Shown here one piece after another: positions 1 to 64,000 of a stretch of DNA of 64,000 nucleotides. How positions within the stretch are numbered: the stretch's first letter is position 1; every line of letters begins with the position of its first letter. Under the pieces are notes generated by a model, which saw only the letters and a list, made by a program, of their open reading frames with translations, did no database searches and was not told the DNA's origin. The stretch lies in assembly GCA_021018995.1 (NCBI GenBank), contig CM037590.1:84352097-84416096 (forward strand), in the 5' to 3' direction. A program made the position numbers and the translations under genes. Origin of the DNA: Chloranthus sessilifolius. Taxonomy: Eukaryota; Streptophyta; Magnoliopsida; Chloranthales; Chloranthaceae.

Positions 1-1840
1 CAAAGCGATTAAGTGCTGAAATTCAGGTGCGCAATTCAATTAAACGCCCGTAAACAAGTGCGTAATTGAAGGAAAACTTATAAAAGCTTTTTCTTTCTCT
101 CTCTCGAGAGGGCGTTGGACGAAAAAAGGTTATAATTTTTTAGAGAGAACGAGTTTTGAAACTAGAGAACTCCGAGCACAACCCACAGAACTTAATCATG
201 ATTTCGAGATTCAAATTTCTAATCTTCGAGATTTCTCTCCGCAGTCCCGACCCCTTAGGTAAGGATTTAATATTTTAGTTTTCGACCGTAGCTCATAATC
301 TCTAGATCTATTAATTTTTAACTTTATTTTTAGTCTTAGACCATAGCGCCCCTTTTCAGACCGAATCTTCTTTATATCTGGTTCTAGTTCTCTATTTCTA
401 GAACCAGTCATTAATTCATTGGTCCGATATACCGATCTTAGACTTTAATTCAATTCTAAAATCATGACTTACAGTCCTATCATTATTTTCTGGTTTTAAT
501 CCTTTGATTCAGAACCAGTCCTTAATCATACGGCCTGATTTCTCGATTTCAGATGCGAATTCAGTCTTAAAAATTTAACTTTAATTTTAGTTTCTTATTT
601 CAATACTTTCAAAATTTCTAAATATTAATCCTAATCTTATAATTCTAGTTTACAATTCAATTTGCCCCTATTATTCTGAAATCAATTCTGAAAAGCCCAA
701 AAATATTACCTTACCATCCAAAATTTAACTTTTTTTTTTCTCTTTAATCTCAACCACCCGATTTGCCCAAGGGAGCTTACAGAGGGTACTCGGGAACGAG
801 GCCAATCCTCCTTAGCATAGCGGGCTCAAACCCCCTTTTTTTAGAATTTTTTTTTGAATTAATAAATTACTTTAATTAGTTTATATCTAGACATAATTGA
901 TTATTCGCATTATTAGGACTTGATATAATTATTAGAGTATTAAATTAGAATTTTTTTTCCATTAGTTTTGTTAATTGATTATTCCAAATCTGAATTCTAG
1001 AAAATTTACTTTATTCATGATTAGTTATATTTTGCTATCATTAATCTGTCAATAATTAGGGTTGTAGAAAAATCAGTCTTTTTTTTTATTTCTATTGATA
1101 TTTGAATAAAAAAATTAAATTTATTGCTTTAATTAGGCCCGTAGTGAAAATTAGTCTTTTTTATTTCAATTAGAATTACAGTGGAATTACTACAATTGCT
1201 TTAATTAGAATCCCAGTATAATTAGCATGCTTAATTTTAATTAGAATATTATTGAAACTGGTACATATGCACTCCTAGTATCAATAGGAGACTGAAACTG
1301 ATTGGACTTTTAGTAACACTAGAACCTTGATACTCATCGGACTCTTGACAACATCAGAACACTAATATAACTCACCTTAATAAGCTCACACAACCAGAGC
1401 ATAATAATAATAAAATTGGGAAATCTAAACTGATCGGAATTATAATTACAAAGGGAAATAAGAGGAGAATTAAACTAACTAAACTAAGGAGAAACACTAC
1501 TGCTGACGTTCGTAGGCGGAAGATTTAGTATAGAAGTAACCTACACCCGCTTCATAGCATGATCATTGACGTGTTGCAGCGTCGTTAAATATTTGCAGCT
1601 GGTGATCGCAAACAAACTAGGAACCTTCCTAGATTTTTTTTTTTTTTTTAAAATTTATTTTTATCATTCCAAACACCACATCGCTAGAGTTCACTTGGAC
1701 AGAATTGGAGCCACTGATTCAACGGGAGCCGAGAGGAACCTCGAAAAAGCGCGCACCAATAGACTGGCGATCGTGATGAAACTTTTTTGTAAACTTTTCG
1801 TAGATAATTAGTTTTATTTTATTTCCTTATTTCCTTTCCC
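1..1840 (+). other. AT-rich 5' region of element B (LTR and/or leader), no gene
   Basis: No coding frame of interest is present. The region is AT-rich with degenerate internal repeats: GAACCAGTC followed by TTAAT occurs near 401 and 506, and AATTAGAAT-like blocks recur at 1150-1250. It precedes B's gag, so it should hold the 5' LTR end, primer site and leader. I could not find a convincing primer binding site or LTR border without the second LTR. Confidence 0.4.
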
Positions 1841-1843
1841 GTC

Positions 1844-3833
1844 GTGTCATTTAGATTCCTTTTTAGATATATGAGTCTTTGTCAGAGACTTGAGATGTCT
1901 GGCATACGTAGAGTAAGTTTAGGAGACCCTCCGCTGTGGGGATTTCATGACAACCTCGCATACGAGGAAGAACCGCCTTATACCTTTAGCCCAAGGCAAC
2001 CCGAAGTTAACATGGCGGGTGAATAAGAGAACCCCTTCTCCACACCACACGCCGGTAATAGCCATAACGATAGAAATAATAGCTCTGTACAAAACCTCAC
2101 CACTCAACAAATCGTAGAGCTTAGCATCCAAAGAATACAAAGAGGAGGTGATGACTCTGAGGAGTTGCTTCAAGGATTGGCTGCTGTAAATGAAACCATT
2201 AGGGGACAATAAAATTTGGAAGAGCAAGAGGGACAAGAAAGACCATCGCCTACCCCGAGTACGGTGTCAACTCGTGTCGCGTCATTGAGGCGACATGCTC
2301 ACACGCATTAGATAGGGCTAGCTTGCGGCTCGCACGACAGGACAATACCATTAAGATCGAAGATCTCCCTAAAATGCTTGACGAGTACATGGCCAAGAGG
2401 GAGCACCCTGGTCATTTATTCGGGTTCGATAAATTTTGTAGGGATGTCGAATTTAACCTGCCTATAGGATTCAAACCGCCAAAATTGATCAAGTATAATG
2501 GCATGAGAAATCCGAACCATCACTTAGCACTCTTTTGCAACGACTGTCGGCCTATACACGACAACCAAGAACTTCTTATTCACTACTTTCAGCGTTCATT
2601 AGAAGGAGAAGCTTTAGATTGAAACCTTTGACGATTTAGTTGGTCAGTTATTAGACCAATACAAACACTTGATCCAAGAGATAATCAGCCTTAGTGACCT
2701 GATGGCCACCAGGCAAGGACCTGATGAAGAGTTTGTTCACTTCGTCGCTCGATGGAAAAAACTTGCCGTGAGCACTGACACTTCAATGAAAGAAAAGGAC
2801 TCGATCGACATTATCATCGACAATACTAGGGAACCGTTAAAGAGCGTGCTTGCCATAAGCGATTGCCCCGACTTCACTGCCCCTCATTCCTGGGCATCCC
2901 GACTAGCACGACACATTAAAGGCGGAGACCTTGCCTTATCTATCATTATGTCCAAAATAGGCTCCTCTAGTGAATCCAAATAAAAAAATAAGAAGAAAGC
3001 CTTAGGAACTGAACAAGTCAACACTGTTGTTAACCAAGGACAAAACTCTAGTAACGGGAACTTCCAATTGTAAAATTTCAGACAAAATCAAAATCAACAA
3101 CGGTATACCAACCAAAACCAAGGTGTTAATCAACAAAGATACACGAATCAGAACTAAGGCCAAAACCAGGGTTAAGGCTAATACCAAAATAGAAATCAAT
3201 ACCCCAATACCTATCAGAACCAAAATGCAACACAGAACCGACCGGTCCACGAGCATAATTATAATAATGTCCCCCCACCGCAAAACTTTAATCCAACTAG
3301 AGGTCCCTACCAATCGAGGCGCGAACATTATCACCCTCTACCTGATACGATCCCCAATATTTTTTGATTTCTTAACACAGAACCTCCTCCGATTCCCACC
3401 AGAAAAACCTCGCCCATGGCCTACAAATCTAGATTACAATAAATATTATGCGTTCCATTGATATGCTAGACACAGCTTAGAGGACTGTTGGGTCCTCCAA
3501 GATGTGATCTATGACATGAGCGATCGAAACCAAATTGATTGGAAAGCATTGAGGAATCCTAACCCTAGAGACAACCAACCCCAACAAAACTTGGGGATCA
3601 TAAATAATCCCATGCCTAATCACAACCAAGGGGCACCGGCCCAGGTCACTACCATAGATCTCTCCAGTCAACCCTCGTTCCAACCCTCCACTTTAATCAC
3701 TCGCATCCAACTCTCCAACGCTCCTACTACCCTTGTGAGAGTCTTTTCACCCTCACATCCCTCGACCTTGATCACTCGTATCACTCCGCCAAACCCGCCA
3801 CCCTATCCAAAATTCACCCATATACGAGTCTAA
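1844..3833 (+). pseudogene. Element B gag (Ogre/Tat type), broken
   Basis: Gag forms the virus-like particle core in the cytoplasm. The N-terminal part reads from about 1844. The capsid-like part is 2323-2622, including LPIGFKPPKLIKYNG and HHLALFCNDC, and continues in another frame at 2669-2983 with DEEFVHFVARWKKLAV. This matches the Ogre/Tat gag pattern of a Y-(D/N)-G motif, then an FxxYxxRWRELA-like motif. The break at 2622 is a TGA where the family has Trp (GEALDW). A Gln/Asn-rich low-complexity stretch follows (3000-3460). The C-terminal linker with SLEDCWVLQDVIYDM and NPMPNHNQG lies at 3473-3640. Several frameshifts separate the parts, so it cannot make a full protein. Confidence 0.75.
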
Positions 3834-4163
3834 TCCTTTAGGGCTAGGAGACCATTTCTCCATCGTTCCCCACCAAAACCTTCGACCCCTCCAAATCCTG
3901 AACTAACACCCTTACCACCTCCCTCATCTGATTCTGAACCCGAGTTTGGAGACCATGCTCTTCAAACCGCAGCCCAAGTCGCCGCGTGGATAGAAAATGT
4001 CACTTGGAAGACCCCAAACCTCGGAAATGAAACGAAGACTGAGTGCTCACTAAACATAAAGGAAGGCGAGTGAGAAAAACTCTCTGACCCGCATGAGACC
4101 CTAGTCTCAACTTTCTTAGAATAAGAGGATTACACACAGTACCTCCTGCCTTGGAACGGTGCC

Positions 4164-5091
4164 GTGCAGGCCCATGCTCCGACCTCTAGTTTTACTCGCT
4201 TTACAAATACATCGACGTCGAGTCATGCTAGGTTCAGTCAACAGCCGACTTGCCCAATTCTCAAGTCTGGAACCAATTACCCACCTCCTCCTTTCCCTCA
4301 AAACAAGGATTTCATGAATGCGCCACAACTAGACGGGAACGCAAGAGAAAGAGAGGTTCACTTGCCGCCCCCACCTCACATCATTCCTCCGTCAATTCCC
4401 GCACCTCAACCACTTCAGCCACCCGTACCTAAGGCCCATCGACCATGCAAAGAGATTACACTCGAGCCAGGGCAAGAATACGACCTGTTATGGCACCTTC
4501 AAAAGATTCCAGCTCAGATATCTATATTAGAGCTCATCAAGAAATTCCCTGATCATCATTGATTGTTGGTAAGGATACTTAAGGACACACAGGTAGACGA
4601 GGACATGACCCTAGATCAGCTTCAGCAAATCGCCTCGGTCATGGCGCAACCTCCAGCACACACGTTCACTGACGCGAACATGCCTAAGAAGTCATTGGAG
4701 TGCCGCTCCTATATATCTCACAATCATCATTAGAGGATTCTCTGTACCTCATGCGTTAGTGGATATCGGAGTAGGACTCAATATTTACCCGCTCACGACA
4801 TTAAAGATGCTCGAATATACGAAACAAGATGTCAGGCCCTCGGCCCTGTCACTTATAGCTTATGACGGCTTACGCTATTTTATTAAAGGGACTATTAAAC
4901 TCCAGGTTCGCCTCGGACCTGTGACCAAGGACGTCACCTTCCATGTTTCTGATTCCGCTAGTGCCTACAATCTCATCTTAGAAAGAAAGTGGTTGGAATC
5001 AATGAAGGCCGTCACATCCATGTATCATCAATGCGTCAAGTTCCCATATGAGGATTCCATCGTCCATATATACGCTGATGCACCCCTCTAG
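4164..5091 (+). pseudogene. Element B gag-protease linker and aspartic protease, broken
   Basis: The retroviral-type aspartic protease cleaves the polyprotein. A Pro-rich linker (4164-4440) leads into EPGQEYDLLWHLQKIPAQIS, the conserved block before the protease in Tat elements. The protease core reads from about 4699: GFSVPHALVDIGVGLNIYPL, then NLILERKWLESMKAVTSMYH near 4969, the equivalent of the family's NLLLGRPW-x-HxxGAIPS block. The catalytic triplet is D-I-G, where the family usually has D-N/S/T-G. Stops at 4561 (TGA) and a frame change before 4699 disrupt it. Length and motif order match element D's protease at 55850-57045. Confidence 0.7.
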
Positions 5092-5112
5092 GAGATAGAC
5101 ATTGATTATGCG

Positions 5113-7370
5113 GCAAACATACCAACGACTCATGATTATGTGTTGAACACATGTCATATTCAAAGGACTCGAATCCTGAAAGAGACAACCGTAGCGGAAG
5201 TCCACCCCCCTACCTATCCTAGTTCTCCCCTGATGTGTCGACCAGAGTTGATGAGGAGAGAGCTTGGTCCAAACCTTGCCAAGCTTTATGACATCAACCC
5301 CACTGCAACCAAGGGATGGGATCTTATGTACCAACTTGGACACATTCCTCACACCGGACTCGAAAAGAATAAACAAGGTCGTGTAGGACTTATTGTCCCA
5401 ATGAAAATACGCAAGCACATAGGGCCAGGTTACCAATCAGACGGTTCATAAACCGACTTGTTCCCTGCCTCACCAAAATGGTCTCTGTATGATCACTCCG
5501 TCTACGGGACCACTAAGAAAGCCAATGCACCTAAGCAGAGAGAGGTATCCTTCACTAAATCCCAAGAAGTGGAAATTGACCAAATGGCTAAACTGTTCAG
5601 TGATTTGACGAACCTAAAAAATGATATTGATAAACCCCTCGAAAGAGTCAAACCCTTATTTGATCTCAAAGAGCCCATAGAGGAGAGGAAGGAAGAACCT
5701 CTCGAGCCTGACCCACAAGTAAAAGACTGGGAATCCACTGATGATGAGGACTTCCACATAGCTACCTCACAAGGAGATAAAGAATATTTATACTCAATAT
5801 GGGAAGAAGATGATGCCTCACAAGAAGAGTTTCACTCGTATAGCATCAACCTCTGCCTTGTCCTTAAAGGATGGGAATGCCCGTGGGATTCCCCTTATAT
5901 CTCTCACCCATATCAACCCCGTTGCGAGGCATGCACTTACATATTAGAACAATTTACTAGTGAAATTCGATATTTTGCGATGACAGAAGTGAGCGGCTCC
6001 GACCCTGTAACAATGGTAACAAGCAACAACTCACCAGCTCTGTTATCGACGTAAGAAGAAGGGAATTCTGATAGCCAGTTGACTAACCCAATAGGAACCC
6101 ATGCCCCACTCTTAGAGTTTGAAGAGGAGTTTGAGCTAGACACGCCTTCATCCCCAAATGCACCATAACTCCAAATATTTTGAAAATCGCTCAAGGAAGA
6201 GTGGCGACCTCCGCCAGGTGATAACGAGGACTACTGGATAGACCTCCCCGCACTCGAATTAGTAGAATAAGCCAACCTAGGACTTCAAGCCTTATCAGAT
6301 CAAGAAAGCGAATCTGATATTATTGTCGATTCTAAATTTAAAGGATGGGAATGCCCTTGGGGATCTTCTTGCATGTCTTACCATTACCAGCCTCGTTGCC
6401 AAGCATGCGTACTCATCCTAACATATTATGAAGATCAAGAGAAAGAGCTCCCTCCCCCTGGAGATCCTTTAGGAGACTCTCCTTCGCGGGAAGAGCAACC
6501 ATATCATATTTTTGAGAATGATAGTTCAATTGATTACGATCTCCAGAGATTCTTTGAGGAAGAGGCAATCAATGTGATAGAGGGAATCTAAACTACGATA
6601 CCCCTGTCACCCACGTCATTTATTCAGAAGATCTCATTAGATGAGGACTCAAAAAAAAATGCCAAATTTGGAACAAGTTCATGCCTCCCGAAAAATCGCT
6701 CAAACGGCTTTAGCGGCCGTCTCGCTCCCTCAATTAGAGGAAGCAGCTCTCCCGGCGCCTCTTGAGGCGACCGACCCTGCACCATATCTACTATCAAAAA
6801 TAAAAAAATAGAAAATGTAGAAAACCCTAAAAAATTAAAAATACAAAACTCAAAAAATTAAGAGAACCTCAAAAAAGAAAGGGAACCCTTCGTCTCGAAT
6901 CCATCGTCTGATCAATAAGGAGACTTTTCTCTTGAGACTACTATCCTATCTTCTACACTAGGACGTAAAGCATCCCGACTAAACAACAAGTCGGTGATCA
7001 TACCTGACAAGATACTTTATGACTTTGAGAGAAGAATTAATAGCCTTGACCTTTGCCTTATCAAAGATCTCTCGGTCATAAATTATGTCGATGAGGGATT
7101 ACTTCTTGCAAAGTTGAATCCCCAGTGTAGTAATTTCGCAGTATAGGAGATTACTGATGAGGAGGAAGGAACACTAGTCACCGAGGGGACGCAGGACCTC
7201 CAACGGGTTATTAAACGTTTCGATGAGCAAACTCAAGCTACCGCGAAATCGACAGAAGAAATTAACTTTAGTACCGAAGAGAAACCTAAGAAATTACTAG
7301 TTAGCGCAATGCTCAATCCTAAGGAACGCCAACATATTATGCAAGTCTTGCAAGAAACCTCGATTCCTTT
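5113..7370 (+). pseudogene. Element B protease-RT linker with G-patch-like segment and duplicated Cys motif
   Basis: This long, partly frameshifted stretch joins protease to RT. At 5290-5451 it has a degenerate G-patch-like segment (LGHIPHTGLEKNKQGR), at the place where Tat elements carry a G-patch. At about 5863-5940 the protein reads GWECPW, eight residues, then YQPRCEAC. At about 6340-6410 the same pattern returns as GWECPW, then YQPRCQAC, in DNA that is also clearly similar, so this is an internal duplication. A short frame starting with ATG at 6660 and an acidic frame (about 6830-7360, ending NPKERQHIMQVLQET) lead into RT. I do not recognise a known fold for the Cys motif; zinc binding is only a guess. 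Confidence 0.6.
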
Positions 7371-8484
7371 GCATGGTCCTATGAAGATATGCCTGGTTTA
7401 GACCCCAGCTTGGTAGAGCATCGGCTCGTCTTGGAACCCGACATGAAGCCTGTTAAACAAAAACTTCGTAGGATGCACTCACAAACAGCCCTTCAAGTCA
7501 AAGAGGAAGTTGACAAGTTACATAAAGTCAAATTCATCCGTGTCGTCCTCTACCCTAAATGGGTCGCCAACATAGTACTTGTCGCTAAGAAGGATGGCAG
7601 AGTATGGGTTTGTATTGAATTTTAAAACCTCAACCAGGCATGCCCAAAAGACGACTTTCCACTTCCACACATTGACCCTCTAGTCGACAACACTGTTGGG
7701 CATGAGATGCTATCCTTTATGGATGGTTTCTCAGGATATAATCAAATCAAATTAGCTGAGTCTGACCAAGAGAAGACTTCTTTTATCATACCCTAGGGAA
7801 TTTACTGTTACATCATCATGCCTTTTAGGCTTAAGAATGCAGGAGCCACGTATCAACACTCCATGATGGCCATTTTTCACGATATGATGCATAAATGCGT
7901 AGAAGTCTATGTGGATAACATATTAGTGAAGTCCCAAATGCCGGCAAGACATGTTGAAGCACTTTGACTGGTACTACAAAGAGCTAAGAAATATCAACTA
8001 AAAATGAACCCAAAGAAATGTGTCTTTAGAGTCACTTCCGGAAAGTTACTCAGTTTTATAGTTAGCAAGTGAGGGATTGAAGTCGACCCTGCTAAAGTTA
8101 GAGCCATCCTTGAGATGCCACCTCCCCGTGATATCAAAGAATTATGATGCCTGATAGAAAGATTGCAATTCATCAGGAGATTCATCTCCCAAGACAGATG
8201 CGATCCTTTCTACAGAATACTTAAAGGAGGAATCGAGTACGAGTGGGATGACCAGTGCCAGCAAGCCTTCAATAACATTAAAAGGTACCTCCTTAACCTT
8301 CCAATACTATCGCCCCCAGTTCCTGGAAGACCCCTAATCCTTTATCTCTCAGCAAATGATAAAGCAATGGGAGTAATTCTGGGATAATATGAAGAAGACG
8401 ATAAAAAAGAGAAGGCTATCTACTACCTTAGTAAGACGATGGTCGAATACGAACGAAAATACACTCCCATGGAAAAGACCTACC
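7323..8484 (+). pseudogene. Element B reverse transcriptase and start of RNase H, inactive, cut by element A
   Basis: RT copies the element RNA into DNA. The frame runs through FAWSYEDMPGLD (7370), VKQKLRRMHSQTAL, KWVANIVLVAKKDGR, MDGFSGYNQIKLAE and MPFRLKNAGATYQ. The catalytic YVDD appears as YVDN (VEVYVDNILVKS near 7905), which should destroy activity. There are at least seven in-frame stops, among them TAG at 7794-7796 where the family has Trp before G-T/I-Y/F. The RT-RNase H connection (PGRPLILYLSANDKAMGVIL) is at 8320-8385. The frame ends at TPMEKTYL, where element A is inserted; the rest resumes at 26970. Confidence 0.85.
8480..8484. repeat. Target-site duplication, left side of element A (CTACC)
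   Basis: CTACC immediately precedes the LTR; TTACC at 26970-26974 immediately follows the other LTR. One of five bases differs. Removing the element and one copy rejoins B's RNase H frame (ending TYL, resuming LVWAS). Confidence 0.85.
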
Positions 8485-9936
8485 TGTTAAGTTATTTTAG
8501 ATGCTTGCTGCTAACTTTATTGAAAACAGTGATAAGAATGTGTTAGTAAAAATAAATCAAAGGTGGATTGAAAAATACAAAGCAACAAGTCTAAAAATAT
8601 ACAGACTTGCAAGATACAGGGCCTGTTGTAGCAAGTTTTATTAAGTAAGAGTTTGTCCTACAGGAAAAATGGTCTAAAGCTCCAAGGGAGCCATCTTTAG
8701 TAGGCCCTCCAGATCTGATTATAGATCTGGCAATCCTAAATGGAAGGGGATTTAAGGTCACTATTGTTTAAATCCTATGGTAACCTAATGCCTAAACTAC
8801 AGAAATGGTTGAGAAGAATGATGGAGTGTGAGAAAATAAATATAAAAAGGGTGAGAAGTAAGCTATTAGGTACAGATCTGATGGGTTTTATAACTCAGAC
8901 TCAGATCTGCTGCTATAGAATTTCTGTCTAATGGCTACATTATCACCAAAGAGGAGAAAGGATCCAACTCACCCCTGTGCCACGATCCAATCCCTTATGG
9001 CTATAACCTGTCCACTCAAATGGTCACAGACTATCCAATAGGGGAACCACAGTCCATAGGTGGGTCAGAACATGTTTATCATTGTAGGCACTACTTCATC
9101 CAGGCTACGAGCTCAAGAATCCATAGGAACCTCAACCTCTAAAGTTCTGTGTGTGGGGCATAGGCCTGTAATGTGCACTAGCCTGGACACATAGGACCAG
9201 CAAGAGTTTGAGTACTAGCTTTAGGTCTAGCAGTTTACTGCTTTAGAAAGATAGCAATGATCCAGTCACAAGCCTATAATCCCTACAACCATATCAGATC
9301 TGCCATCTGATGGTGGGTCTATACAAATACAGGGGAGTCTGTCTCTGCACAATCTCTCACAGGGCTACAAGCACAAGTGCAGAGAAGAAGAATCTGTCTT
9401 AGATCTGTGGATTGGCCTTACCCTAGGGCTATAACCTGTCCACTTAAATGGCCACAGACTATCCACAGAGGCTATCCTCCTCACAGAGGTCTGAGACAGA
9501 ACAAGTAGATTACTGCCACTACCATGTTCACAAGGCTACCAGCTCAGGCTCCCATGGGGATTCAGATTTAGTGGATCCTGTGGTGGGGCATAGGCCTGCA
9601 TATGTGCCTAGCCTGGACACACAGGTCACTTGGATTTAAATAAATCCTTAAAAATAATCCTCCATTGCTTACAATACAACTTAGCAATGAAGGATCTCAA
9701 GGCAGCAGCCTTGTACAGAACAACCCTCAAACATCAATCCCATACATGTATAAGATCCTATTATAAAACTTCATTAAAACTATTCCAAATAGACATACAA
9801 AGGCATAGCCAGCAAGTGTTGGGCTATAGAGAGAAGAAAAAGGAAAAAGATGCTGCCTAAACCCTAACCTTAGCCTACTGGAACTCTACAGTCGATTCAA
9901 GAAGATCAGCCCATCTAAACCTAAACTAGGCTTAGG

Positions 9937-9945
9937 CTTATATAG
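9937..9945 (-). promoter_or_regulatory. TATA box of element A 3' LTR
   Basis: The - strand reads CTATATAAG, a good plant TATA box, about 975 bases into the LTR. The same motif is in the other LTR at 25982-25990. Confidence 0.6.
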
Positions 9946-10139
9946 TAAACTGTGGGAGCATTAGGGTTAGGAAAACCCTAATTTCAACAATGCAAACATG
10001 GCCTATTTCTGTTCCTTGGATGCCTCGGGGTGTGTGCATAGGGATTGGAGCATTGGAGTGCATGCCCTAGTTGCTGGAAGTTCCCAGACTGCCCCTGCAG
10101 AAGTGGGAAAAAGTTAAGATTTCGAGCCTCACTAGGTAG

Positions 10140-10680
10140 CAAGGGTTTCCTGGTCTTGTTGCGTGATAGAGTTGTCGTCGCAGGAATGAATTGACTTGAA
10201 GCTCTTGCAGTCGCGGGATAGATAGTTTGGTCATCGCGGGAATGCTCTAATCGTCGCGGGATTATACTTTCCATTTGAATGGCACAGGAATTACGCACGC
10301 AGTTCGTTCCTTAGTGAATGTCGCAGGGATCCCCGGGAAGAAGCAATATGCATAGGCCTCTGGATTGCATAAGCAGTTCCCTGAAGATCTGCATCCCGCG
10401 GCCACTGTGCGACAGCTGCACGTCGAAGTGCTTGGAGCTCTCTCTCCTCAGCGGATCGCGCGAGGATTAAATGCTCCTCTCTTGAGCTGCGTGAGACTAC
10501 GCAAGTGCTTACAACTGAGCCTCGTGAGAACTGTGCGAAGTCTATTTCTTGAGCCCTTCTGTCATTGATCTGCGTGAGAACAGCGTGAGCAGTTGGTGTG
10601 CTGCCTTGAGAGACCCGCAACAACTGTGCGAAGCATTCTTTCTGAATCAATTGAACCCTGTGACATCTGTGCGAGGCTCA
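10140..10680. repeat. CpG-rich short-motif array in element A 3' LTR
   Basis: Variants of TCGCGGGAAT/TCGCGGGAT recur (near 10152, 10208, 10234, 10253), followed by variants of TGCGTGAGA, TGTGCGAAG and TGTGCGAG (10487-10675). In the other LTR (26180-26730) the same sites read TGCGCGAGA or TGCGCGGAG, suggesting TGCGCGAG as the ancestral form. The array is upstream of the TATA box on the - strand. Confidence 0.55.
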
Positions 10681-10921
10681 CTTCTTGACTTGTTGCTGCT
10701 GTGCTTTGCCAATGCTGCAACCAAGTTCTCTGTCTGTGTCTAACTTCCTTTCTTCTGAGGAACTTCTGGGGTAAAAGTAGGCTTCTTAGCAGGGTTAGGG
10801 CCTTATCTGCAGCTGCTGCTTATTACCTACAAAATGGGCTTAACACGCATTTATTAAATGACTAAGGGTCTAACAGAGATTAAGTTAAGGGGTGAAAAGT
10901 GGTACTTTTCAGGTCTTAACA

Positions 10922-10933
10922 CACCCCCAAACC
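10922..10933 (-). other. Element A polypurine tract
   Basis: On the - strand GGTTTGGGGGTG directly precedes the 3' LTR start (TGTTAAGACC). Athila elements commonly have this kind of G-rich tract, where plus-strand DNA synthesis starts. Confidence 0.75.
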
Positions 10934-12759
10934 TAATCTTTGCTTGTCCCCTAGCAAAGCTTTAACTAATTAAATGCCACTTTCATAGGGATCACGGGTA
11001 CATTTAGCCTATGTACCAAGCCTTTTAAACCCCTAGGTGATCCCTTGTGGAGGAGTGAAGTCTTCTGAGGGTTTTCAGTGAAGACACCCACAAACTTCAC
11101 TATTAAAATAGTTAACAGTGGTGCAGTCAATGACAAAACCAATTTCAATGAATAAAGCATCAATCCACTTTCCTTTAGAATTCAGAGGAAATTGTAGCAG
11201 TAATGCAGGCAATTTAAAACTCAAAATTTCTTTTAGCATGTGTTTACATTTCCACCAATCACTTTACATTAGAAATTCAATGTGCACATATCAGTACCAA
11301 GCTTCCTATAAATTCGAAAATCAGATTGGATATAACCCCAATAAACTTACAAGTCAGACCTAATTCTCACCAGGGCTATCTCTCAACAATGAATATCTAG
11401 GGGTGTTCACATTTAAAGCAGCTCAAGAGCAGTTACAGACCCCAAATGGGCCTGCAAGCATGAGCATAAGCAAAGCTTCTAATTTCTGACATCCTCATGG
11501 CTTTTCACCATAGATTAGGCACTCCCTCATCTCCACCTGACAGCTCATTTCACTTTGATCTTCAAGGTCTTTTGAATGGGTTGTAATGTGTCTTATGGGT
11601 GAGGGATATAAAGAATGAAGGGGTAAAAAGGTCAAAATTAATAAATCAGCAAGGTAAGGAGTGACTCATGACTTCACTACCTTCATTTCATTCAACATAC
11701 TTCATCTTCCTTGATATTTTTCAGATTCAAAGTGGCCAACTTCTCTTCTTTTGTCCAATTTTCAGATGAAGGTATCCTCTTGACTTCTCTTTTCTCTCTT
11801 TATTTATTTATTTTATTTTTTATTTTTATTTTTTATTTTAATGAAATGCCACAACTGAACCACTGCTAGACTTATGTTCATATATTCCTTCTCTTTTCCA
11901 TTCACCACATGTTGCACTCAGCTGCCCACTTTCATCTCCTTCTCCTTTACCTTCTAAATTCTCAGAGTGAGGCTAAGGTTGAATCAGGTCTACAGGTTGA
12001 GGTGCAGGTACTCTAGTGTATCTTTGAAGAAAAATTGATTTAAAGGCTCAAAATATTTATGCAAAAGGGCAATTTCAATGGCTTGGTACTTTTAGGCTCA
12101 AACTGTCCAAATGAAGCCCTTGAATCATTTTCTTAGTGTCATGTGTTGTTGTCAACTAGTTTTGATGTGGAGGTGCCTAACTTCTAGTAAAAAGTGCTGA
12201 GTCAATCAAACCTTAGAGCAGAAAAAATATCAAAAACACTCCTCAACAGAAATTGATGGGTCAAAATCTCACTAGATATAGTCTTCTTTTTAACTCATGG
12301 AGTGTATTTTCACCTTTTTCTCTCCTCTTAGGTTTACTAGGTACTAATTTAAAATTTCTGATGTTAGCTTCATGGTGGTGCCAAGATTTTAAAATTTTCA
12401 GTTTCGAAATGTCTGCAAAAATATTTTAATTTTTCACAAATTTCTTCATTGCAGCAAGTTAGGTGGAAATTGACTTTATTCATCCCAATTACACCACCAC
12501 TACTGTACTAAAGTTAACTATTCTATTGGCAGACCTACCCTGCCACACCCCCAAACCATGAGGAGCAGTGTCCTCACTGGTTCAAAGGTCAAAAAGTGCA
12601 GGGTAATAGGCATAAAAAAAAAAAAAGTAAACATACACAGACAATATACACAAAGCAATATACAAAAAAATTCTATTAACTTAGAAAGAAATATACAACT
12701 GTAATTACAATGATAAGAAAAGAAGTGGAAAGGAAAGAAAAGCCTAACTATAATCTAGT
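10934..12759. other. Element A 3' untranslated region
   Basis: This is non-coding sequence between the end of the third ORF and the polypurine tract. It includes a TTTATTTTTATTTT tract (11800-11843) and an A-run near 12617. No gene is seen. Confidence 0.6.
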
Positions 12760-15700
12760 TTAAGAGGAGGAGGAATTGAAATCTGAATCTGTGAACCAAT
12801 CCCAGCCCATCTGTTGTGCATGTTTCCTAAGTTCAGCTTTATTCTCAGAACTGGGCTTGGACTTGGTTCTGTCTGTGAGAGCTTTGATCTTTTTCTTCTT
12901 TGCTTGCTTCTCAGTGGGACTCTTTTTCTTTGGCTGCCTTGGTTTCTTTGGTTGGGCTGGTGGTTTTTTCATGGTTAGAGGTTTTGGTGCCCTCACCCTC
13001 ATTTTTCTGGTCTTGGGTTCAGGAGGGATCATAGGGGATTTTCCTTTATCTTACTCAGGGGGGGCTACAGGGGACTTCCCTTTATCTGGCTGGCCATGTG
13101 GTTGTGCCTCTTCAGACTGGGCAGCTGGCTCTTTACCAATTTTGATAGAGGCTGCTGTGAGAGCAGTGCTCTTAGCAGTGACTTTCCTCTGTTTAGGATA
13201 AGTTTGCTCAGTAGGAGGTGATGAAGGAGGGGCCGTAGGGGTTTGGATAGCTTGAGGCTCAGGTTCTGGCATGAGTATAGAGAGTGGGGTGAGCTGCACT
13301 TCTGATTGCAGCCAATGCAGCTTTCAAAGAGGCTATCTGGATTTGGGCTTTGAGGAGGTTAGTTTCGTGGATTTCCTTTTGGAGTCGAAAGATTTCTTGA
13401 GTATTGTTGAGTCTTTTTTTGAACATTCTGGCTTTCATCCTCTCCACATTAGTATTTGCTTTTTTCAGCTCCAAATTCATTTGGTGATAAGCAGCCATAG
13501 TTTTCACTTTCTCATAGACCTCCAAAATGTTATCCACCCAAGTGAAATGCCCAGTAATTGTTTTCTGTGGGCCTCCTCGAGTTCAGTAATCTGCTACAAC
13601 AGAGGGGTCTCTATGGATTGCCTAAGTTGGGCCATGCCCCTCAGGACATCCCTTCTAAGGTAGGGATTGTCTCTCATGGCATGGAGGATGGTGTGGTAGG
13701 GAGGGATGTAAAAGGAGCATTTGGGTGCGATAGGAAGAGAAAAAGTTGAAGGAGCAAACTATGATTGATCCTGGGTGGGTAAAGTAGTGTTTTCATTGGG
13801 TAAGTCTAGTTGGTGGGGGAGGGCAAAAAGTTCTGGGTCAGTTTGGGTGGATTTGTCAGTGAATGTTGGAGGGGGTAGTATAAGAGGTGGGATGGAAGGC
13901 AAGGGGGGGGAAGAAAATGAGGTAGGCTTACTAGGAGTGGGTGGTGGTGGGGAAGGGAAAAAGGGAATGGTTGGGTTGGGGAGTCAGGGCTGGAAGGGGA
14001 AATGATCAGTGGGGTTTGATTGGATTGTGGAGGGATGGGTTGGTTTGTCAATGTCTGAAGTGTAGATTTGATGATTGTAATTTCTGTTTACATCTGGTCC
14101 TGTGTGTGTGTTGTTTTGGACAGTTGGGATTGGATGTCTTGGATGAGGGAGAGGATAAGTGTTAGTGTGTCTGGGTTGGGAGGTTGAGAATGTGTAGAGG
14201 ATGGAACAGGTTGAAAAGGGGAGGAAGGGGCATGATGGAAAGTGGAAGGAGGAGGAGATTGAGGTTCTGGTGAGTGATGTGGTGAGGTATTTGGGGAATC
14301 CGGGAGGGGTAGTGGGTGGGCATGGTATGAAGGAAACTAGCCATAAAGGCTTGGAATCCGGTGGTTGTGTTAAGGTTGAGGTCTATGTCTGGGAGTGGGG
14401 ATGTAGTAGGAATGGCTTGAGTGGTGTCTTGGTCAATGTGAGGTGTGTCAGTGGGGTTAAAAGGGATTGTGGGTGGTGGCAGGGACATGATGGGGGTTGT
14501 GTCAGTGGTTTTCCTTTTCTTGTATGAGATCAGTGGAGGGCTGTCAGGGTTACGTAAAGATGATGGGGGTATTGAGGCTGTATATTGAGGTAGTGTGGGG
14601 GAAGGTGTGGGGCTGACATGGGGGGTGGTGTCCTTCTAAGTACCAATCACTGGAAAGAGGGGTGTTGGCATAGATAATGAAGACAGAGGAGGGTGAGAGA
14701 GATAGAGTAGGGGAAGGGAAATGGGATGTAGTAGGGATAGGGGATCCTGCAGTGAAAGGTGGGGTGGATGTGGGGGCTGTTGCAGTAGAGGTAGTGACAG
14801 GATCTGGAACCACCTCTTTGGTAGCAGGGGTGGGCCTAGTAACAGCTGCCTCATCTGTTTGCTTGGGAGGGGCCTGAGCCTCATCTTTCTTCTTCTTTTG
14901 GGTTTCCATCAAGCTCCTGCTGATTCCCATTGCCTCTTGGCAAAAGTTGTAGGGGTGAGGGTGGTAGTCTCTTCTACTTGTGGTATCTTGTACCCCCTCC
15001 CTCAAAAGCAGTTTGGTGATGACTCTGGCATAGGGGAGTGTGTGTGGCTTCTTTTTTTGCCCTAGCTTCTCCACCAAATCCTTCATTGCTTCAAAAATTA
15101 ACCAGGCTGCTGTTGTTGCTCCAAGTGTGCCATAATTGTGTGCATTATGAATCAAAAATTAAAGAATTAAAGAATGCTAAGTTATATGGATGTTAACTTA
15201 TGAAAGGGATATCAGCACATTGGGGCTAACACTGGCCTGCAAGATCAGGGCCAATTGTAGCAAGTTTTAAAAGTAAGTATTTCAAGATCGTCCACAGAGA
15301 AGTTTATCTAAACTGAGAGATAAACCTCCAGATCTGTGCTACCAGATCTGGCTCTATAATTATCTAAAATAAAGAATAGATAAAAGAGAGTGTTGGATTG
15401 TGTCACATTTAACTATAAGCAAATAAAGAAAAGAACTAACTACATGATCCAGATCCGAGTTGGGGAGATGTTTAAAATAAGGCAAATGCAGAAATAATAG
15501 CTTCATGTACTTTAGCCTCTGAATTTTAATGGAGAGTGCAGCAGTTCAGCAGCATTCAATCTTCATCCGGCTACCGGCATAGATGTAAGAGAAATAAATC
15601 CGAATTAAGGAATAGGTTCTTAAATGGTCACAGATCATCACTTAAATGGTGGCCTATTCTTTAGTTCAGAACATGAACATCACTGTAAATGCTGCTTGAA

Positions 15701-16100
15701 TTAGGTTACCAACGCTAATTCGCACAGGGATGATGAATTAAGGGAAGTTGGATGCGGATGAGTGAATCTAAAGAAGTCTAATGCACTAAGGTGATCATTC
15801 AGAACCCTCGACATGACTCCAATGGAGAAGACACAAATTACAGCAACCTTTTAAAATCCAACGTTACAATTACAGAGCACGGCTTCTTAGAGAGCTCTCA
15901 GACTTACAGTCTGAGCTTCTCAGAGAGCCCTCAGATTTACAGTCTTGAATCCGAACTTGGAAGTACAAATCACTCACAATGGCTCTCAAAAGTAAACTAC
16001 AAGAAGGGATTACAGGGGGTTCAGATAAGCTATCTGACCGGAATGAGGGAAACAGAGATGAAAACTCTAAAATCTGGATGCCCCAATTGGGCAAATGTCT

Positions 16101-16112
16101 TCTCAATTTATA
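16101..16112 (-). promoter_or_regulatory. TATA box in the solo LTR
   Basis: The - strand reads GCTATAAATTGA, matching GCTATAAATAGA in the E LTR near 61600. Relative to the TTTGCGAA array it sits about 350 bases downstream, as in E. Confidence 0.5.
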
Positions 16113-16469
16113 GCTTTCCCTCTATCCTGCACAAGGCTGAGTTGACCAATCAGAAGTGCTCAGATCTGGATTGCCCAATGGCTGTTGAGCACGGGGATCC
16201 AGATCTGTTCTGGCCAATGAAAATGCTCTGATCTGGTTCAGCCAATCAGGCGTTAGAAGCATCAATTCTGTTATGGGAATTCAAAAGTCTGTTTGAGCTT
16301 CTAGAAGTTCCCGCCAAGTGATTTCATCTTTGGGTTTTCACGTGGGGCGGAATATGCCTTTGGTTTGTGCTTGGAATCTTCCGGAATGTCTCTGGGCTTT
16401 TAATTACATTGGGGCGCGTGCAGAGTTTACTGAAATGCCCTTCAAAGTGGCTGTAAATCCCCAGTATGC

Positions 16470-16742
16470 CATTTCGCAGAGTTTAAGGGTCTTTTCGCAA
16501 AGTAATTTGGCTCCTGAAGCTCTTTTCGTGGGGTTTCAGTTCTGTTCGAATTAAACTTTTCTTCTTTTCGCAAAGGTCATTCTTCTATTCGAGGAGTGTT
16601 TTCTTCTTTTCGCAAAGTTCAAGGTTCTTTGCGAATAGTAGAAGTTCTTTGCGAATTGAACTCTAGGCTCCCATTCTTCTTTGCGAATTGACTTTTAACT
16701 TGATTTTTCCTTTGCGAATAGTAGAAGTTCTTTGCGAATTGA
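16470..16742. repeat. TTTGCGAA / TTCGCAAA array in the solo LTR
   Basis: About ten copies of TTCTTTGCGAAT, TTTTCGCAAAG and close variants occur in both orientations, for example 16493, 16566, 16608, 16629, 16650, 16681, 16711 and 16732. Spacing is irregular, 15-75 bases. Confidence 0.7.
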
Positions 16743-17699
16743 GCTTTAGCTTCCATTCTTCTTCTTCAGGTCTTTTCTTGCTCTTTTAGGACCTTTTAGC
16801 CATTGCTGAGGCTATTTCTTCACTCCCTCTTTGAGCTTGACATGAGTTGTCAGCTTTTTGATCATTTTAGGATGGTTTTCGGATTTGGACCTGTCTTTTT
16901 GGTTAGCTGCAATATGAACACTAAAGCACTTATTTAGTCCTCTCAAGGGTCTTTCAAGGCTCATGTTTAGGGGTGAAAAATGGTATTTTTCACTACTTAT
17001 CAGCTGCATGGAAGTCATGGCCCAGAGAGAAAGAGTAAACAACATCAGCAATAGGAGCCCTCCTCTCTTGCTGATGGCCTGAGCATTAGATGTTCTTTCT
17101 TAGGACCTGGTCAATGAAAAGGAGGCTTGGCTCCAACTCTCTTCTTCTTATGGAATCTCCTGAGGCCTTTAATCCTCTAGTAAGAGCCCTCGCAATGATA
17201 TCAATTGAGGCACTCAGGGGAGGGCCATATCCACAGCTAGTGTCAAATACAGCTGAGATGCCTAATACTTCTGCAATCAGCTTGGGGTTAATCAACATCT
17301 CGAATTCATCAATTAGCACGAGGAAGCCTGATTGTTCATCTTTGTCCTTGGTGACCCTGATGTGCTGATAAAAAAGTTGCACTAGCCTAGGGTAGGCTAG
17401 TGCTGGAATTCCTTTCATCAAGGGTGTCAGACTAGCCTTGCTAATAACTCAATGGCAGGGGTAGAGAGAGGCTCTATCTCGAAGAAGGACAGGTCGAAAG
17501 CTATTTCAGGCTCCAAGGGGATTGAAGCCATGAGGTCAGAGGGTGTAGAAAACTCAGGGGTTGGCTCCTCCACCTCTTCAACCACTTCCTTCCCCTTTTT
17601 TGGTGCCTTGGAAGTCTTGACCTTCTTAGAAGCGGGCTCAACTGGGGCCTTATCCCTGGCCCTTTTCTTTGGTGCACTCTTAGGGGTCATTATAAACTC

Positions 17700-18568
17700 T
17701 CCTTTCTGAGATAGTACTTCTGAAGATGAAAAAGGAAGACTGAGATCTGATTGCTTACCCTAAAATCGTAGGGTTTGGTTTGGTCTGACGCACAGTGAAC
17801 CACGAGATCTCTGAGCAGAGGGCAAGTGATGGGGATGACGTTAGGAATAAATCTCTAGGATCCTGGTGTGAATAATGGGTTGTAGAATGGATGCTGGAGG
17901 AGAGAGGGAGCATAGTGCCGGAAGCTAGGGCTTCGTTGGATGGAGAAGAGAGAGAGTACTGGGAAAGGAGATGATTGCAGGTTTGGAATACTTATCGCTA
18001 GGCTTGGCGCGCTTTGGAAATATCTGGTCACGGGATGGGAAATGAAACTGGCGACGATGTAAATGCAACTTGGATTGCGCGAGAGGCTCTCAGGTTTACC
18101 TTGGAGCTCACGACAGCTAGTGAAGAATTCTATTTGGATTGCGCGAGAGTCTCCCAGGCCTCCTTTTGGACCCCGCGATAGTTAATGAAGAATTCTATTT
18201 GGATTGCGCGATAGTCTCCCAGGCCTCATTTTGGACCCCGTGACAGCAAAGTATTAAATAGAGAGCATGCGCTCTTCACTCTGCCATTTAAATTTGTGAT
18301 GTGGCTGGATCCTATGCACCCCCAGACATTTTAAAATCAAACATTCAAGCATATGCAGCAAAAATCATTATCCAAACATTGTGCATTCAATCAAAAACCA
18401 CCAATTCAAGAGAAGTAATCATCAAACCAAGCATAAAAAGAAATCAGACCAGACAGGTTCAGACTCAAGTGAGGCCACTAAAATTTCCTAAAAAATTTGA
18501 ACAAAAGAAGGCAATATAAACCTAACAAAAGCAAAGTACATATAATACAACATTGACACACCTGTGGA
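17700..18568. other. Spacer between integrase and third ORF of element A
   Basis: This is non-coding. It holds the tandem repeat at 18070-18247, and on the - strand a TATA-like CTATTTAATA near 18262-18253. A GTCACGGGATGG block near 18018 matches the LTR array. Together these could be a separate promoter for the third ORF that starts at 17690. Confidence 0.5.
18070..18247. repeat. Tandem repeat (about 66-bp unit) with TTGCGCGAGA core, upstream of A's third ORF
   Basis: Nearly three units contain ATTTGGATTGCGCGAGAG, then CTCCCAGGCCT, then GGACCCCGCGATAG, then GAAGAATTCT. The GCGCGAGA core is the same as in A's LTR arrays. It lies about 380-560 bases before the third ORF in the direction of transcription. 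Confidence 0.7.
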
Positions 18569-19711
18569 TCAGTTTAATGAAGGGTCCCCTTGAAAGTGAA
18601 TGGTGTCCATAGGTTCAGCAGGTTTTTCTAAACAATGCTTAAGCCTCTGACCATTCACCTTCAAGGTTTTCCCAGACTTGGGATCCTTGATTTCCACAGC
18701 ACCAGATGGGGAAACATTTATGACAATATAAGGTCCTTCCCATCTGGATTTCAGTTTGCCAGGAAAAAATTTAAGTTTGGAGTTAAACAACCAAACCTTA
18801 TCACCAGCCATGAAGCTCTTTCTCATCAAACCCTTATCAAAGAAAACCTTGGACCTTTCCTTGTATATCCGGGCATTGGCATATGCATCCATCCTCAGCT
18901 CATCTAGTTTTGACAGCTGCAGCGACCTGTGATGATCAGCAGAAGTTAGGTCTAGATTTAAATTTTTTATGGCCCAATAGGCCCTGTGTTCTAACTCTTC
19001 TGGGAGATGGCAAGCCTTGCCATAAACCAGTTTGAATGGGGGCATCCCAATGGGAGTCTTATAAGCAGTCCTATAAGCCCATAATGCATCATTTAGCTTA
19101 TCAGCCCAGTCCTTTCTATCAGTCCTCATAGTCTTCTCAAGGATGTGCTTGATCTCCCTATTAGAAATTTCAACTTTCCCACTGGTTTGTGGGTGGTAGG
19201 GAGTAGCAATTCTATGGGTGACATAATATTTGTTGAGCAAGCTCTCAAAATTTCTGTTGCAGAAATGGCTACCCCCGTCACTGATAATGGCTCTAGGGGT
19301 GCCAAATCTTGAGAAGATACTCTGCTTTACAAATTTGAGGACAACCTGATTATCATTGGTTCTTGTGACAATAGCTTCTACCCATTTTGAAATATAATCC
19401 ACTGCCACTAAGATGAAATGATAACCATTTGAAGGAAGAAATGGGCCCATAAAGTCAATACCCTAGACATCAAACAGTTCTACAATAAGGATGGGCTGCC
19501 AAGGCATTGAGTTTCTTTTGGACAACCCTCTTAATTTCTGACATCTCTCACATGTTCTGCAGTGTGTATTGGCATCTCTGAATAAAGAAGGCCAATAGAA
19601 CCCATACTGCAAGATCTTGTCAGCTATTTTTCTTCCACTAAAGTGGCCCCCACAGGTATTTTCATGGCACATGGCCAGAATATTAGGGACATCACTTTCT
19701 GGAACACATTT
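18569..19711 (-). pseudogene. Element A integrase, DDE triad intact
   Basis: The zinc-binding part reads CHENTCGGHFSGRKIADKIL and CRTCERCQKLRG (19672-19463). After a TAG near 19463 comes the core: IDFMGPF, ISDGGSHFCNR and GKVEISNRE, supplying D, D and E. Then ALWAYRTAYKTPIGMPPFKL and WEGPYIVINVSPSGAVEIKD, typical of the Athila integrase C-terminus, ending at 18569. One in-frame stop is the main visible defect. Confidence 0.88.
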
Positions 19712-21631
19712 TTAGATGATTTGGTCTGCACAGTATTTGTATAAGCAAGGTTCCTCCCAAAAAAGGAATTTGACTTGTGAGAAGAATAGGTCTTTGTCCA
19801 TTTTGGTCAAATGGGCAGGAATCTTGACTATAACTAAATAATTTACAATGTGTGCATACCAAGGAACCAAGGATTGGCTGGCAAACAATTGCTCATCCGA
19901 AAAAACATCATTTGCAGGGTCATCAACACATTTTTCCAACATAATTCTAAACAAGTGGTCAGCCACCACATTTTCCACACCCTTTTTATCCTTGATTTCA
20001 ATATCAAACTCCTGCAACAGGAGTATCCATCTAATCAGCCTGGGCTTAGCATCTTTCTTAGACAATAGGTATTTCAATGCTGAGTGGTCTGTGAAGATTA
20101 CAATTTTAGACCCAAGTAGGTAAGGTCTAAATTTGTCAATAGTAAAAACTACTGTCAGAAGCTCTTTCTCAGTTGTGGTGTAATTCAGCTGAGCTTCAGC
20201 AAGTGATTTGCTGACATAGGCAATGACCACTGGCAGCTTATCATTCCTTTGGCCCAAAACAACACCTTTTGCCAAGTCGGATGCATCACACATCAGCTCA
20301 AAGGGTAGTGCATAGTCAGGTGTTTGGAGCACAGGGGTAGCGGTGAGGCATATCTTCAAAGTTTCAAAAGCCTCAAGACATTCAGCAGAAAAATCAAAGG
20401 GTACATCCTGGCAGAGCAGGTGGCACAATGGTTTAGCAATTTTACTGAAGTTTTTAATGAACCTCCTGTAGAATCCTGCATGTCCAAGGAAAGATCTGAT
20501 TTGTTTAACTGTTCTTGGAGGGGGCAAATTTGAAATGAGGTCAACTTTGGCCTTATCTATCTCAATCCCTTCTCTAGAGACTACATGGCCCAACACAATA
20601 CCTTGTGTTACCATGAAGTGGCTCTTTTCTCAACTTAAGACCAGATTGGTCTCTTCACATCTTTGTAAGACCAGGTGGAGGTGTTGCAGACATTGGCCAA
20701 AACTGTCCCCATATACAGAGAAATCATCCATAAAAATTTCTAAGAACTTGTCAATCATATCAGAGAATATGGCATGCATACACCTCTGAAAGGTGGCTGG
20801 TGCATTACACAGCCCAAAAGGCATCCTTCGGTAAGCAAAGGTGCCAAGAGGGCAAGTAAATATAGTTTTCTCTTCGTCGTGAGGGTGCACAGGGATTTGG
20901 TTGTACCCTGAGTACCCATCAAGAAAGCAATAAAACGCTTTTTTAGCCAACTTATCCAGAATTTGATCTATGAAGGGGAGAGGGAAGTGGTCTTTTCTGG
21001 TTTTAGAGTTGAGCTTTCGATAATCTATGCAAACCCTCCAAAAGGTGGTCTCCTGGCTGCCGTCTCATCTCGGACTCGGTTGTAATATACATGCCAGATT
21101 TCTTGGGCATCACTTGGATAGGTGCCACCCATTCAGAATCAGAAATGGGGTAGATTACCCCAGTATCTAGTAATTTAATAATCTCTTTGAGGACCACTTC
21201 CTGCATGTGAGGATTCAATTTCCTCTGCATTTCCCTAGAGGGTACTGAGCCTTCCTCTAAATGAATCCTGTGCATATATATATTGATGCATCTATCCCTC
21301 CGAGATCCGTAATGGTCCAGCCAATTGCCTTTTTATGCTTCCTCAAGACTGTTAGTAATTTTTCCTCCTGCTCATTGGTAAGAGAGGAGGAGATAATTAC
21401 AGGAAGTTTTTCACCTTTTTCAAGGAAGGCATATTTCAATGTTTCTGGAAGCTTCTTAAGATCCAGATCAGGGGCTTGTTGGGTGGATGGCAAGATTGGT
21501 GCTTTGTTGGTTTGAGGAAGAGGTAGCAATGTAGGTTTCCAAATGGAATGCTGCACTAAGCCCATAGAGGACTTCAATGTGGTCATGTCTTCTGTCCTAA
21601 CAACTAGGTTCCTTCCTCTACCATGTCCCAA
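19712..21631 (-). pseudogene. Element A reverse transcriptase and RNase H
   Basis: The RT starts near 21631; LRKHKKAIGWTITDLGGIDA is at about 21300. Two frameshifts near 21270 and 21060 separate it from DYRKLNSKTRKDHFPLPFID and GYSGYNQIPVHPHDEEKTIF. The catalytic FMDD is intact (EIFMDDFSVYG near 20725); Phe-Met in place of Tyr-Val is normal for Athila. A TGA replaces Trp near 20630. RNase H (20614-19712) has [35 protein letters not shown] and VVADHLFRI, so its acidic residues look preserved. Only a few changes separate this RT-RNase H from an open frame. Confidence 0.88.
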
Positions 21632-22926
21632 ACTTCAACTAAACTTTTGACAATGTTGCCCCAATCCAGCAGAGTGGGCAATTCTTCTTCAACAACTTCC
21701 TCTAGTACATCTACTGTAAAGCTTTCCTCATTGTCCAGCTGAGGGTACTTTGCACTGTTGTACACATTCAGTTCAACCTTCATGTGTCCGAAAGTTACCT
21801 CCATAATCTCTGTCCTGCATTGAATGCATGTATTAGCAGTGACCAAGAATGGCCTGCCCAAAATAACAGGTATAGGGGTTGTACTCTTATTGCAGCCCAT
21901 GTCCAAAACCAAGAAGTCTGTAGGGTAAAAGAAATTATCCACCCCTACTAAGACATCCTCAACCACTCCCATAGGTCTCCTTTCAGACCTATCAGCCATT
22001 AACAGCACAATGGGGGTGGGTTTTAGCTCCCCCAAACCTAGCTATTAATACACACTGTATGGCAGTAGGTTTACACTGGCTCTAAGGTCTAGAAGGGCCC
22101 TTCCAATTGTGTGGTCTCCAATTATACAGGGAATAGTGGGTATCCCTAGGTCTTGCAACTTCTCTGGTATTGTTATGTTTAATATAGAATTAACTGTATC
22201 AGTTGCGAAGATCTTTCTGGATAAATGACCTCTAGCTTTTCTTTTCTGGGTACAAAGGTCTTTCAGAAATTTGGCATAGGCTGGGACTTGTCTAATTACA
22301 TCAAGTAGGGGCAAATTGATTTTGACCTGCTTAAAGGTCTCCATCATTTCTCCTATCTGTGCATTCCCCTTATCAAAAGGAGTAGGGCCACTTAAAGCTT
22401 GAGGAAATGGCAACTGAGGTACTGCTGGTTCCTCAGCTGCAAGCCTATGATTGAACTTTAATTTTTTTCTTTTTTCATCTTTTATTTCTTGCTGAGGCTC
22501 AACTACAGCCTCATTATTTTTCTCTTGTTGCAGGGTAGTAGGCAACTCTTGGCTCTGTGCTCTAACATATTTTTTTTCACATTCATTCGAGAATTCTTTG
22601 GAAATGACCTCTCCTTGTTCCTTTCCAACTTGGTTGTCCACCAGCTTGCCAGACCTTAGGGTTGTGATGGCATTAGCTCCCTCAAAACTTGAGGAACCTT
22701 CTCCAATCAAATATTGGCCCTTAGGGTTGGCCACTGGTTGGCTTGGTAACCTGCCCTCCTCTCTTTTGGCCAAGGCATTGGATATTTGGCCTAGATGCTG
22801 TTTCATTTTCTTTATGCTTTGACTGTGAGAGTTCACAGTTTGAGTCAAGGTTCCAAGGCTTTGCAATAAGGTCAAAACCTGATCCTCGAAAGAAGCACTT
22901 CGGGGCTGAGGTGGTGGAACTACCAA
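21604..22926 (-). pseudogene. Element A gag C-terminal linker and aspartic protease
   Basis: After a Gln/Pro-rich stretch, a frame from 22926 covers the linker (SHSQSIKKMKQHLGQISNAL, ITTLRSGK, then NLPLLDVIRQVPAYAKFLKD), which in Athila precedes the protease. The protease begins IPCIIGDHTIGRALLDLRAS near 22100. The family has D-L-G-A-S, so the catalytic triplet has Gly replaced by Arg. A stop at 22045 interrupts, and the frame 22035-21604 continues with GELKPTPIVLLMADRS, VILGRPFLVTANT and an acidic tail. The Gly-to-Arg change and the stop make this copy inactive. Confidence 0.8.
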
Positions 22927-23157
22927 CTGATTTTGCTGCTGGGGCAGCTACTGATTCTGGAAATTTGACCTTGGGGCATATCCCTAGTTAAATTACTGCT
23001 GTGGCCTTTGAGGTAAGGCCAACATCTGTTGTGGTCGCATGTAATTATCTTGTCTCCACCTCAAATTTGGGTGGTCTCTCCACTGGTAATCAACATTTTG
23101 GTGCTGGTATCCAAATGGCTGCTTGTTGCAGCCAACAGATTATTGCTGGCCAAATGA

Positions 23158-24065
23158 TTAGGCAGCAGCAGCTTGTTCCATCACATACTCAGGATATTGC
23201 CCTATAGATGGGCACTCCTCCATTGTGTGTTGTGGAGATTGGCATATCAGACATGCCTCCATCACCTGTGCAACCAATTTGAGTTGCACCACAGTTAATA
23301 GTTTATCAAACTTATCAGAAAGATTGGCCATCTGTATTTTTAGGTCATTATTTCCAGTTACTTCATACATCTTTCCTTTGGAAATTTCAGCTATTCCCAT
23401 TTTAGAAGAAGGCTCATGAACAGTTCTTGACAAGGACATCTTTTGGAAAGAATTTTCACTGATGACCTCGAACAACTCCCATACTTCATCAGCTGTTTTA
23501 TGCATGTAAGTTCCACGACAAGAGGCATCTACCATGTCTCTGCTTTTCTCATCAATCCCATTATAGAAGCTCTGGACAAGCTGCTAGTCAAAGATCTTAT
23601 GGTGGGGACATTGTTTGAGCATCTCCTTGAATCTATCTCATGCTTGATTAAAATCTTCAGTTGGGGATTGGACAAAAGCAAGTATTGCTTTCCTCAACTG
23701 GCTGGTTTTTGTCTTTGGGAAGAATTTTGTCAAAAATTTGGTCTGGAGGTCTTTCCAAAAACTAATGCGGTTGTTTGGGAGAGTAGCTAACCAGGTGCTG
23801 GCCCTGTCCTTTAGGGAGAAAGGAAAGAGCCTTAATCTAGTGGCTTCTAGTCCCAAACCAGTAATGGAAAATGTTGTGCACAGGGCCAAGAATTGGTCAC
23901 TGTGCTTGTAGGGGTCTTCCTTGCTGAGCTCATGTGAACCATTTGGATGATTGAGGTTTTAATCTCATAATTTCCCTGAACATCTGAGAATTGAATGCTG
24001 AATGGGGAATTATAATCATCAGGAGCATTCAATTCCTTCAATGTTCTGGGTTGCTCTTCACCCAT
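23158..24065 (-). pseudogene. Element A gag (Athila), frameshifted
   Basis: Capsid and nucleocapsid protein. It starts at ATG 24065 (MGEEQPRTLKEL), followed by NSPFSIQFSDVQGNYEIK. A frameshift near 23945 moves the frame; the retrotransposon-gag core continues with LCTTFSITGLGLEATRLRLF, FPFSLKDRASTWL and ERFKEMLKQCPHH. The zinc knuckle CLICQSPQHTMEEC (CX2CX4HX4C) lies near 23250. Stops occur at 23638-23640, near 23583 and near 23158. Element E's gag (62875-63850) is clearly homologous, with the same order of motifs. Confidence 0.85.
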
Positions 24066-24508
24066 GACTGCTGTCTCGGTTTTAGTAAGGGGCTCAACTG
24101 TGGTGTGTCTGGGCCTTCCTGGTCTTCTGGCCTTTTCTATCTCAGGGTTGGGAGGCTCTAATGTTGGACTGAGGGATCTCCTTCCTAACATGCACACACA
24201 CTAACAGCAGGGAAGACTACTTGCAGACACATTGCAATTAACTCAAAGAATTATCTAAACAAAATTACAACTATCCTAATCAACTACTATGGAATTTGCA
24301 GAGGAAAATAGACTGAGTTTTTGAGGGTTAGAGGAATGCAAACAGAGGTAGTCAATCCCCTAGTGCAGTTCAACTTTTCTTCTCTGCTACTGTCCAGATC
24401 TGTAAAGAAAAATTCCAAATGTAAATCAGCAGTATCAATTATTCACAAGCACAACTACTAAAGAATAAGAAAAATACAAAAATATAGGGTCTACTAATAG
24501 ATCAAAAA
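24066..24508. other. Element A leader between primer site and gag start
   Basis: About 440 bases upstream of the gag ATG on the - strand. It includes an in-frame N-terminal extension possibility up to 24197 (MCMLGRRSLSPTLEPPNPE), also present in element E as MFGRRTLSPEIVPLNLE. Which ATG is used cannot be decided. Confidence 0.5.
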
Positions 24509-24526
24509 TCCCCAGCAACGACGTCA
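24509..24526 (-). other. Element A primer binding site (tRNA-Asp type)
   Basis: On the - strand, two bases after the LTR end plus a run of T, the sequence reads TGACGTCGTTGCTGGGGA. The complement of a plant tRNA-Asp 3' end is TGGCGCCGTTGCCGGGGA, so 15 of 18 match and all three differences are transitions. tRNA-Asp priming is typical of Athila. Confidence 0.8.
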
Positions 24527-25981
24527 AAAACTTGTTGAGTTATTTTAGATGCTTGCTGCTAACTTTATTGAAAACAGTGATAAGAATGTGTTAGTGAAAA
24601 TAAATTAAAGGTGGATTGAAAAATACAAAGCAGCAAGTCTAAAAATATACAGACCTACAAGATATAGGGCCTGTTGTAGCAAGTTTTAATAAGTAAGAGT
24701 TTGTCCCACATGAAAAATGGTCTAAAGCTCCAAGGGAGCCATCTTTAGTAGGCCCTCCAGATCTGATTATAGATCTGGCAATCCTAAATGGAAGGGGATT
24801 TAAGGTCACTATTGTTTAAATCCTATGGTAACCTAATGTCTAAACTACAGAAATGATTGAGAAGAATGGAGTGTGAGAAAATAAATATAAAAAGGGTGAG
24901 AAGTAAGCTATTAGGTACAGATCTGATGGGTTTTATAACTTAGACTCAGATTTGCTGCTTTAGAAGTCCTGTCTAATGGCTACATTATCACCAAAGAGGA
25001 GAAAGGATCCAACTCACCCCTGTGCCATGATTCAATCCCTTATGGCTATAACCTGTCCACTCAAATTGTCACAGACTATCCAATAGAAGAACCACAGTCC
25101 ATAGGTGGGTCAGAACATGTTTATCATTGTAGACACTACTTCATCCAGGCTACCAGCTCAAGAATCCATAGGAACCTCAACCTCTAAAGTTTTGTGTTTG
25201 GAGCATAGGCCTGCAATGTGCACTAGCCTGGACACACAGGACCAGTAAGAGTTTGAGTACTAGCTTTAGGTCTAGCTGTTCACTGCTTTAGAAAGACAGC
25301 AGTGATCCAGTCACAAACCTACAATCCCTACAGCCAGATCAGATCTGCCATCTGATGGTGGGTCTATACAAATACAGGGGAGTCTGTCTCTGCACAATCT
25401 CTCACAGGGCTACAAGCACAAGTGCAGAGAAGAAGAATCTATCTTAGATCTGTGGATTGGCCTCACCCTAGGGCTATAACCTATCCACTTAAATGACCAT
25501 AGACTATCCACAGAGGCTATCCTCCTCACAGAGGTCTGAGATAGAACAAGTAGATTACTGCCACCACCATGTTCACAAGGCTACCAGCTCAGGCTCCCAT
25601 GGGGATTCAGATTTAGTGGATCCTGTGGTGGGGCATAAGCCTGCATATGTGCCTAGCCTGGACACACAGGTCACTTGGATCTAAATAAATCCTTAAAAAC
25701 AATCCTTCATTGCTTACAATACAACTTAGCAATGGAGGATCTCAAGGCAGCAGCCTTGTACAGAACAACCCTCAAACATCAATCCCATATATGTATAAGA
25801 TCCTATTATAAAACTTTATTAAAACTATTCCAAATAGATATACAAAGGCATAGCCAACAAGTGCTGGGCTATGAAGAGAAGAAAAAGGAAAAAGATGCTG
25901 CCTAAACCCTAACCTTAGCCTACTAGAACTCTACAGTCGATTCAAGAAGATCAACCCCTCTAATCCTAAACCAGGCTTAGG

Positions 25982-25990
25982 CTTATATAG
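25982..25990 (-). promoter_or_regulatory. TATA box of element A 5' LTR
   Basis: The - strand reads CTATATAAG at the equivalent place in the 5' LTR, the copy that would drive transcription of element A. The CpG-rich array at 26180-26730 lies just upstream on the - strand. Confidence 0.6.
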
Positions 25991-26179
25991 CAGTCGACTG
26001 TGGGAGCATTAGGGTTAGGAAAACCCTAATTTTAATGATGCAAACATGGCCTATTTCTGTTCCTTAGATGCCTCAAGGCGTGTGCACAGAGATTGGAGCA
26101 TTGGAGTGCGTGCCCTAGTTGCTGAAAGTTCCCAGACTGCCCCTATAGAAGTGGGGGAATGTTAAGATCCCGAGCCTCG

Positions 26180-26730
26180 CTAGGTAGCAAGGGTTTCCAG
26201 GTCTTGTCACGTGATAGAGTTGTCGTCGCAGGAATGAATTGACTTGAAGCTCTTGCAGTCACGGGATGGATAGTTTGGTCATCGCAGGAATGCTCTGATC
26301 GGCACGGGATTGCTCTTTCCATTTGAATGGCACGGGAATTATGCGCATAGTTCGTTCCTTAGTGAATCTCGTGGGGATCCCCGCGAAGAAGTACTATGCA
26401 TAGGCCTCTAGATTGTGCAAGCAGTTCCCTGAAGATATGCATCCCGCGGCCACTGCGCGACAGCTGCGCGCCAAAGTGCCTGGAGCTCTCTCTCCTCAGC
26501 TGATCGCATGAGGATTAAATGCTCCTCTCTTGAGTTGCGCGAGACTGTGTGAGTACTTACAACTGAGCCTCGTAAGAACTGTGCAAAGTCTACTTCTTGA
26601 GCCCTTCTATCATTGATCTGCGCGAGAACAACTCGAGCAGTTGGTGTGCTGCCTTGAGAGACCCGCGACAACTGCGCGGAGCATTCTTTTTGAATCAATT
26701 GAACCCTACGACATCTGCGCGAGGCTCACT
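26180..26730. repeat. CpG-rich short-motif array in element A 5' LTR
   Basis: Copy of the array at 10140-10680. Here many sites keep the CpG, for example GCGCGAGACT near 26536, CTGCGCGAGAAC near 26617 and CTGCGCGAGG near 26714. CACGGGAT near 26258 also recurs at about 18020 ahead of the third ORF. Confidence 0.55.
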
Positions 26731-26969
26731 TCTTGACTTGTTGCTACTGTGCTTTACCTATGCTGCAACTAAGTTCTCTGTCTGGGTCCAACTTTCTTTC
26801 TTCTGAGGAACTTCTGGAACAAAAGTAGGCTTCTTAGCAGGGTTATGGCCTTATATGCAGCTGCTGCTTATTACCTACAAAATGAGCTTAACACACATTT
26901 ATTAAATGGCTAAGGGTCTAACAAAGATTAAGTTAAGGGGTGAAAAGTGGTACTTTTCAAGTCTTAACA

Positions 26970-27880
26970 TTACCTCACACTGGTATGGGCTTCGACCAAG
27001 TTGTGACACTACTTCGAAGCACATAAGATATTAGTACTAGCCCGAATGGACCCTCTGAAGTATGTATTCGAAAAGCTTGCAACATCCAGAAAGATTGCTC
27101 GCTAGCACATGCTGTTATAAGAATTCGACATCACTTATGTCACACGAAAATCAATTAAAGGACAAGCCATCGCTTATTATCTCACACACCTCCTACTCCC
27201 GAATGACGAACCTATACACACAGATTTTCCCGATGAAGACCTATTCATGATTCATAATGAAGAGCTCGATAAGACTTCATGGACCCTTTATTTTGATGGC
27301 GCTCTAAAGCACAAGGAAAAGGCATCGGGATGGTCCTCCTAAGCCTGAAAGGAGTTTTCATACCTAAAGCTTTTCAACTAAACTTCCCTGTTAGTAATAA
27401 CGTCACAGAATATGAAGCCTTAATAGCTGGACTACGAGTAGCACTACAATTAGGAGTAAAACAATTGAAAATGATCAATGATTCTAAGGTAGTAATCTCA
27501 CAAGTCATAGGAGAATGGAAAACTAAGGAAAGGAGACTAATGGCATATTTAGGAACCGCTCAATATCTAGTAAACAAATTTGAAAGAATCTCTTTTACGC
27601 ACATCCCTAGATTAGAAAATGAACTTGCAGACTCCCTAGCTATACTAGCTTCGGTCATTCAAATACCCCTTGGACAAACTACTAAAACCTTCGTCATAAA
27701 AAAATTAACAGTACCCGCCCACAAGGTAGCTTGGACCGTCAAGAGAGAATTACCCATCCTCCCCACAAGTATAGGACCAAAGGGAACAATTACTCCGAAA
27801 AAGCATGACAAGTCAGGAGCCGAAATCGCTATGTTCAGATTTGAAAGATCACCAACCGACGACGGACAATCATAGTATTT
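26970..27880 (+). pseudogene. Element B RNase H (end) and archaeal-type RNase H, broken
   Basis: Directly after element A the RT-linked RNase H continues: LVWAS, then LVLARMDPLKYVFEK near 27035, then FDITY. Next comes a second RNase H of the archaeal type (Pfam RVT_3-like): WTLYFDGA at about 27280, then, after a frameshift, NNVTEYEALIAGL, INDSKVVISQV and NELADSLA. Acidic residues in FDGA, TEYEA, NDSK and NELADS correspond to the expected catalytic set. A second RNase H of this kind is a hallmark of the Tat lineage. Frame changes near 27310 and stops near 27006 and 27105 make it non-functional. Confidence 0.8.
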
Positions 27881-27889
27881 CGACATTTG

Positions 27890-29139
27890 AAACTTTCTCA
27901 AACATCAGCACATTCCTCCCTACGCTACAAAGATCGAATGAAAAACCATAAGGAACCGATGCATCAAATTCTGCATACTTAGAGAAACACTATACAAAGA
28001 AGCCTTCACTAAAGGAGTACTACTACGATGTGTTACAAATACCGAAGGACAATACCTCATCCGAGAAGCACACTCCAGTGCCTATGATGCCCACGCCGAT
28101 AGACAGAGACTCACTGATCAAATTGCATGACAAGGCTACTTCTGGCCGACAATGACAAGAGATTACCACCTCTATGTCCAATTCTACAAGCAATGCTAAG
28201 AACACACCGCACTCATCAAAGCTCCATTAGTTACATTAAATACTATGACCTAGCCATGGCCGTTCTTGATGTGGGCCTTCGACGTCATCGGACCTTTCAC
28301 AGACACAGTTGACAACACTCACAAGCATGCATTTATACTTATAGCAACCGAATACTATACTAAATGGGCAGAAGCCGAATCATACGTCAGAATCACTACT
28401 TCCACGCTCATAAAGTTTATCATGCGCAACATCATCAGTAGGTTTGGAGTACCCTGGATGTTTGTCACCGACAACGGACCGCAGTTCATTACAGAGAAGA
28501 CAAAGAAGTTATGCAAGAAGTTTAGCATCGATCTACGCCACTCCTCATCGTTCTACCCTCAAGGAAATGGACAAGCAGAAGCCACCAACAAAATGCTGAT
28601 TTGAATCCTGAAATGAACAGTAGAAATAAGCAATGGAGCCGACTGGCCTGAACGACTACCAGAAGCACTCTGGGCTTATCGGACTTCTATTCGTACGACC
28701 ACTGGCCAAACTCCCTACTTCCTTACCTACGGGATGAATACCGTCCTACCCTATAAAATACAAGTACCATCCTTATGGATTCAACTTGATGATGAGTTAT
28801 CCTTAGACGAGAGGAGGATTGCCCTACTCACATAGCTAGAGCAGCTCGATGAAAAACGTCTAAGGACAATCGATCACGCTCAAGTGTATCAGAGGAGAGT
28901 GGTTAGGGCTTACAACAAGAAAGTCTTTGAACAAACCTTCAATATTGGAGAATTAGTCTTGAAGAAGGTCATGCCTTCTTAACATGTCCATCTAAAAGGA
29001 AAACTGAAACCGAACTGGGAAGGCCCTTACATCATAACAGCCGAATACCCCGACAATGCCTACAAATTGACGAATCAAGACGGGGGAAGAACTCCCTAGC
29101 CCTTGGAACACCATGTACCTTAGAAAATATTATCCTTAG
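27890..29139 (+). pseudogene. Element B integrase, broken
   Basis: Integrase inserts the DNA copy into the host genome. The zinc-binding segment (REAHSSAYDAH, then YKQC followed by a stop) has lost its first Cys, which reads Tyr. The catalytic core is better kept: AFDVIGPF, VTDNGPQF and GNGQAEATNK supply the D, D and E of the DDE triad (28266-28604). Then follow ALWAYRTSIRTTTGQTPY, FNIGELVLKKV and NWEGPYIITAEYPDNAYKL, the usual C-terminal end. The frame closes at TAG 29137-29139. Stops at about 28129, 28198, 28602, 28614 and 28834 and at least one frameshift break it. Confidence 0.8.
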
Positions 29140-30929
29140 CCCTGTGACCATCACATCCCATGGTTAAATACTTATAGTTATCACTCTTGTAGTTGTCACG
29201 ATCCATTCATCGGTTGTACGCCTTCAATCCCCAGAATATTCTTGAGACCTCACTTATCGCCCACCTTCTTATTTGAGCAATCTGACCAAGGACTAGTGAC
29301 CTACCCAATCTCTTTCAAAAGCATAAGTAACAACTAATCTTCGTTCCCCTTCCCCCGCCATTGGAGGAGATGTTAGAGCAAAAAAAATGAAGATCCTAGA
29401 TTCAATCAAAACTCATTATTCTTGCGCCAGCAGGATGCTTTCAAAATATATCTATATATCAAAAGTTGAGCGAGAGAATTACGACGAATGAATAAGTCAA
29501 TGAGCTTAGGGAAGCATAAGCAGGCAGTGAGGATATCTTTGGTAATTTTACCAGAAGTGTATAAGTAAGCTGTGAGGGCACCCTTGATATCCCTATACTA
29601 CTAGATTCCATCGTAAGGTAGCGGGAGGAGGACAAACTCCTGCTAACCATAGAATATGAGATTTTGATGAGATCAAAATATGACGGAGAGCTCAATCATG
29701 GCACCCCGCATTCCCCTGAGAAGAAGACTGTTACTCATTTCTTTTGCGAAGTGTTAGGTACAAACTATTCCCCACATCATTGAGCCTTATCCCTTTTCTA
29801 CGTCTTTTTATATTTTGGACGATAAGTTGAAAGCCTCGTAGGATATTACAAGGAATGAAACTGAAAACTCATGAATGACGATTGATGCAATCACCTGCTA
29901 TACTTACCATACTTTTCTCTAATAATCAGGAGATAGGATGACCACTACCCTACCGTATGCAACTGACCTACTCAAAGAGACCTCCCCCCAGTTTGATGGC
30001 AGTATTGATGAATGCTCTCTTCAAGACTAACTCACCTAATACCCACAACTTCACATAGACCTACAATGCTCATCAAAGGCCCAGAAAAGCTCCATTGCAT
30101 CTACACGCTAGGGTATTTTTTTAGATCAAAAGGAGAATCATACCAAAATCGCTGATTCGTCCACCAAAAGATGAGGAACGTCGAAGTTACTGTGCAAAGA
30201 AAGCTACCGAAGACACTGTACTGTCGAGTCACGCCCCTACACTGGGGCATTTTATTTTTATTTTTATTTTTATTTATTATTTTTAGTTCTTATTGCTACG
30301 ATAGTTATTTGCTTTCCCTATTGCATTACTTTCAAAAAAAAAGAAGAAAAAGAAAAAAAAAAAGAAAAAAAGAAAAAAAGAGGAAAAAAAAGAGAGCATA
30401 TATCTACCTTGTTACCAGGCTCCGGTCTGAGATACTTACCCCCTTGACAATTAGCAAGGGGGAGAACAAAAATTACTAATGGCGTTACCTTTACATGTGC
30501 AGATACAAAGCGACCTTCAACCACCACCGAGCCAGCTCGTAAAGCACCCAAGTCCCGATGATGACTGACGGCACTAGGAACAAAAGCAAAAGTAGATGCA
30601 AGAGGTAACTAAAGGAGAAGCAGCTAATTAGGTACAACTCAACCCAAAATCTCAATATATATATCTCAAAAATTTTCTTTCCTATTTTTCTTTACAATTG
30701 TCATCAGGGGCATACCCCCCTGTATATATAATGCACACTCATAATGGACAAAACATACACATGCACACACCTACTCTCTGCACTTCCACTGGGACAATCA
30801 AGCACCACTGTCCCCAGTATCATCGGCTCAAAGGTCCGTAGACTAATCCTCTGAAAAAATAATCTTGACGCCCAGAGTCGGTGGAACCTCTAAGCGACGA
30901 GACCCCACTACAGAGCCCCCCTCACTCGC
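29140..30929. other. Element B 3' non-coding region between pol and the antisense gene
   Basis: I see no gene here. The region holds a TTTTATTTTTA-type tract (30245-30290), an A/G-only tract (about 30335-30397) and AT-rich sequence with TATATATAATG near 30723. Short frames in it are simple-sequence artefacts. Confidence 0.5.
30335..30397 (+). repeat. Purine-only (A/G) low-complexity tract
   Basis: About 60 bases are almost purely A and G, with many AAAAAG steps. It lies in B's 3' non-coding region. It could resemble a polypurine tract, but it is not next to an LTR start and is much longer than the tracts of the other elements here. Confidence 0.6.
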
Positions 30930-33357
30930 CTAACTGACAGTCCACCTCGACTGAGAATGAGGAGGATACCCACCTGGATGCCCATGAGTGATAGAATCCT
31001 CACGAGTATCACTCCTGACACGATCACACGACGTGTGACGAGACTGCCCAGACGAAGACCTCGTAGCCCTCGACTCTGATCTCTCAAGCCGACTAGCTGA
31101 TCTATGCGCCCCTTGCTCCCTCCCCAGAAGATACTGCATCCGATCCAAAGCCACCTGCATCTCTGCCTGCGCCGACTGATGCACAGCCTCCAATGCCTCG
31201 GCATGAGTTTTTTGTGTGACCATCATCTCGATCATCAGATCCTCACGACTCTCCACCTCTCCGAGGACCCGTCTCGCCTCCGGAGTGGCGCGTGCTTGCA
31301 TCACCTCTAGCCGTGCCTCCTCAAGCTGACAAACCTGCATAACCATACCAAGTCAAAGAGAGATAACTTATACAGATTTGAAATGAAAAAGAAACTTTGA
31401 ATAAGAAAAGACCATACCAGATCTGCCCTCTCCCTCAGAAGGTGCTCCATCGTCTCAGCGATCACGGGATCGATAGGTGGCACGGAAGGAATAACAAATG
31501 TTGGCGGCTACAATAAGAATAGATAAATACATCAGAAATATACTATAATGACAAATAGACTATAAACACAATAATTAAAATATACCTGAGTAGGGATAGG
31601 AATAGACTCCTGAGGCGGAGCCTCGGGAGCGGAATCCGGAATAACCTGCACGAAATAAACCAAGCAAACCAACGCAAAATATGTTAGAAACAAATAGGAT
31701 GAAATAACCTAAATAGAATCACATCAAAAACTATAAATTATACCTGACTCTCTGGGTGTAAAGAGGCAGCAGTCACCTCCCTAGTCTTGAGGTCCTCAGC
31801 GACCTTGCGCTGAGACGCCAACACGATGATTAGTAAACTATTAAGAAAACACAGTAATAACACCTAACAAACTGCCACAATAACACAAGTAAACTCAAAG
31901 AGTGACGAAACTTACCCCATGCTCTAGCTCAGCCAAAAGCTGAGCCATCCCCGAATTCCTCCCGACTAGAGGAAGCAACTGAAGATGGATCAAATGCCGG
32001 AGCAGGACCTCCGGCAACCAGCTCGGCTCTCTACAAATAATAATAAACATATCGGTCAATGAGCTCACAATACTAACAATTAAGTGAAACTATACTTGAG
32101 AAAACACTTACCAATCGGTCAATCTCAGAGTGTAGACTGGCCGCTCTCTCTAAATCAGCTCGCTGCTGATGGCGATAAACATCTAGCAAGGCCGTTTGAC
32201 GAGCAACCTCACCCTCCCTCTCGGACTGTCCAAAGCAAAATAGAACGAGATACCACAACCTTGTTATAACGCCTAGAAAACTAAGTCCACATCATAATAA
32301 TAAAAAAACATAAATTAACTCACTAGGAGTTGTCAAGCCTTCGCTAATCGAACTCCCAACTCATCCTCCGCCGCCCTGGCCCTAGCGACAGAGTCGATCA
32401 GAGAGTGCAACATCTCCTCATCAGGATGAGGAGCATTCCCCATCAGCTCCATCTCCCTATGGAGAGCATCCAATGCCCTCCTTGCACTCGCCGTGAGATG
32501 GCCCTCCTCCAATGCGACCAACCTCTCCCTCAATGCTGATGCAAACTCTGACCCACCGATAGCGAAAGAACCACTGCCATGAAAGGGACGTGTGAAGAGG
32601 CACCCGCCACCCAATGCACTGAACCACCTCCTATACTCTCATACATCTGCCTCGTCACGTGCCCCCGTGACCCTGGTCCCCCCAACTCTAAAATCAGCTA
32701 TCTAGAGCGCCATCCACTCTGCAAAATTTTAGCCTGGAGGGCTGGTCATCCTCTTCGCCACTCTGTGTTTAATCCCTGGAGGGACTCCCTGAGTGAGCCC
32801 CAACTGCCATGCCACTCGAGAGGTGTGAATCCTCTCCACCCTCTCAAAACAATGGACCCATATGTCCACATCAAAGAAGGGCCGGCCAGACTCAATCACC
32901 GCCTCAACCGCATCTTCCTCATCATCGTAGGGCCTCTAGATCACCTATCCAAATGAACAAATAGACCTATGAACAAAGCCTAAGAATCCTAAGATAAAAT
33001 AAAGCCAAACGAAAACATGACGATATATACCTGCCCCGCATGCATATCCTCGAAGAGGCCCTGCGCGGTCTGAAGATCAATAGACCATCGACGACCCTTC
33101 AACGCCTCTCTCCACAAGTGCATCCGTGGAAACGTGAACGTAACTCCCATCGAAACCCCCAGACGAAGAAAAGCAAAATGATCATAAGCCCAAAACTGAA
33201 AAAAAAAGTAGCAATAAGACACAAAAGGACCATTAAAAATTACTAAGACAAAATTAGCAAAACTAAATGACCACCATGATACCAATTAAACTAAAACTCA
33301 CCTGGAGGAACGAAAGGAAACCTCCAATCGACACGATGTCCTATCCTCGATGGTAGA
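30930..33357 (-). pseudogene. Antisense multi-exon plant mobile domain (PMD) gene of element B, 5' end cut by element C
   Basis: Reading the - strand, exons with GT...AG borders are: 33302-33357 (partial, reads SIGGFLSFLQ), 33031-33195, 32324-32944, 32112-32225, 31916-32030, 31744-31809, 31586-31645, 31418-31507 and 30930-31334 (stop TAG). The 165-bp exon encodes FWAYDHF...RRWSIDL...HAGQ; the next reads RPYDDEED...WVHCFERVERIHTSRVAWQ. This is the second half of a PMD (the MAIN/MAIL1-type domain, found in host genes and transposons). The later exons are coiled-coil-like, rich in A, E, R and L, with an Arg/Ser-rich tail. TAG replaces Trp in VIWRPY at the third exon start, and other stops or frameshifts occur, so it is a pseudogene. 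The start of the gene lies beyond element C. Donor sites such as GTGAGT and GTAAGTG and pyrimidine-rich acceptors are well preserved. Confidence 0.8.
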
Positions 33358-34107
33358 TGTAATAGCCTAAAAATTTTAAACTAGAACCTGACTGCATCGA
33401 TGTATGTGCCCGACACAAAAATTGAGACAAATTTAAAAATTTGAAATTATTATTAGTATAAATAATAATAGTCCAGAAATAGATGAGGTTGTATATAAAC
33501 TCTCGCATAAATCCAAGACTTATAGGACATTGGTGTGATGTGATACATCGTAGAACTGTGTAGGTGCTCCATACCGGAGCTTAAGGCTAAGGGAAACCAG
33601 AAATATTAGAGATATTTCTGTTCCTTACCTTGTAAGGGAAGGAATGGGACCTAGAATGTTATCTTCCATCTCCTTCTTCTTCTTGTTCTGATAACCTAAG
33701 TTATAGATGAAGATTTAGTGTGGTCCTTGAAGAACCACAAGCCGAGAAAAAAAACTTAGGTTAGTAGTTACGTGACCTTGGAGTGTAAAACTGACATTAG
33801 TACGCCGTCTCTAATTTGGCAAGAGGGTGTGCCTTCACTACGTGTCGAACGGAGCCGCTAATTGCCAGTTTCGAGTCAAGGAGGTGACAAATCCCAAGTT
33901 CCGGATCCGAAACCCTTTTCGGATTTGTGTTTGTCGAGACCCCGAAAGGGCCCAAATAGAGGTGAGCCTTTGCATTTAAGTTGGGCAAGATGAAAGCCCC
34001 TTATACTTGTGTTTAGGTGTGTGTAGATAGTGATTAGAAACCATAAATGAAAAAGAGGTTAAACTAGGTTAAATGGGAGACTCCATTAATGACAGAGGAA
34101 CTGCCAT

Positions 34108-34726
34108 TATTGATCGATCAATCTTGAAGATTGACTGATCAATGCTGGGTTGATCAATCAATGAGAGGCATTGATCGATCAATTTGTATAAAAATAAAGA
34201 GAGAACAGTAGAGTTGATTTTCTGGAAGTTCAGTGCTCGAGAGGCATTGATCGATCAATTTGCTAATTGATCGATCAATTGTGGAGGTTGATCAATCACA
34301 GAGAGAGTGATCGATCAATGGCAAGGATTGATCGATCAATAAGGGTATTGATCGATCACTGGCATGAATTGATCGATCAATCTGTATAAAGTATGAATGA
34401 GAACAGGAAGAGGGAAATTTGAAAATATAGGTTAGTGATCGATCAATGAGGTCATTGATCAATCAATGAGACTGATTGATCGATCAACTAAGCTAGTAAT
34501 CAATTAATTTTTCCTCTGACAAATGTGAAGAGAAAGGAGCTATTGATCGATCAATTGAAGCATTGATCGATCAATGAGAGGAGGTGATCGATCAATAGCC
34601 TCTATTGATCGATCAATTAACCTTGTTGCCTTGGGAGTGTTTGGAGGGGATTGATTGATCAATGAGGTCATTGATCGATCAAGGAGGAGGATTGATCGAT
34701 CAATCAAGGTGTTGATCGATCAATCA
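34108..34726. repeat. TTGATCGATCAA palindrome array 1 (element C LTR)
   Basis: About 23 copies of the 12-bp palindrome TTGATCGATCAA or one-base variants are present, many extended to ATTGATCGATCAAT. Within sub-clusters the centre-to-centre spacing is about 17-21 bases, with unrelated sequence between. The sub-clusters are 34108-34184, 34247-34384, 34433-34505, 34541-34618 and 34649-34726. Confidence 0.9.
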
Positions 34727-34750
34727 CCCCTGTTTTTTACATGTTTTGTT

Positions 34751-34760
34751 TTTATAAATT
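34751..34760 (+). promoter_or_regulatory. TATA box in element C LTR
   Basis: TTTATAAATT lies 25 bases after the last palindrome of array 1, a plausible start for element C transcription. Confidence 0.5.
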
Positions 34761-34828
34761 GAACACTACTGGACACTGCGCCAGTTGACATTCTGACATA
34801 CCTGACACGTAATATACTATATTTATGG

Positions 34829-35335
34829 TCTAGGATCAGACCATGACGCTCTGAAAAGCTTTGGATTTGCTTAGAAAGAGGTCTGATATGAGGTAGGGGA
34901 ATTCAACTGAAATTGCATTTATTCTTGATCTCATAGATTATAAATTTTTCTGCATTTGACTGCATAATCTGATTTTACTTTCTAGTTATTTTTAGCATAT
35001 GTGTGACAACTCTGTTATATCTGACTCTTGCCATCTGACACCTATCATCTGTCATCTGATTTTTGTTAAGTATAATATGTCTGTATATGATTTGAGGTTT
35101 ATTAATTTGACGAATCTCATCAACTCGGCAGTATATCCGTGTCTGACACAATCGTGCATCTGCTTGGAAATCCTCGGCACAATTGCACTCCATGGTTGAG
35201 GCATTGTTGCATTCCTGAAATTGTTCATATGAACGACGATGGTCGGGATTACCCATCGACGATTTCTTCAAGGCCGATCGGCGATTTCTTTCCACCGGTG
35301 ATTTCTCCCGACCGGCGATTTCTTGAAGGCCGAGT
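34829..35335. other. Element C leader, no gene seen
   Basis: This stretch lies between the LTR and the gag tail. The gag N-terminal region (normally about 300 residues) should be here and is absent. GGCGATTTCTT recurs three times (35265-35325). Confidence 0.5.
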
Positions 35336-35339
35336 TCGT

Positions 35340-35690
35340 ACCAGAGAGCAGCAATGCCTACATTTTCCAGACCATTCTGACCATCTGGTTCTTTTGGTAG
35401 CGGAACATCAGTAGCGCAGGGATCTTTGAGGGTCTCGTCATTCACTCCAACGGTATGATGTGCAAAGTGTGGGAAACCACACAAGACAGAGGATTATAGG
35501 AGGGATAAGGGAGCGTGCTTCAGGTGTGGCAAGATGGACCACTTGGTTAGGAATTGCCTAGAGGAGAGCAAAGACGGCAAGGAGCGGTCCGGATCAGTGT
35601 CTACACAGAGATCTTCTCGACCTGTAGTTCAAGGTCGAGCGTATGCTGTTACCACGACTGATGCTCTGACATCGAATGATGTCATTCAAG
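35340..35690 (+). pseudogene. Element C gag C-terminal remnant with zinc knuckle
   Basis: The remnant reads PSGSFGSGTSVAQGS, then CAKCGKPHKTEDYRRDKGA, then the zinc knuckle CFRCGKMDHLVRNC (35516-35557; CX2CX4HX4C). The C-x2-C-G pair just before the knuckle is typical of Tekay/Del gag. Stops near 35370 and 35456 interrupt it. The capsid part is deleted, so this copy could not build particles by itself. Confidence 0.75.
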
Positions 35691-35842
35691 GTATGATTAA
35701 ATTTTAAAGTAAGATAAATTCTATCGTAGGATGGACTGGAAATTAGTAAAGTAGAAAATTTTTGGTTAAATGTTTATGATGGTAATGCACGTTACACATA
35801 CACATCGTAAGCACTTGATCTAATTGTATGGTTGAATTATAG
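35691..35842 (+). other. Possible spliceosomal intron at the gag-protease junction of element C
   Basis: A 152-base, AT-rich, frame-breaking segment starts GTATGA after ATTCAAG and ends TTATAG before GTGAGC. A branch-like TCTAAT is near 35819. Related elements read directly from the gag tail into the protease. It could equally be a decayed insertion. Confidence 0.4.
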
Positions 35843-35879
35843 GTGAGCTGAAAGTATATTAGCGTTGTGATATTTGTTT

Positions 35880-36420
35880 TCATTGAGCATGAGTTTTGGT
35901 AGACCCAGGCTCTACACACTCATTTGTTAGGCCTCAATTTACAAAAGAATTGAGCGTCACTCCTGAGCACTTAGAGTTCATATTGATGGTGTCTATTCCT
36001 ACGGGAAGTGTAGTGAATGCAGTCACAGTGTGTAAGTCAGTGATTGTGTTAGTAGAAGATCACGAGATGCTGGCAAATTTAATTTTGTAAGATATGAAAG
36101 GGTTTGACATCATTCTTGGAATGGATTGGCTATCCGCGTACCATGCGAGTGTCGATTGCCTTCGAAAGGTTGTGGTTTTTTGCCCTCCAAAGGAGCGATC
36201 ATTCAGATTCTTCAGGGTGAAGTCTAAGGTAGCTCCGTTGATATCAGATATTCGAGCTGAAAGGATGATGAAGAGTGGATGCAGTGGCTATATGGCCTTT
36301 CTGTAAGAGCAATGGGAGGAGACGAATGTGATATTCGATATTCATGTTGCATGTGAATATCTCGATGTGGTTCCTGAGGATTTACCAGGACTACCACCAG
36401 CTCAGGAGATTTAGTTTACA
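35880..36420 (+). pseudogene. Element C aspartic protease
   Basis: The core LVDPGSTHSFVRPQF near 35900 has D-P-G where the family has D-S/P-G. It is followed by MKGFDIILGMDWLSAYHASV (36094-36155), the conserved chromoviral LGMDWL motif. EDLPGLPPAQEI near 36390 leads into RT. Stops at 36088-36090, 36304-36306 and near 36412 interrupt the frame. Confidence 0.8.
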
Positions 36421-37680
36421 ATAAATCTAGTTTTTGGTACTGAACCAGTAACTAAGGCTCCTTATCGGATGGCTCCAGCAGAATTATAAGAATTAAAGGA
36501 GCAACTGCAAGAACTGCTTGACAAAGGGTTCGTTCGACCTAGTGTGTCTCCTTGGGGAGCACCAGTACTATTTGTCAGGAAGAAAGATGGTTCAATGCAT
36601 CTGTGCATCGACTATCGGCAGTTGAACAAGTTGACGATTAAGAATCGTTACCCTCTCCCTAGAATCGATGATCTGTTTGATCAGTTATAAGGAGCGAGGT
36701 TCTTTACGAAGATTGACTTGTGGTCGGGTTATCATCAGCTAAGAGTTAAAGAAGAAGATGTCGAGAAGACGACATTTAGAACCAAATATGGGCACTATGT
36801 GGTCATGCCATTTGGATTGACGAGCGCACCTGTGTCTTTTATGGACCTGATGAACCGAGTGTTTAAACCATACTTGGATAAGTCCGTGGTTGTCTTTGTA
36901 GATGATATCCTTGTCTATTCCAAGACAAAGGAGGAACATGAAGGACATCTGCACGTGGCTTTACAGACCCTTAGAGATCACAAATTATATGCAAAGCTCA
37001 GTAAGTGTGAGTTTTAGCTGGACCAAGTTAGTTTCTTAGGCCACATCGTCTCTGTTAAGGGTATAACGGTCGACCCGACAAAGAATGAAGCAGTCGTGAA
37101 TTGGGAACAACCGAGAACGGTAACAGAGGTCCGTAGTTTTCTTGGTTTAGCAGGATACTATCGACGATTCGTAGAGGGGTTCTCCAAGCTATCAAGTCCG
37201 CCTACTCAGCTCATAAAGAAAAATGCTAAGTTTGAGTGGACTGATCAGTGTGAGAAGAGTTTCCAAGAACTCAAGACGCGTCTGACTACAGCACCGGTGC
37301 TAGCTATACCTTCTGGCAGAGGAGGTTTTGCTATATACAGTGACTCATCTTACAGTGGTTTGGGTTATGTCCTCAACCAGCACAAAAAGATTATAGCGTA
37401 CGATTTTAGACAGATCAAGGAACACGAGAAGAATTATCCTACGCATGATTTGGAATTGGCAACGGTGATTTTTGCTCTAAAAATATGGAGGCACTACTTA
37501 TACAGTGAGACATTTGACATATTCACCAACCACAAAAGCCTCAAGTATCTGTTTACTCAGAAGGACCTGAACATGCGACAGCGCAGATGGATGGAGTTCT
37601 TAAAGGATTACGATTGTTCCATCCAGTATCACCCTGGGAAGGCCACTGTTGTTGCAGATTCTTTGAGTAGGAAGTCTTCA
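36421..37680 (+). pseudogene. Element C reverse transcriptase and RNase H
   Basis: RT motifs: [86 protein letters not shown], and the intact catalytic [11 protein letters not shown] (near 36898). The thumb reads [17 protein letters not shown]. RNase H reads [37 protein letters not shown] and [20 protein letters not shown], ending VVADSLSRK. Stops at 36488 (TAA), 36688 (TAA) and 37016 (TAG) replace codons that are Gln or Trp in relatives, each one transition away. There are no frameshifts over about 1.5 kb. Confidence 0.9.
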
Positions 37681-39085
37681 GCTCAGTTGTCACATCTTAT
37701 CACCAGAGTGCAGAGGTGGCATCTACTTGAGGACCTGGCCTGGTGCGATACACTGATTGACATCAAAGGTTCAGGGGCATTGATGGCTACTATTGTGATA
37801 CGGCCCACGTTGTTTGATAACGTACGTAAGCTCCAGATGATTGATGATGAGCTTATGGCCATTAGAAAAGATGTGATCAACGGGATCGTACCTGATTTCT
37901 CCATTAAGGATAATGGTACCTTGCTATTTAGAGATCGAATGTGTATACCAGTTAATACGGATCTTAAAGATATTATTTTAGAGGAAGCGCATAAGTCTAC
38001 GTATGCTATACATCCTTAGAGTATCAAGATGTACCAAGATCTCAAGCGAAGTTTTTGGTGGAGAGGACTGAAGAAAGATGTTGCGGATTATGTTTCTCAG
38101 TGTTTGGTCTGCTAGCAGGTAAAAGTAGACCATCAGAATCCAGCAGGGTTATTACAACCGTTACCAGTGCCAGAGTGGAAACGGGAAGTCATTTCTATAG
38201 ATTTTATCTTGGGATTGCCAAACACATTGAGAAAGAGTAATGCCATATGGGTCATTGTAGATCGACTGACAAAGTCTACACACTTTCTGCCATATCGGAG
38301 TACATATACAGCCAATAACCTTGCAGAGCTGTACATGAAGGAGATAGTTCGGTTGCATAGCATACCAGCCAGCATCGTGTGTGATAGAGATCCGCTCTAT
38401 ATGTCATAATTCTAGCGACGATTTCAAGAAGGCATGGGTTCTAGACTGGAGTTTAGCTCAGCGTTTCATCCTCAGACAGATGGGAAGACTGAGAGAGTGA
38501 ACCAGATCATAGAGGATATGTTGCGTGCATGTATGTTGGACTTTCATGGTTCATGGGATCAGCATTTACCTTTGATCGAGTTCGCTTACAATAACAGCTA
38601 TCAGTCGAGTATTGGGATGGCGCCTTATGAAGCCTTGTATGGATGACGCTGCAGATCTCCTTGGAATTGGGAAGAAGTCGAGGAGAAGCTTATTTTTGGA
38701 CCTGATATCATGGACAGTGCAACCGAGATAGTTCAGTTGATCCGCGAAAGATTAAGGGTTGCTCAAAGTTGCCAAAAGAGCTATGCTGATCTCCATCGGA
38801 CGCACGTCGAGTTTCAGGTATACTCAAATGCATTCGAGAAGGTTACTATTCCTAGTTAAAATGATTAGCAATGGAATTAACTATTGTTTTCAAGTTGGAG
38901 ACAAGGTCTTTGTGAAGATCTCGCCAACCAAGGGCGTTATGCGCTTCAGGAAGCGAGGGAAGTTGAGTCCTCGATATATCGGCCCCTTTGAGGTACTCAA
39001 ACGGGTTGATGAAGTCGCTTATCGGATTGCTTTGCCACCGCAGTTGGCGAGCATGCATAACATTTTTCATGTTTCCATGCTATGA
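37681..39085 (+). pseudogene. Element C integrase
   Basis: The zinc-binding part has [12 protein letters not shown] and SQCLVC. The catalytic core reads ISIDFILGLP, SIVCDRDPLYMS and DGKTERVNQIIEDMLRAC, giving D, D and E. Then LIEFAYNNSYQSSIGMAPYE and, after a frameshift near 38770, [20 protein letters not shown] with NIFHVSML near 39080. Stops include TAG 38017-38019, TAG 38113-38115, TAA 38407-38409, TAG 38413-38415 and TGA 38644-38646. The GPF/Y module is typical of chromovirus integrases. Confidence 0.88.
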
Positions 39086-39313
39086 CGATACGTGCGCGAC
39101 CCGACTCACATCTTAGATTTCCAGCCGATTGAGTTGCAAGAGGATCTGACGGTGATTGAGGAACCGATAGTGATTTTGGATCATGGCGATCAAGTTTTGA
39201 GGACCAAGTTGATTCCACTAGTACTTGTGGAGTGGAGAAATCATTTAGCTTCCGAAGCTACCTGGGAACGCGCAACTGAGATTCGTGAGCAGTACCCGCA
39301 TTTGTTTACCTAA
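39083..39313 (+). pseudogene. Element C chromodomain (integrase C-terminus)
   Basis: Chromoviruses carry a chromodomain at the integrase end that steers insertion to heterochromatin. Here VILDHGDQVLRTKLIPLVLV is followed by EWRNHLASEATWERATEIRE and QYPHLF, then TAA. The Tekay/Del pattern W-x-N-H, EATWE and YPxLF is kept. A TGA just before it (where ML-R-R-YV is expected) separates it from the GPF/Y module. Confidence 0.88.
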
Positions 39314-39479
39314 TGTCGAAGGTACTTTCACGGGTTGGTTTACAGTCATTGATTGTGAATGCATGCCTTACTTGTACGGGTGCCGTATGTAGGGTATGGT
39401 ATGCCTTCATTCTTAGGAATGCTATTGGTCTGCATTAATAAATTAAAGATAAATATATGAACAAATTGCTTCTTGACAT
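39314..39479. other. Element C sequence after the integrase stop, no gene
   Basis: This is a short AT-rich stretch between the chromodomain and array 2. No polypurine tract followed by the TGTAATAGCC LTR start is present, which is where they would be expected. Confidence 0.5.
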
Positions 39480-39790
39480 GATTGATCGATCAATTTAGAT
39501 ATTGATCGATCACCTTTGATGTTTGATCGATCAATAAGTGCATTGATCGATCAACACTTGTTAGCTTATTAGGTCTAGGATCTATTGATTGATCGATCAA
39601 TTTTGGAGGTACTGATCGATCACCAAGGTTGGTTGATCGGTCAATGAGGGAAATTAATCGATCAACATAGGGTATTGATCGATCAATTCATGTGTCATTG
39701 ATCGATCAACAGTGAGTGATTGATCGATCAATGTATCGGGGGCTTTTAAGTGCTCTATTGATTGATCAATAAGAGCATTGATCGATCAAT
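39480..39790. repeat. TTGATCGATCAA palindrome array 2 (upstream of ORF X)
   Basis: About 13 copies of ATTGATCGATCAAT or near variants occur at about 18-30 base spacing, the same motif as array 1 but with different flanking sequence. So this is not simply a second copy of the LTR. It ends about 235 bases before the ATG of ORF X. Confidence 0.9.
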
Positions 39791-40024
39791 CTTGGGGTTT
39801 TAAGGGGCATTTGAGTTTTAGAACGCTCATTTGCACAGCGCGTGAGAGTGATAGATCAAGAGGTTTTCCAACCTATCGTTCAACCTTCCATTCGACATGC
39901 TTTTTTTTTGGCATTGGACTTCCTTCTCCTGCGTGATTTGCTTTGATTTCACCCGACCAAATCGGTAAAACCCTTCCTTTCTGTTATTTTGGGTTCTTTT
40001 CTCCATTTTTGAGCATTTTATGCC

Positions 40025-40289
40025 ATGGGACCGCGAATGAAGAACGCTTCGCGTAAGACTCCAACGTCCCGGGTTCGTGCTTCGGTACCACCCCCGAACC
40101 CATTCCCCAACCTGTCGTGCCACCCGTGGCACTTGTTGTGGACGTGGTTCCACCCGTCCAAGCCCCCGTCCCGACCCAAATTGAGCACGAAGTCCCCAAC
40201 CCATGGTGGACTTCCAAAACCTTTCTTCCCGAGTATGTATTCGCCTCTTCCCTTTATGAGGATCGGCTCGAGATGGTTTGGGCTATGGG
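40025..40289 (+). pseudogene. ORF X, 5' part (plant transposon protein-like), cut by element D
   Basis: The ATG at 40025 begins MGPRMKNASRKTPTSRVRAS. A frameshift within the CCACCCCCG stretch (about 40088) leads to PEPIPQPVVPPVALVVDVV, then NPWWTSKTFLPEYVFASSLY and EDRLEMVWAMG at the D insertion. The pattern (basic start, Pro/Val-rich linker, then SSLYEDRLE) resembles third ORFs of Athila and related elements. The rest is at 59898-60741. It follows array 2 of element C, so it may be an extra gene of C; a fragment of an Athila element is the alternative. Confidence 0.6.
40285..40289. repeat. Target-site duplication of element D (ATGGG)
   Basis: ATGGG at 40285-40289 is repeated at 59898-59902. 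Removing D restores the frame of ORF X. Confidence 0.95.
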
Positions 40290-41008
40290 TGTGCAACCGT
40301 AGAAATCGATACGATCCTCGTCGCGATGATGCGCTCTCTAACGATGAAAAATATAGAGTTGCCACCCGGAGCTTTCAGTGTCCCGGGATATCTAGTTCAT
40401 TTTTATGAGCGCCTAAGTGCTAAAAATATGACTCTGAATCCGGTCCACGCCAAAGGCTCTTGGGTAGGGGCTTCGGTTATCGATCGGGAAGGTGTTAGGC
40501 ACCCGATCAACCTGCTTAATGCTGTCTCTACTAATGGCCAAAAATAAAATGATGTAAAAGATAAGGAAATGGTTCCCTCTTGCCCAAATGGGCCTCCAGT
40601 CCTACTCCGTTCCTACCAAAAATTCAGCGGCGTAATGGCACAAATGAAAGAGTAGGGAATGCCAAAAAGAGATAGGAGAAGAAAGGGGAGAGCCGAAGCC
40701 CTCGGGCCCTTGTAGCACCATAGGAGAGCCTTGCGTGACTTGTTTTGATGAGCTCTTGAAGGCTTTGTATGGTGGAAAGTGGGGTTCTAACCTCTAAGGC
40801 TTGCTAACTAAGAGGTAGAGAGGGAAGGTGAATGGGTAACATATACCTAAACTAAGGGATCTAAGGTGAAAAATATTACTCAAAGGAGGTTTTAGAATTC
40901 TGAAATTTGTATGAGAAGTGTGCACTTAAGGGAGAAAGATCTTCTCACTTTAAGCTCTTTCTCTCTTAGGCCAAAATTCTCAACCCTTAAACCAAGGGGT
41001 GGGGGAAT

Positions 41009-41018
41009 CTATTTATAG
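41009..41018 (-). promoter_or_regulatory. TATA box of element D 3' LTR
   Basis: The - strand reads CTATAAATAG at the position equivalent to 58954-58963. Confidence 0.65.
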
Positions 41019-41278
41019 GAAAGGAGTGGAGTAGGAGGCTACTTAGATGCCAATTGGAGTTAGCAATTAGGTAATCTCAAATCTAAGGTTTCTTAGAATT
41101 TTGAGAGCTTGGAAAGGTGTGAAGGTGGTTTTAATGGTGGATGATGAGGTGAGACTTTAAGCCACTTGCAAGGTTGCAAATAGGTAAGGAATGGGTGCAA
41201 CAGAACTATCAAAACACACCCCAAAGGTTGAGGTGGTCAACAAGTCAAACCCAAAACACAAATTTCGAGGCAAATATA

Positions 41279-41512
41279 TGCAACTAATAGTTCTGTGCAA
41301 ATGCATCTACTGATAAAATAGTGAAACGATCTTTGGAAGTTAGCTCGCGAGGTGGGGGCCACCTTTTAAACTTTGCGCAACTATTAGTTATGTCAGGCTT
41401 AAAATTAGGGAGGATTGGTTGCGCCAGGCAAAATTTATACCTGGCACAACTATTAGTTAAGCCAGGCTATTTCTGGGGAGAAATACCTTGGCGCGACTAA
41501 TAGTCGCGCCAA
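41279..41512. repeat. Palindrome cluster 2 in element D 3' LTR
   Basis: Copies occur at 41279-41299 (worn), 41373-41397, 41417-41429 (one arm only), 41441-41466 and 41488-41512. The last has GCGCGACTA in its left arm and a matching TAGTCGCGC in its right arm, so the two arms changed together. Confidence 0.9.
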
Positions 41513-41913
41513 ATCCCTAGGGGGGGCACCTCGAAATTACCATCCTACCCTCCGGGTTAGGATTGTCACATCTTCCGATATATACCTCCGATTGGGGCGA
41601 TTCTTGGACCGTTGGAAAGCTGACAACCTCCACTCTTTAATGGTATAAGAGTTGGTCACTGTAGAGGGTCGTAGCTAGTTCTGGTGTGCCCCTCCTCCTT
41701 ATTGCCTGGGAAGGTTAGGTTAGGGTTTGAAAAGGGTTCTAAGGGTCGGGGTTGGTTTCTAAAGGTTCGGGGTAGGTTCCTGGGGGATGTAGGGTGATTT
41801 CTAAGGGTTTAGGGTGATTCTTAAGGATTCCATACATGCCATCAAAAGATCAAAAATGCGCCTCTCTCAAAATGTGTTTCGATCAGGCCTTGGGTCAAAT
41901 TTGGGTGTCTACA

Positions 41914-41926
41914 GATGCCCCTCTTT
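41914..41926 (-). other. Element D polypurine tract
   Basis: On the - strand AAAGAGGGGCATC sits directly before the 3' LTR start TGTAGACACC. This purine-rich tract is characteristic of Tat elements. Confidence 0.8.
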
Positions 41927-43782
41927 GGTATCCGATCACTAATGATCGAATGCCAAAGAAAAGAGACATTCGAAGAGGCCCAAGGCATCACTGACGGGTC
42001 TGCTGTATTCAGAACGAACTTCAAACATCGGATGAGTAACACGGTGAGAAAATGAGAGCCCTGGAGTTCCAGGCTAATCATTCGTTTCTCGAGGTAATCA
42101 GTTCCCAAGCGCTTAGTGACATTACTGGGCATAACCGAGGTGGAATGAGTTGCGAAAGCCCAATAGCTGGAAAAAATGTTCACCTCTCGAGATGTTTTGA
42201 AGGTGATTGATGTTCGAGATTCATTCTAAATGCAACAACTTCGTAAGTAAGAGGGGTGATCGACCCACATTCAAAGATAGGCACGAAGCAAACATACGCA
42301 AGGCTCCACAGTTTGCGTCCAATCCTACAAGGCATTCAACGACCTCATTGGATTATTCGCGGGTGCCCCTGCTAAAAGCAGGGTTCGAGATCTTTGGGTG
42401 AACCCATCGATCCCAAAGTTTATTTAGCATGACCACCTGAGCGAAGTGAATAGATGTCACAACGCTTTTTTAGGGGTGTGTGCCATTTTTCAAAACGTGC
42501 CTTAGATCCACATGACCCAGAGCGTCCAGCTTCAAATACCACTAAACAGATCCAACCAGTTATCGGGTGCTAACCCAAAAGGGACATCCAACCCTAGTTT
42601 CTGCCAACAATGATCATAAGCATCAATTAACTATGCATAAACATGCACCCATTAGGGGCAATAAGCAACAACAAAGGTGATGGAAGCCCCGACCCGGACC
42701 CGCCCGAGTACAATTTAGGAGGACAAACGACCATCATAAGGATACCCAGACGCATGGCGTACACTTTATAGGGATACTGCTGCCCATATAGGTTTTAAGC
42801 CTGTGAAAAATAAAAAGGGAAATGAACCCTTCTGAATGCATGGTTGCACATAGTTTGATTGACACATAATCTCATTCTTGATAGGTTGGTTTCAACCAAC
42901 AATTGACCTTTTTTTTTAATGGAGAATCTGAAGCTTAAGGCACTTAAGTTCACATGAGTCCAAGCGCTTGTCGCAAAGATTTAACAGTGGAGTCGACTCA
43001 ATCGAAACATTGGCTGTTTGACCGGGATCGACACCGTTGCTCCTACCTTAAAGCAGGATCCAAGGATCCGAGGCGAACCTCCGACTCAGGACTTTAATGT
43101 GGCACAGGTGCATTGCTGATAAAATATTAACGTTTTATCGCTTTATGCTTGTGCGTTGTGCAGGTTCAAATCTATTTTTGATTTTTCTATCATTTCTTGC
43201 AATTTTCTGAAATTTTCAACTGTTATTTTATGAGATTTTTTGAATTTTGAAGCTATTATCTTATGTGAATTTTTTGGATTTTTGGAGTTATTATTTTATG
43301 TGAATTTTTTGAATTTTGGAGTTATTATTTTATGTGAATTTTTGGAGTTATTATTTTATGTGAATTTTTGGATTTTTTTTTGGAGTTATTATTTTATGTG
43401 AATTTTTTGAATTTTGGAGTTATTATTTTATGTGAATTTTTGGATTTTTTTGGAGTTATTATTTTATGTGAATTTTTTGAATTTTGGAGTTATTATTTTA
43501 TGTGAATTTTTGGATTTTTTTGGAGTTGTCTTGTGAATATTTCCGGCTTCTCTGTGGGGATTATATTATATTATTTTATTTTCCTTGTGTGTAGGACCGG
43601 GGTGCTCGTTGTCCTCGGCCTGTCCTTATTTTAGCACGACTTCCTTGGCAAATCGAAGGATGACCGAAAAGCCGCCTTGGGAGCGCGTGCATCGGTTGGA
43701 AGTTACCGAACAAACAAACAAAAGGAAGTGGGGGACCGGTCTTCCCATCTGGCCCGTACCAGGCCTAAGACCCGGCCTGAGT
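41927..43782. other. Element D non-coding region between 3' LTR and PMD gene promoter
   Basis: No gene is seen. It holds the AT-rich tandem repeat and then palindrome cluster 3. Confidence 0.6.
43222..43528. repeat. AT-rich tandem repeat (units of about 25-36 bp) in D
   Basis: Around nine units of TTATTTTATGTGAATTTTT with variable GGATTTTTTTGGAG or GAATTTTGGAG endings. It lies in the 3' non-coding part of D. Confidence 0.9.
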
Positions 43783-43906
43783 GCCTGGCGTAACTATTAG
43801 TTGCGGCTAGCCAATATGGGCCCAAGAACAGCCTGGCGTAACTATTAGTTGCGCCAAGCTAAAGGGAGGCAAACATTTGCCTGGCGCAACTATTAGTTGC
43901 GCCAGG
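43783..43906. repeat. Palindrome cluster 3, upstream of the antisense PMD gene of D
   Basis: Three copies lie at 43783-43805, 43832-43859 and 43880-43906, spaced 49 and 48 bases. The last ends 11 bases before a TATTTAAA box. Confidence 0.95.
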
Positions 43907-43916
43907 TTTGGCTGGG

Positions 43917-43924
43917 TATTTAAA
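43917..43924 (+). promoter_or_regulatory. TATA-like box for antisense PMD gene of D
   Basis: TATTTAAA lies 11 bases after palindrome cluster 3 and about 190 bases before the 5'-UTR splice donor. The following sequence (43930-44114) is C/T-rich, like a plant 5' UTR. Confidence 0.5.
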
Positions 43925-44294
43925 ACAGCCCGAACTCGGGCAGTGGGGTCTCATTTCGAATTCTTCCCCCTCTCTTCCTCTTTGAAATCGAAAACCGCTC
44001 CCCCTCCCCCTAGGGTTCCTTTACGTTGCCTTTAGCGTGCCCATTGCCGTTGTTTTGCTTGCGGATCGATCGTGGGCCTACGCTAGACAAAGCAACCCCC
44101 TTTTTCTTCATAAGGTAATCTTTTAAACTCTTTTTTCTTGATTTTTCTTGCTTTTTGTTATGCAAATATGATCATGATCTTGCATTTCTAGATGAAGAAT
44201 AGTTTTTTTTTGTTGTAGGCATATTGGTTAATGATGTGTGAATGATTTTTTTTTATGAACAATGCCTTCTTCTTTTCTTTTTTTGATTTTATGC

Positions 44295-44296
<2 letters not shown>

Positions 44297-44347
<51 letters not shown>
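44297..44347. repeat. (TA)n microsatellite
   Basis: About 25 uninterrupted TA units. Confidence 0.98.
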
Positions 44348-44350
<3 letters not shown>

Positions 44351-44704
44351 AATAATAATTTTTTGTTTTTATTTGTGCCTAGAAAAGGGGTTTTATTTAT
44401 GTTATTTTTTTGTTTTTTATCTCAAAGCAAGGATTTTATACATCCTTTTTGACAACTAGTTTAGAAAAAGGGAATTTCTAATGATTTTTGGTTTCTATAT
44501 ATTGAAAACTAATTAAGGAGAAAGTGTTTTTTTTTTCTTTATATTTCTCTTAACATTAAAAAGGATTTTGCTTTTTTTTTGAAAAGTATCTAAGGTATTG
44601 ATTTATATATATGTAATATTTTTTTGTTTTAGTTTTTTTTTTGTAAAAGAAGGATTTTTTTGGTCACAAAAGGAGGATTTTTTTTGGTGTTTGTTTTTTT
44701 TTTC

Positions 44705-44708
<4 letters not shown>

Positions 44709-44754
<46 letters not shown>
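44709..44754. repeat. (TA)n microsatellite
   Basis: About 23 uninterrupted TA units. Confidence 0.98.
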
Positions 44755-44757
<3 letters not shown>

Positions 44758-45462
44758 TGCAAGAAGGATTCTTTTTTTTCTTGATTTTATGGTCCATGAA
44801 GAAAAGGATTCTTTTTTTGTTTTTTTGTTTCCTGATTTTAGAGGTATAAGGAAAGGATTTTTTGTTTTTATGATTTTAGGAGCGTAAAATGAAGGACTTT
44901 TTTTTTTAGTTTTTCTAAACAGAAAGAAAGATTTTTTTTTGTTTCCTATTTTATAAAGAAAGGATTTTTTTGTTTTTTTTTTTTCTAAACAGTAGGAAAG
45001 ACCTTTTTTTTTTTTTTTATGATTTTCGAGGTATAAAGTGAAGGACTTCTTTTTTTTTTTTTTTTTTCTAAACAGAAAGAAAGAGATTTTTTTTTTTTTC
45101 CCTAGACATAAAGGGAGGATTTCTTTTTCTAAGTGTAAAAGAAGGGCCTTTTCTTTTTTTCTTTTTGGAGTGATAAAAGAACGATTTTATTTGCTTCTAA
45201 CTTGTTTTATTTTCAAAGGTAGGAAGGGAAAATTTTATTTATTATCTTTTTCTGAAGAAAAGATTTTTTTTTTTGCATTTTCAGCCTAAAACGGGATTTT
45301 TTTGTTATAGTTTTTTTTTTGGATGTGTATCTCTCATTTTTTTTTTAAAAATATGTTAAAAAAAAGGGGGAAGGTGAGGATACTTACCTCCCTTTTTGCA
45401 GCATAGGATATCATGGCTTTTTATCATTGATCTGTTCTGACGTGATTGCTTTGTTGCCCCAG

Positions 45463-47898
45463 CATGTCGAGCGGTGATGAGCACGTTCCCGAGGAGGAAC
45501 ACGAGGAGGGGCCCGAGATAGTGTACAATCCGCGAGGAGAGTAGTTCCTCTGGGTGGAGCGGAGAGCGGGCCCATGGCTCGAGATGCAGGGTGAGGCTGC
45601 CCGGGTCGGCCTCCTCCATCAGCAGCACACTCATCTCCAATTTCGGAATAGCGGGCAAGGTAAAAGATAGGTTCAGTTTCTTTCCTTTGCACAGTTTTTT
45701 CTTTACCTCTGCTATCTGATGTGTATTTTATTGTATTTTTTTTTTTGGGTACAGGAGCTGCCCAACTTTGTGTTCCGCGGGGGGTGGCTCGACTTCCATG
45801 AGTTCTACCTTTATGTCCCCCCCCCGTGGTGAAAGTTTTGTTGGAGCAGGTGGGCTTCGAGGAGTTCTTGTCCTGCCCTCCCATGAGGGTGGATGCCGCC
45901 TATCTAAAGGCCCTTATTGAGTGGTTTGGTCCCGAGACCATGACGTTCCACATGCCGTATGCCAAGCTGACGCTGACGCCCGTTGATTGGGCCATGATTG
46001 CTGGCATTAGGATTGGCGGAGTCCCGATATCCACCTTGGCGGTACCGAGCCGAGAGGACATCATTCGGTTGATCGGGGCCTATCCTCCTCGTGGGCAGAC
46101 CCATGGCACAGAGGTCAAGATGTCCTGGCTGACCTCTTTTTTCTGCTGACGAGTTGGTGGACCTGGGCCAGTCAGATCGGGTGCTTTACATCACGCCAGA
46201 GTGGGCGATTGTTCTAGCTCGCATCACCCTCCTACTCCTGCTGGGCAAGACCCTTTTTACAAATGCCAGTGGGGGATGGGTCAGCCTGGCCCTATTGAGT
46301 GTGATGGATAATTGGGGCGATGTTCCCAGGCATGACTGGGGAGGGGTGGGATACGCCTGGCTGATGTACAACTTATCCCAGGTCACGACCAGGGACTCGA
46401 AGTTTGCCATGGGATTTTGGGCCGTTTGGGAGGTAATTCCTCACCCCTTCACTTTTGTTACTGCTATCATCTACTCATCATTTTTCTTTTCTGACTGATC
46501 CATTTATATTACTGACATGCTCTCGTGCCATGCCCCTTTTTCAGGTATGGGGATACCACCACTTTCACCCTGGGCGCCCGCTCCTTTTCACGGAGGTGCT
46601 CACCTATCCCCTCCTCAGCAACTGGCATTAGGCCCGACGCCATGACGTGGGCCTAAAGCACCTGGAAATGGGCCTAAGGTACAAGCTTGATTTGATGGTG
46701 CCTGAGCAGGTGATAACCTTTGTTCACTTTCAGCTTGGGCATTTCTTTTGATTGAGGTGTTGCTTACTTGGTCCCTCTTGCTTTTTGATTTTGAGCAGAT
46801 CCTCCCCGATCTTTACCGACATCCCCCTTCTGGGACTGAGCAACCGTGGGTGCCTCCCGCCTATTCAACAATCGCCGCGTCGTCTTCTTTTATGGAGCGT
46901 GGGCCAAATGCTACTATTTGGGGGAGAGGGTGGTGCATCAGTTCCAGGGCTACTATGCCATACCCGTGGACCCACCGGTTGACGTTTGGAGTCCTGCTGG
47001 CAGTATTGAGGAGTTGACAGCAGCCTTTTTCAACAATGGGTTCCCCATTCGCGCTCTCCATGTGCCTGGGGATTATCATGCTTGGTACGAGTGCCTCCCC
47101 TACCGATTCATCTTGCCGCATTTTGTCCCTAGCGCTAATTTCCTTGCGTTCGGGGGCCCACTTGGTCAGGTAACTTCTTCTCAGCTCGGATTAATTTCTC
47201 TTTCGCTTTTACTTGGCCTGAGTCTTATCTGAATAGATCCTTGTCTGGTTCACAGTTTGCTCCGGGAGATGGTTCAGATGATGAAGGTGGGACGAGTGCT
47301 GCTGACATGTTAGGGGTAGATCCCTCTAGTGCTGGTCCTTCTGGTGCGGGTCCCTCGGGCGAGGGTTCGTCAAGTGCTGGTCCGTCGGGTACCTCTCAGG
47401 CGGGTGTCCCTGGTGGGGGTCCATCTGTAGCTTATGGGACCTTTCGGTGTCTTGACGATGGCTTCCTCTCAGATCTCTGTGCCGACGTGGACCAACAGGC
47501 ACGGCTCTCTGCCGAGGTGGCCCATGTTCCTCCTCCTGAGGTGGTCCCTGGGGTGAGTTTTCAGATGAGCCACTTCTTCTTTATTTTGGTTTCCTTAGGT
47601 ACATGCTTTCAGGGGTGTTCTAACAATTGAATATTGTATCGTTGGACTTCGACTCGGCTATGGAATATGCGGAGTACCATCGTCATCTGGCAGAGCTTCG
47701 GGAGGTGGAGACGGTGAGTACCTGGCTGCTCAACTCCTCTCTTTTTCTCATTTCTTTTTTTTCATTATCATTGGCCCCTGGACTGATCTTATCCTTGACT
47801 GTGCCTTGCAGCGTGCCCGGGCTAAGGAGTCGTGTTCCCTGCTGAGTAGGATTTTGCAGGTGTGGTCAAGAAGTCCAAGGGAGCGAGCAAGGAATAGG
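45463..47898 (+). pseudogene. Antisense gene 1 of element D: multi-exon plant mobile domain (PMD) gene
   Basis: Coding exons with GT...AG borders: 45463-45659 (ATG 45464, MSSGDEHVPEEEHEEG), 45755-46432, 46545-46709, 46799-47169, 47256-47552, 47613-47713 (acceptor uncertain) and 47812-47898 (stop TAG). Exon 2 holds the PMD start: LKALIEWFGPETMTFHMPYA, KLTLTPVDWAMIAGIRIGGV, then LALLSVMDNWGDVPRHDWGG. The 165-bp exon 3 reads VWGYHHFHPGRPLLF. Exon 4 reads FFYGAWAKCYYLGERVVHQF and AIPVDPP. Exon 5 is Gly/Ser/Pro-rich. Breaks: TAG 45541-45543, a shift in the C run near 45825, a shift in the T run near 46140, and TAG in exon 3 at the second Trp of NWHW. PMD proteins in plants (MAIN, MAIL1) act in gene and transposon silencing; this copy's role is unknown. 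Confidence 0.8.
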
Positions 47899-48340
47899 CT
47901 ATTAGTTTCCTTCATTATTTTTTTGGATTTTATTTTGGGATCTATTTTTTAAACAATTTGGAGAATGGTTGGTGTGGTACTTTTGGAAACAAATTTGATT
48001 TTTTTATAATTATTTGGGAAATGGTCTTGCTTTGATTTTATGCTTTGCTTGCTTGGCATCAAATCTGTTTCTCTGCAGGATGTGCCTGCTCCATGCCTTT
48101 TTAGAAAGTGGCCTTTTGGGTCGCATGCCTCAATGTAGGATCAATCCTCAAGTAGGTCTGAGACGGCTGTAGAGGGGGGCCTTTTGGGTCGCATGCATCA
48201 GTGTAGGATCAATCCTGCACATAATAAAACATTTCACAAGTCATTGATGGTCGGAAGTGCCGACATATATAAAATCAACAAAAAGGACAGAAGTCCCCTC
48301 TTCAGTTCGGTCTTGAGATGGCTGTAGAGGGGGGTTTTAG
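47899..48340. other. Spacer between the two antisense genes of D
   Basis: This is non-coding. A TGGGTCGCATGC block followed by GTAGGATCAATCCT is duplicated near 48117 and 48187. Confidence 0.6.
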
Positions 48341-48529
48341 TCTGGCGCAACTATTAGTTGCGCCAGGCTAAAGTGCCAAATAAATTTCACTAGCGCAACT
48401 AATAGTTACGCCAGGCCAAAATGGGGGTGTAATGCACTGGCGCAGCTATTAGTTGCGCCAGACCAAAATAGTTGCACCAGACCAAAATGGGGACAACAAT
48501 GTGTTGGCGCAACTATTAGTTGTGCCAGG
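48341..48529. repeat. Palindrome cluster 4, upstream of the DUF7745-like gene of D
   Basis: Copies lie at 48341-48368, 48389-48416, 48436-48463 and 48504-48529, plus a half site at 48468-48482. Spacing of the first three is 48 and 47 bases. Confidence 0.95.
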
Positions 48530-48551
48530 TTTGGCCTGCGAACAGTGGGGC

Positions 48552-48559
48552 CTTATATG
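48552..48559 (+). promoter_or_regulatory. TATA-like box for DUF7745-like gene of D
   Basis: CTTATATG lies 23 bases after palindrome cluster 4 and about 135 bases before the ATG at 48695. Confidence 0.4.
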
Positions 48560-48694
48560 CCCGAATTGACCTAGAAATGGTTTCTTTTTTGTTTGACTTG
48601 GCACTTTTGATCGTCATCTTTAGCTCTTGTTTCTCCAAGACGGGTCCATCTTCCTACATTGATTCTTATCTTCCCAAAAGATCCTTGTACGTTC

Positions 48695-50194
48695 ATGGAT
48701 CCGCCTCCTAACCCTTCCTTACGTGGAGGGATCCGGAGCCAATGTATCCCCTTTGTCGGGCTTGGGGCCCACGTTCTTGGCGGCTTGGTTTGGGAGTCTG
48801 AACGAGAGTGAGCTCGCCGACTTGGGGCGCCTTGGGCTATCTCGCCTTCCTTCCTTCTTAGAGATTCCTCTTCAGTGGGAGCTCCTTCATGTCGCCGCTT
48901 CGTGCTGGGATGTGAACCTCCATCTATTCTGTTTTGGGAAGCGGGAGCTGACCCCAACCCTTGAGGAGCTATCCAATCTGTTTGGCCTGAAGCTTCATAG
49001 GGACCTTGCAAGAGTTATGCCTAGGCCCGGGTATTCCAGATCCGTTCACCTTACTCTCGGTTTAAAGAAATCCGAATATGAGAAAAGCCTCGTCAGGGGG
49101 CCCACAAGGTGTTCGTTGAAATTCCTCAAAGAACTTTTCGGTGATGAAAGCCTCCGAAGATTGCCAGTTAGGAGTGTCTTTAACGTGAAAGCTCTAGCAC
49201 TTGGCCTCATCTTTGAAATCCTCTTCTACACTGGGGGAGAGAGCTTCTCATTGGTAGTTTGTGATATTTTGATGGAATTGGAGGCGGGCCGGTCCATGAT
49301 GCATTTGGTGCTTGTCGAGCTGTACCGATGCCTTGATTCTTTTGCCTTGGGCAAAGTGGAGGGCCTTCGGGGATGCCCCTTATTGCTCTAGGTCTGGCTG
49401 GGTGAGCATTTTGCCATTTTGGGGCCCGTGCCTCGCTTCTATGTTGCTTGAGGCGAAGTGGCCCACTGTTTTTTGGTAGATGCCACTTACTCCCCCAGGG
49501 TGATACATCGGCTCTGAAACTTTGGTTGGTCGATGCTGAGCTGACATGGAGGCTTCCTTGGTTGGATCGGACCTTCCCAGTGATTCGTTCTAGAGACCAT
49601 GAGTGTATCACCCTCCTAGGACTAACCGGCAGCACCTTCTACTTCCCATTCCAGGTGTTGCGTCAGTTTGGCTACCCTCAGCAGGTGCCTTGTGAGGCCA
49701 GACCCCCTTTATGTGATTTGATCTTTTCTAGGGGATCCTCTGGAGACATAGACCGGATTGTTGCTCTTTGGGAGACGCGACAGTCGACCCTGATGTGTGA
49801 TTTTGAGCAGGGAGACTCAGTTAGAACTTCTCCTGAGTATGAGGCCTGGCTATTGACTGAACGGCCTACCGCCGATGGCCCGAATTTGTTAGAGAGCATT
49901 GAGACTGGAGGCCCCTGGCCAAAGAAAGAAGCGGCTCTCCGAACCCGTATCCAGCTATTGGTGGATGAGAAGAGGGTCCTGCAAGATCTCTTGGCATGCG
50001 AGAGGGTTAGAGTAGACGCAGTGGAAAGTGAGGTTCTCTGTTTGAAGGAATCACTGAGCGTTGCTTTTGGAGCCGCCGACTCTTCTCAGAAGAGGTTCAA
50101 GAGCCTGCATGGTCATTGGCTGACTGAGAGGAATGTCTGAGAGGATGATCTTTATGCTGAGATTAACACTTTGAAGCGCGAGTTGGGCCGTTGA
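48695..50194 (+). pseudogene. Antisense gene 2 of element D: DUF7745-like protein with coiled coil
   Basis: ATG at 48695 begins MDPPPNPSLR; a +1 shift at 48722 leads to the main frame (48723-49391): ELADLGRLGLSRLPSFLEIP, CWDVNLHLFCFGKRELTPTL, EELSNLFGLKLHRDL and VFNVKALALGLIFEILFY, then GGESFSLVVCDILMELEAG and RCLDSFALGKVEGLRGCPLL. This is the pattern of the plant DUF7745 family (TPTLEE-xx-LLG, then a hydrophobic ALAxYGLIIFP-like segment, then RGCxQLLxVWL). TAG at 49390 replaces Gln or Trp. A frame shift leads to 49448-50140 (LTGSTFYFPFQVLRQFGYPQ) and a coiled-coil end (LLVDEKRVLQDLLACERVRV), finishing TLKRELGR near 50194. The role is unknown. Cluster 4 and a TTATAT box (48553-48558) precede it. 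Confidence 0.7.
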
Positions 50195-51659
50195 CTCCTT
50201 CCTGCACACAGAACTTTTTACACAGATCATATACACAGAAAAAAGGGGCGTAGAAAACCCCTTTACAGATACACACATTTTTGGTATACATATATATGTA
50301 TTTTTTATTATTTTTATTTTTGTTTTTTATTTTTTGGTTTTTTTGTTTTTTCTATACTTGTAAAAAGGAAAACACGCCAGTCATCACACCGGCTTTTTTT
50401 TTAGATGTAGTGCAAGTGATACAAAAGGCAGTTACATACATCTATACAGATCTATTTTTTTGTTTATGTATTATATCCTCTTTCTTCTTTCTTCTTTTTT
50501 TTTTCTTCTCTTCTTTTTTTTTGTGCCTTAATCATTGGGTGATATTTTGAGAAACCTTGGGTCCACCTTTGAGCATGGTCGACCCCCCCTTTTTTGGAGT
50601 CGGACCTGGATGAGTTTTCGAATTTGCCAAGGCCGGAATATTGATCCCTTTAAATTGAGTTAAACCTTTCTCCTTGCCTTGGGTCATACGTTCGACGCTG
50701 CGGGTTTCACCAAGACAATTCTGGTCGGGACCTGATTTGAACTAGCATGAGCGGCCCCCCCAAAAAAATAAGGGGACAGGGGTAGTAACCAAGGGGGCTC
50801 TTCAATAATTTTTATCAGTCCAAACCTTTCCTTTTTCTATTTTTTTTTCTCTTTTTTTTTTATCTCCCTTTTTTTTTTACCCGTGGTGCCCTTTCGAGTT
50901 TTCATCACGTCCATGGGTTTAGCTCTCTTACCCCAAGCGCCCTTTCAGGTTTTCACCTGGTCTGTACAAGCTCGCTATTTTTACCCGTAGCGCCCTTTCA
51001 GGTTTTCACCACGTCCATCTTGCTTTGAGCTTGTATTTTTATTTTATTTTTTATTCTTTTTATTTTTTCAAGAGCCACAACATAGACGTCGATTCCATCA
51101 TAGCCGGCTGGATGGGGTTCTGGTGTCATACGACTCGGCTCATGTTGACTTAACAGATATTATGACTGCTTACGAACCTACAAAGAGGGCTTCCTTCAGG
51201 GTGTAGCTTGGCCATGGGTTAGGTTAGGATTTGAAGGTATGCTAGGCTAAAAGGGTTTCCTTGATACGACTTCAGTTTTCTCAACATACTTTCTTCCTTA
51301 GGGATTTTTACTGTACATGCCCCGTGATTCTTCTACACATTTTTTATTCTTTTTGCTTCATTTCAGGCAATCTCTTTTTGAGGTTTTACTTTTTTCGATT
51401 TTTTTTTAAATTTTGATAGTGACTCTACTTTATTTTTTTTTCTCTTTTTTTGGTATATGTACCTGTGTATAAATATTTTTTTTGGGGGGAATGGGTTTAT
51501 TGAAAGAAAGGCCTAGGCTCAAATGGGGTAGCAAAGGATATCATCATTTTTAGGGATGTTTTTGGGCTACTATGCTTGGAATGATGGCCTCTTTTGGGTG
51601 GTTCTTGAGCAGTCACGTATCTGTTTCACCAATACTTACCTTATCGCGATAGACTAAGA
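50195..51659. other. Non-coding spacer between integrase and antisense DUF7745-like gene of D
   Basis: T-rich sequence lies between two convergent genes (integrase on -, DUF7745-like on +). It contains the tandem repeat at 50879-51021 and long T runs (50460-50525, 50840-50880, 51400-51490). No coding sequence is seen. Confidence 0.6.
50879..51021. repeat. Tandem repeat, about three units of roughly 60 bp
   Basis: Each unit holds a variant of ACCCGTAGCGCCCTTTCAGG followed by TTTTCACCACGTCCAT and a variable part. Confidence 0.75.
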
Positions 51660-52989
51660 GTAGAACCTTCGGACGTATCCAGCGTTGATGGGCTCAGGAA
51701 GATGATCTTCGTCCATGGTGGTGAGGCGGATGGCGTATCCTAGTAATACTTCTCGAATAATGTTTGGTCCTTCCCAGTTCGCTTAAACTTTCCTCTCGGA
51801 TCAGCGTGGAGGGATGGGAAGATCTTCTTCAGCACAGTGTCTCCTACCTTTAGATCTCGACTGCGAACAAGTTTATTGTAAGCACGTGCGATTCACCCCT
51901 GGTAAACTTGGGTATGGCATAAGGGTAGGAGTCTCTTTTCGTCTAATAAGTTTAATTAATCAAAGCGTGATCTCTCTCTTTCTGCTTTGGGTAAGCCTGA
52001 TTCCATGAGAATTCGAAGTGAGGGTACTTCAACCTCTACTGGGAGGACAGCCTCAGTTCCATACACAAGGGAGAATGGTGTTGCCCCTGTAGCGGTACGG
52101 ATCGACGTTCGGTAGGCCCACAAAGCAAATGGCAGCATTTCGCTCCAATCTCGATAAGTGGCGACCATTTTTTCAAGTATGCGGACGACTGTCTTATTCG
52201 TGGCTTTCACGGCTCCATTAGTTTGAGGCCGGTAGGGGGATGAGCGATGGTGCTTGATCTTGTATTGCTCGCAGAAGTCTTGGATGCGCTTATTCGCAAA
52301 GTTTGTGCCGTTATCCATGATGATATCCTTGGGTACTCCAAATCGGCACACAATATTATTCTTGAGAAACTTCTCGACGTGACTGGTAGTGATGTTGGCA
52401 GATGATGCCGCTTCTACCCACTTGGTGAAGTATTCAATGGCGACGAGGATGAACCGATGTCCGTTTGATGCTTTTGGATTAATCATTTCGACAACGTCAA
52501 GGCCCCAGGTAGCAAATGGCCAAGGAGTGGTCATGCAGTGAAGATCAATGGCAGGAGCGTGTATCAGACTGGAGTGTTCCTGACACTTATAGCATTTTTG
52601 AACATGTTTGCAATAATCTGACTCCATAGTGGTCCAAAAGTATCCTTGCTGTAGAATTTTCTTGGCGAGCATGTGACCGCTGATGTGGGCTCCGCATACT
52701 CCCTCATGGGTTTCTTTCATAATATTGACCGCTTCACTTTCAGTAAGGCACCTGAGTAAGATGTTATTGTATGATCGCTTGTAGAGGCATCCCCCGCAAA
52801 TGACGTAACCCACCGCTAAACGTTGAATGGTTCATCGGTCTGTCTTAGATGTACCCTCTGGGAAAGTTAGGATCTCGAGAAAATTCTTGATATCTGAGAA
52901 CCAAGGTGGCTCATCATAAGGCTTTGTAGGTTCCTCAATCTGGAGGCAGAAGGTTGGCTCATTCCTCTACTCGATCACGATCGGCTTCA
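51660..52989 (-). pseudogene. Element D integrase, catalytic Glu replaced by Lys
   Basis: The zinc finger is intact (IMKETHEGVCGAHISGHMLA and HVQKCYKCQEHSS). The catalytic core has LDVVEMINPK and IIMDNGTNFANK for the two Asp residues. The third motif reads TNGAVKATNKTVVRILEKM, with Lys where the DDE Glu belongs (GAA to AAA, a G-to-A change). Next come ALWAYRTSIRTATGATPFSL and KVGDTVLKKIFPSLH (about 51830). TAA and TGA near 51955 and 51895 again replace Gln and Arg. A single-base loss near 51780 shifts the last part. Confidence 0.88.
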
Positions 52990-53512
52990 TCTCAACACCA
53001 TTAGGGATTTCAATCATTGACGCCAAAGTTGCTAATAAGTCGGCAAAGCGATTCCTTATCCGGGGGACGTATGAGAAAGTCACATCTTGGAAGCAAGCTA
53101 TCAGATCCTCAAGGTGTTCATGATAGGGGATCAGTTTCTCATCTTTCGTCTTCTAGTCACCATTTGTCTGACATATGATTAACTGGGAATCGCCGAATAC
53201 TCGAAGGTGAGTTATATTCAGATCGAGAGCCGCCTGTAGACCAGCAGCGCAAGCCTCGTACTCAGCCATATTGTTAGTACAAGGAAAGTTGAGTTTGATA
53301 GAGACCGGTACATGGGATCTCTTCGGTGAAATTAGGATGGTGCCAACTCCTTGGCCCTTGACATTTGCTGCCCTGTCAAAGTGCATTACCCATGATTCTT
53401 CTGCTTTTTCTATAACGTCTTCCGTCATGAACAAGATATCTTCATCTGGGAATTCGGTTCTTAACGGCTCATAGTCAGGTAAAGGATTGTCGGCAAGATG
53501 ATCAGCAAGCGC
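52990..53512 (-). pseudogene. Element D archaeal-type RNase H
   Basis: This second RNase H, in the same frame as RT, reads WVMHFDRAANVKGQGVGTIL, NNMAEYEACAAGLQAALDL, LRVFGDSQLIICQTNGD and RFADLLATLASM. The first catalytic region is FDRAAN where FDGA-N is expected. TAG codons at about 53510 and 53153-53155 stand where relatives have Gln (GQALADHLA) and Trp (GDWKTKDEKL). This domain is diagnostic of the Tat lineage. Confidence 0.85.
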
Positions 53513-55343
53513 CTACCCCTTGATCAATTTCTGAGTGATGTACGTGATGTCGAATTCAAATAATAAACGTTGCCATCGTGCGATTCGTCCAGTGAGAGCT
53601 GGCTTTTCAAATAGGTATTTTAATGGATCCATTCGGGCTAAGAGTAGAACGGCCTGGGATAGCAAATAATGGCGGAGCCTTTGAGTAGCCCATACAAGAG
53701 CCAGGCACGCTTTCTCTAGATGGGAGTAGTGCGTCTCATAATCAGTAAACTTCTTGCTCAGATAGTAAATGGCCTGCTCTCTTCTTCCCGTTTCATCGTG
53801 CTTCCCCAAGACGCATCCCATCAAAACTTCCGTCGTGGAGAGATACATCAAGAGTGGTCTCCCTGGCTCAGGTGGTACCAAAACAAGTGGATTAAGGAGG
53901 TAGCTTTTAATTTTTTTGAACGCTGCCTGACAATCGTCGTTCCATTCAACGGGCGAATTCTTCCTTAATAATTTGAAGATCGACGTGCAGATTGGAGTTA
54001 GTTGTGTAATGAACTGACTGATATACTGTATTCTACCCAGAAATCCTCTAACCTCTTTCTCGGTAGAGGGCGATGGAATTTCAGTGATGGCTTTGAATTT
54101 GATTGGGTCGACCTCGATCCCCCTACTACTGACGATGAATCCCAACAGTTTCCCGGACATAGCACTGAACGCGCACTTCTGTGGATTTAAATGTAGTCGA
54201 TACTTTCTCAACCTTTCAAACAGCTTCTGAAGGTTTACCAGATGGTCACTTTGCTCCTGTGACTTGGCTATCATGTCATCGACATACACTTTAATCTCTC
54301 GGTGCATAATGTCATGAAATAGTGCAGTCATAGCTCTCTGGTACGTTGCACTGGTATTCTTCAGCCCGAATGGCATGACTCGATAGCAAAAGGTTCCCTA
54401 GGGGGTAATGAACACTATCTTCTTACAATCAACCTCTGCCATTTTTATCTGATTATATCCTGAGAGTCCATCCATAAAAGAAAGCATCCCGTGCTTAGTT
54501 GTGTTATCAACCAAGATGACGATGTGTGGTAATGGGAAATCGTCCTTTGGGCTCGCTCTGTTCAAATTGCGGAAATCGATGCACATGTGGACCTTTCCAT
54601 CCTTCTTCGATACAGGCACAATATTGGCTAGCCACTGCGGGTATTTGGATACCATGAGAAACCCTGCATTATATTGCTTGATGACCTCATCTTTGACTTT
54701 TAACATCCACTCGGGTCGGAGACGTCTCAACTTCTGCTTGACTGGCTTCATATCAGGGTAGAGGGGCAACTCATGCTCAACCAAATCAGTATCTAGACCA
54801 GGCATGTCCTCATATGACCAGGCAAAAATGCCTTGGTATGACCGAAGGAAGTCGATCATGCTCTTTCTTTCCTCAGGAGACAGTGATGTTCCGATTTTGG
54901 ATATCCTGGGAACCTCCTCAGTTCCTAGATTGACGTCTTTTGTCTCTTCAACAATGGGGGTAGGGCCGTGCTCAAAGTCGGCAAATTGGTCAAGGAGCTC
55001 ATCGGGGAGCTCCTCGAAGGAGACATCCTCGTCCAGACTCGTGATCCCTACCTCTTCTTGTATTTCTACAGGGAAGGGGTCGATTTCACGTGGGACGGGT
55101 ATTTTGATTAAGGCATCCTTTTGTGGGACCTTTTTTGGAATTTTAAATGACAATATTTTTAGACTTTGGATTTTTTCAATATTTTTAGGATTTTTGTTTT
55201 CTTCCATGTTTTTGAGATTTTTGTTTTCTTCAGAGACGGACCCTTGGCTAGGCGGATTTGTGTATATACAAGGTACTGCCTGCCAAGGGCTTATCTCACT
55301 TTTTATAGGTTGTGTTTTTTGGGAAACAAGTGCCAAACTTTAG
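53447..55343 (-). pseudogene. Element D reverse transcriptase and RNase H
   Basis: The frame opens at 55336 and includes FAWSYEDMPGLDTDLVEHEL, MKPVKQKLRRLRPEWMLKVK, IDFRNLNRASPKDDFPLPHI and MDGLSGYNQIKMAE. TAG at 54398-54400 replaces the Trp of the family motif P-W-G-T. It then runs in the same frame through MPFGLKNTSATYQRAMTALF and the intact KVYVDDMIAKSQEQ (catalytic YVDD). RNase H: PLLMYLSTTEVLMGCVLG, EKACLALVWATQRLRHYLL and LLARMDPLKYLFEKPALTGR. Apart from Trp/Gln-to-stop changes the frame is open. Confidence 0.9.
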
Positions 55344-55849
55344 GCCACTTCCTGCTTCTAGAGTTTAAGGCAAAGATGCCTAGTTGTGTACCTGAGGGGC
55401 CGCTTCTTTACCTGTTGGGATGGAGGGTGCTGACTGATATGACTCATTGGAGTCAGCCTCCATCATGTTGATCCCCATTTCGTCTGAGATCATGTCCTCA
55501 AATGATAACTCAGTTTTGTGGTAATTCACCACAGGGGGGGTTTGTTCAAATATCGACCGTTGTTCCTCAAAAAGGGATAACGCAACCAAGTCTATCTCCA
55601 AGCTGGGAAGGGAGATCTGGGGATTGGTGGGATGGACTGGGGCTATGGGTTTGTGTGGGGTCAAATGGGTTGCCCCATTTTAATCGATCTTTACGACCCC
55701 TGCATTGATAAAGGAATCCCTGATGTGCGGCCTAGGGCGAGGTTTCTCTTCTATATTGATTCCTTGAGCTTTTGCAGCCGCGACGACCCTGGCTTTCTCT
55801 TTGGCCTCTCGAACCTCTTCTTCTGTGGGCTTGTATCCTAGCCCGAATC
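55344..55849 (-). pseudogene. Element D protease-RT linker
   Basis: The linker continues from the G-patch after a frame change near 55850-55930: FGLGYKPTEEEVREAKEKAR, then PRPRPHIRDSFINAGVVKID, then (55664-55380) TPHKPIAPVHPTNPQISLPS and an acidic stretch DMISDEMGINMMEADSNES. Element B has a related but much longer linker. It is probably structural; the frame breaks suggest a pseudogene. Confidence 0.6.
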
Positions 55850-57013
55850 TTACTTTCTGTCCCTTATCGCAACTGGCTCTCTTCTGCCTTGTAGTTTGGG
55901 TCCCAGACCCCTTCCTTTCTGATAGCCCCACTTTTGGAGCATTGCCACTGCCATTACCATACCACCTCCCATTTTAGACATGATGCCCTCAATGGGTTCT
56001 GAGAGTATTGCCGACACCTCGTACTCGAAACTATGGAGGTCGACGTCCTCAGCGGTGTGTGGTATATCCAGCATGTTGGGTTTCTCCACACTGTTGGTGG
56101 CCTTCTCTTTCTCACTGTGCCATTCTCCAATGATCGTGATAATCTTATGCCCAGATATAAATTTGAGTTTCTGGTGTAATGTGGAAGGTATGGCTCCGAC
56201 TTCATGTAGCCACGGGCGCCCTAACAACAGATTAAATGAGGATTTGATATCCATGACTTGAAACAAGATGGAAAAGATCATTGGCCCTATCAATAGCTCA
56301 AGATCAACTTCTCCCATTATTTCTCTCCTGGTATTGTCAAACCCTCTAGCGCTGGTTCTGGTGGGCCTTAACATGCACGGATCAATCTCGATCTTGGTGG
56401 CAGTTCTCAATGGGCATATATTCAATGCAGACCCATTATCGATTAGTACCAAGGGGATAATCATATTTTCGGACTCAATGGTTATATTCAAAGATTTTGA
56501 GTGGCTACCTCCTTCCTCAGGTAAATCGGCGTATGAAAATAAAATGGCATTTGGAGCCATCACTTGACCAATTATCTGTCGGACTTCGTTTGGGCTAACT
56601 TGGAGTGATACATGTGCATTTTTTAATGCCCCCATTAATGCTTGAAAATTGAGTGGGGACGTCATTAACAGATCCCATACAGTGATATGGGCAGGCATTC
56701 TTCTCAGCTGAGTCTCCAGTATATGTTCTTGACACATCTTCTCAAACGGATTCAAAGTGCTCTCTTTCTTTCCTTCGGGTTGGGCCTGTGCTGCTACCGG
56801 TGCTTCGGGCTGCTTCGATATTCTCCCTGACCTGGTAACAAAATCTACTGCCCCTTCTCTACTACTGCTTCCGGCATTGATATCTGTCTGTGCATAGCTT
56901 AGCGGGACCTGATGAGGATCATATGTGGGTCTCGAGAGCTGGAAGGGTATGGCTGCCGGTTCTTGAGGAACTTGTACTGTCGTCTCAGGAGGTGTGGGCA
57001 ATACTTGATTCAC
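55850..57013 (-). CDS. Element D gag-protease linker, aspartic protease and G-patch
   Basis: The 387-residue open frame starts MNQVLPTPPETTVQVPQEPA. It carries VDFVTRSGRISKQPE (about residues 56-70) and MPAHITVWDLLMTSP, the linker that follows the zinc knuckle in Tat elements. The protease core VLIDNGSALNICPL (near 56430) has the usual Tat D-N-G triplet, followed by FNLLLGRPWLHEVGAIPSTL. Near the end LQKWGYQKGRGLGPKLQGR is a clear G-patch. The frame is uninterrupted. The gag capsid and zinc knuckle that should precede it are missing, replaced upstream by palindrome cluster 5. Confidence 0.85.
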   Translation of the reverse strand: MNQVLPTPPETTVQVPQEPAAIPFQLSRPTYDPHQVPLSYAQTDINAGSSSREGAVDFVTRSGRISKQPEAPVAAQAQPEGKKESTLNPFEKMCQEHILETQLRRMPAHITVWDLLMTSPLNFQALMGALKNAHVSLQVSPNEVRQIIGQVMAPNAILFSYADLPEEGGSHSKSLNITIESENMIIPLVLIDNGSALNICPLRTATKIEIDPCMLRPTRTSARGFDNTRREIMGEVDLELLIGPMIFSILFQVMDIKSSFNLLLGRPWLHEVGAIPSTLHQKLKFISGHKIITIIGEWHSEKEKATNSVEKPNMLDIPHTAEDVDLHSFEYEVSAILSEPIEGIMSKMGGGMVMAVAMLQKWGYQKGRGLGPKLQGRREPVAIRDRK

Positions 57014-57077
57014 CTCAGTGACTGTGGGTTGGGTGGAAAGATTGGGCCAAATGGGGGTGGTGGAGCTGCTAAACAGA

Positions 57078-57247
57078 CCTGGCGCAACTAATACTTGCGC
57101 CTAGGTTGCAGGGGAGGACTTTTACACTGGCGTAACTATTAGTTGCGCCAAGGTAAAAGTTGAGAGTTTAAAGCTGGCGCAACTATTAGTTGCGCCAGTT
57201 ATAAAATCCAGTGTTTTTACACTGGCACAACTAATACATGCACCAGG
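57078..57247. repeat. Palindrome cluster 5, upstream of the protease-pol frame of D
   Basis: Four copies at 57078-57105, 57126-57153, 57174-57198 and 57221-57247 are spaced 48, 48 and 47 bases. They lie where the gag core would be expected. Confidence 0.95.
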
Positions 57248-58205
57248 CAAAAACTGCCTCTCCAGAACAGAAAGCAGCAGCCACTAATGTCAGAAATGAG
57301 TCTCTTTTTGGTTATTTTTTTGTGGAAGTTAGGCTTCCGGGAACTGAGCTATTTTATGGTGATCGATTATCTCCTTACCGCACCTACAGGATTGAGTCCG
57401 GTATAACTCGCTAGCGCACCCCCTAAGGGTTTTAAGCTTCAGAATGGGAACCCACCCGATATACCTCCGGCGCAAGCGCCTTCTCAGATTCTAAGTGGGC
57501 TGGGACTTTTCTGGATCATCACCACTAGGGGCTTCCGCCATACTAAGACCCGGGTGTTTGTATGTGTGCTTAAACCAACCCTTTTGAAAAATCTACCCCG
57601 CAAAACAAATTAATTAAGCTCCCTAACTTGGTTCAATTTTAATTTTTTTCAAAGCTTTTCTCTTTTTTTGGAAGTTTTCTTTAGTTCAAAGACTAGGGGT
57701 GATTATCCCGTGCCGCCACTACGGGCAGGCATCCACTGTTAGGATATGAATAATAAAAAAGACGGGGCCAGTCAAGCGACTAGGCGGGAAATATAAAGTG
57801 CTGAAATTTAAAAGGTGCCAGTCAAGTGACTAGGAAAAAGTTGCTGAAATTTAAAGCGGAAATGTAGGGGTGAGTAAAAGAAAGGTGCCAGTCAAGAGAC
57901 TAGGCAAAAATTGCTAAAATTTAAAGCGGAATCGTAGGGGTGAGTAAAAAATTCCAGTCAAATGACTAGGCAAAGATTGCTAAAATTTAAAGCGGAATCG
58001 TAGGGGTGAGTAAAAAAAGGTGACAGTCAAGTGACTAGGCAAAGATTGCTGAAATTTAAAGCGGAATCATAGGGGTGAGTAAAATGACGTAATCGGAGGG
58101 GTGAGTGATAAAAAAATAGCAAAAATAATAAAAAAATAGCAATAAAATGTTAGAAAAATAAATAAATAAAAAAGGCCTAGTTCAAGGGGAAGCTCTACTA
58201 GCTAA
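57248..58205. other. Element D leader, non-coding
   Basis: No gag-like frame is seen on either strand. Apart from the tandem repeat the sequence is unremarkable. Confidence 0.6.
57768..58085. repeat. Tandem repeat (about 66-bp unit) in D's leader next to the primer site
   Basis: About five units contain GCCAGTCAAGTGACTAGGCAA, split by small changes, then TTGCTGAAATTTAAAGCGG, then GTAGGGGTGAGTAAAA. The array ends about 120 bases from the primer binding site, in the leader of the - strand transcript. Confidence 0.85.
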
Positions 58206-58223
58206 TCCCTAGCAGAGTCGCCA
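58206..58223 (-). other. Element D primer binding site
   Basis: On the - strand, two bases after the LTR, the sequence reads TGGCGACTCTGCTAGGGA. It begins with TGG, the complement of tRNA CCA, and matches the kind of site used in Tat/Ogre elements (probably a tRNA-Arg; I cannot verify the isoacceptor). Confidence 0.75.
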
Positions 58224-58953
58224 TCTGTGCAACCGTAGGAATCGATACGATCCCCGTCACGACGATGCGCTCTCTAACGATGAAAAATATAGAGTCGCCA
58301 CCCGGAGCTTTCGGTGTCTCGGGATACCTAGTTCATTTTTATGAGCACCTAAGTGCTAAAAATATGACTCTGAATCTGGTCCCCACCAAAGGCTCTTGGG
58401 TAGGGGCTTCGGTTATCGATCGTGAAGGTGTTAGGCACCCGATCAACCTGCTTAACGCAGTCTCTACTAATAGCCAAAAATAAAATGATGTAAAAGACAA
58501 GAAAATGGTTCCCTCTTGCCCAAATGGGCCTCCAATCCTATTTGTGCCCCTTCGTTCCTACCGAAAATTCAACGGCATAACGGCACAAATGAAAGAGTAG
58601 GGAATGCCAAAAAGAGATAGGAGAAGAAAGGGAAGAGCTGGAGCCCTCGGGCCCTTGTAGCACTGTAGGAGAGCCTTGCGTGGCTTACTTTGATGAGCTC
58701 TTGAAGGCTTTGTATGGTGGAAAGTGGGGTTCTAACCTCTAAGGCTTGCTAACTAAGAGGTAGAGAGGGAAGGTGAATGGGTAGCATATGCCTAAACTAA
58801 GGGATCTAAGGTGAAAAATATTACTCAAAGGAGGTTTTAGAATTCTAAAATTTGTATGGGAAGTGTGCACCAAAGGGAGAAAGATCTTCTCACTTTAAGC
58901 TCTTTCCCTCTTAGGCCAAAATTCTCAATCCTTAAACCAAGGGGCGGGGGGCT

Positions 58954-58963
58954 CTATTTATAG
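58954..58963 (-). promoter_or_regulatory. TATA box of element D 5' LTR
   Basis: The - strand reads CTATAAATAG, a canonical plant TATA box, about 280 bases downstream of the palindrome cluster. Confidence 0.7.
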
Positions 58964-59242
58964 GAAAGGAGTGGATTAGGAGGCTACTTAGATGCCAATT
59001 GGAGTTAGCAATTAGATAATCTCAAATCTAAGGTTTCCTAGGATTTTGAGAGCTTGAAAAGGTGTGAAGGTGGTTCTAATGGTGGATGATGGGGTGAGGC
59101 TTTAAGCCACTTTGAGGGTTGCAAATAGGTAAGGAATGGGTGCAACAGAACTATCAAAACATACCCCAAAGGTTGAGGTGGTCAACAAGTCAAACCCTAA
59201 ACACGAATTTCGAGGCAAAAACTCATTGTTACTATTCATATG

Positions 59243-59498
59243 CTTGGCGCAACTAATAGTTGCACTAGGGAAATGCACAGTAAAATAGTGAGGAACAGTG
59301 CTGGAAGTTAGCTCGCGGGGTGGGGGCCACCTTTTAAACTTGGCGCAACTATTAGTTGCTCCAGGCTTAAAATTAGGGAGGATTGGCCTGGTGCAACTAA
59401 TAGTTGCGCCAGGCAAAATTTATACCTAGCGCAACTATTAGTTGCGCCAGGCCATTTCTGGGGAGAAATAGCCTGGCGCAACTAATAGTCACGCCAAA
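59243..59498. repeat. Palindrome cluster 1 in element D 5' LTR
   Basis: Five copies of the palindrome with arms TGGCGCAACTA and TAGTTGCGCCA lie at 59243-59269, 59339-59365, 59387-59413, 59425-59451 and 59472-59498. The central base is A or T. The last four are 38-48 bases apart. Confidence 0.95.
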
Positions 59499-59897
59499 TC
59501 CCTGGGGGGGCACCTCAAAATTACCCTCCTACCCTCCGGGTTCGGATTGTCACATCTTTCGATATATACCTCTTATTGGGGCGATTCTTAGACCGTTGGA
59601 AAGCTGATGACCTCCACTCTTCAATGGTATAAGAGTTGGTTGCTGTAGAGGGTCGTAGCCAGTTTTGGTGTGCCCCTCCTCCTTATTACCTAGGAAGGTC
59701 AGGTTAGGGTTTAAAAAGGGTTCTAAGGATCGGGGTTGGTTTCTAAAGGTTCGAGGTAGGTTCCTGGGGGATCTAGGGTGATTTCTAAGGGTTTAGGATG
59801 ATTCCTAAGGATTCTATACATGCCATCAAAAGCTCAAAAATGCGCCTCTCTTGAAATGTGTTTCGATCAGGCCTTGGGCCAAATTTTGGTGTCTACA

Positions 59898-60741
59898 ATG
59901 GGATACATTCAAAAGCTCGGGTTGAAACCCTTACTCGAGCCATTCCACGATCACTATTGCCCTCGGATGGTGAGGCTTTTTTTCTAAAACCTCCGTTGGG
60001 GTGATAGCCGATACCGACTCGTCACTTCGATTGATGGGTTTGAGTATAAGTTTAACCAGTTTCATGTAGCAGCTGCCCTCTAGTGCACGTCGGTCTACAT
60101 TAAAACCTGTGGATTGGGGCCCCCATACATTAAAGACGTCCCTTTTCCCGACGTGGTCACCAACATGACCCAAGGTCAACATGGGAAAGGGTAATCCATC
60201 ACACGGGCCCAGTTACTTGACCAATTGTGGATGCTTGATACCTATATCAAGTGTGCACTCAACCCGTTCTTGCACAAGTCTTCGCGGACTGGTGTTGTGC
60301 AACAGGCACTATTTTCTACTTTTGAGAACCGTTGGTTCTCTGTGGCAGACTTGGTCATTGATGGCATCCTAAATACCAAGGACCTAATGTCAGAGAAAAT
60401 CAAGACTGGGGTCAAGAAACAGATTCCTTGCGCTCGCCTGATTACAAAGATGGTGGAGCAAGATGTTGCTCTACATGAGGCGTATAGTTTGGCTCCCAGT
60501 GAGCCACGTATGGTCAACAACACGAAAGTCTTCCACCTCAAGGAATGGACCAAGAGTTACAACCTCCTGGTTAGGCGGTTACCTGAGGGTGAGGAGGGAG
60601 CCGCTGAGCCCGTTGAGCCTGCCGTTGCAGAGGGTGCGGCGCCCGCCGAGCACGTACTTGGAGAGGGGGAGGCACCACTTGATCCGCCACCTCAGCCCGA
60701 GGTGTCTACTCACCCTGTCCCCACCACACCGTGTCGGCCCC
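59898..60741 (+). pseudogene. ORF X, 3' part (plant transposon protein-like), cut by element E
   Basis: After D, the frame resumes on the duplicated ATGGG as MGYIQKLGLKPLLEPFHDHY, then SITRAQLLDQLWMLDTYIKC, QALFSTFENRWFSVADLVID, CARLITKMVEQDVALHEAYS and an Ala/Glu/Pro-rich tail ending THPVPTTPCRP, where the E LTR begins. CARLITKM aligns with YARVITKL in A's third ORF. Three in-frame stops occur (near 59985, 60081 and 60192). All parts share one frame. Confidence 0.65.
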
Positions 60742-61002
60742 TGTTGACAAGTGAAAAATACCATTTTTTACCCCTGAACTTGAGTCATGATAGACCTTTG
60801 AGAGAACTAAATAAATGTTATAAGTGCTTATGTTGCAGCTAATAATAAAGACAGGCTTAACCATAAAAGCAGCTTAAAAGTGCCAATAAGATGACAATCC
60901 ATGTCAATCCAAAGGAAGAAAGTGAAGAAACAACCTCATCAGCTGTTAAAAGGTCTGAATAGAAGAAGCAAAAACCTGGAAGAGAAGTATGGAACAATTC
61001 GA

Positions 61003-61245
61003 ATAGAAAAATGCACTACAGAGTCCTTTTCGCAAAGAACCTGTACATTTCGCAAAGAACTTGAAACTCTGCGAAAAGGAATAAAACTCCAGGCGTAGCA
61101 TTCGAAGAGCATCTGAACTGTTCAAAGAGAGGATTGCACTTTGCGAAAAGAAGAAAACACAATTCGAATAGAACAAGAACATTGTGAAAAGAGCTTCAGG
61201 AGTCACAACACTTTGCAAAAAGACCCCTAAGCTGTGCGAAGAGGC
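61003..61245. repeat. TTCGCAAA / TTTGCGAA array in element E LTR
   Basis: Copies include TTTTCGCAAAGAACC (61028), TTTCGCAAAGAACTT (61049), CTGCGAAAAGG (61070) and CTTTGCGAAAAG (61139), with decayed versions at 61155, 61186, 61213 and 61235. The same array is in the solo LTR. Confidence 0.65.
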
Positions 61246-61598
61246 ATTCTGGAGATTCACAGCTTTAACAAGGGCAATTCAGTAATCTGTTGCACGCGTC
61301 CTAATGCATTTTAAAACCTACGGACATTCCAGAGGGTTCTAAGCATGAAGCGAAGGAATATTCCACCCCACGTGAGCACCTAGAGAGGGAATAACTTGGC
61401 GGGAACTTCTAGAAACGCTAACAAACTTTCAAAATGCATAACAGAGTTGATGCCTTTTTCACCTGATTGGTTGAACCAGATCGAAGAATTCTGAATGGCC
61501 AGAATAGATCTGGATCCCCGTGCTCGACTACCATTGGTCAATACAGATCTGAGAACCTCTGATTGGTTGATACATATTTGAGCTGGACCTGGGGAAAG

Positions 61599-61609
61599 CT
61601 ATAAATAGA
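61599..61609 (+). promoter_or_regulatory. TATA box in element E LTR
   Basis: GCTATAAATAG is a canonical plant TATA box about 355 bases after the TTCGCAAA array. Confidence 0.65.
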
Positions 61610-62582
61610 CGAAGCATTTGCCCAATTGGGGCATCCAGATTTTGAGTTTCATTTCTAATCCCCCATTTCCCAGCCAGACAGCTTGTCTACAATCCTTGTA
61701 ATAGCCTACTTTGTACTTGCATTTGAGAGCTGTGAGATATTGCTGTAACTCAAAGGAGAGTTTGCATCCAAGACTGCAAATCCGAGAGCTGTTAAGCCGT
61801 GCTCAGAAATTGAGGATGAATTTTAAAAGGTTCTCAGTAAACTATGCATTCTCCATTGGACTCATGTCAAGGGTTCCCTCGATCTCCTCGACATTAGACT
61901 CCTTTAGATTCATTGTTTTGCATGAAATTTCCCTTGATTGATAATCACTGTGAGAATTAGTGTTTGTAACCTAGTCTCTTCACATTTGTAGTGATGTTTC
62001 TTGTTACGAATTGAGGATTTTGATTAAAGACTATTGGATGGTTTGTGGCCATTAAAGTGGGTGGACCATAGTCATAAGTGTAAGCCTAATCCTTGAATTA
62101 GATTTTCTCTCTTACATCCGTGCTTGTAGCCGATGAAGATTGAATCACCTCTGTTGAGCTGCGTTATTCTCATTAGATTTCAAAGACCAAATCAGATTTA
62201 GATATTACTTCTCCATCTTTGTTTCAATCATTCCCCCAACTCGGATCTGGATCATTTAGTTTAAATTTTTCTTTGTTTTTAGTTAGTTAAACATTACAAA
62301 TTCAAACCTCTCATCTTATCAGTGTTCTAGATAAGATAAGAAGCCAGATCTGGTAGCTCAGATCTGGAGGTTTATCTTACATTTTAGACAAATTCTCTGT
62401 GGACGATCTTTCACTCACTTACTTTTAAAACTTGCTACAATTGGCCCTGATCTTGCAGGCTAATTCTCTTCTAATGTCTTGATATTTCTTTATTTTTATA
62501 TAGTCTAGAGCCCGTAATTTAGCACTATATATACTGCTTTTCAAACACACATAAATCAAGCACACTAAGAAGCAACAACAAG

Positions 62583-62601
62583 TTTTAGGCTGCCGATTGT
62601 T
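62583..62601 (+). other. Degenerate primer binding site of element E (tentative)
   Basis: After the LTR end and AG, TTTTAGGCTGCCGATTGTT loosely resembles the Athila tRNA-Asp site (TGGCGCCGTTG) with two extra bases. It is weak on its own, but its place and the AG spacer match element A. Confidence 0.35.
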
Positions 62602-62874
62602 CTAATTTGTTCTAAAATAGGTAGACCTAAGTTTTTATCTTTATTTTTTATCATTACTAAACTATTCTATTGTTTATACCTGTGCAGTTATTCATGTCCA
62701 ATTTTTGAAGAAGGGAAACTACTTAAAAAGAAATTCTGAAGGTTTGCTGTGAATAATCAGATTTTTTTAAGTTGTATGTTTGGTAGGAGGACTCTCAGCC
62801 CTGAGATTGTCCCATTGAATTTAGAAGTTGAAAGGCTGCTACGAACCAAACAAACAACACAAAATTATGCTACT

Positions 62875-63850
62875 ATGGGTGAAGAACCTCGACTTTTGAG
62901 GGATTACTTTGCACCTGGTGCTTATAATTCTCCCTTTTGCATTCAATTTCCTACTGTTGAAGGAAATTATGAGATCTAGTCATCAACTATCCAAATGCTT
63001 CCTTCCTTCCATGGGTTGAGTAAGGAAGACCCATACAAACATGTGGATGAATTCTTGGCTCTTTGCACCACATTCAACATAGCTGGACTTGGTCCAGAAG
63101 CAACCAAGCTTAGGCTCTTTCCTTTTTCATTAAAGGATAAAGCTAGAGCATGGTTATCCATGTTAGCACCAAACAGTATCACTTCTTGGAATGATTTGCA
63201 ATGTCAATTTTTAGCCAAATATTTCCCAATGTCTAAAACAAGCCAATTGAGACAAAGTATCATTTCATTCTCCCAAAACTCAACTGAAACTTTCCATGAA
63301 GCATGGGAAAGATTTAAGGAACTTTTAAGGCAATGTCCTCATCATCAAATTCCTAGATGGCAGCTAGTTCAAAGCTTTTATCAAGGAATTGATCAAAAAG
63401 GCAAAAATATGGTGGATGCCTCTTGTGGAGGCACTTACTTGCAAAAAAATAGTTGAAGAGGTTTGGGACTTATTTGAAGTGATTGGTGAAAACTCAACTC
63501 AGCAGGAATCTCTGTCAAGAGAAATTGAAAATCCTGCTAGGTTGAACAATCACCAACCTACCAAAGGGAAGATCTATGAGGTGAATGAGTTGGAAAGAAA
63601 GATGGACAATCTAACCACAAAGTTTGATAGATTGATGGACTCACTTAAAAATCCAAATGTTTCAAGAGTAGAGGAGGCATGTCTGATATGCCAGTCCCCT
63701 ACTCATTCAATTGACCAATGTCCTACTGCATCACAGTTTCCAGATTTAATGTTGGAACAAGCTCATGCTGCTCAATCATTTGGACAAATGCAGTCAAATG
63801 AATATCCATGGAGAGCACACCCTAATTTGAGGTGGAACCAAGGGAATTAG
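62875..63850 (+). pseudogene. Element E gag (Athila type)
   Basis: ATG 62875 gives MGEEPRLLRDYFAPGAYNSP. TAG at 62977-62979 replaces a Lys or Gln position (element A has NYEIKTS). The core then reads MLPSFHGLSKEDPYKHVDEF, LALCTTFNIAGLGPEATKLR, FPFSLKDKARAWLSML and WERFKELLRQCPHHQIPRW. An A-run near 63445 shifts the frame; it continues VWDLFEVIGENSTQQ and the zinc knuckle CLICQSPTHSIDQC (CX2CX4HX4C). The stop is at 63848-63850; the Gln-rich linker goes on to the window end. Residue-level similarity to A's gag is high. Confidence 0.85.
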
Positions 63851-64000
63851 CAATCCCAAAACCAGCAACAACCAAAGAATCAAATGCCTTTCAAAACTGC
63901 ACTTATCGTGAAATTTTTATGTCAAACCAAATTTTCGACCCATTCCACAACAACACATGCAGCGATGCCCAGATTCAAACCCCTCCAGTCCCTTTCTTTT

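Follow-up and report, generated by a model that had tools for sequence, protein, structure and literature searches.

The Ty3/gypsy LTR retrotransposon element D carries 19 copies of a 23-bp palindrome in five arrays, and to judge from the sequences, these arrays are probably binding sites of a dimeric regulator of the LTR and antisense promoters that co-evolves with its sites and has the element itself as its likeliest source. The palindrome consists of two 11-bp half-sites, with the arm TGGCGCAACTA, around one central base, which was A or T in 19 of 19 copies. Element D was its only site within the window (the whole 64-kb stretch of DNA analyzed). The element and its parts are as follows.

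40290..59897, minus strand: element D, Tat-type Ty3/gypsy LTR retrotransposon (minus-strand pol; LTR ends TGT..ACA; protein domains)
51956..57100, minus strand: pieces of pro (G-patch), RT, RNase H, second RNase H, and integrase (domain matches, frames)
45802..46149, plus strand: antisense gene 1, Plant mobile domain (PMD) piece (PF10536, E 7.5e-9; frame broken downstream by introns or decay)
48663..50140, plus strand: antisense gene 2, DUF7745/PMD (open pieces 48663-49391 and 49406-50140; PF24924 and PF10536 both below cut-off in each piece)
59245..59496, no strand assigned: U3 cluster of the 5' LTR, five palindromes (59245, 59341, 59389, 59427, 59474)
41373..41511, no strand assigned: U3 cluster of the 3' LTR, three palindromes (41373, 41442, 41489), with decayed remnants near 41287 and 41416
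43786..43904, no strand assigned: P cluster (antisense PMD promoter), three palindromes in steps of 48 bp, with TATTTAAA at 43917 (plus strand)
48343..48527, no strand assigned: D cluster (DUF7745 promoter), four palindromes in steps of 48, 47, and 67 bp; TTATAT at 48553 (plus strand)
57080..57245, no strand assigned: leader (G) cluster, four palindromes 47-48 bp apart; the 57223 copy combines two half-site types

Element D is flanked by the 5-bp target-site duplication ATGGG (40285-40289 and 59898-59902), and its LTRs of 1,624 and 1,672 bp had a K2P distance of 0.084. The Tat-type assignment follows from the order of RT-RNase H, a second RNase H, and integrase downstream, all on the minus strand (RT_RNaseH, 53513-54397; RVT_3, 53153-53512; rve, 51956-52831). 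No gag frame was seen among the frames and domains examined in the 51956..57100 region, and homology to three relatives stopped at about 57067. In the antisense pieces scanned, neither TRP28 nor VANC (DUF1985) was found, and only PMD/DUF7745 matched. The two pieces of antisense gene 2 had in-frame pN/pS values of 0.38 and 0.46; across 30 sequences of the DUF7745 gene, pN/pS was 0.381 in frame, whereas the two alternative frames gave 0.795 and 0.922, a comparison that shows purifying selection on this gene. None of the 1,711 candidates from a protein search with the DUF7745 piece reached E <= 0.001, and a PDB sequence search with the second piece gave none at E <= 1. The two antisense proteins matched each other at E 0.021 only, and similarity between them is not claimed.

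In the 64-kb scan, 17 copies were detected with at most three mismatches, all within 41442-59496, and 100 dinucleotide shuffles yielded none. With at most four mismatches, the 19 copies fell into clusters of 3, 3, 4, 4, and 5, in agreement with the first-pass annotation, which had counted about 20 repeats in five clusters; position 31925 was the sole further match in the window when up to seven mismatches were allowed. The step was 47-48 bp in 10 of the 14 within-cluster intervals, close to the 47-49 bases given earlier for most copies. The host genome contained 8,967 exact copies, and the reversed control gave 0. No exact 23-mer of the palindrome was present in the virus collection (viral_contigs) and no exact 21-mer in the prokaryote collection (genome_contigs); a 19-bp palindrome match in one viral contig was taken as chance. 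Among the literature matches listed for the palindrome letters, nothing was longer than a 10-base half-site string, and the half-site string in one NAC-bound fragment (review table), a possible host-factor lead, was likewise taken as chance. A palindrome longer than 23 bp was rejected, as flank pairing was about as predicted by column composition.

The clusters had been described as matching in motif but not in the sequence between copies. This held for inner spacers compared between clusters, whose likeness was within the shuffle range (419/1000), but not for inner spacers within one cluster, which were more alike than shuffles (2/1000), nor for whole spacers, which were alike both within and between clusters (0/1000 shuffles) because the 5-6 bases adjoining the motif are common to the copies. 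The likeness of inner spacers within but not between clusters indicates that the arrays grew by local duplication.

Each cluster was compared with the nearby promoter signals. In the 5' LTR, the TATA box CTATAAATAG lies on the minus strand near 58962. It is 283 bases beyond the U3 cluster, which matches the earlier figure of about 280 bases; this LTR distance is unlike those of the D and P clusters. The boxes reported for the two antisense promoters were present, but the distances needed correction: TATTTAAA begins 12 rather than 11 bases past the last P copy, and TTATAT begins 25 rather than 23 bases past the last D copy. The D and P clusters also have CAGTGGGG in common further downstream. 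A promoter sequence common to the clusters beyond the motif was rejected, with local alignment scores inside the shuffle range. The cluster at 57078-57247 had been read as a protease-pol promoter, and this reading failed: no TATA-like box was found just downstream in the sense direction with the patterns scanned, and in a relative with a gag match (L080, E 8.5e-10; the only one, with no gag in the other long frames scanned among relatives) the cluster lies ahead of gag, within the 5' leader. It precedes the protease-pol frame in element D because gag is missing from this copy. The clusters did not form CpG islands (CpG o/e 0.61-0.71 versus 0.64 for the element).

The clusters recurred in the relatives examined. 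At least three palindromes were kept at the D promoter in 29/29 relatives (the query itself contained the cluster), at least one at the P promoter in 20/20, and the left U3 array was present in 4/4, the latter two sets being fetched by distance only. The leader cluster was found in L094, L073, and L008, and hybrid sites that pair the two half-site types occupied the same leader position in these three relatives and the window. Among 20 stretches at the expected place of the right LTR, U3 was found in two (L078, L081), the leader cluster in one (L073), and no palindrome in 17, which is not evidence of loss because the expected distance was an estimate based on the window copy, which has no gag. 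The D array was 25 bp from the TATA-like box in 28 of 30 sequences, and the P array kept one distance in 11 of the 14 measurable sequences (of 21). Array copy number varied among relatives, and deletions fell between copies.

Variation was then compared between motif and spacer, leaving out columns with fewer than 12 letters. At A/T sites, the minority frequency was 0.0114 in the motif (69 sites) and 0.0697 in the spacers (61 sites; 0/20,000 permutations), so that the motif was six times less variable; the D cluster alone gave p 0.003 and the P cluster alone p 0.0005. G/C sites showed no significant difference (pooled p = 0.105), which we interpret as post-insertion decay of methylated cytosines. 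At all non-CpG sites, the P cluster test was marginal (489/10,000). In the alignment of the D cluster, sequence just past the array varied as little as the motif (0.072 versus 0.066), and conservation there is therefore not peculiar to the motif. The proposal of a selected site common to sense and antisense promoters is supported by the retention of the motif relative to spacers at A/T sites, by the nearly fixed distance to TATA-like boxes, and by its presence in the relatives examined.

For substitution counts, 246 of 258 copies were kept; loci L001, L004, L007, L012, L017, and L091 and 12 seed copies were left out. The central base was A or T in 245 of 246 copies. The matching changes in both arms noticed in one copy were real (41489), and six relative stretches had them at the corresponding U3 position. 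However, all pair-7 double changes were at one U3 site, and symmetric double changes elsewhere numbered 11 against about 9.7 expected; there was no excess of paired changes beyond one inherited event, and repeated compensatory change was rejected. On the genomic-RNA strand, C>T changes (85) and G>A changes (76) showed no bias (p = 0.53).

Other DUF7745 genes of the host genome were also considered. Three promoters were read out of 117 DUF7745 matches listed, and two of the three had a different 23-bp palindrome in the same place, with the same 47-bp spacing. L096 had two copies of TGGCGCATGTA-N-TACATGCGCCA (2 and 1 mismatches) and L095 two copies of TAGCGTGTATA-N-TATACACGCTA (2 and 0 mismatches), each pair 47 bp apart. 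A dyad pair of this kind occurred in 0 of 2,000 shuffles. In the window D promoter, L095, L096, and L097, CAGTGG lay 12-16 bases and a TATA-like box 24-26 bases past the last palindrome. Apart from this layout, L095 and the D promoter were not convincingly similar in DNA sequence. The switched promoters presumably come from sister subfamilies of this type of element. The switched palindromes differed from the standard one in both arms and both copies, and such a whole-motif switch favors a dimeric DNA-binding regulator that co-evolves with its site, rather than an RNA hairpin, although the switched arms pair with each other, as the hairpin model too predicts.

The first-pass annotation had left protein binding and hairpin formation side by side. 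Action as RNA, in which tandem hairpins would serve dimerization, packaging, or export, or dsRNA would feed small-RNA silencing, appears improbable. In its favor, every cluster lies inside the expected genomic RNA, the switched motifs remain symmetric, one site has an inherited paired change, and LTR palindromes of maize Sireviruses are described as small-RNA hot spots in the cited accounts (PMC5311732, PMC10760457). The U3 cluster also folded far better than shuffles (z -14), but this score is not independent evidence because any palindrome folds. The A/T center, the absence of strand bias, and the near-expected number of symmetric doubles led us to reject a hairpin as the main function; hybrid sites with mismatched arms were kept, and two clusters stand at a nearly fixed distance before TATA-like boxes of the opposite strand. 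Together with the whole-motif switches, the central base, strand, and hybrid-site results favor protein binding as the likely option. Functionless tandem-repeat turnover or short gene conversion that spreads and homogenizes the motif is hardly credible: the likeness of inner spacers within clusters, the variable copy number, and the deletions between copies would fit it, yet homogenization should take in the spacers, which differ six-fold from the motif at A/T sites, and the relatives examined had the same copy positions and nearly fixed TATA distances.

A larger, though still unlikely, alternative is that the palindromes are host transcription factor sites through which the element borrows a host program such as a stress response. 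The element depends on host transcription, and Sirevirus boxes, which share the layout, are reported to resemble host factor sites in PLACE (PMC2829016, in the portion cited). However, motif switching between DUF7745-gene promoters of one genome is harder to reconcile with one fixed factor, and the listed literature matches offered nothing longer than the 10-base string mentioned above.

On the preferred reading of an element-encoded regulator, each cluster would be an array of sites for a dimeric sequence-specific DNA-binding protein, marking the LTR promoter and the two antisense PMD-family promoters, with a fourth array in the 5' leader. Such a factor would most likely activate or de-silence the marked promoters together rather than repress them, and it would co-evolve with its site, the half-site changing while length, spacing, and place stay. 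The element itself would be the likeliest source of such a private factor. Two of the marked promoters drive the PMD/DUF7745 genes, whose proteins are the obvious candidates, and the circuit would then be autoregulatory. Tentatively, a VANC-like or Tas-like circuit could be envisaged, in which antisense PMD/DUF7745 dimers bind private palindromes at the LTR, the leader, and both antisense promoters and activate or de-silence only their own kind, with subfamilies switching protein and palindrome together. A palindrome placed at PMD-family promoters and the LTR, kept relative to spacers, and switched as a unit at other DUF7745-gene promoters is a testable candidate ligand for these proteins. Should binding occur, plant retrotransposons would own a self-specific activation or anti-silencing system separate from VANC, and it would suggest by what mechanism the PMD host proteins that act in transposon silencing arose.

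The closest precedents are the palindromic boxes of Sireviruses, which are Ty1/copia elements, and the VANC target motifs of Arabidopsis VANDALs, which are DNA transposons. Like element D, Sireviruses are described, in the sections cited, as carrying many copies of one family-specific palindrome in repeated-motif (RM) boxes, located in the LTR upstream of the TATA box, with further copies in front of an accessory gene (ENV in Sireviruses); the motif varies by element family, is reported as Sirevirus-specific, and has a CGG-CCG core with one exception (Bousios et al. 2010, PMC2829016). In contrast, element D is a Ty3/gypsy element whose 23-bp motif has GGCG..CGCC arms without CGG..CCG, spaced mostly at 47-48 bp, with extra arrays before antisense PMD-family genes and in the leader; selection against spacers was measured here, and the element D clusters lack the CpG island expected of a Sirevirus RM cluster. 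VANC targets resemble the palindromes in being element-specific motifs in noncoding repeats with tandem duplication, and they differ between families, as the palindrome may do, given the switch at two of three DUF7745-gene promoters read; the accounts cited give VANC a short motif, YAGTATTAY, arrayed in one orientation rather than a 23-bp palindrome, and demonstrated binding by an element protein, which for element D would be a prediction (PMC5735166, PMC10398659). Plant gypsy elements that carry additional genes, Retand among them, share antisense ORFs between pol and the 3' LTR, gag-less members, and dual RNase H, PMD, and G-patch domains; the parts of these reports cited describe tandem repeat arrays but no promoter palindrome, and Retand antisense ORFs are mainly TRP28 rather than PMD/DUF7745 (PMC11963269, PMC9289625). 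One survey, in its cited part, names PMD as the most frequent atypical domain in plant gypsy elements (PMC9289625). Foamy virus Tas, as outlined in the passages cited, is one element-encoded activator acting on the LTR and an internal promoter, like the proposed circuit, but it is an unrelated protein of an animal retrovirus, and the analogy is limited to the circuit (PMC8670036, PMC4929722). Finally, MAIN/MAIL1 are PMD proteins tied to a promoter motif, 'DOWN', as proposed here for element D; they are host proteins, their motif differs (CATGCAGTTT in MORC1), and in the cited portions the evidence is indirect and the link to Arabidopsis PMD mutants correlative (PMC7156037, PMC9899485).

The 23-bp palindrome of element D is real, selected and promoter-associated, and its arrays are best read as predicted dimer sites of a co-evolving regulator. 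The element is flanked on either side by an ATGGG target duplication. Domain scans of its minus-strand pol revealed a protease with G-patch, RT, RNase H, a second RNase H and integrase, an order that appears consistent with Tat-type lineages. The K2P distance between the two LTRs was 0.084, indicating that this copy is old, and no gag frame was seen between LTR and protease when the frames were inspected by eye.

LTRs and antisense genes of element D (window positions)
40290-41913: left LTR, 1,624 bp, TGT...ACA ends
58226-59897: right LTR, 1,672 bp, TGT...ACA ends
45802 onward, plus strand: antisense PMD gene, PF10536, E 7.5e-9
48663-50140, plus strand: antisense DUF7745/PMD gene, both pieces matching below curated cut-offs

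The pN/pS of the DUF7745 gene was 0.381 in frame vs 0.795 and 0.922 in the other frames (n = 30 sequences), and that of its second piece was 0.456 vs 0.862 and 0.888 (n = 24; 6 loci without a match), indicating that the product was selected. A protein search of the host genome gave at least 150 scored matches among 11,502 candidates, so the family is large.

The first-pass annotation had counted about 20 palindromes in element D. At up to three mismatches, 17 copies were found in the window vs none in 100 shuffles, and all 19 copies at up to four mismatches lie within the element. The U3 cluster lies 283 bases ahead of CTATAAATAG on the pol strand, close to the 280 proposed. The clusters at the antisense PMD promoter (P) and DUF7745 promoter (D) precede TATTTAAA (43917) and TTATAT (48553) on the antisense-gene strand as described, but at 12 and 25 bases rather than 11 and 23. 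Steps of 47-48 bp predominate in the D, P and 5' leader clusters, and those of U3 are less uniform (38, 46-48, 69-70 and 96). U3 copy number differs among relatives, low counts being uncertain because some extracted pieces were short. The clusters had also been described as alike in motif and not in spacer; this holds between clusters, where inner spacers were no more alike than shuffles (419/1000), but not within one cluster (2/1000), so the arrays expanded locally with the motif retained. Three P cluster relatives (L048, L051 and L054, stretches of the host genome) carry deletions that end within palindrome copies, a pattern expected from template switching between repeats or from strand slippage. 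The interval from the 3' LTR to the PMD gene contains, on both sides of the P cluster, T-rich tandem repeats of ~34 bp as well as two long runs of TA (window 43177-43554 and 44298-44754).

Across the 32 contigs of the host assembly, 2.17 Gb in all, the exact 23-mer occurred at 8,967 places and its reversed control at none. The 15 loci read first, which represent 12 distinct places and lie on contig C1, all aligned to parts of element D: ten of the places to the LTR, one to P and one to the leader. The D promoter query, with 40 of 3,090 candidates scored, returned 30 loci including the window itself; the other 29 all carried at least three palindromes and 26 exactly four, partly by construction, since the query contained the cluster. 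When the expected P region of 20 of these elements was fetched by distance, at least one palindrome was present in 20/20 and three in 13, and the left U3 cluster, fetched likewise, was present in 4/4.

The fifth cluster, previously placed ahead of the protease-pol frame, proved to belong to the 5' leader. In three relatives (L092, L093 and L086), homology to the pro-pol of element D ends at window 57067. Extension of one of these elements gave a gag match in L080 (E 8.5e-10), and past this gag lies the leader L094, which is 90.8% identical to window 57032-57936 and carries four palindromes at steps of 48, 47 and 48 bp. L073, from a different element, shows 90.1% identity to window 57032-57414 and has its palindromes at those steps too. 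Together, these matches identify the cluster as 5' leader and element D as lacking gag. At the gag-loss junction (window 57032-57067), the pol-side matches of the three relatives, reaching 57067, and the two leader matches, starting at 57032, overlap by ~36 bases. Beside the LTR, the leader also holds four tandem copies of a ~70-bp repeat (window 57807-58084).

At non-CpG sites of the D alignment, the motif varied less than the spacer (0.066 vs 0.129; 13 of 10,000 permutations), and the downstream stretch including the TATA-like box was conserved about like the motif (0.072). The same test of the P alignment was marginal (489 of 10,000 permutations; motif 0.088, spacer 0.137, upstream 0.172, downstream 0.154). 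A/T sites provide the cleanest test because cytosine deamination leaves them untouched; here the minority frequency was 0.0114 in the motif (69 sites) vs 0.0697 in the spacer (61 sites; 0 of 20,000 permutations), with flanks at 0.040 (D) and 0.074 (P). The motif varies less than its spacers at A/T sites, whereas motif and spacer did not differ significantly at G/C sites (p 0.105). Between the window's own two LTRs, changes occurred at 16/98 motif sites, 23/148 cluster-spacer sites and 127/1,621 sites overall. The motif is unprotected after insertion, suggesting that selection acted on source elements.

The palindrome had been proposed as a selected protein-binding or hairpin-forming site; the A/T sites bear out selection, and the choice between the two forms was assessed in the 246 copies left after 12 seed copies were set aside. 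The center was A/T in 245/246 (the seed in L016, which was among those set aside, has C), the innermost positions were nearly invariant, and those in methylatable contexts changed the most. On the genomic-RNA strand, C>T (85) and G>A (76) showed no bias. Symmetric double changes numbered 18 vs 9.99 expected, but 7 of these were a pair-7 change at a single U3 site; without it, 11 remained vs ~9.7 expected. This site is the copy noted earlier for matching changes in both arms, now seen in the left LTR, L078, L081 and L087-L090. We take the paired change to be ancestral; two CpG-to-CpA changes separate the right LTR from that state. As RNA, the U3 cluster has a strong fold (z -14), as would any palindrome array. 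Between two U3 palindromes, the spacer (window 59450-59473 and 41465-41488) forms an inverted repeat of its own, GGCCATTTCT GGGG AGAAATAGCC, so that as RNA the two neighbors fold into one long hairpin. At window 57223, L008:1548, L073:2412 and L094:482, the palindrome is a hybrid that combines a standard half-site with one of TACATG type, kept at the same (last) leader site in all four. Such a site would suit a dimer recognizing half-sites rather than a paired stem, and a dimer site is the best reading.

A PF24924 profile search of the host genome gave at least 117 matches (118 of 4,408 candidates scored), and the promoters of three of these DUF7745 genes, chosen among plus-strand high scorers, were read over 361 bases upstream. 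L097 carries three copies of the standard motif, 48 bp apart. L096 carries two copies of TGGCGCATGTA-N-TACATGCGCCA (2 and 1 mismatches) and L095 two of TAGCGTGTATA-N-TATACACGCTA (2 and 0 mismatches), each pair 47 bp apart; such a dyad pair occurred in 0 of 2,000 shuffles for each of the three. After the last palindrome in all three and in the window D cluster, CAGTGG comes 12-16 bases and a TATA-like box 24-26 bases further on. Downstream of the D array (window 48528-48640, L018-L046), these two sequences are conserved about equally to the palindromes. L096 and L097 align to the D promoter, and L095 gave nothing past a weak 18-base match. In the L095 and L096 dyads, length, odd center, spacing and place are thus kept while the sequence is altered in both arms and both copies, which we regard as direct signs of target switching at these promoters.

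Among the matches listed in open-access literature, neither this palindrome nor any promoter palindrome of a Ty3/gypsy element with PMD was reported. Retand elements have antisense ORFs, tandem arrays and known gag-less members (PMC11963269), PMD is noted in plant gypsy elements (PMC9289625), a promoter motif is linked to Arabidopsis PMD mutants (PMC7156037, PMC9899485), and tea PMD genes give phased small RNAs (PMC10673657). Sirevirus LTRs carry family-specific palindromic boxes upstream of TATA, also present before the ENV gene in 77/79 linker copies and called Sirevirus-specific (Bousios et al. 2010, PMC2829016); later work describes them as small-RNA hot spots (PMC5311732, PMC10760457). 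VANDAL families differ in short repeated motifs bound by VANC proteins (PMC5735166, PMC10398659). Foamy virus offers an analogy only. For arrays of this general kind, Sireviruses and VANDALs offer precedents in outline, whereas the carrier here is a new class of element and the link of palindrome arrays to PMD-family genes is new.
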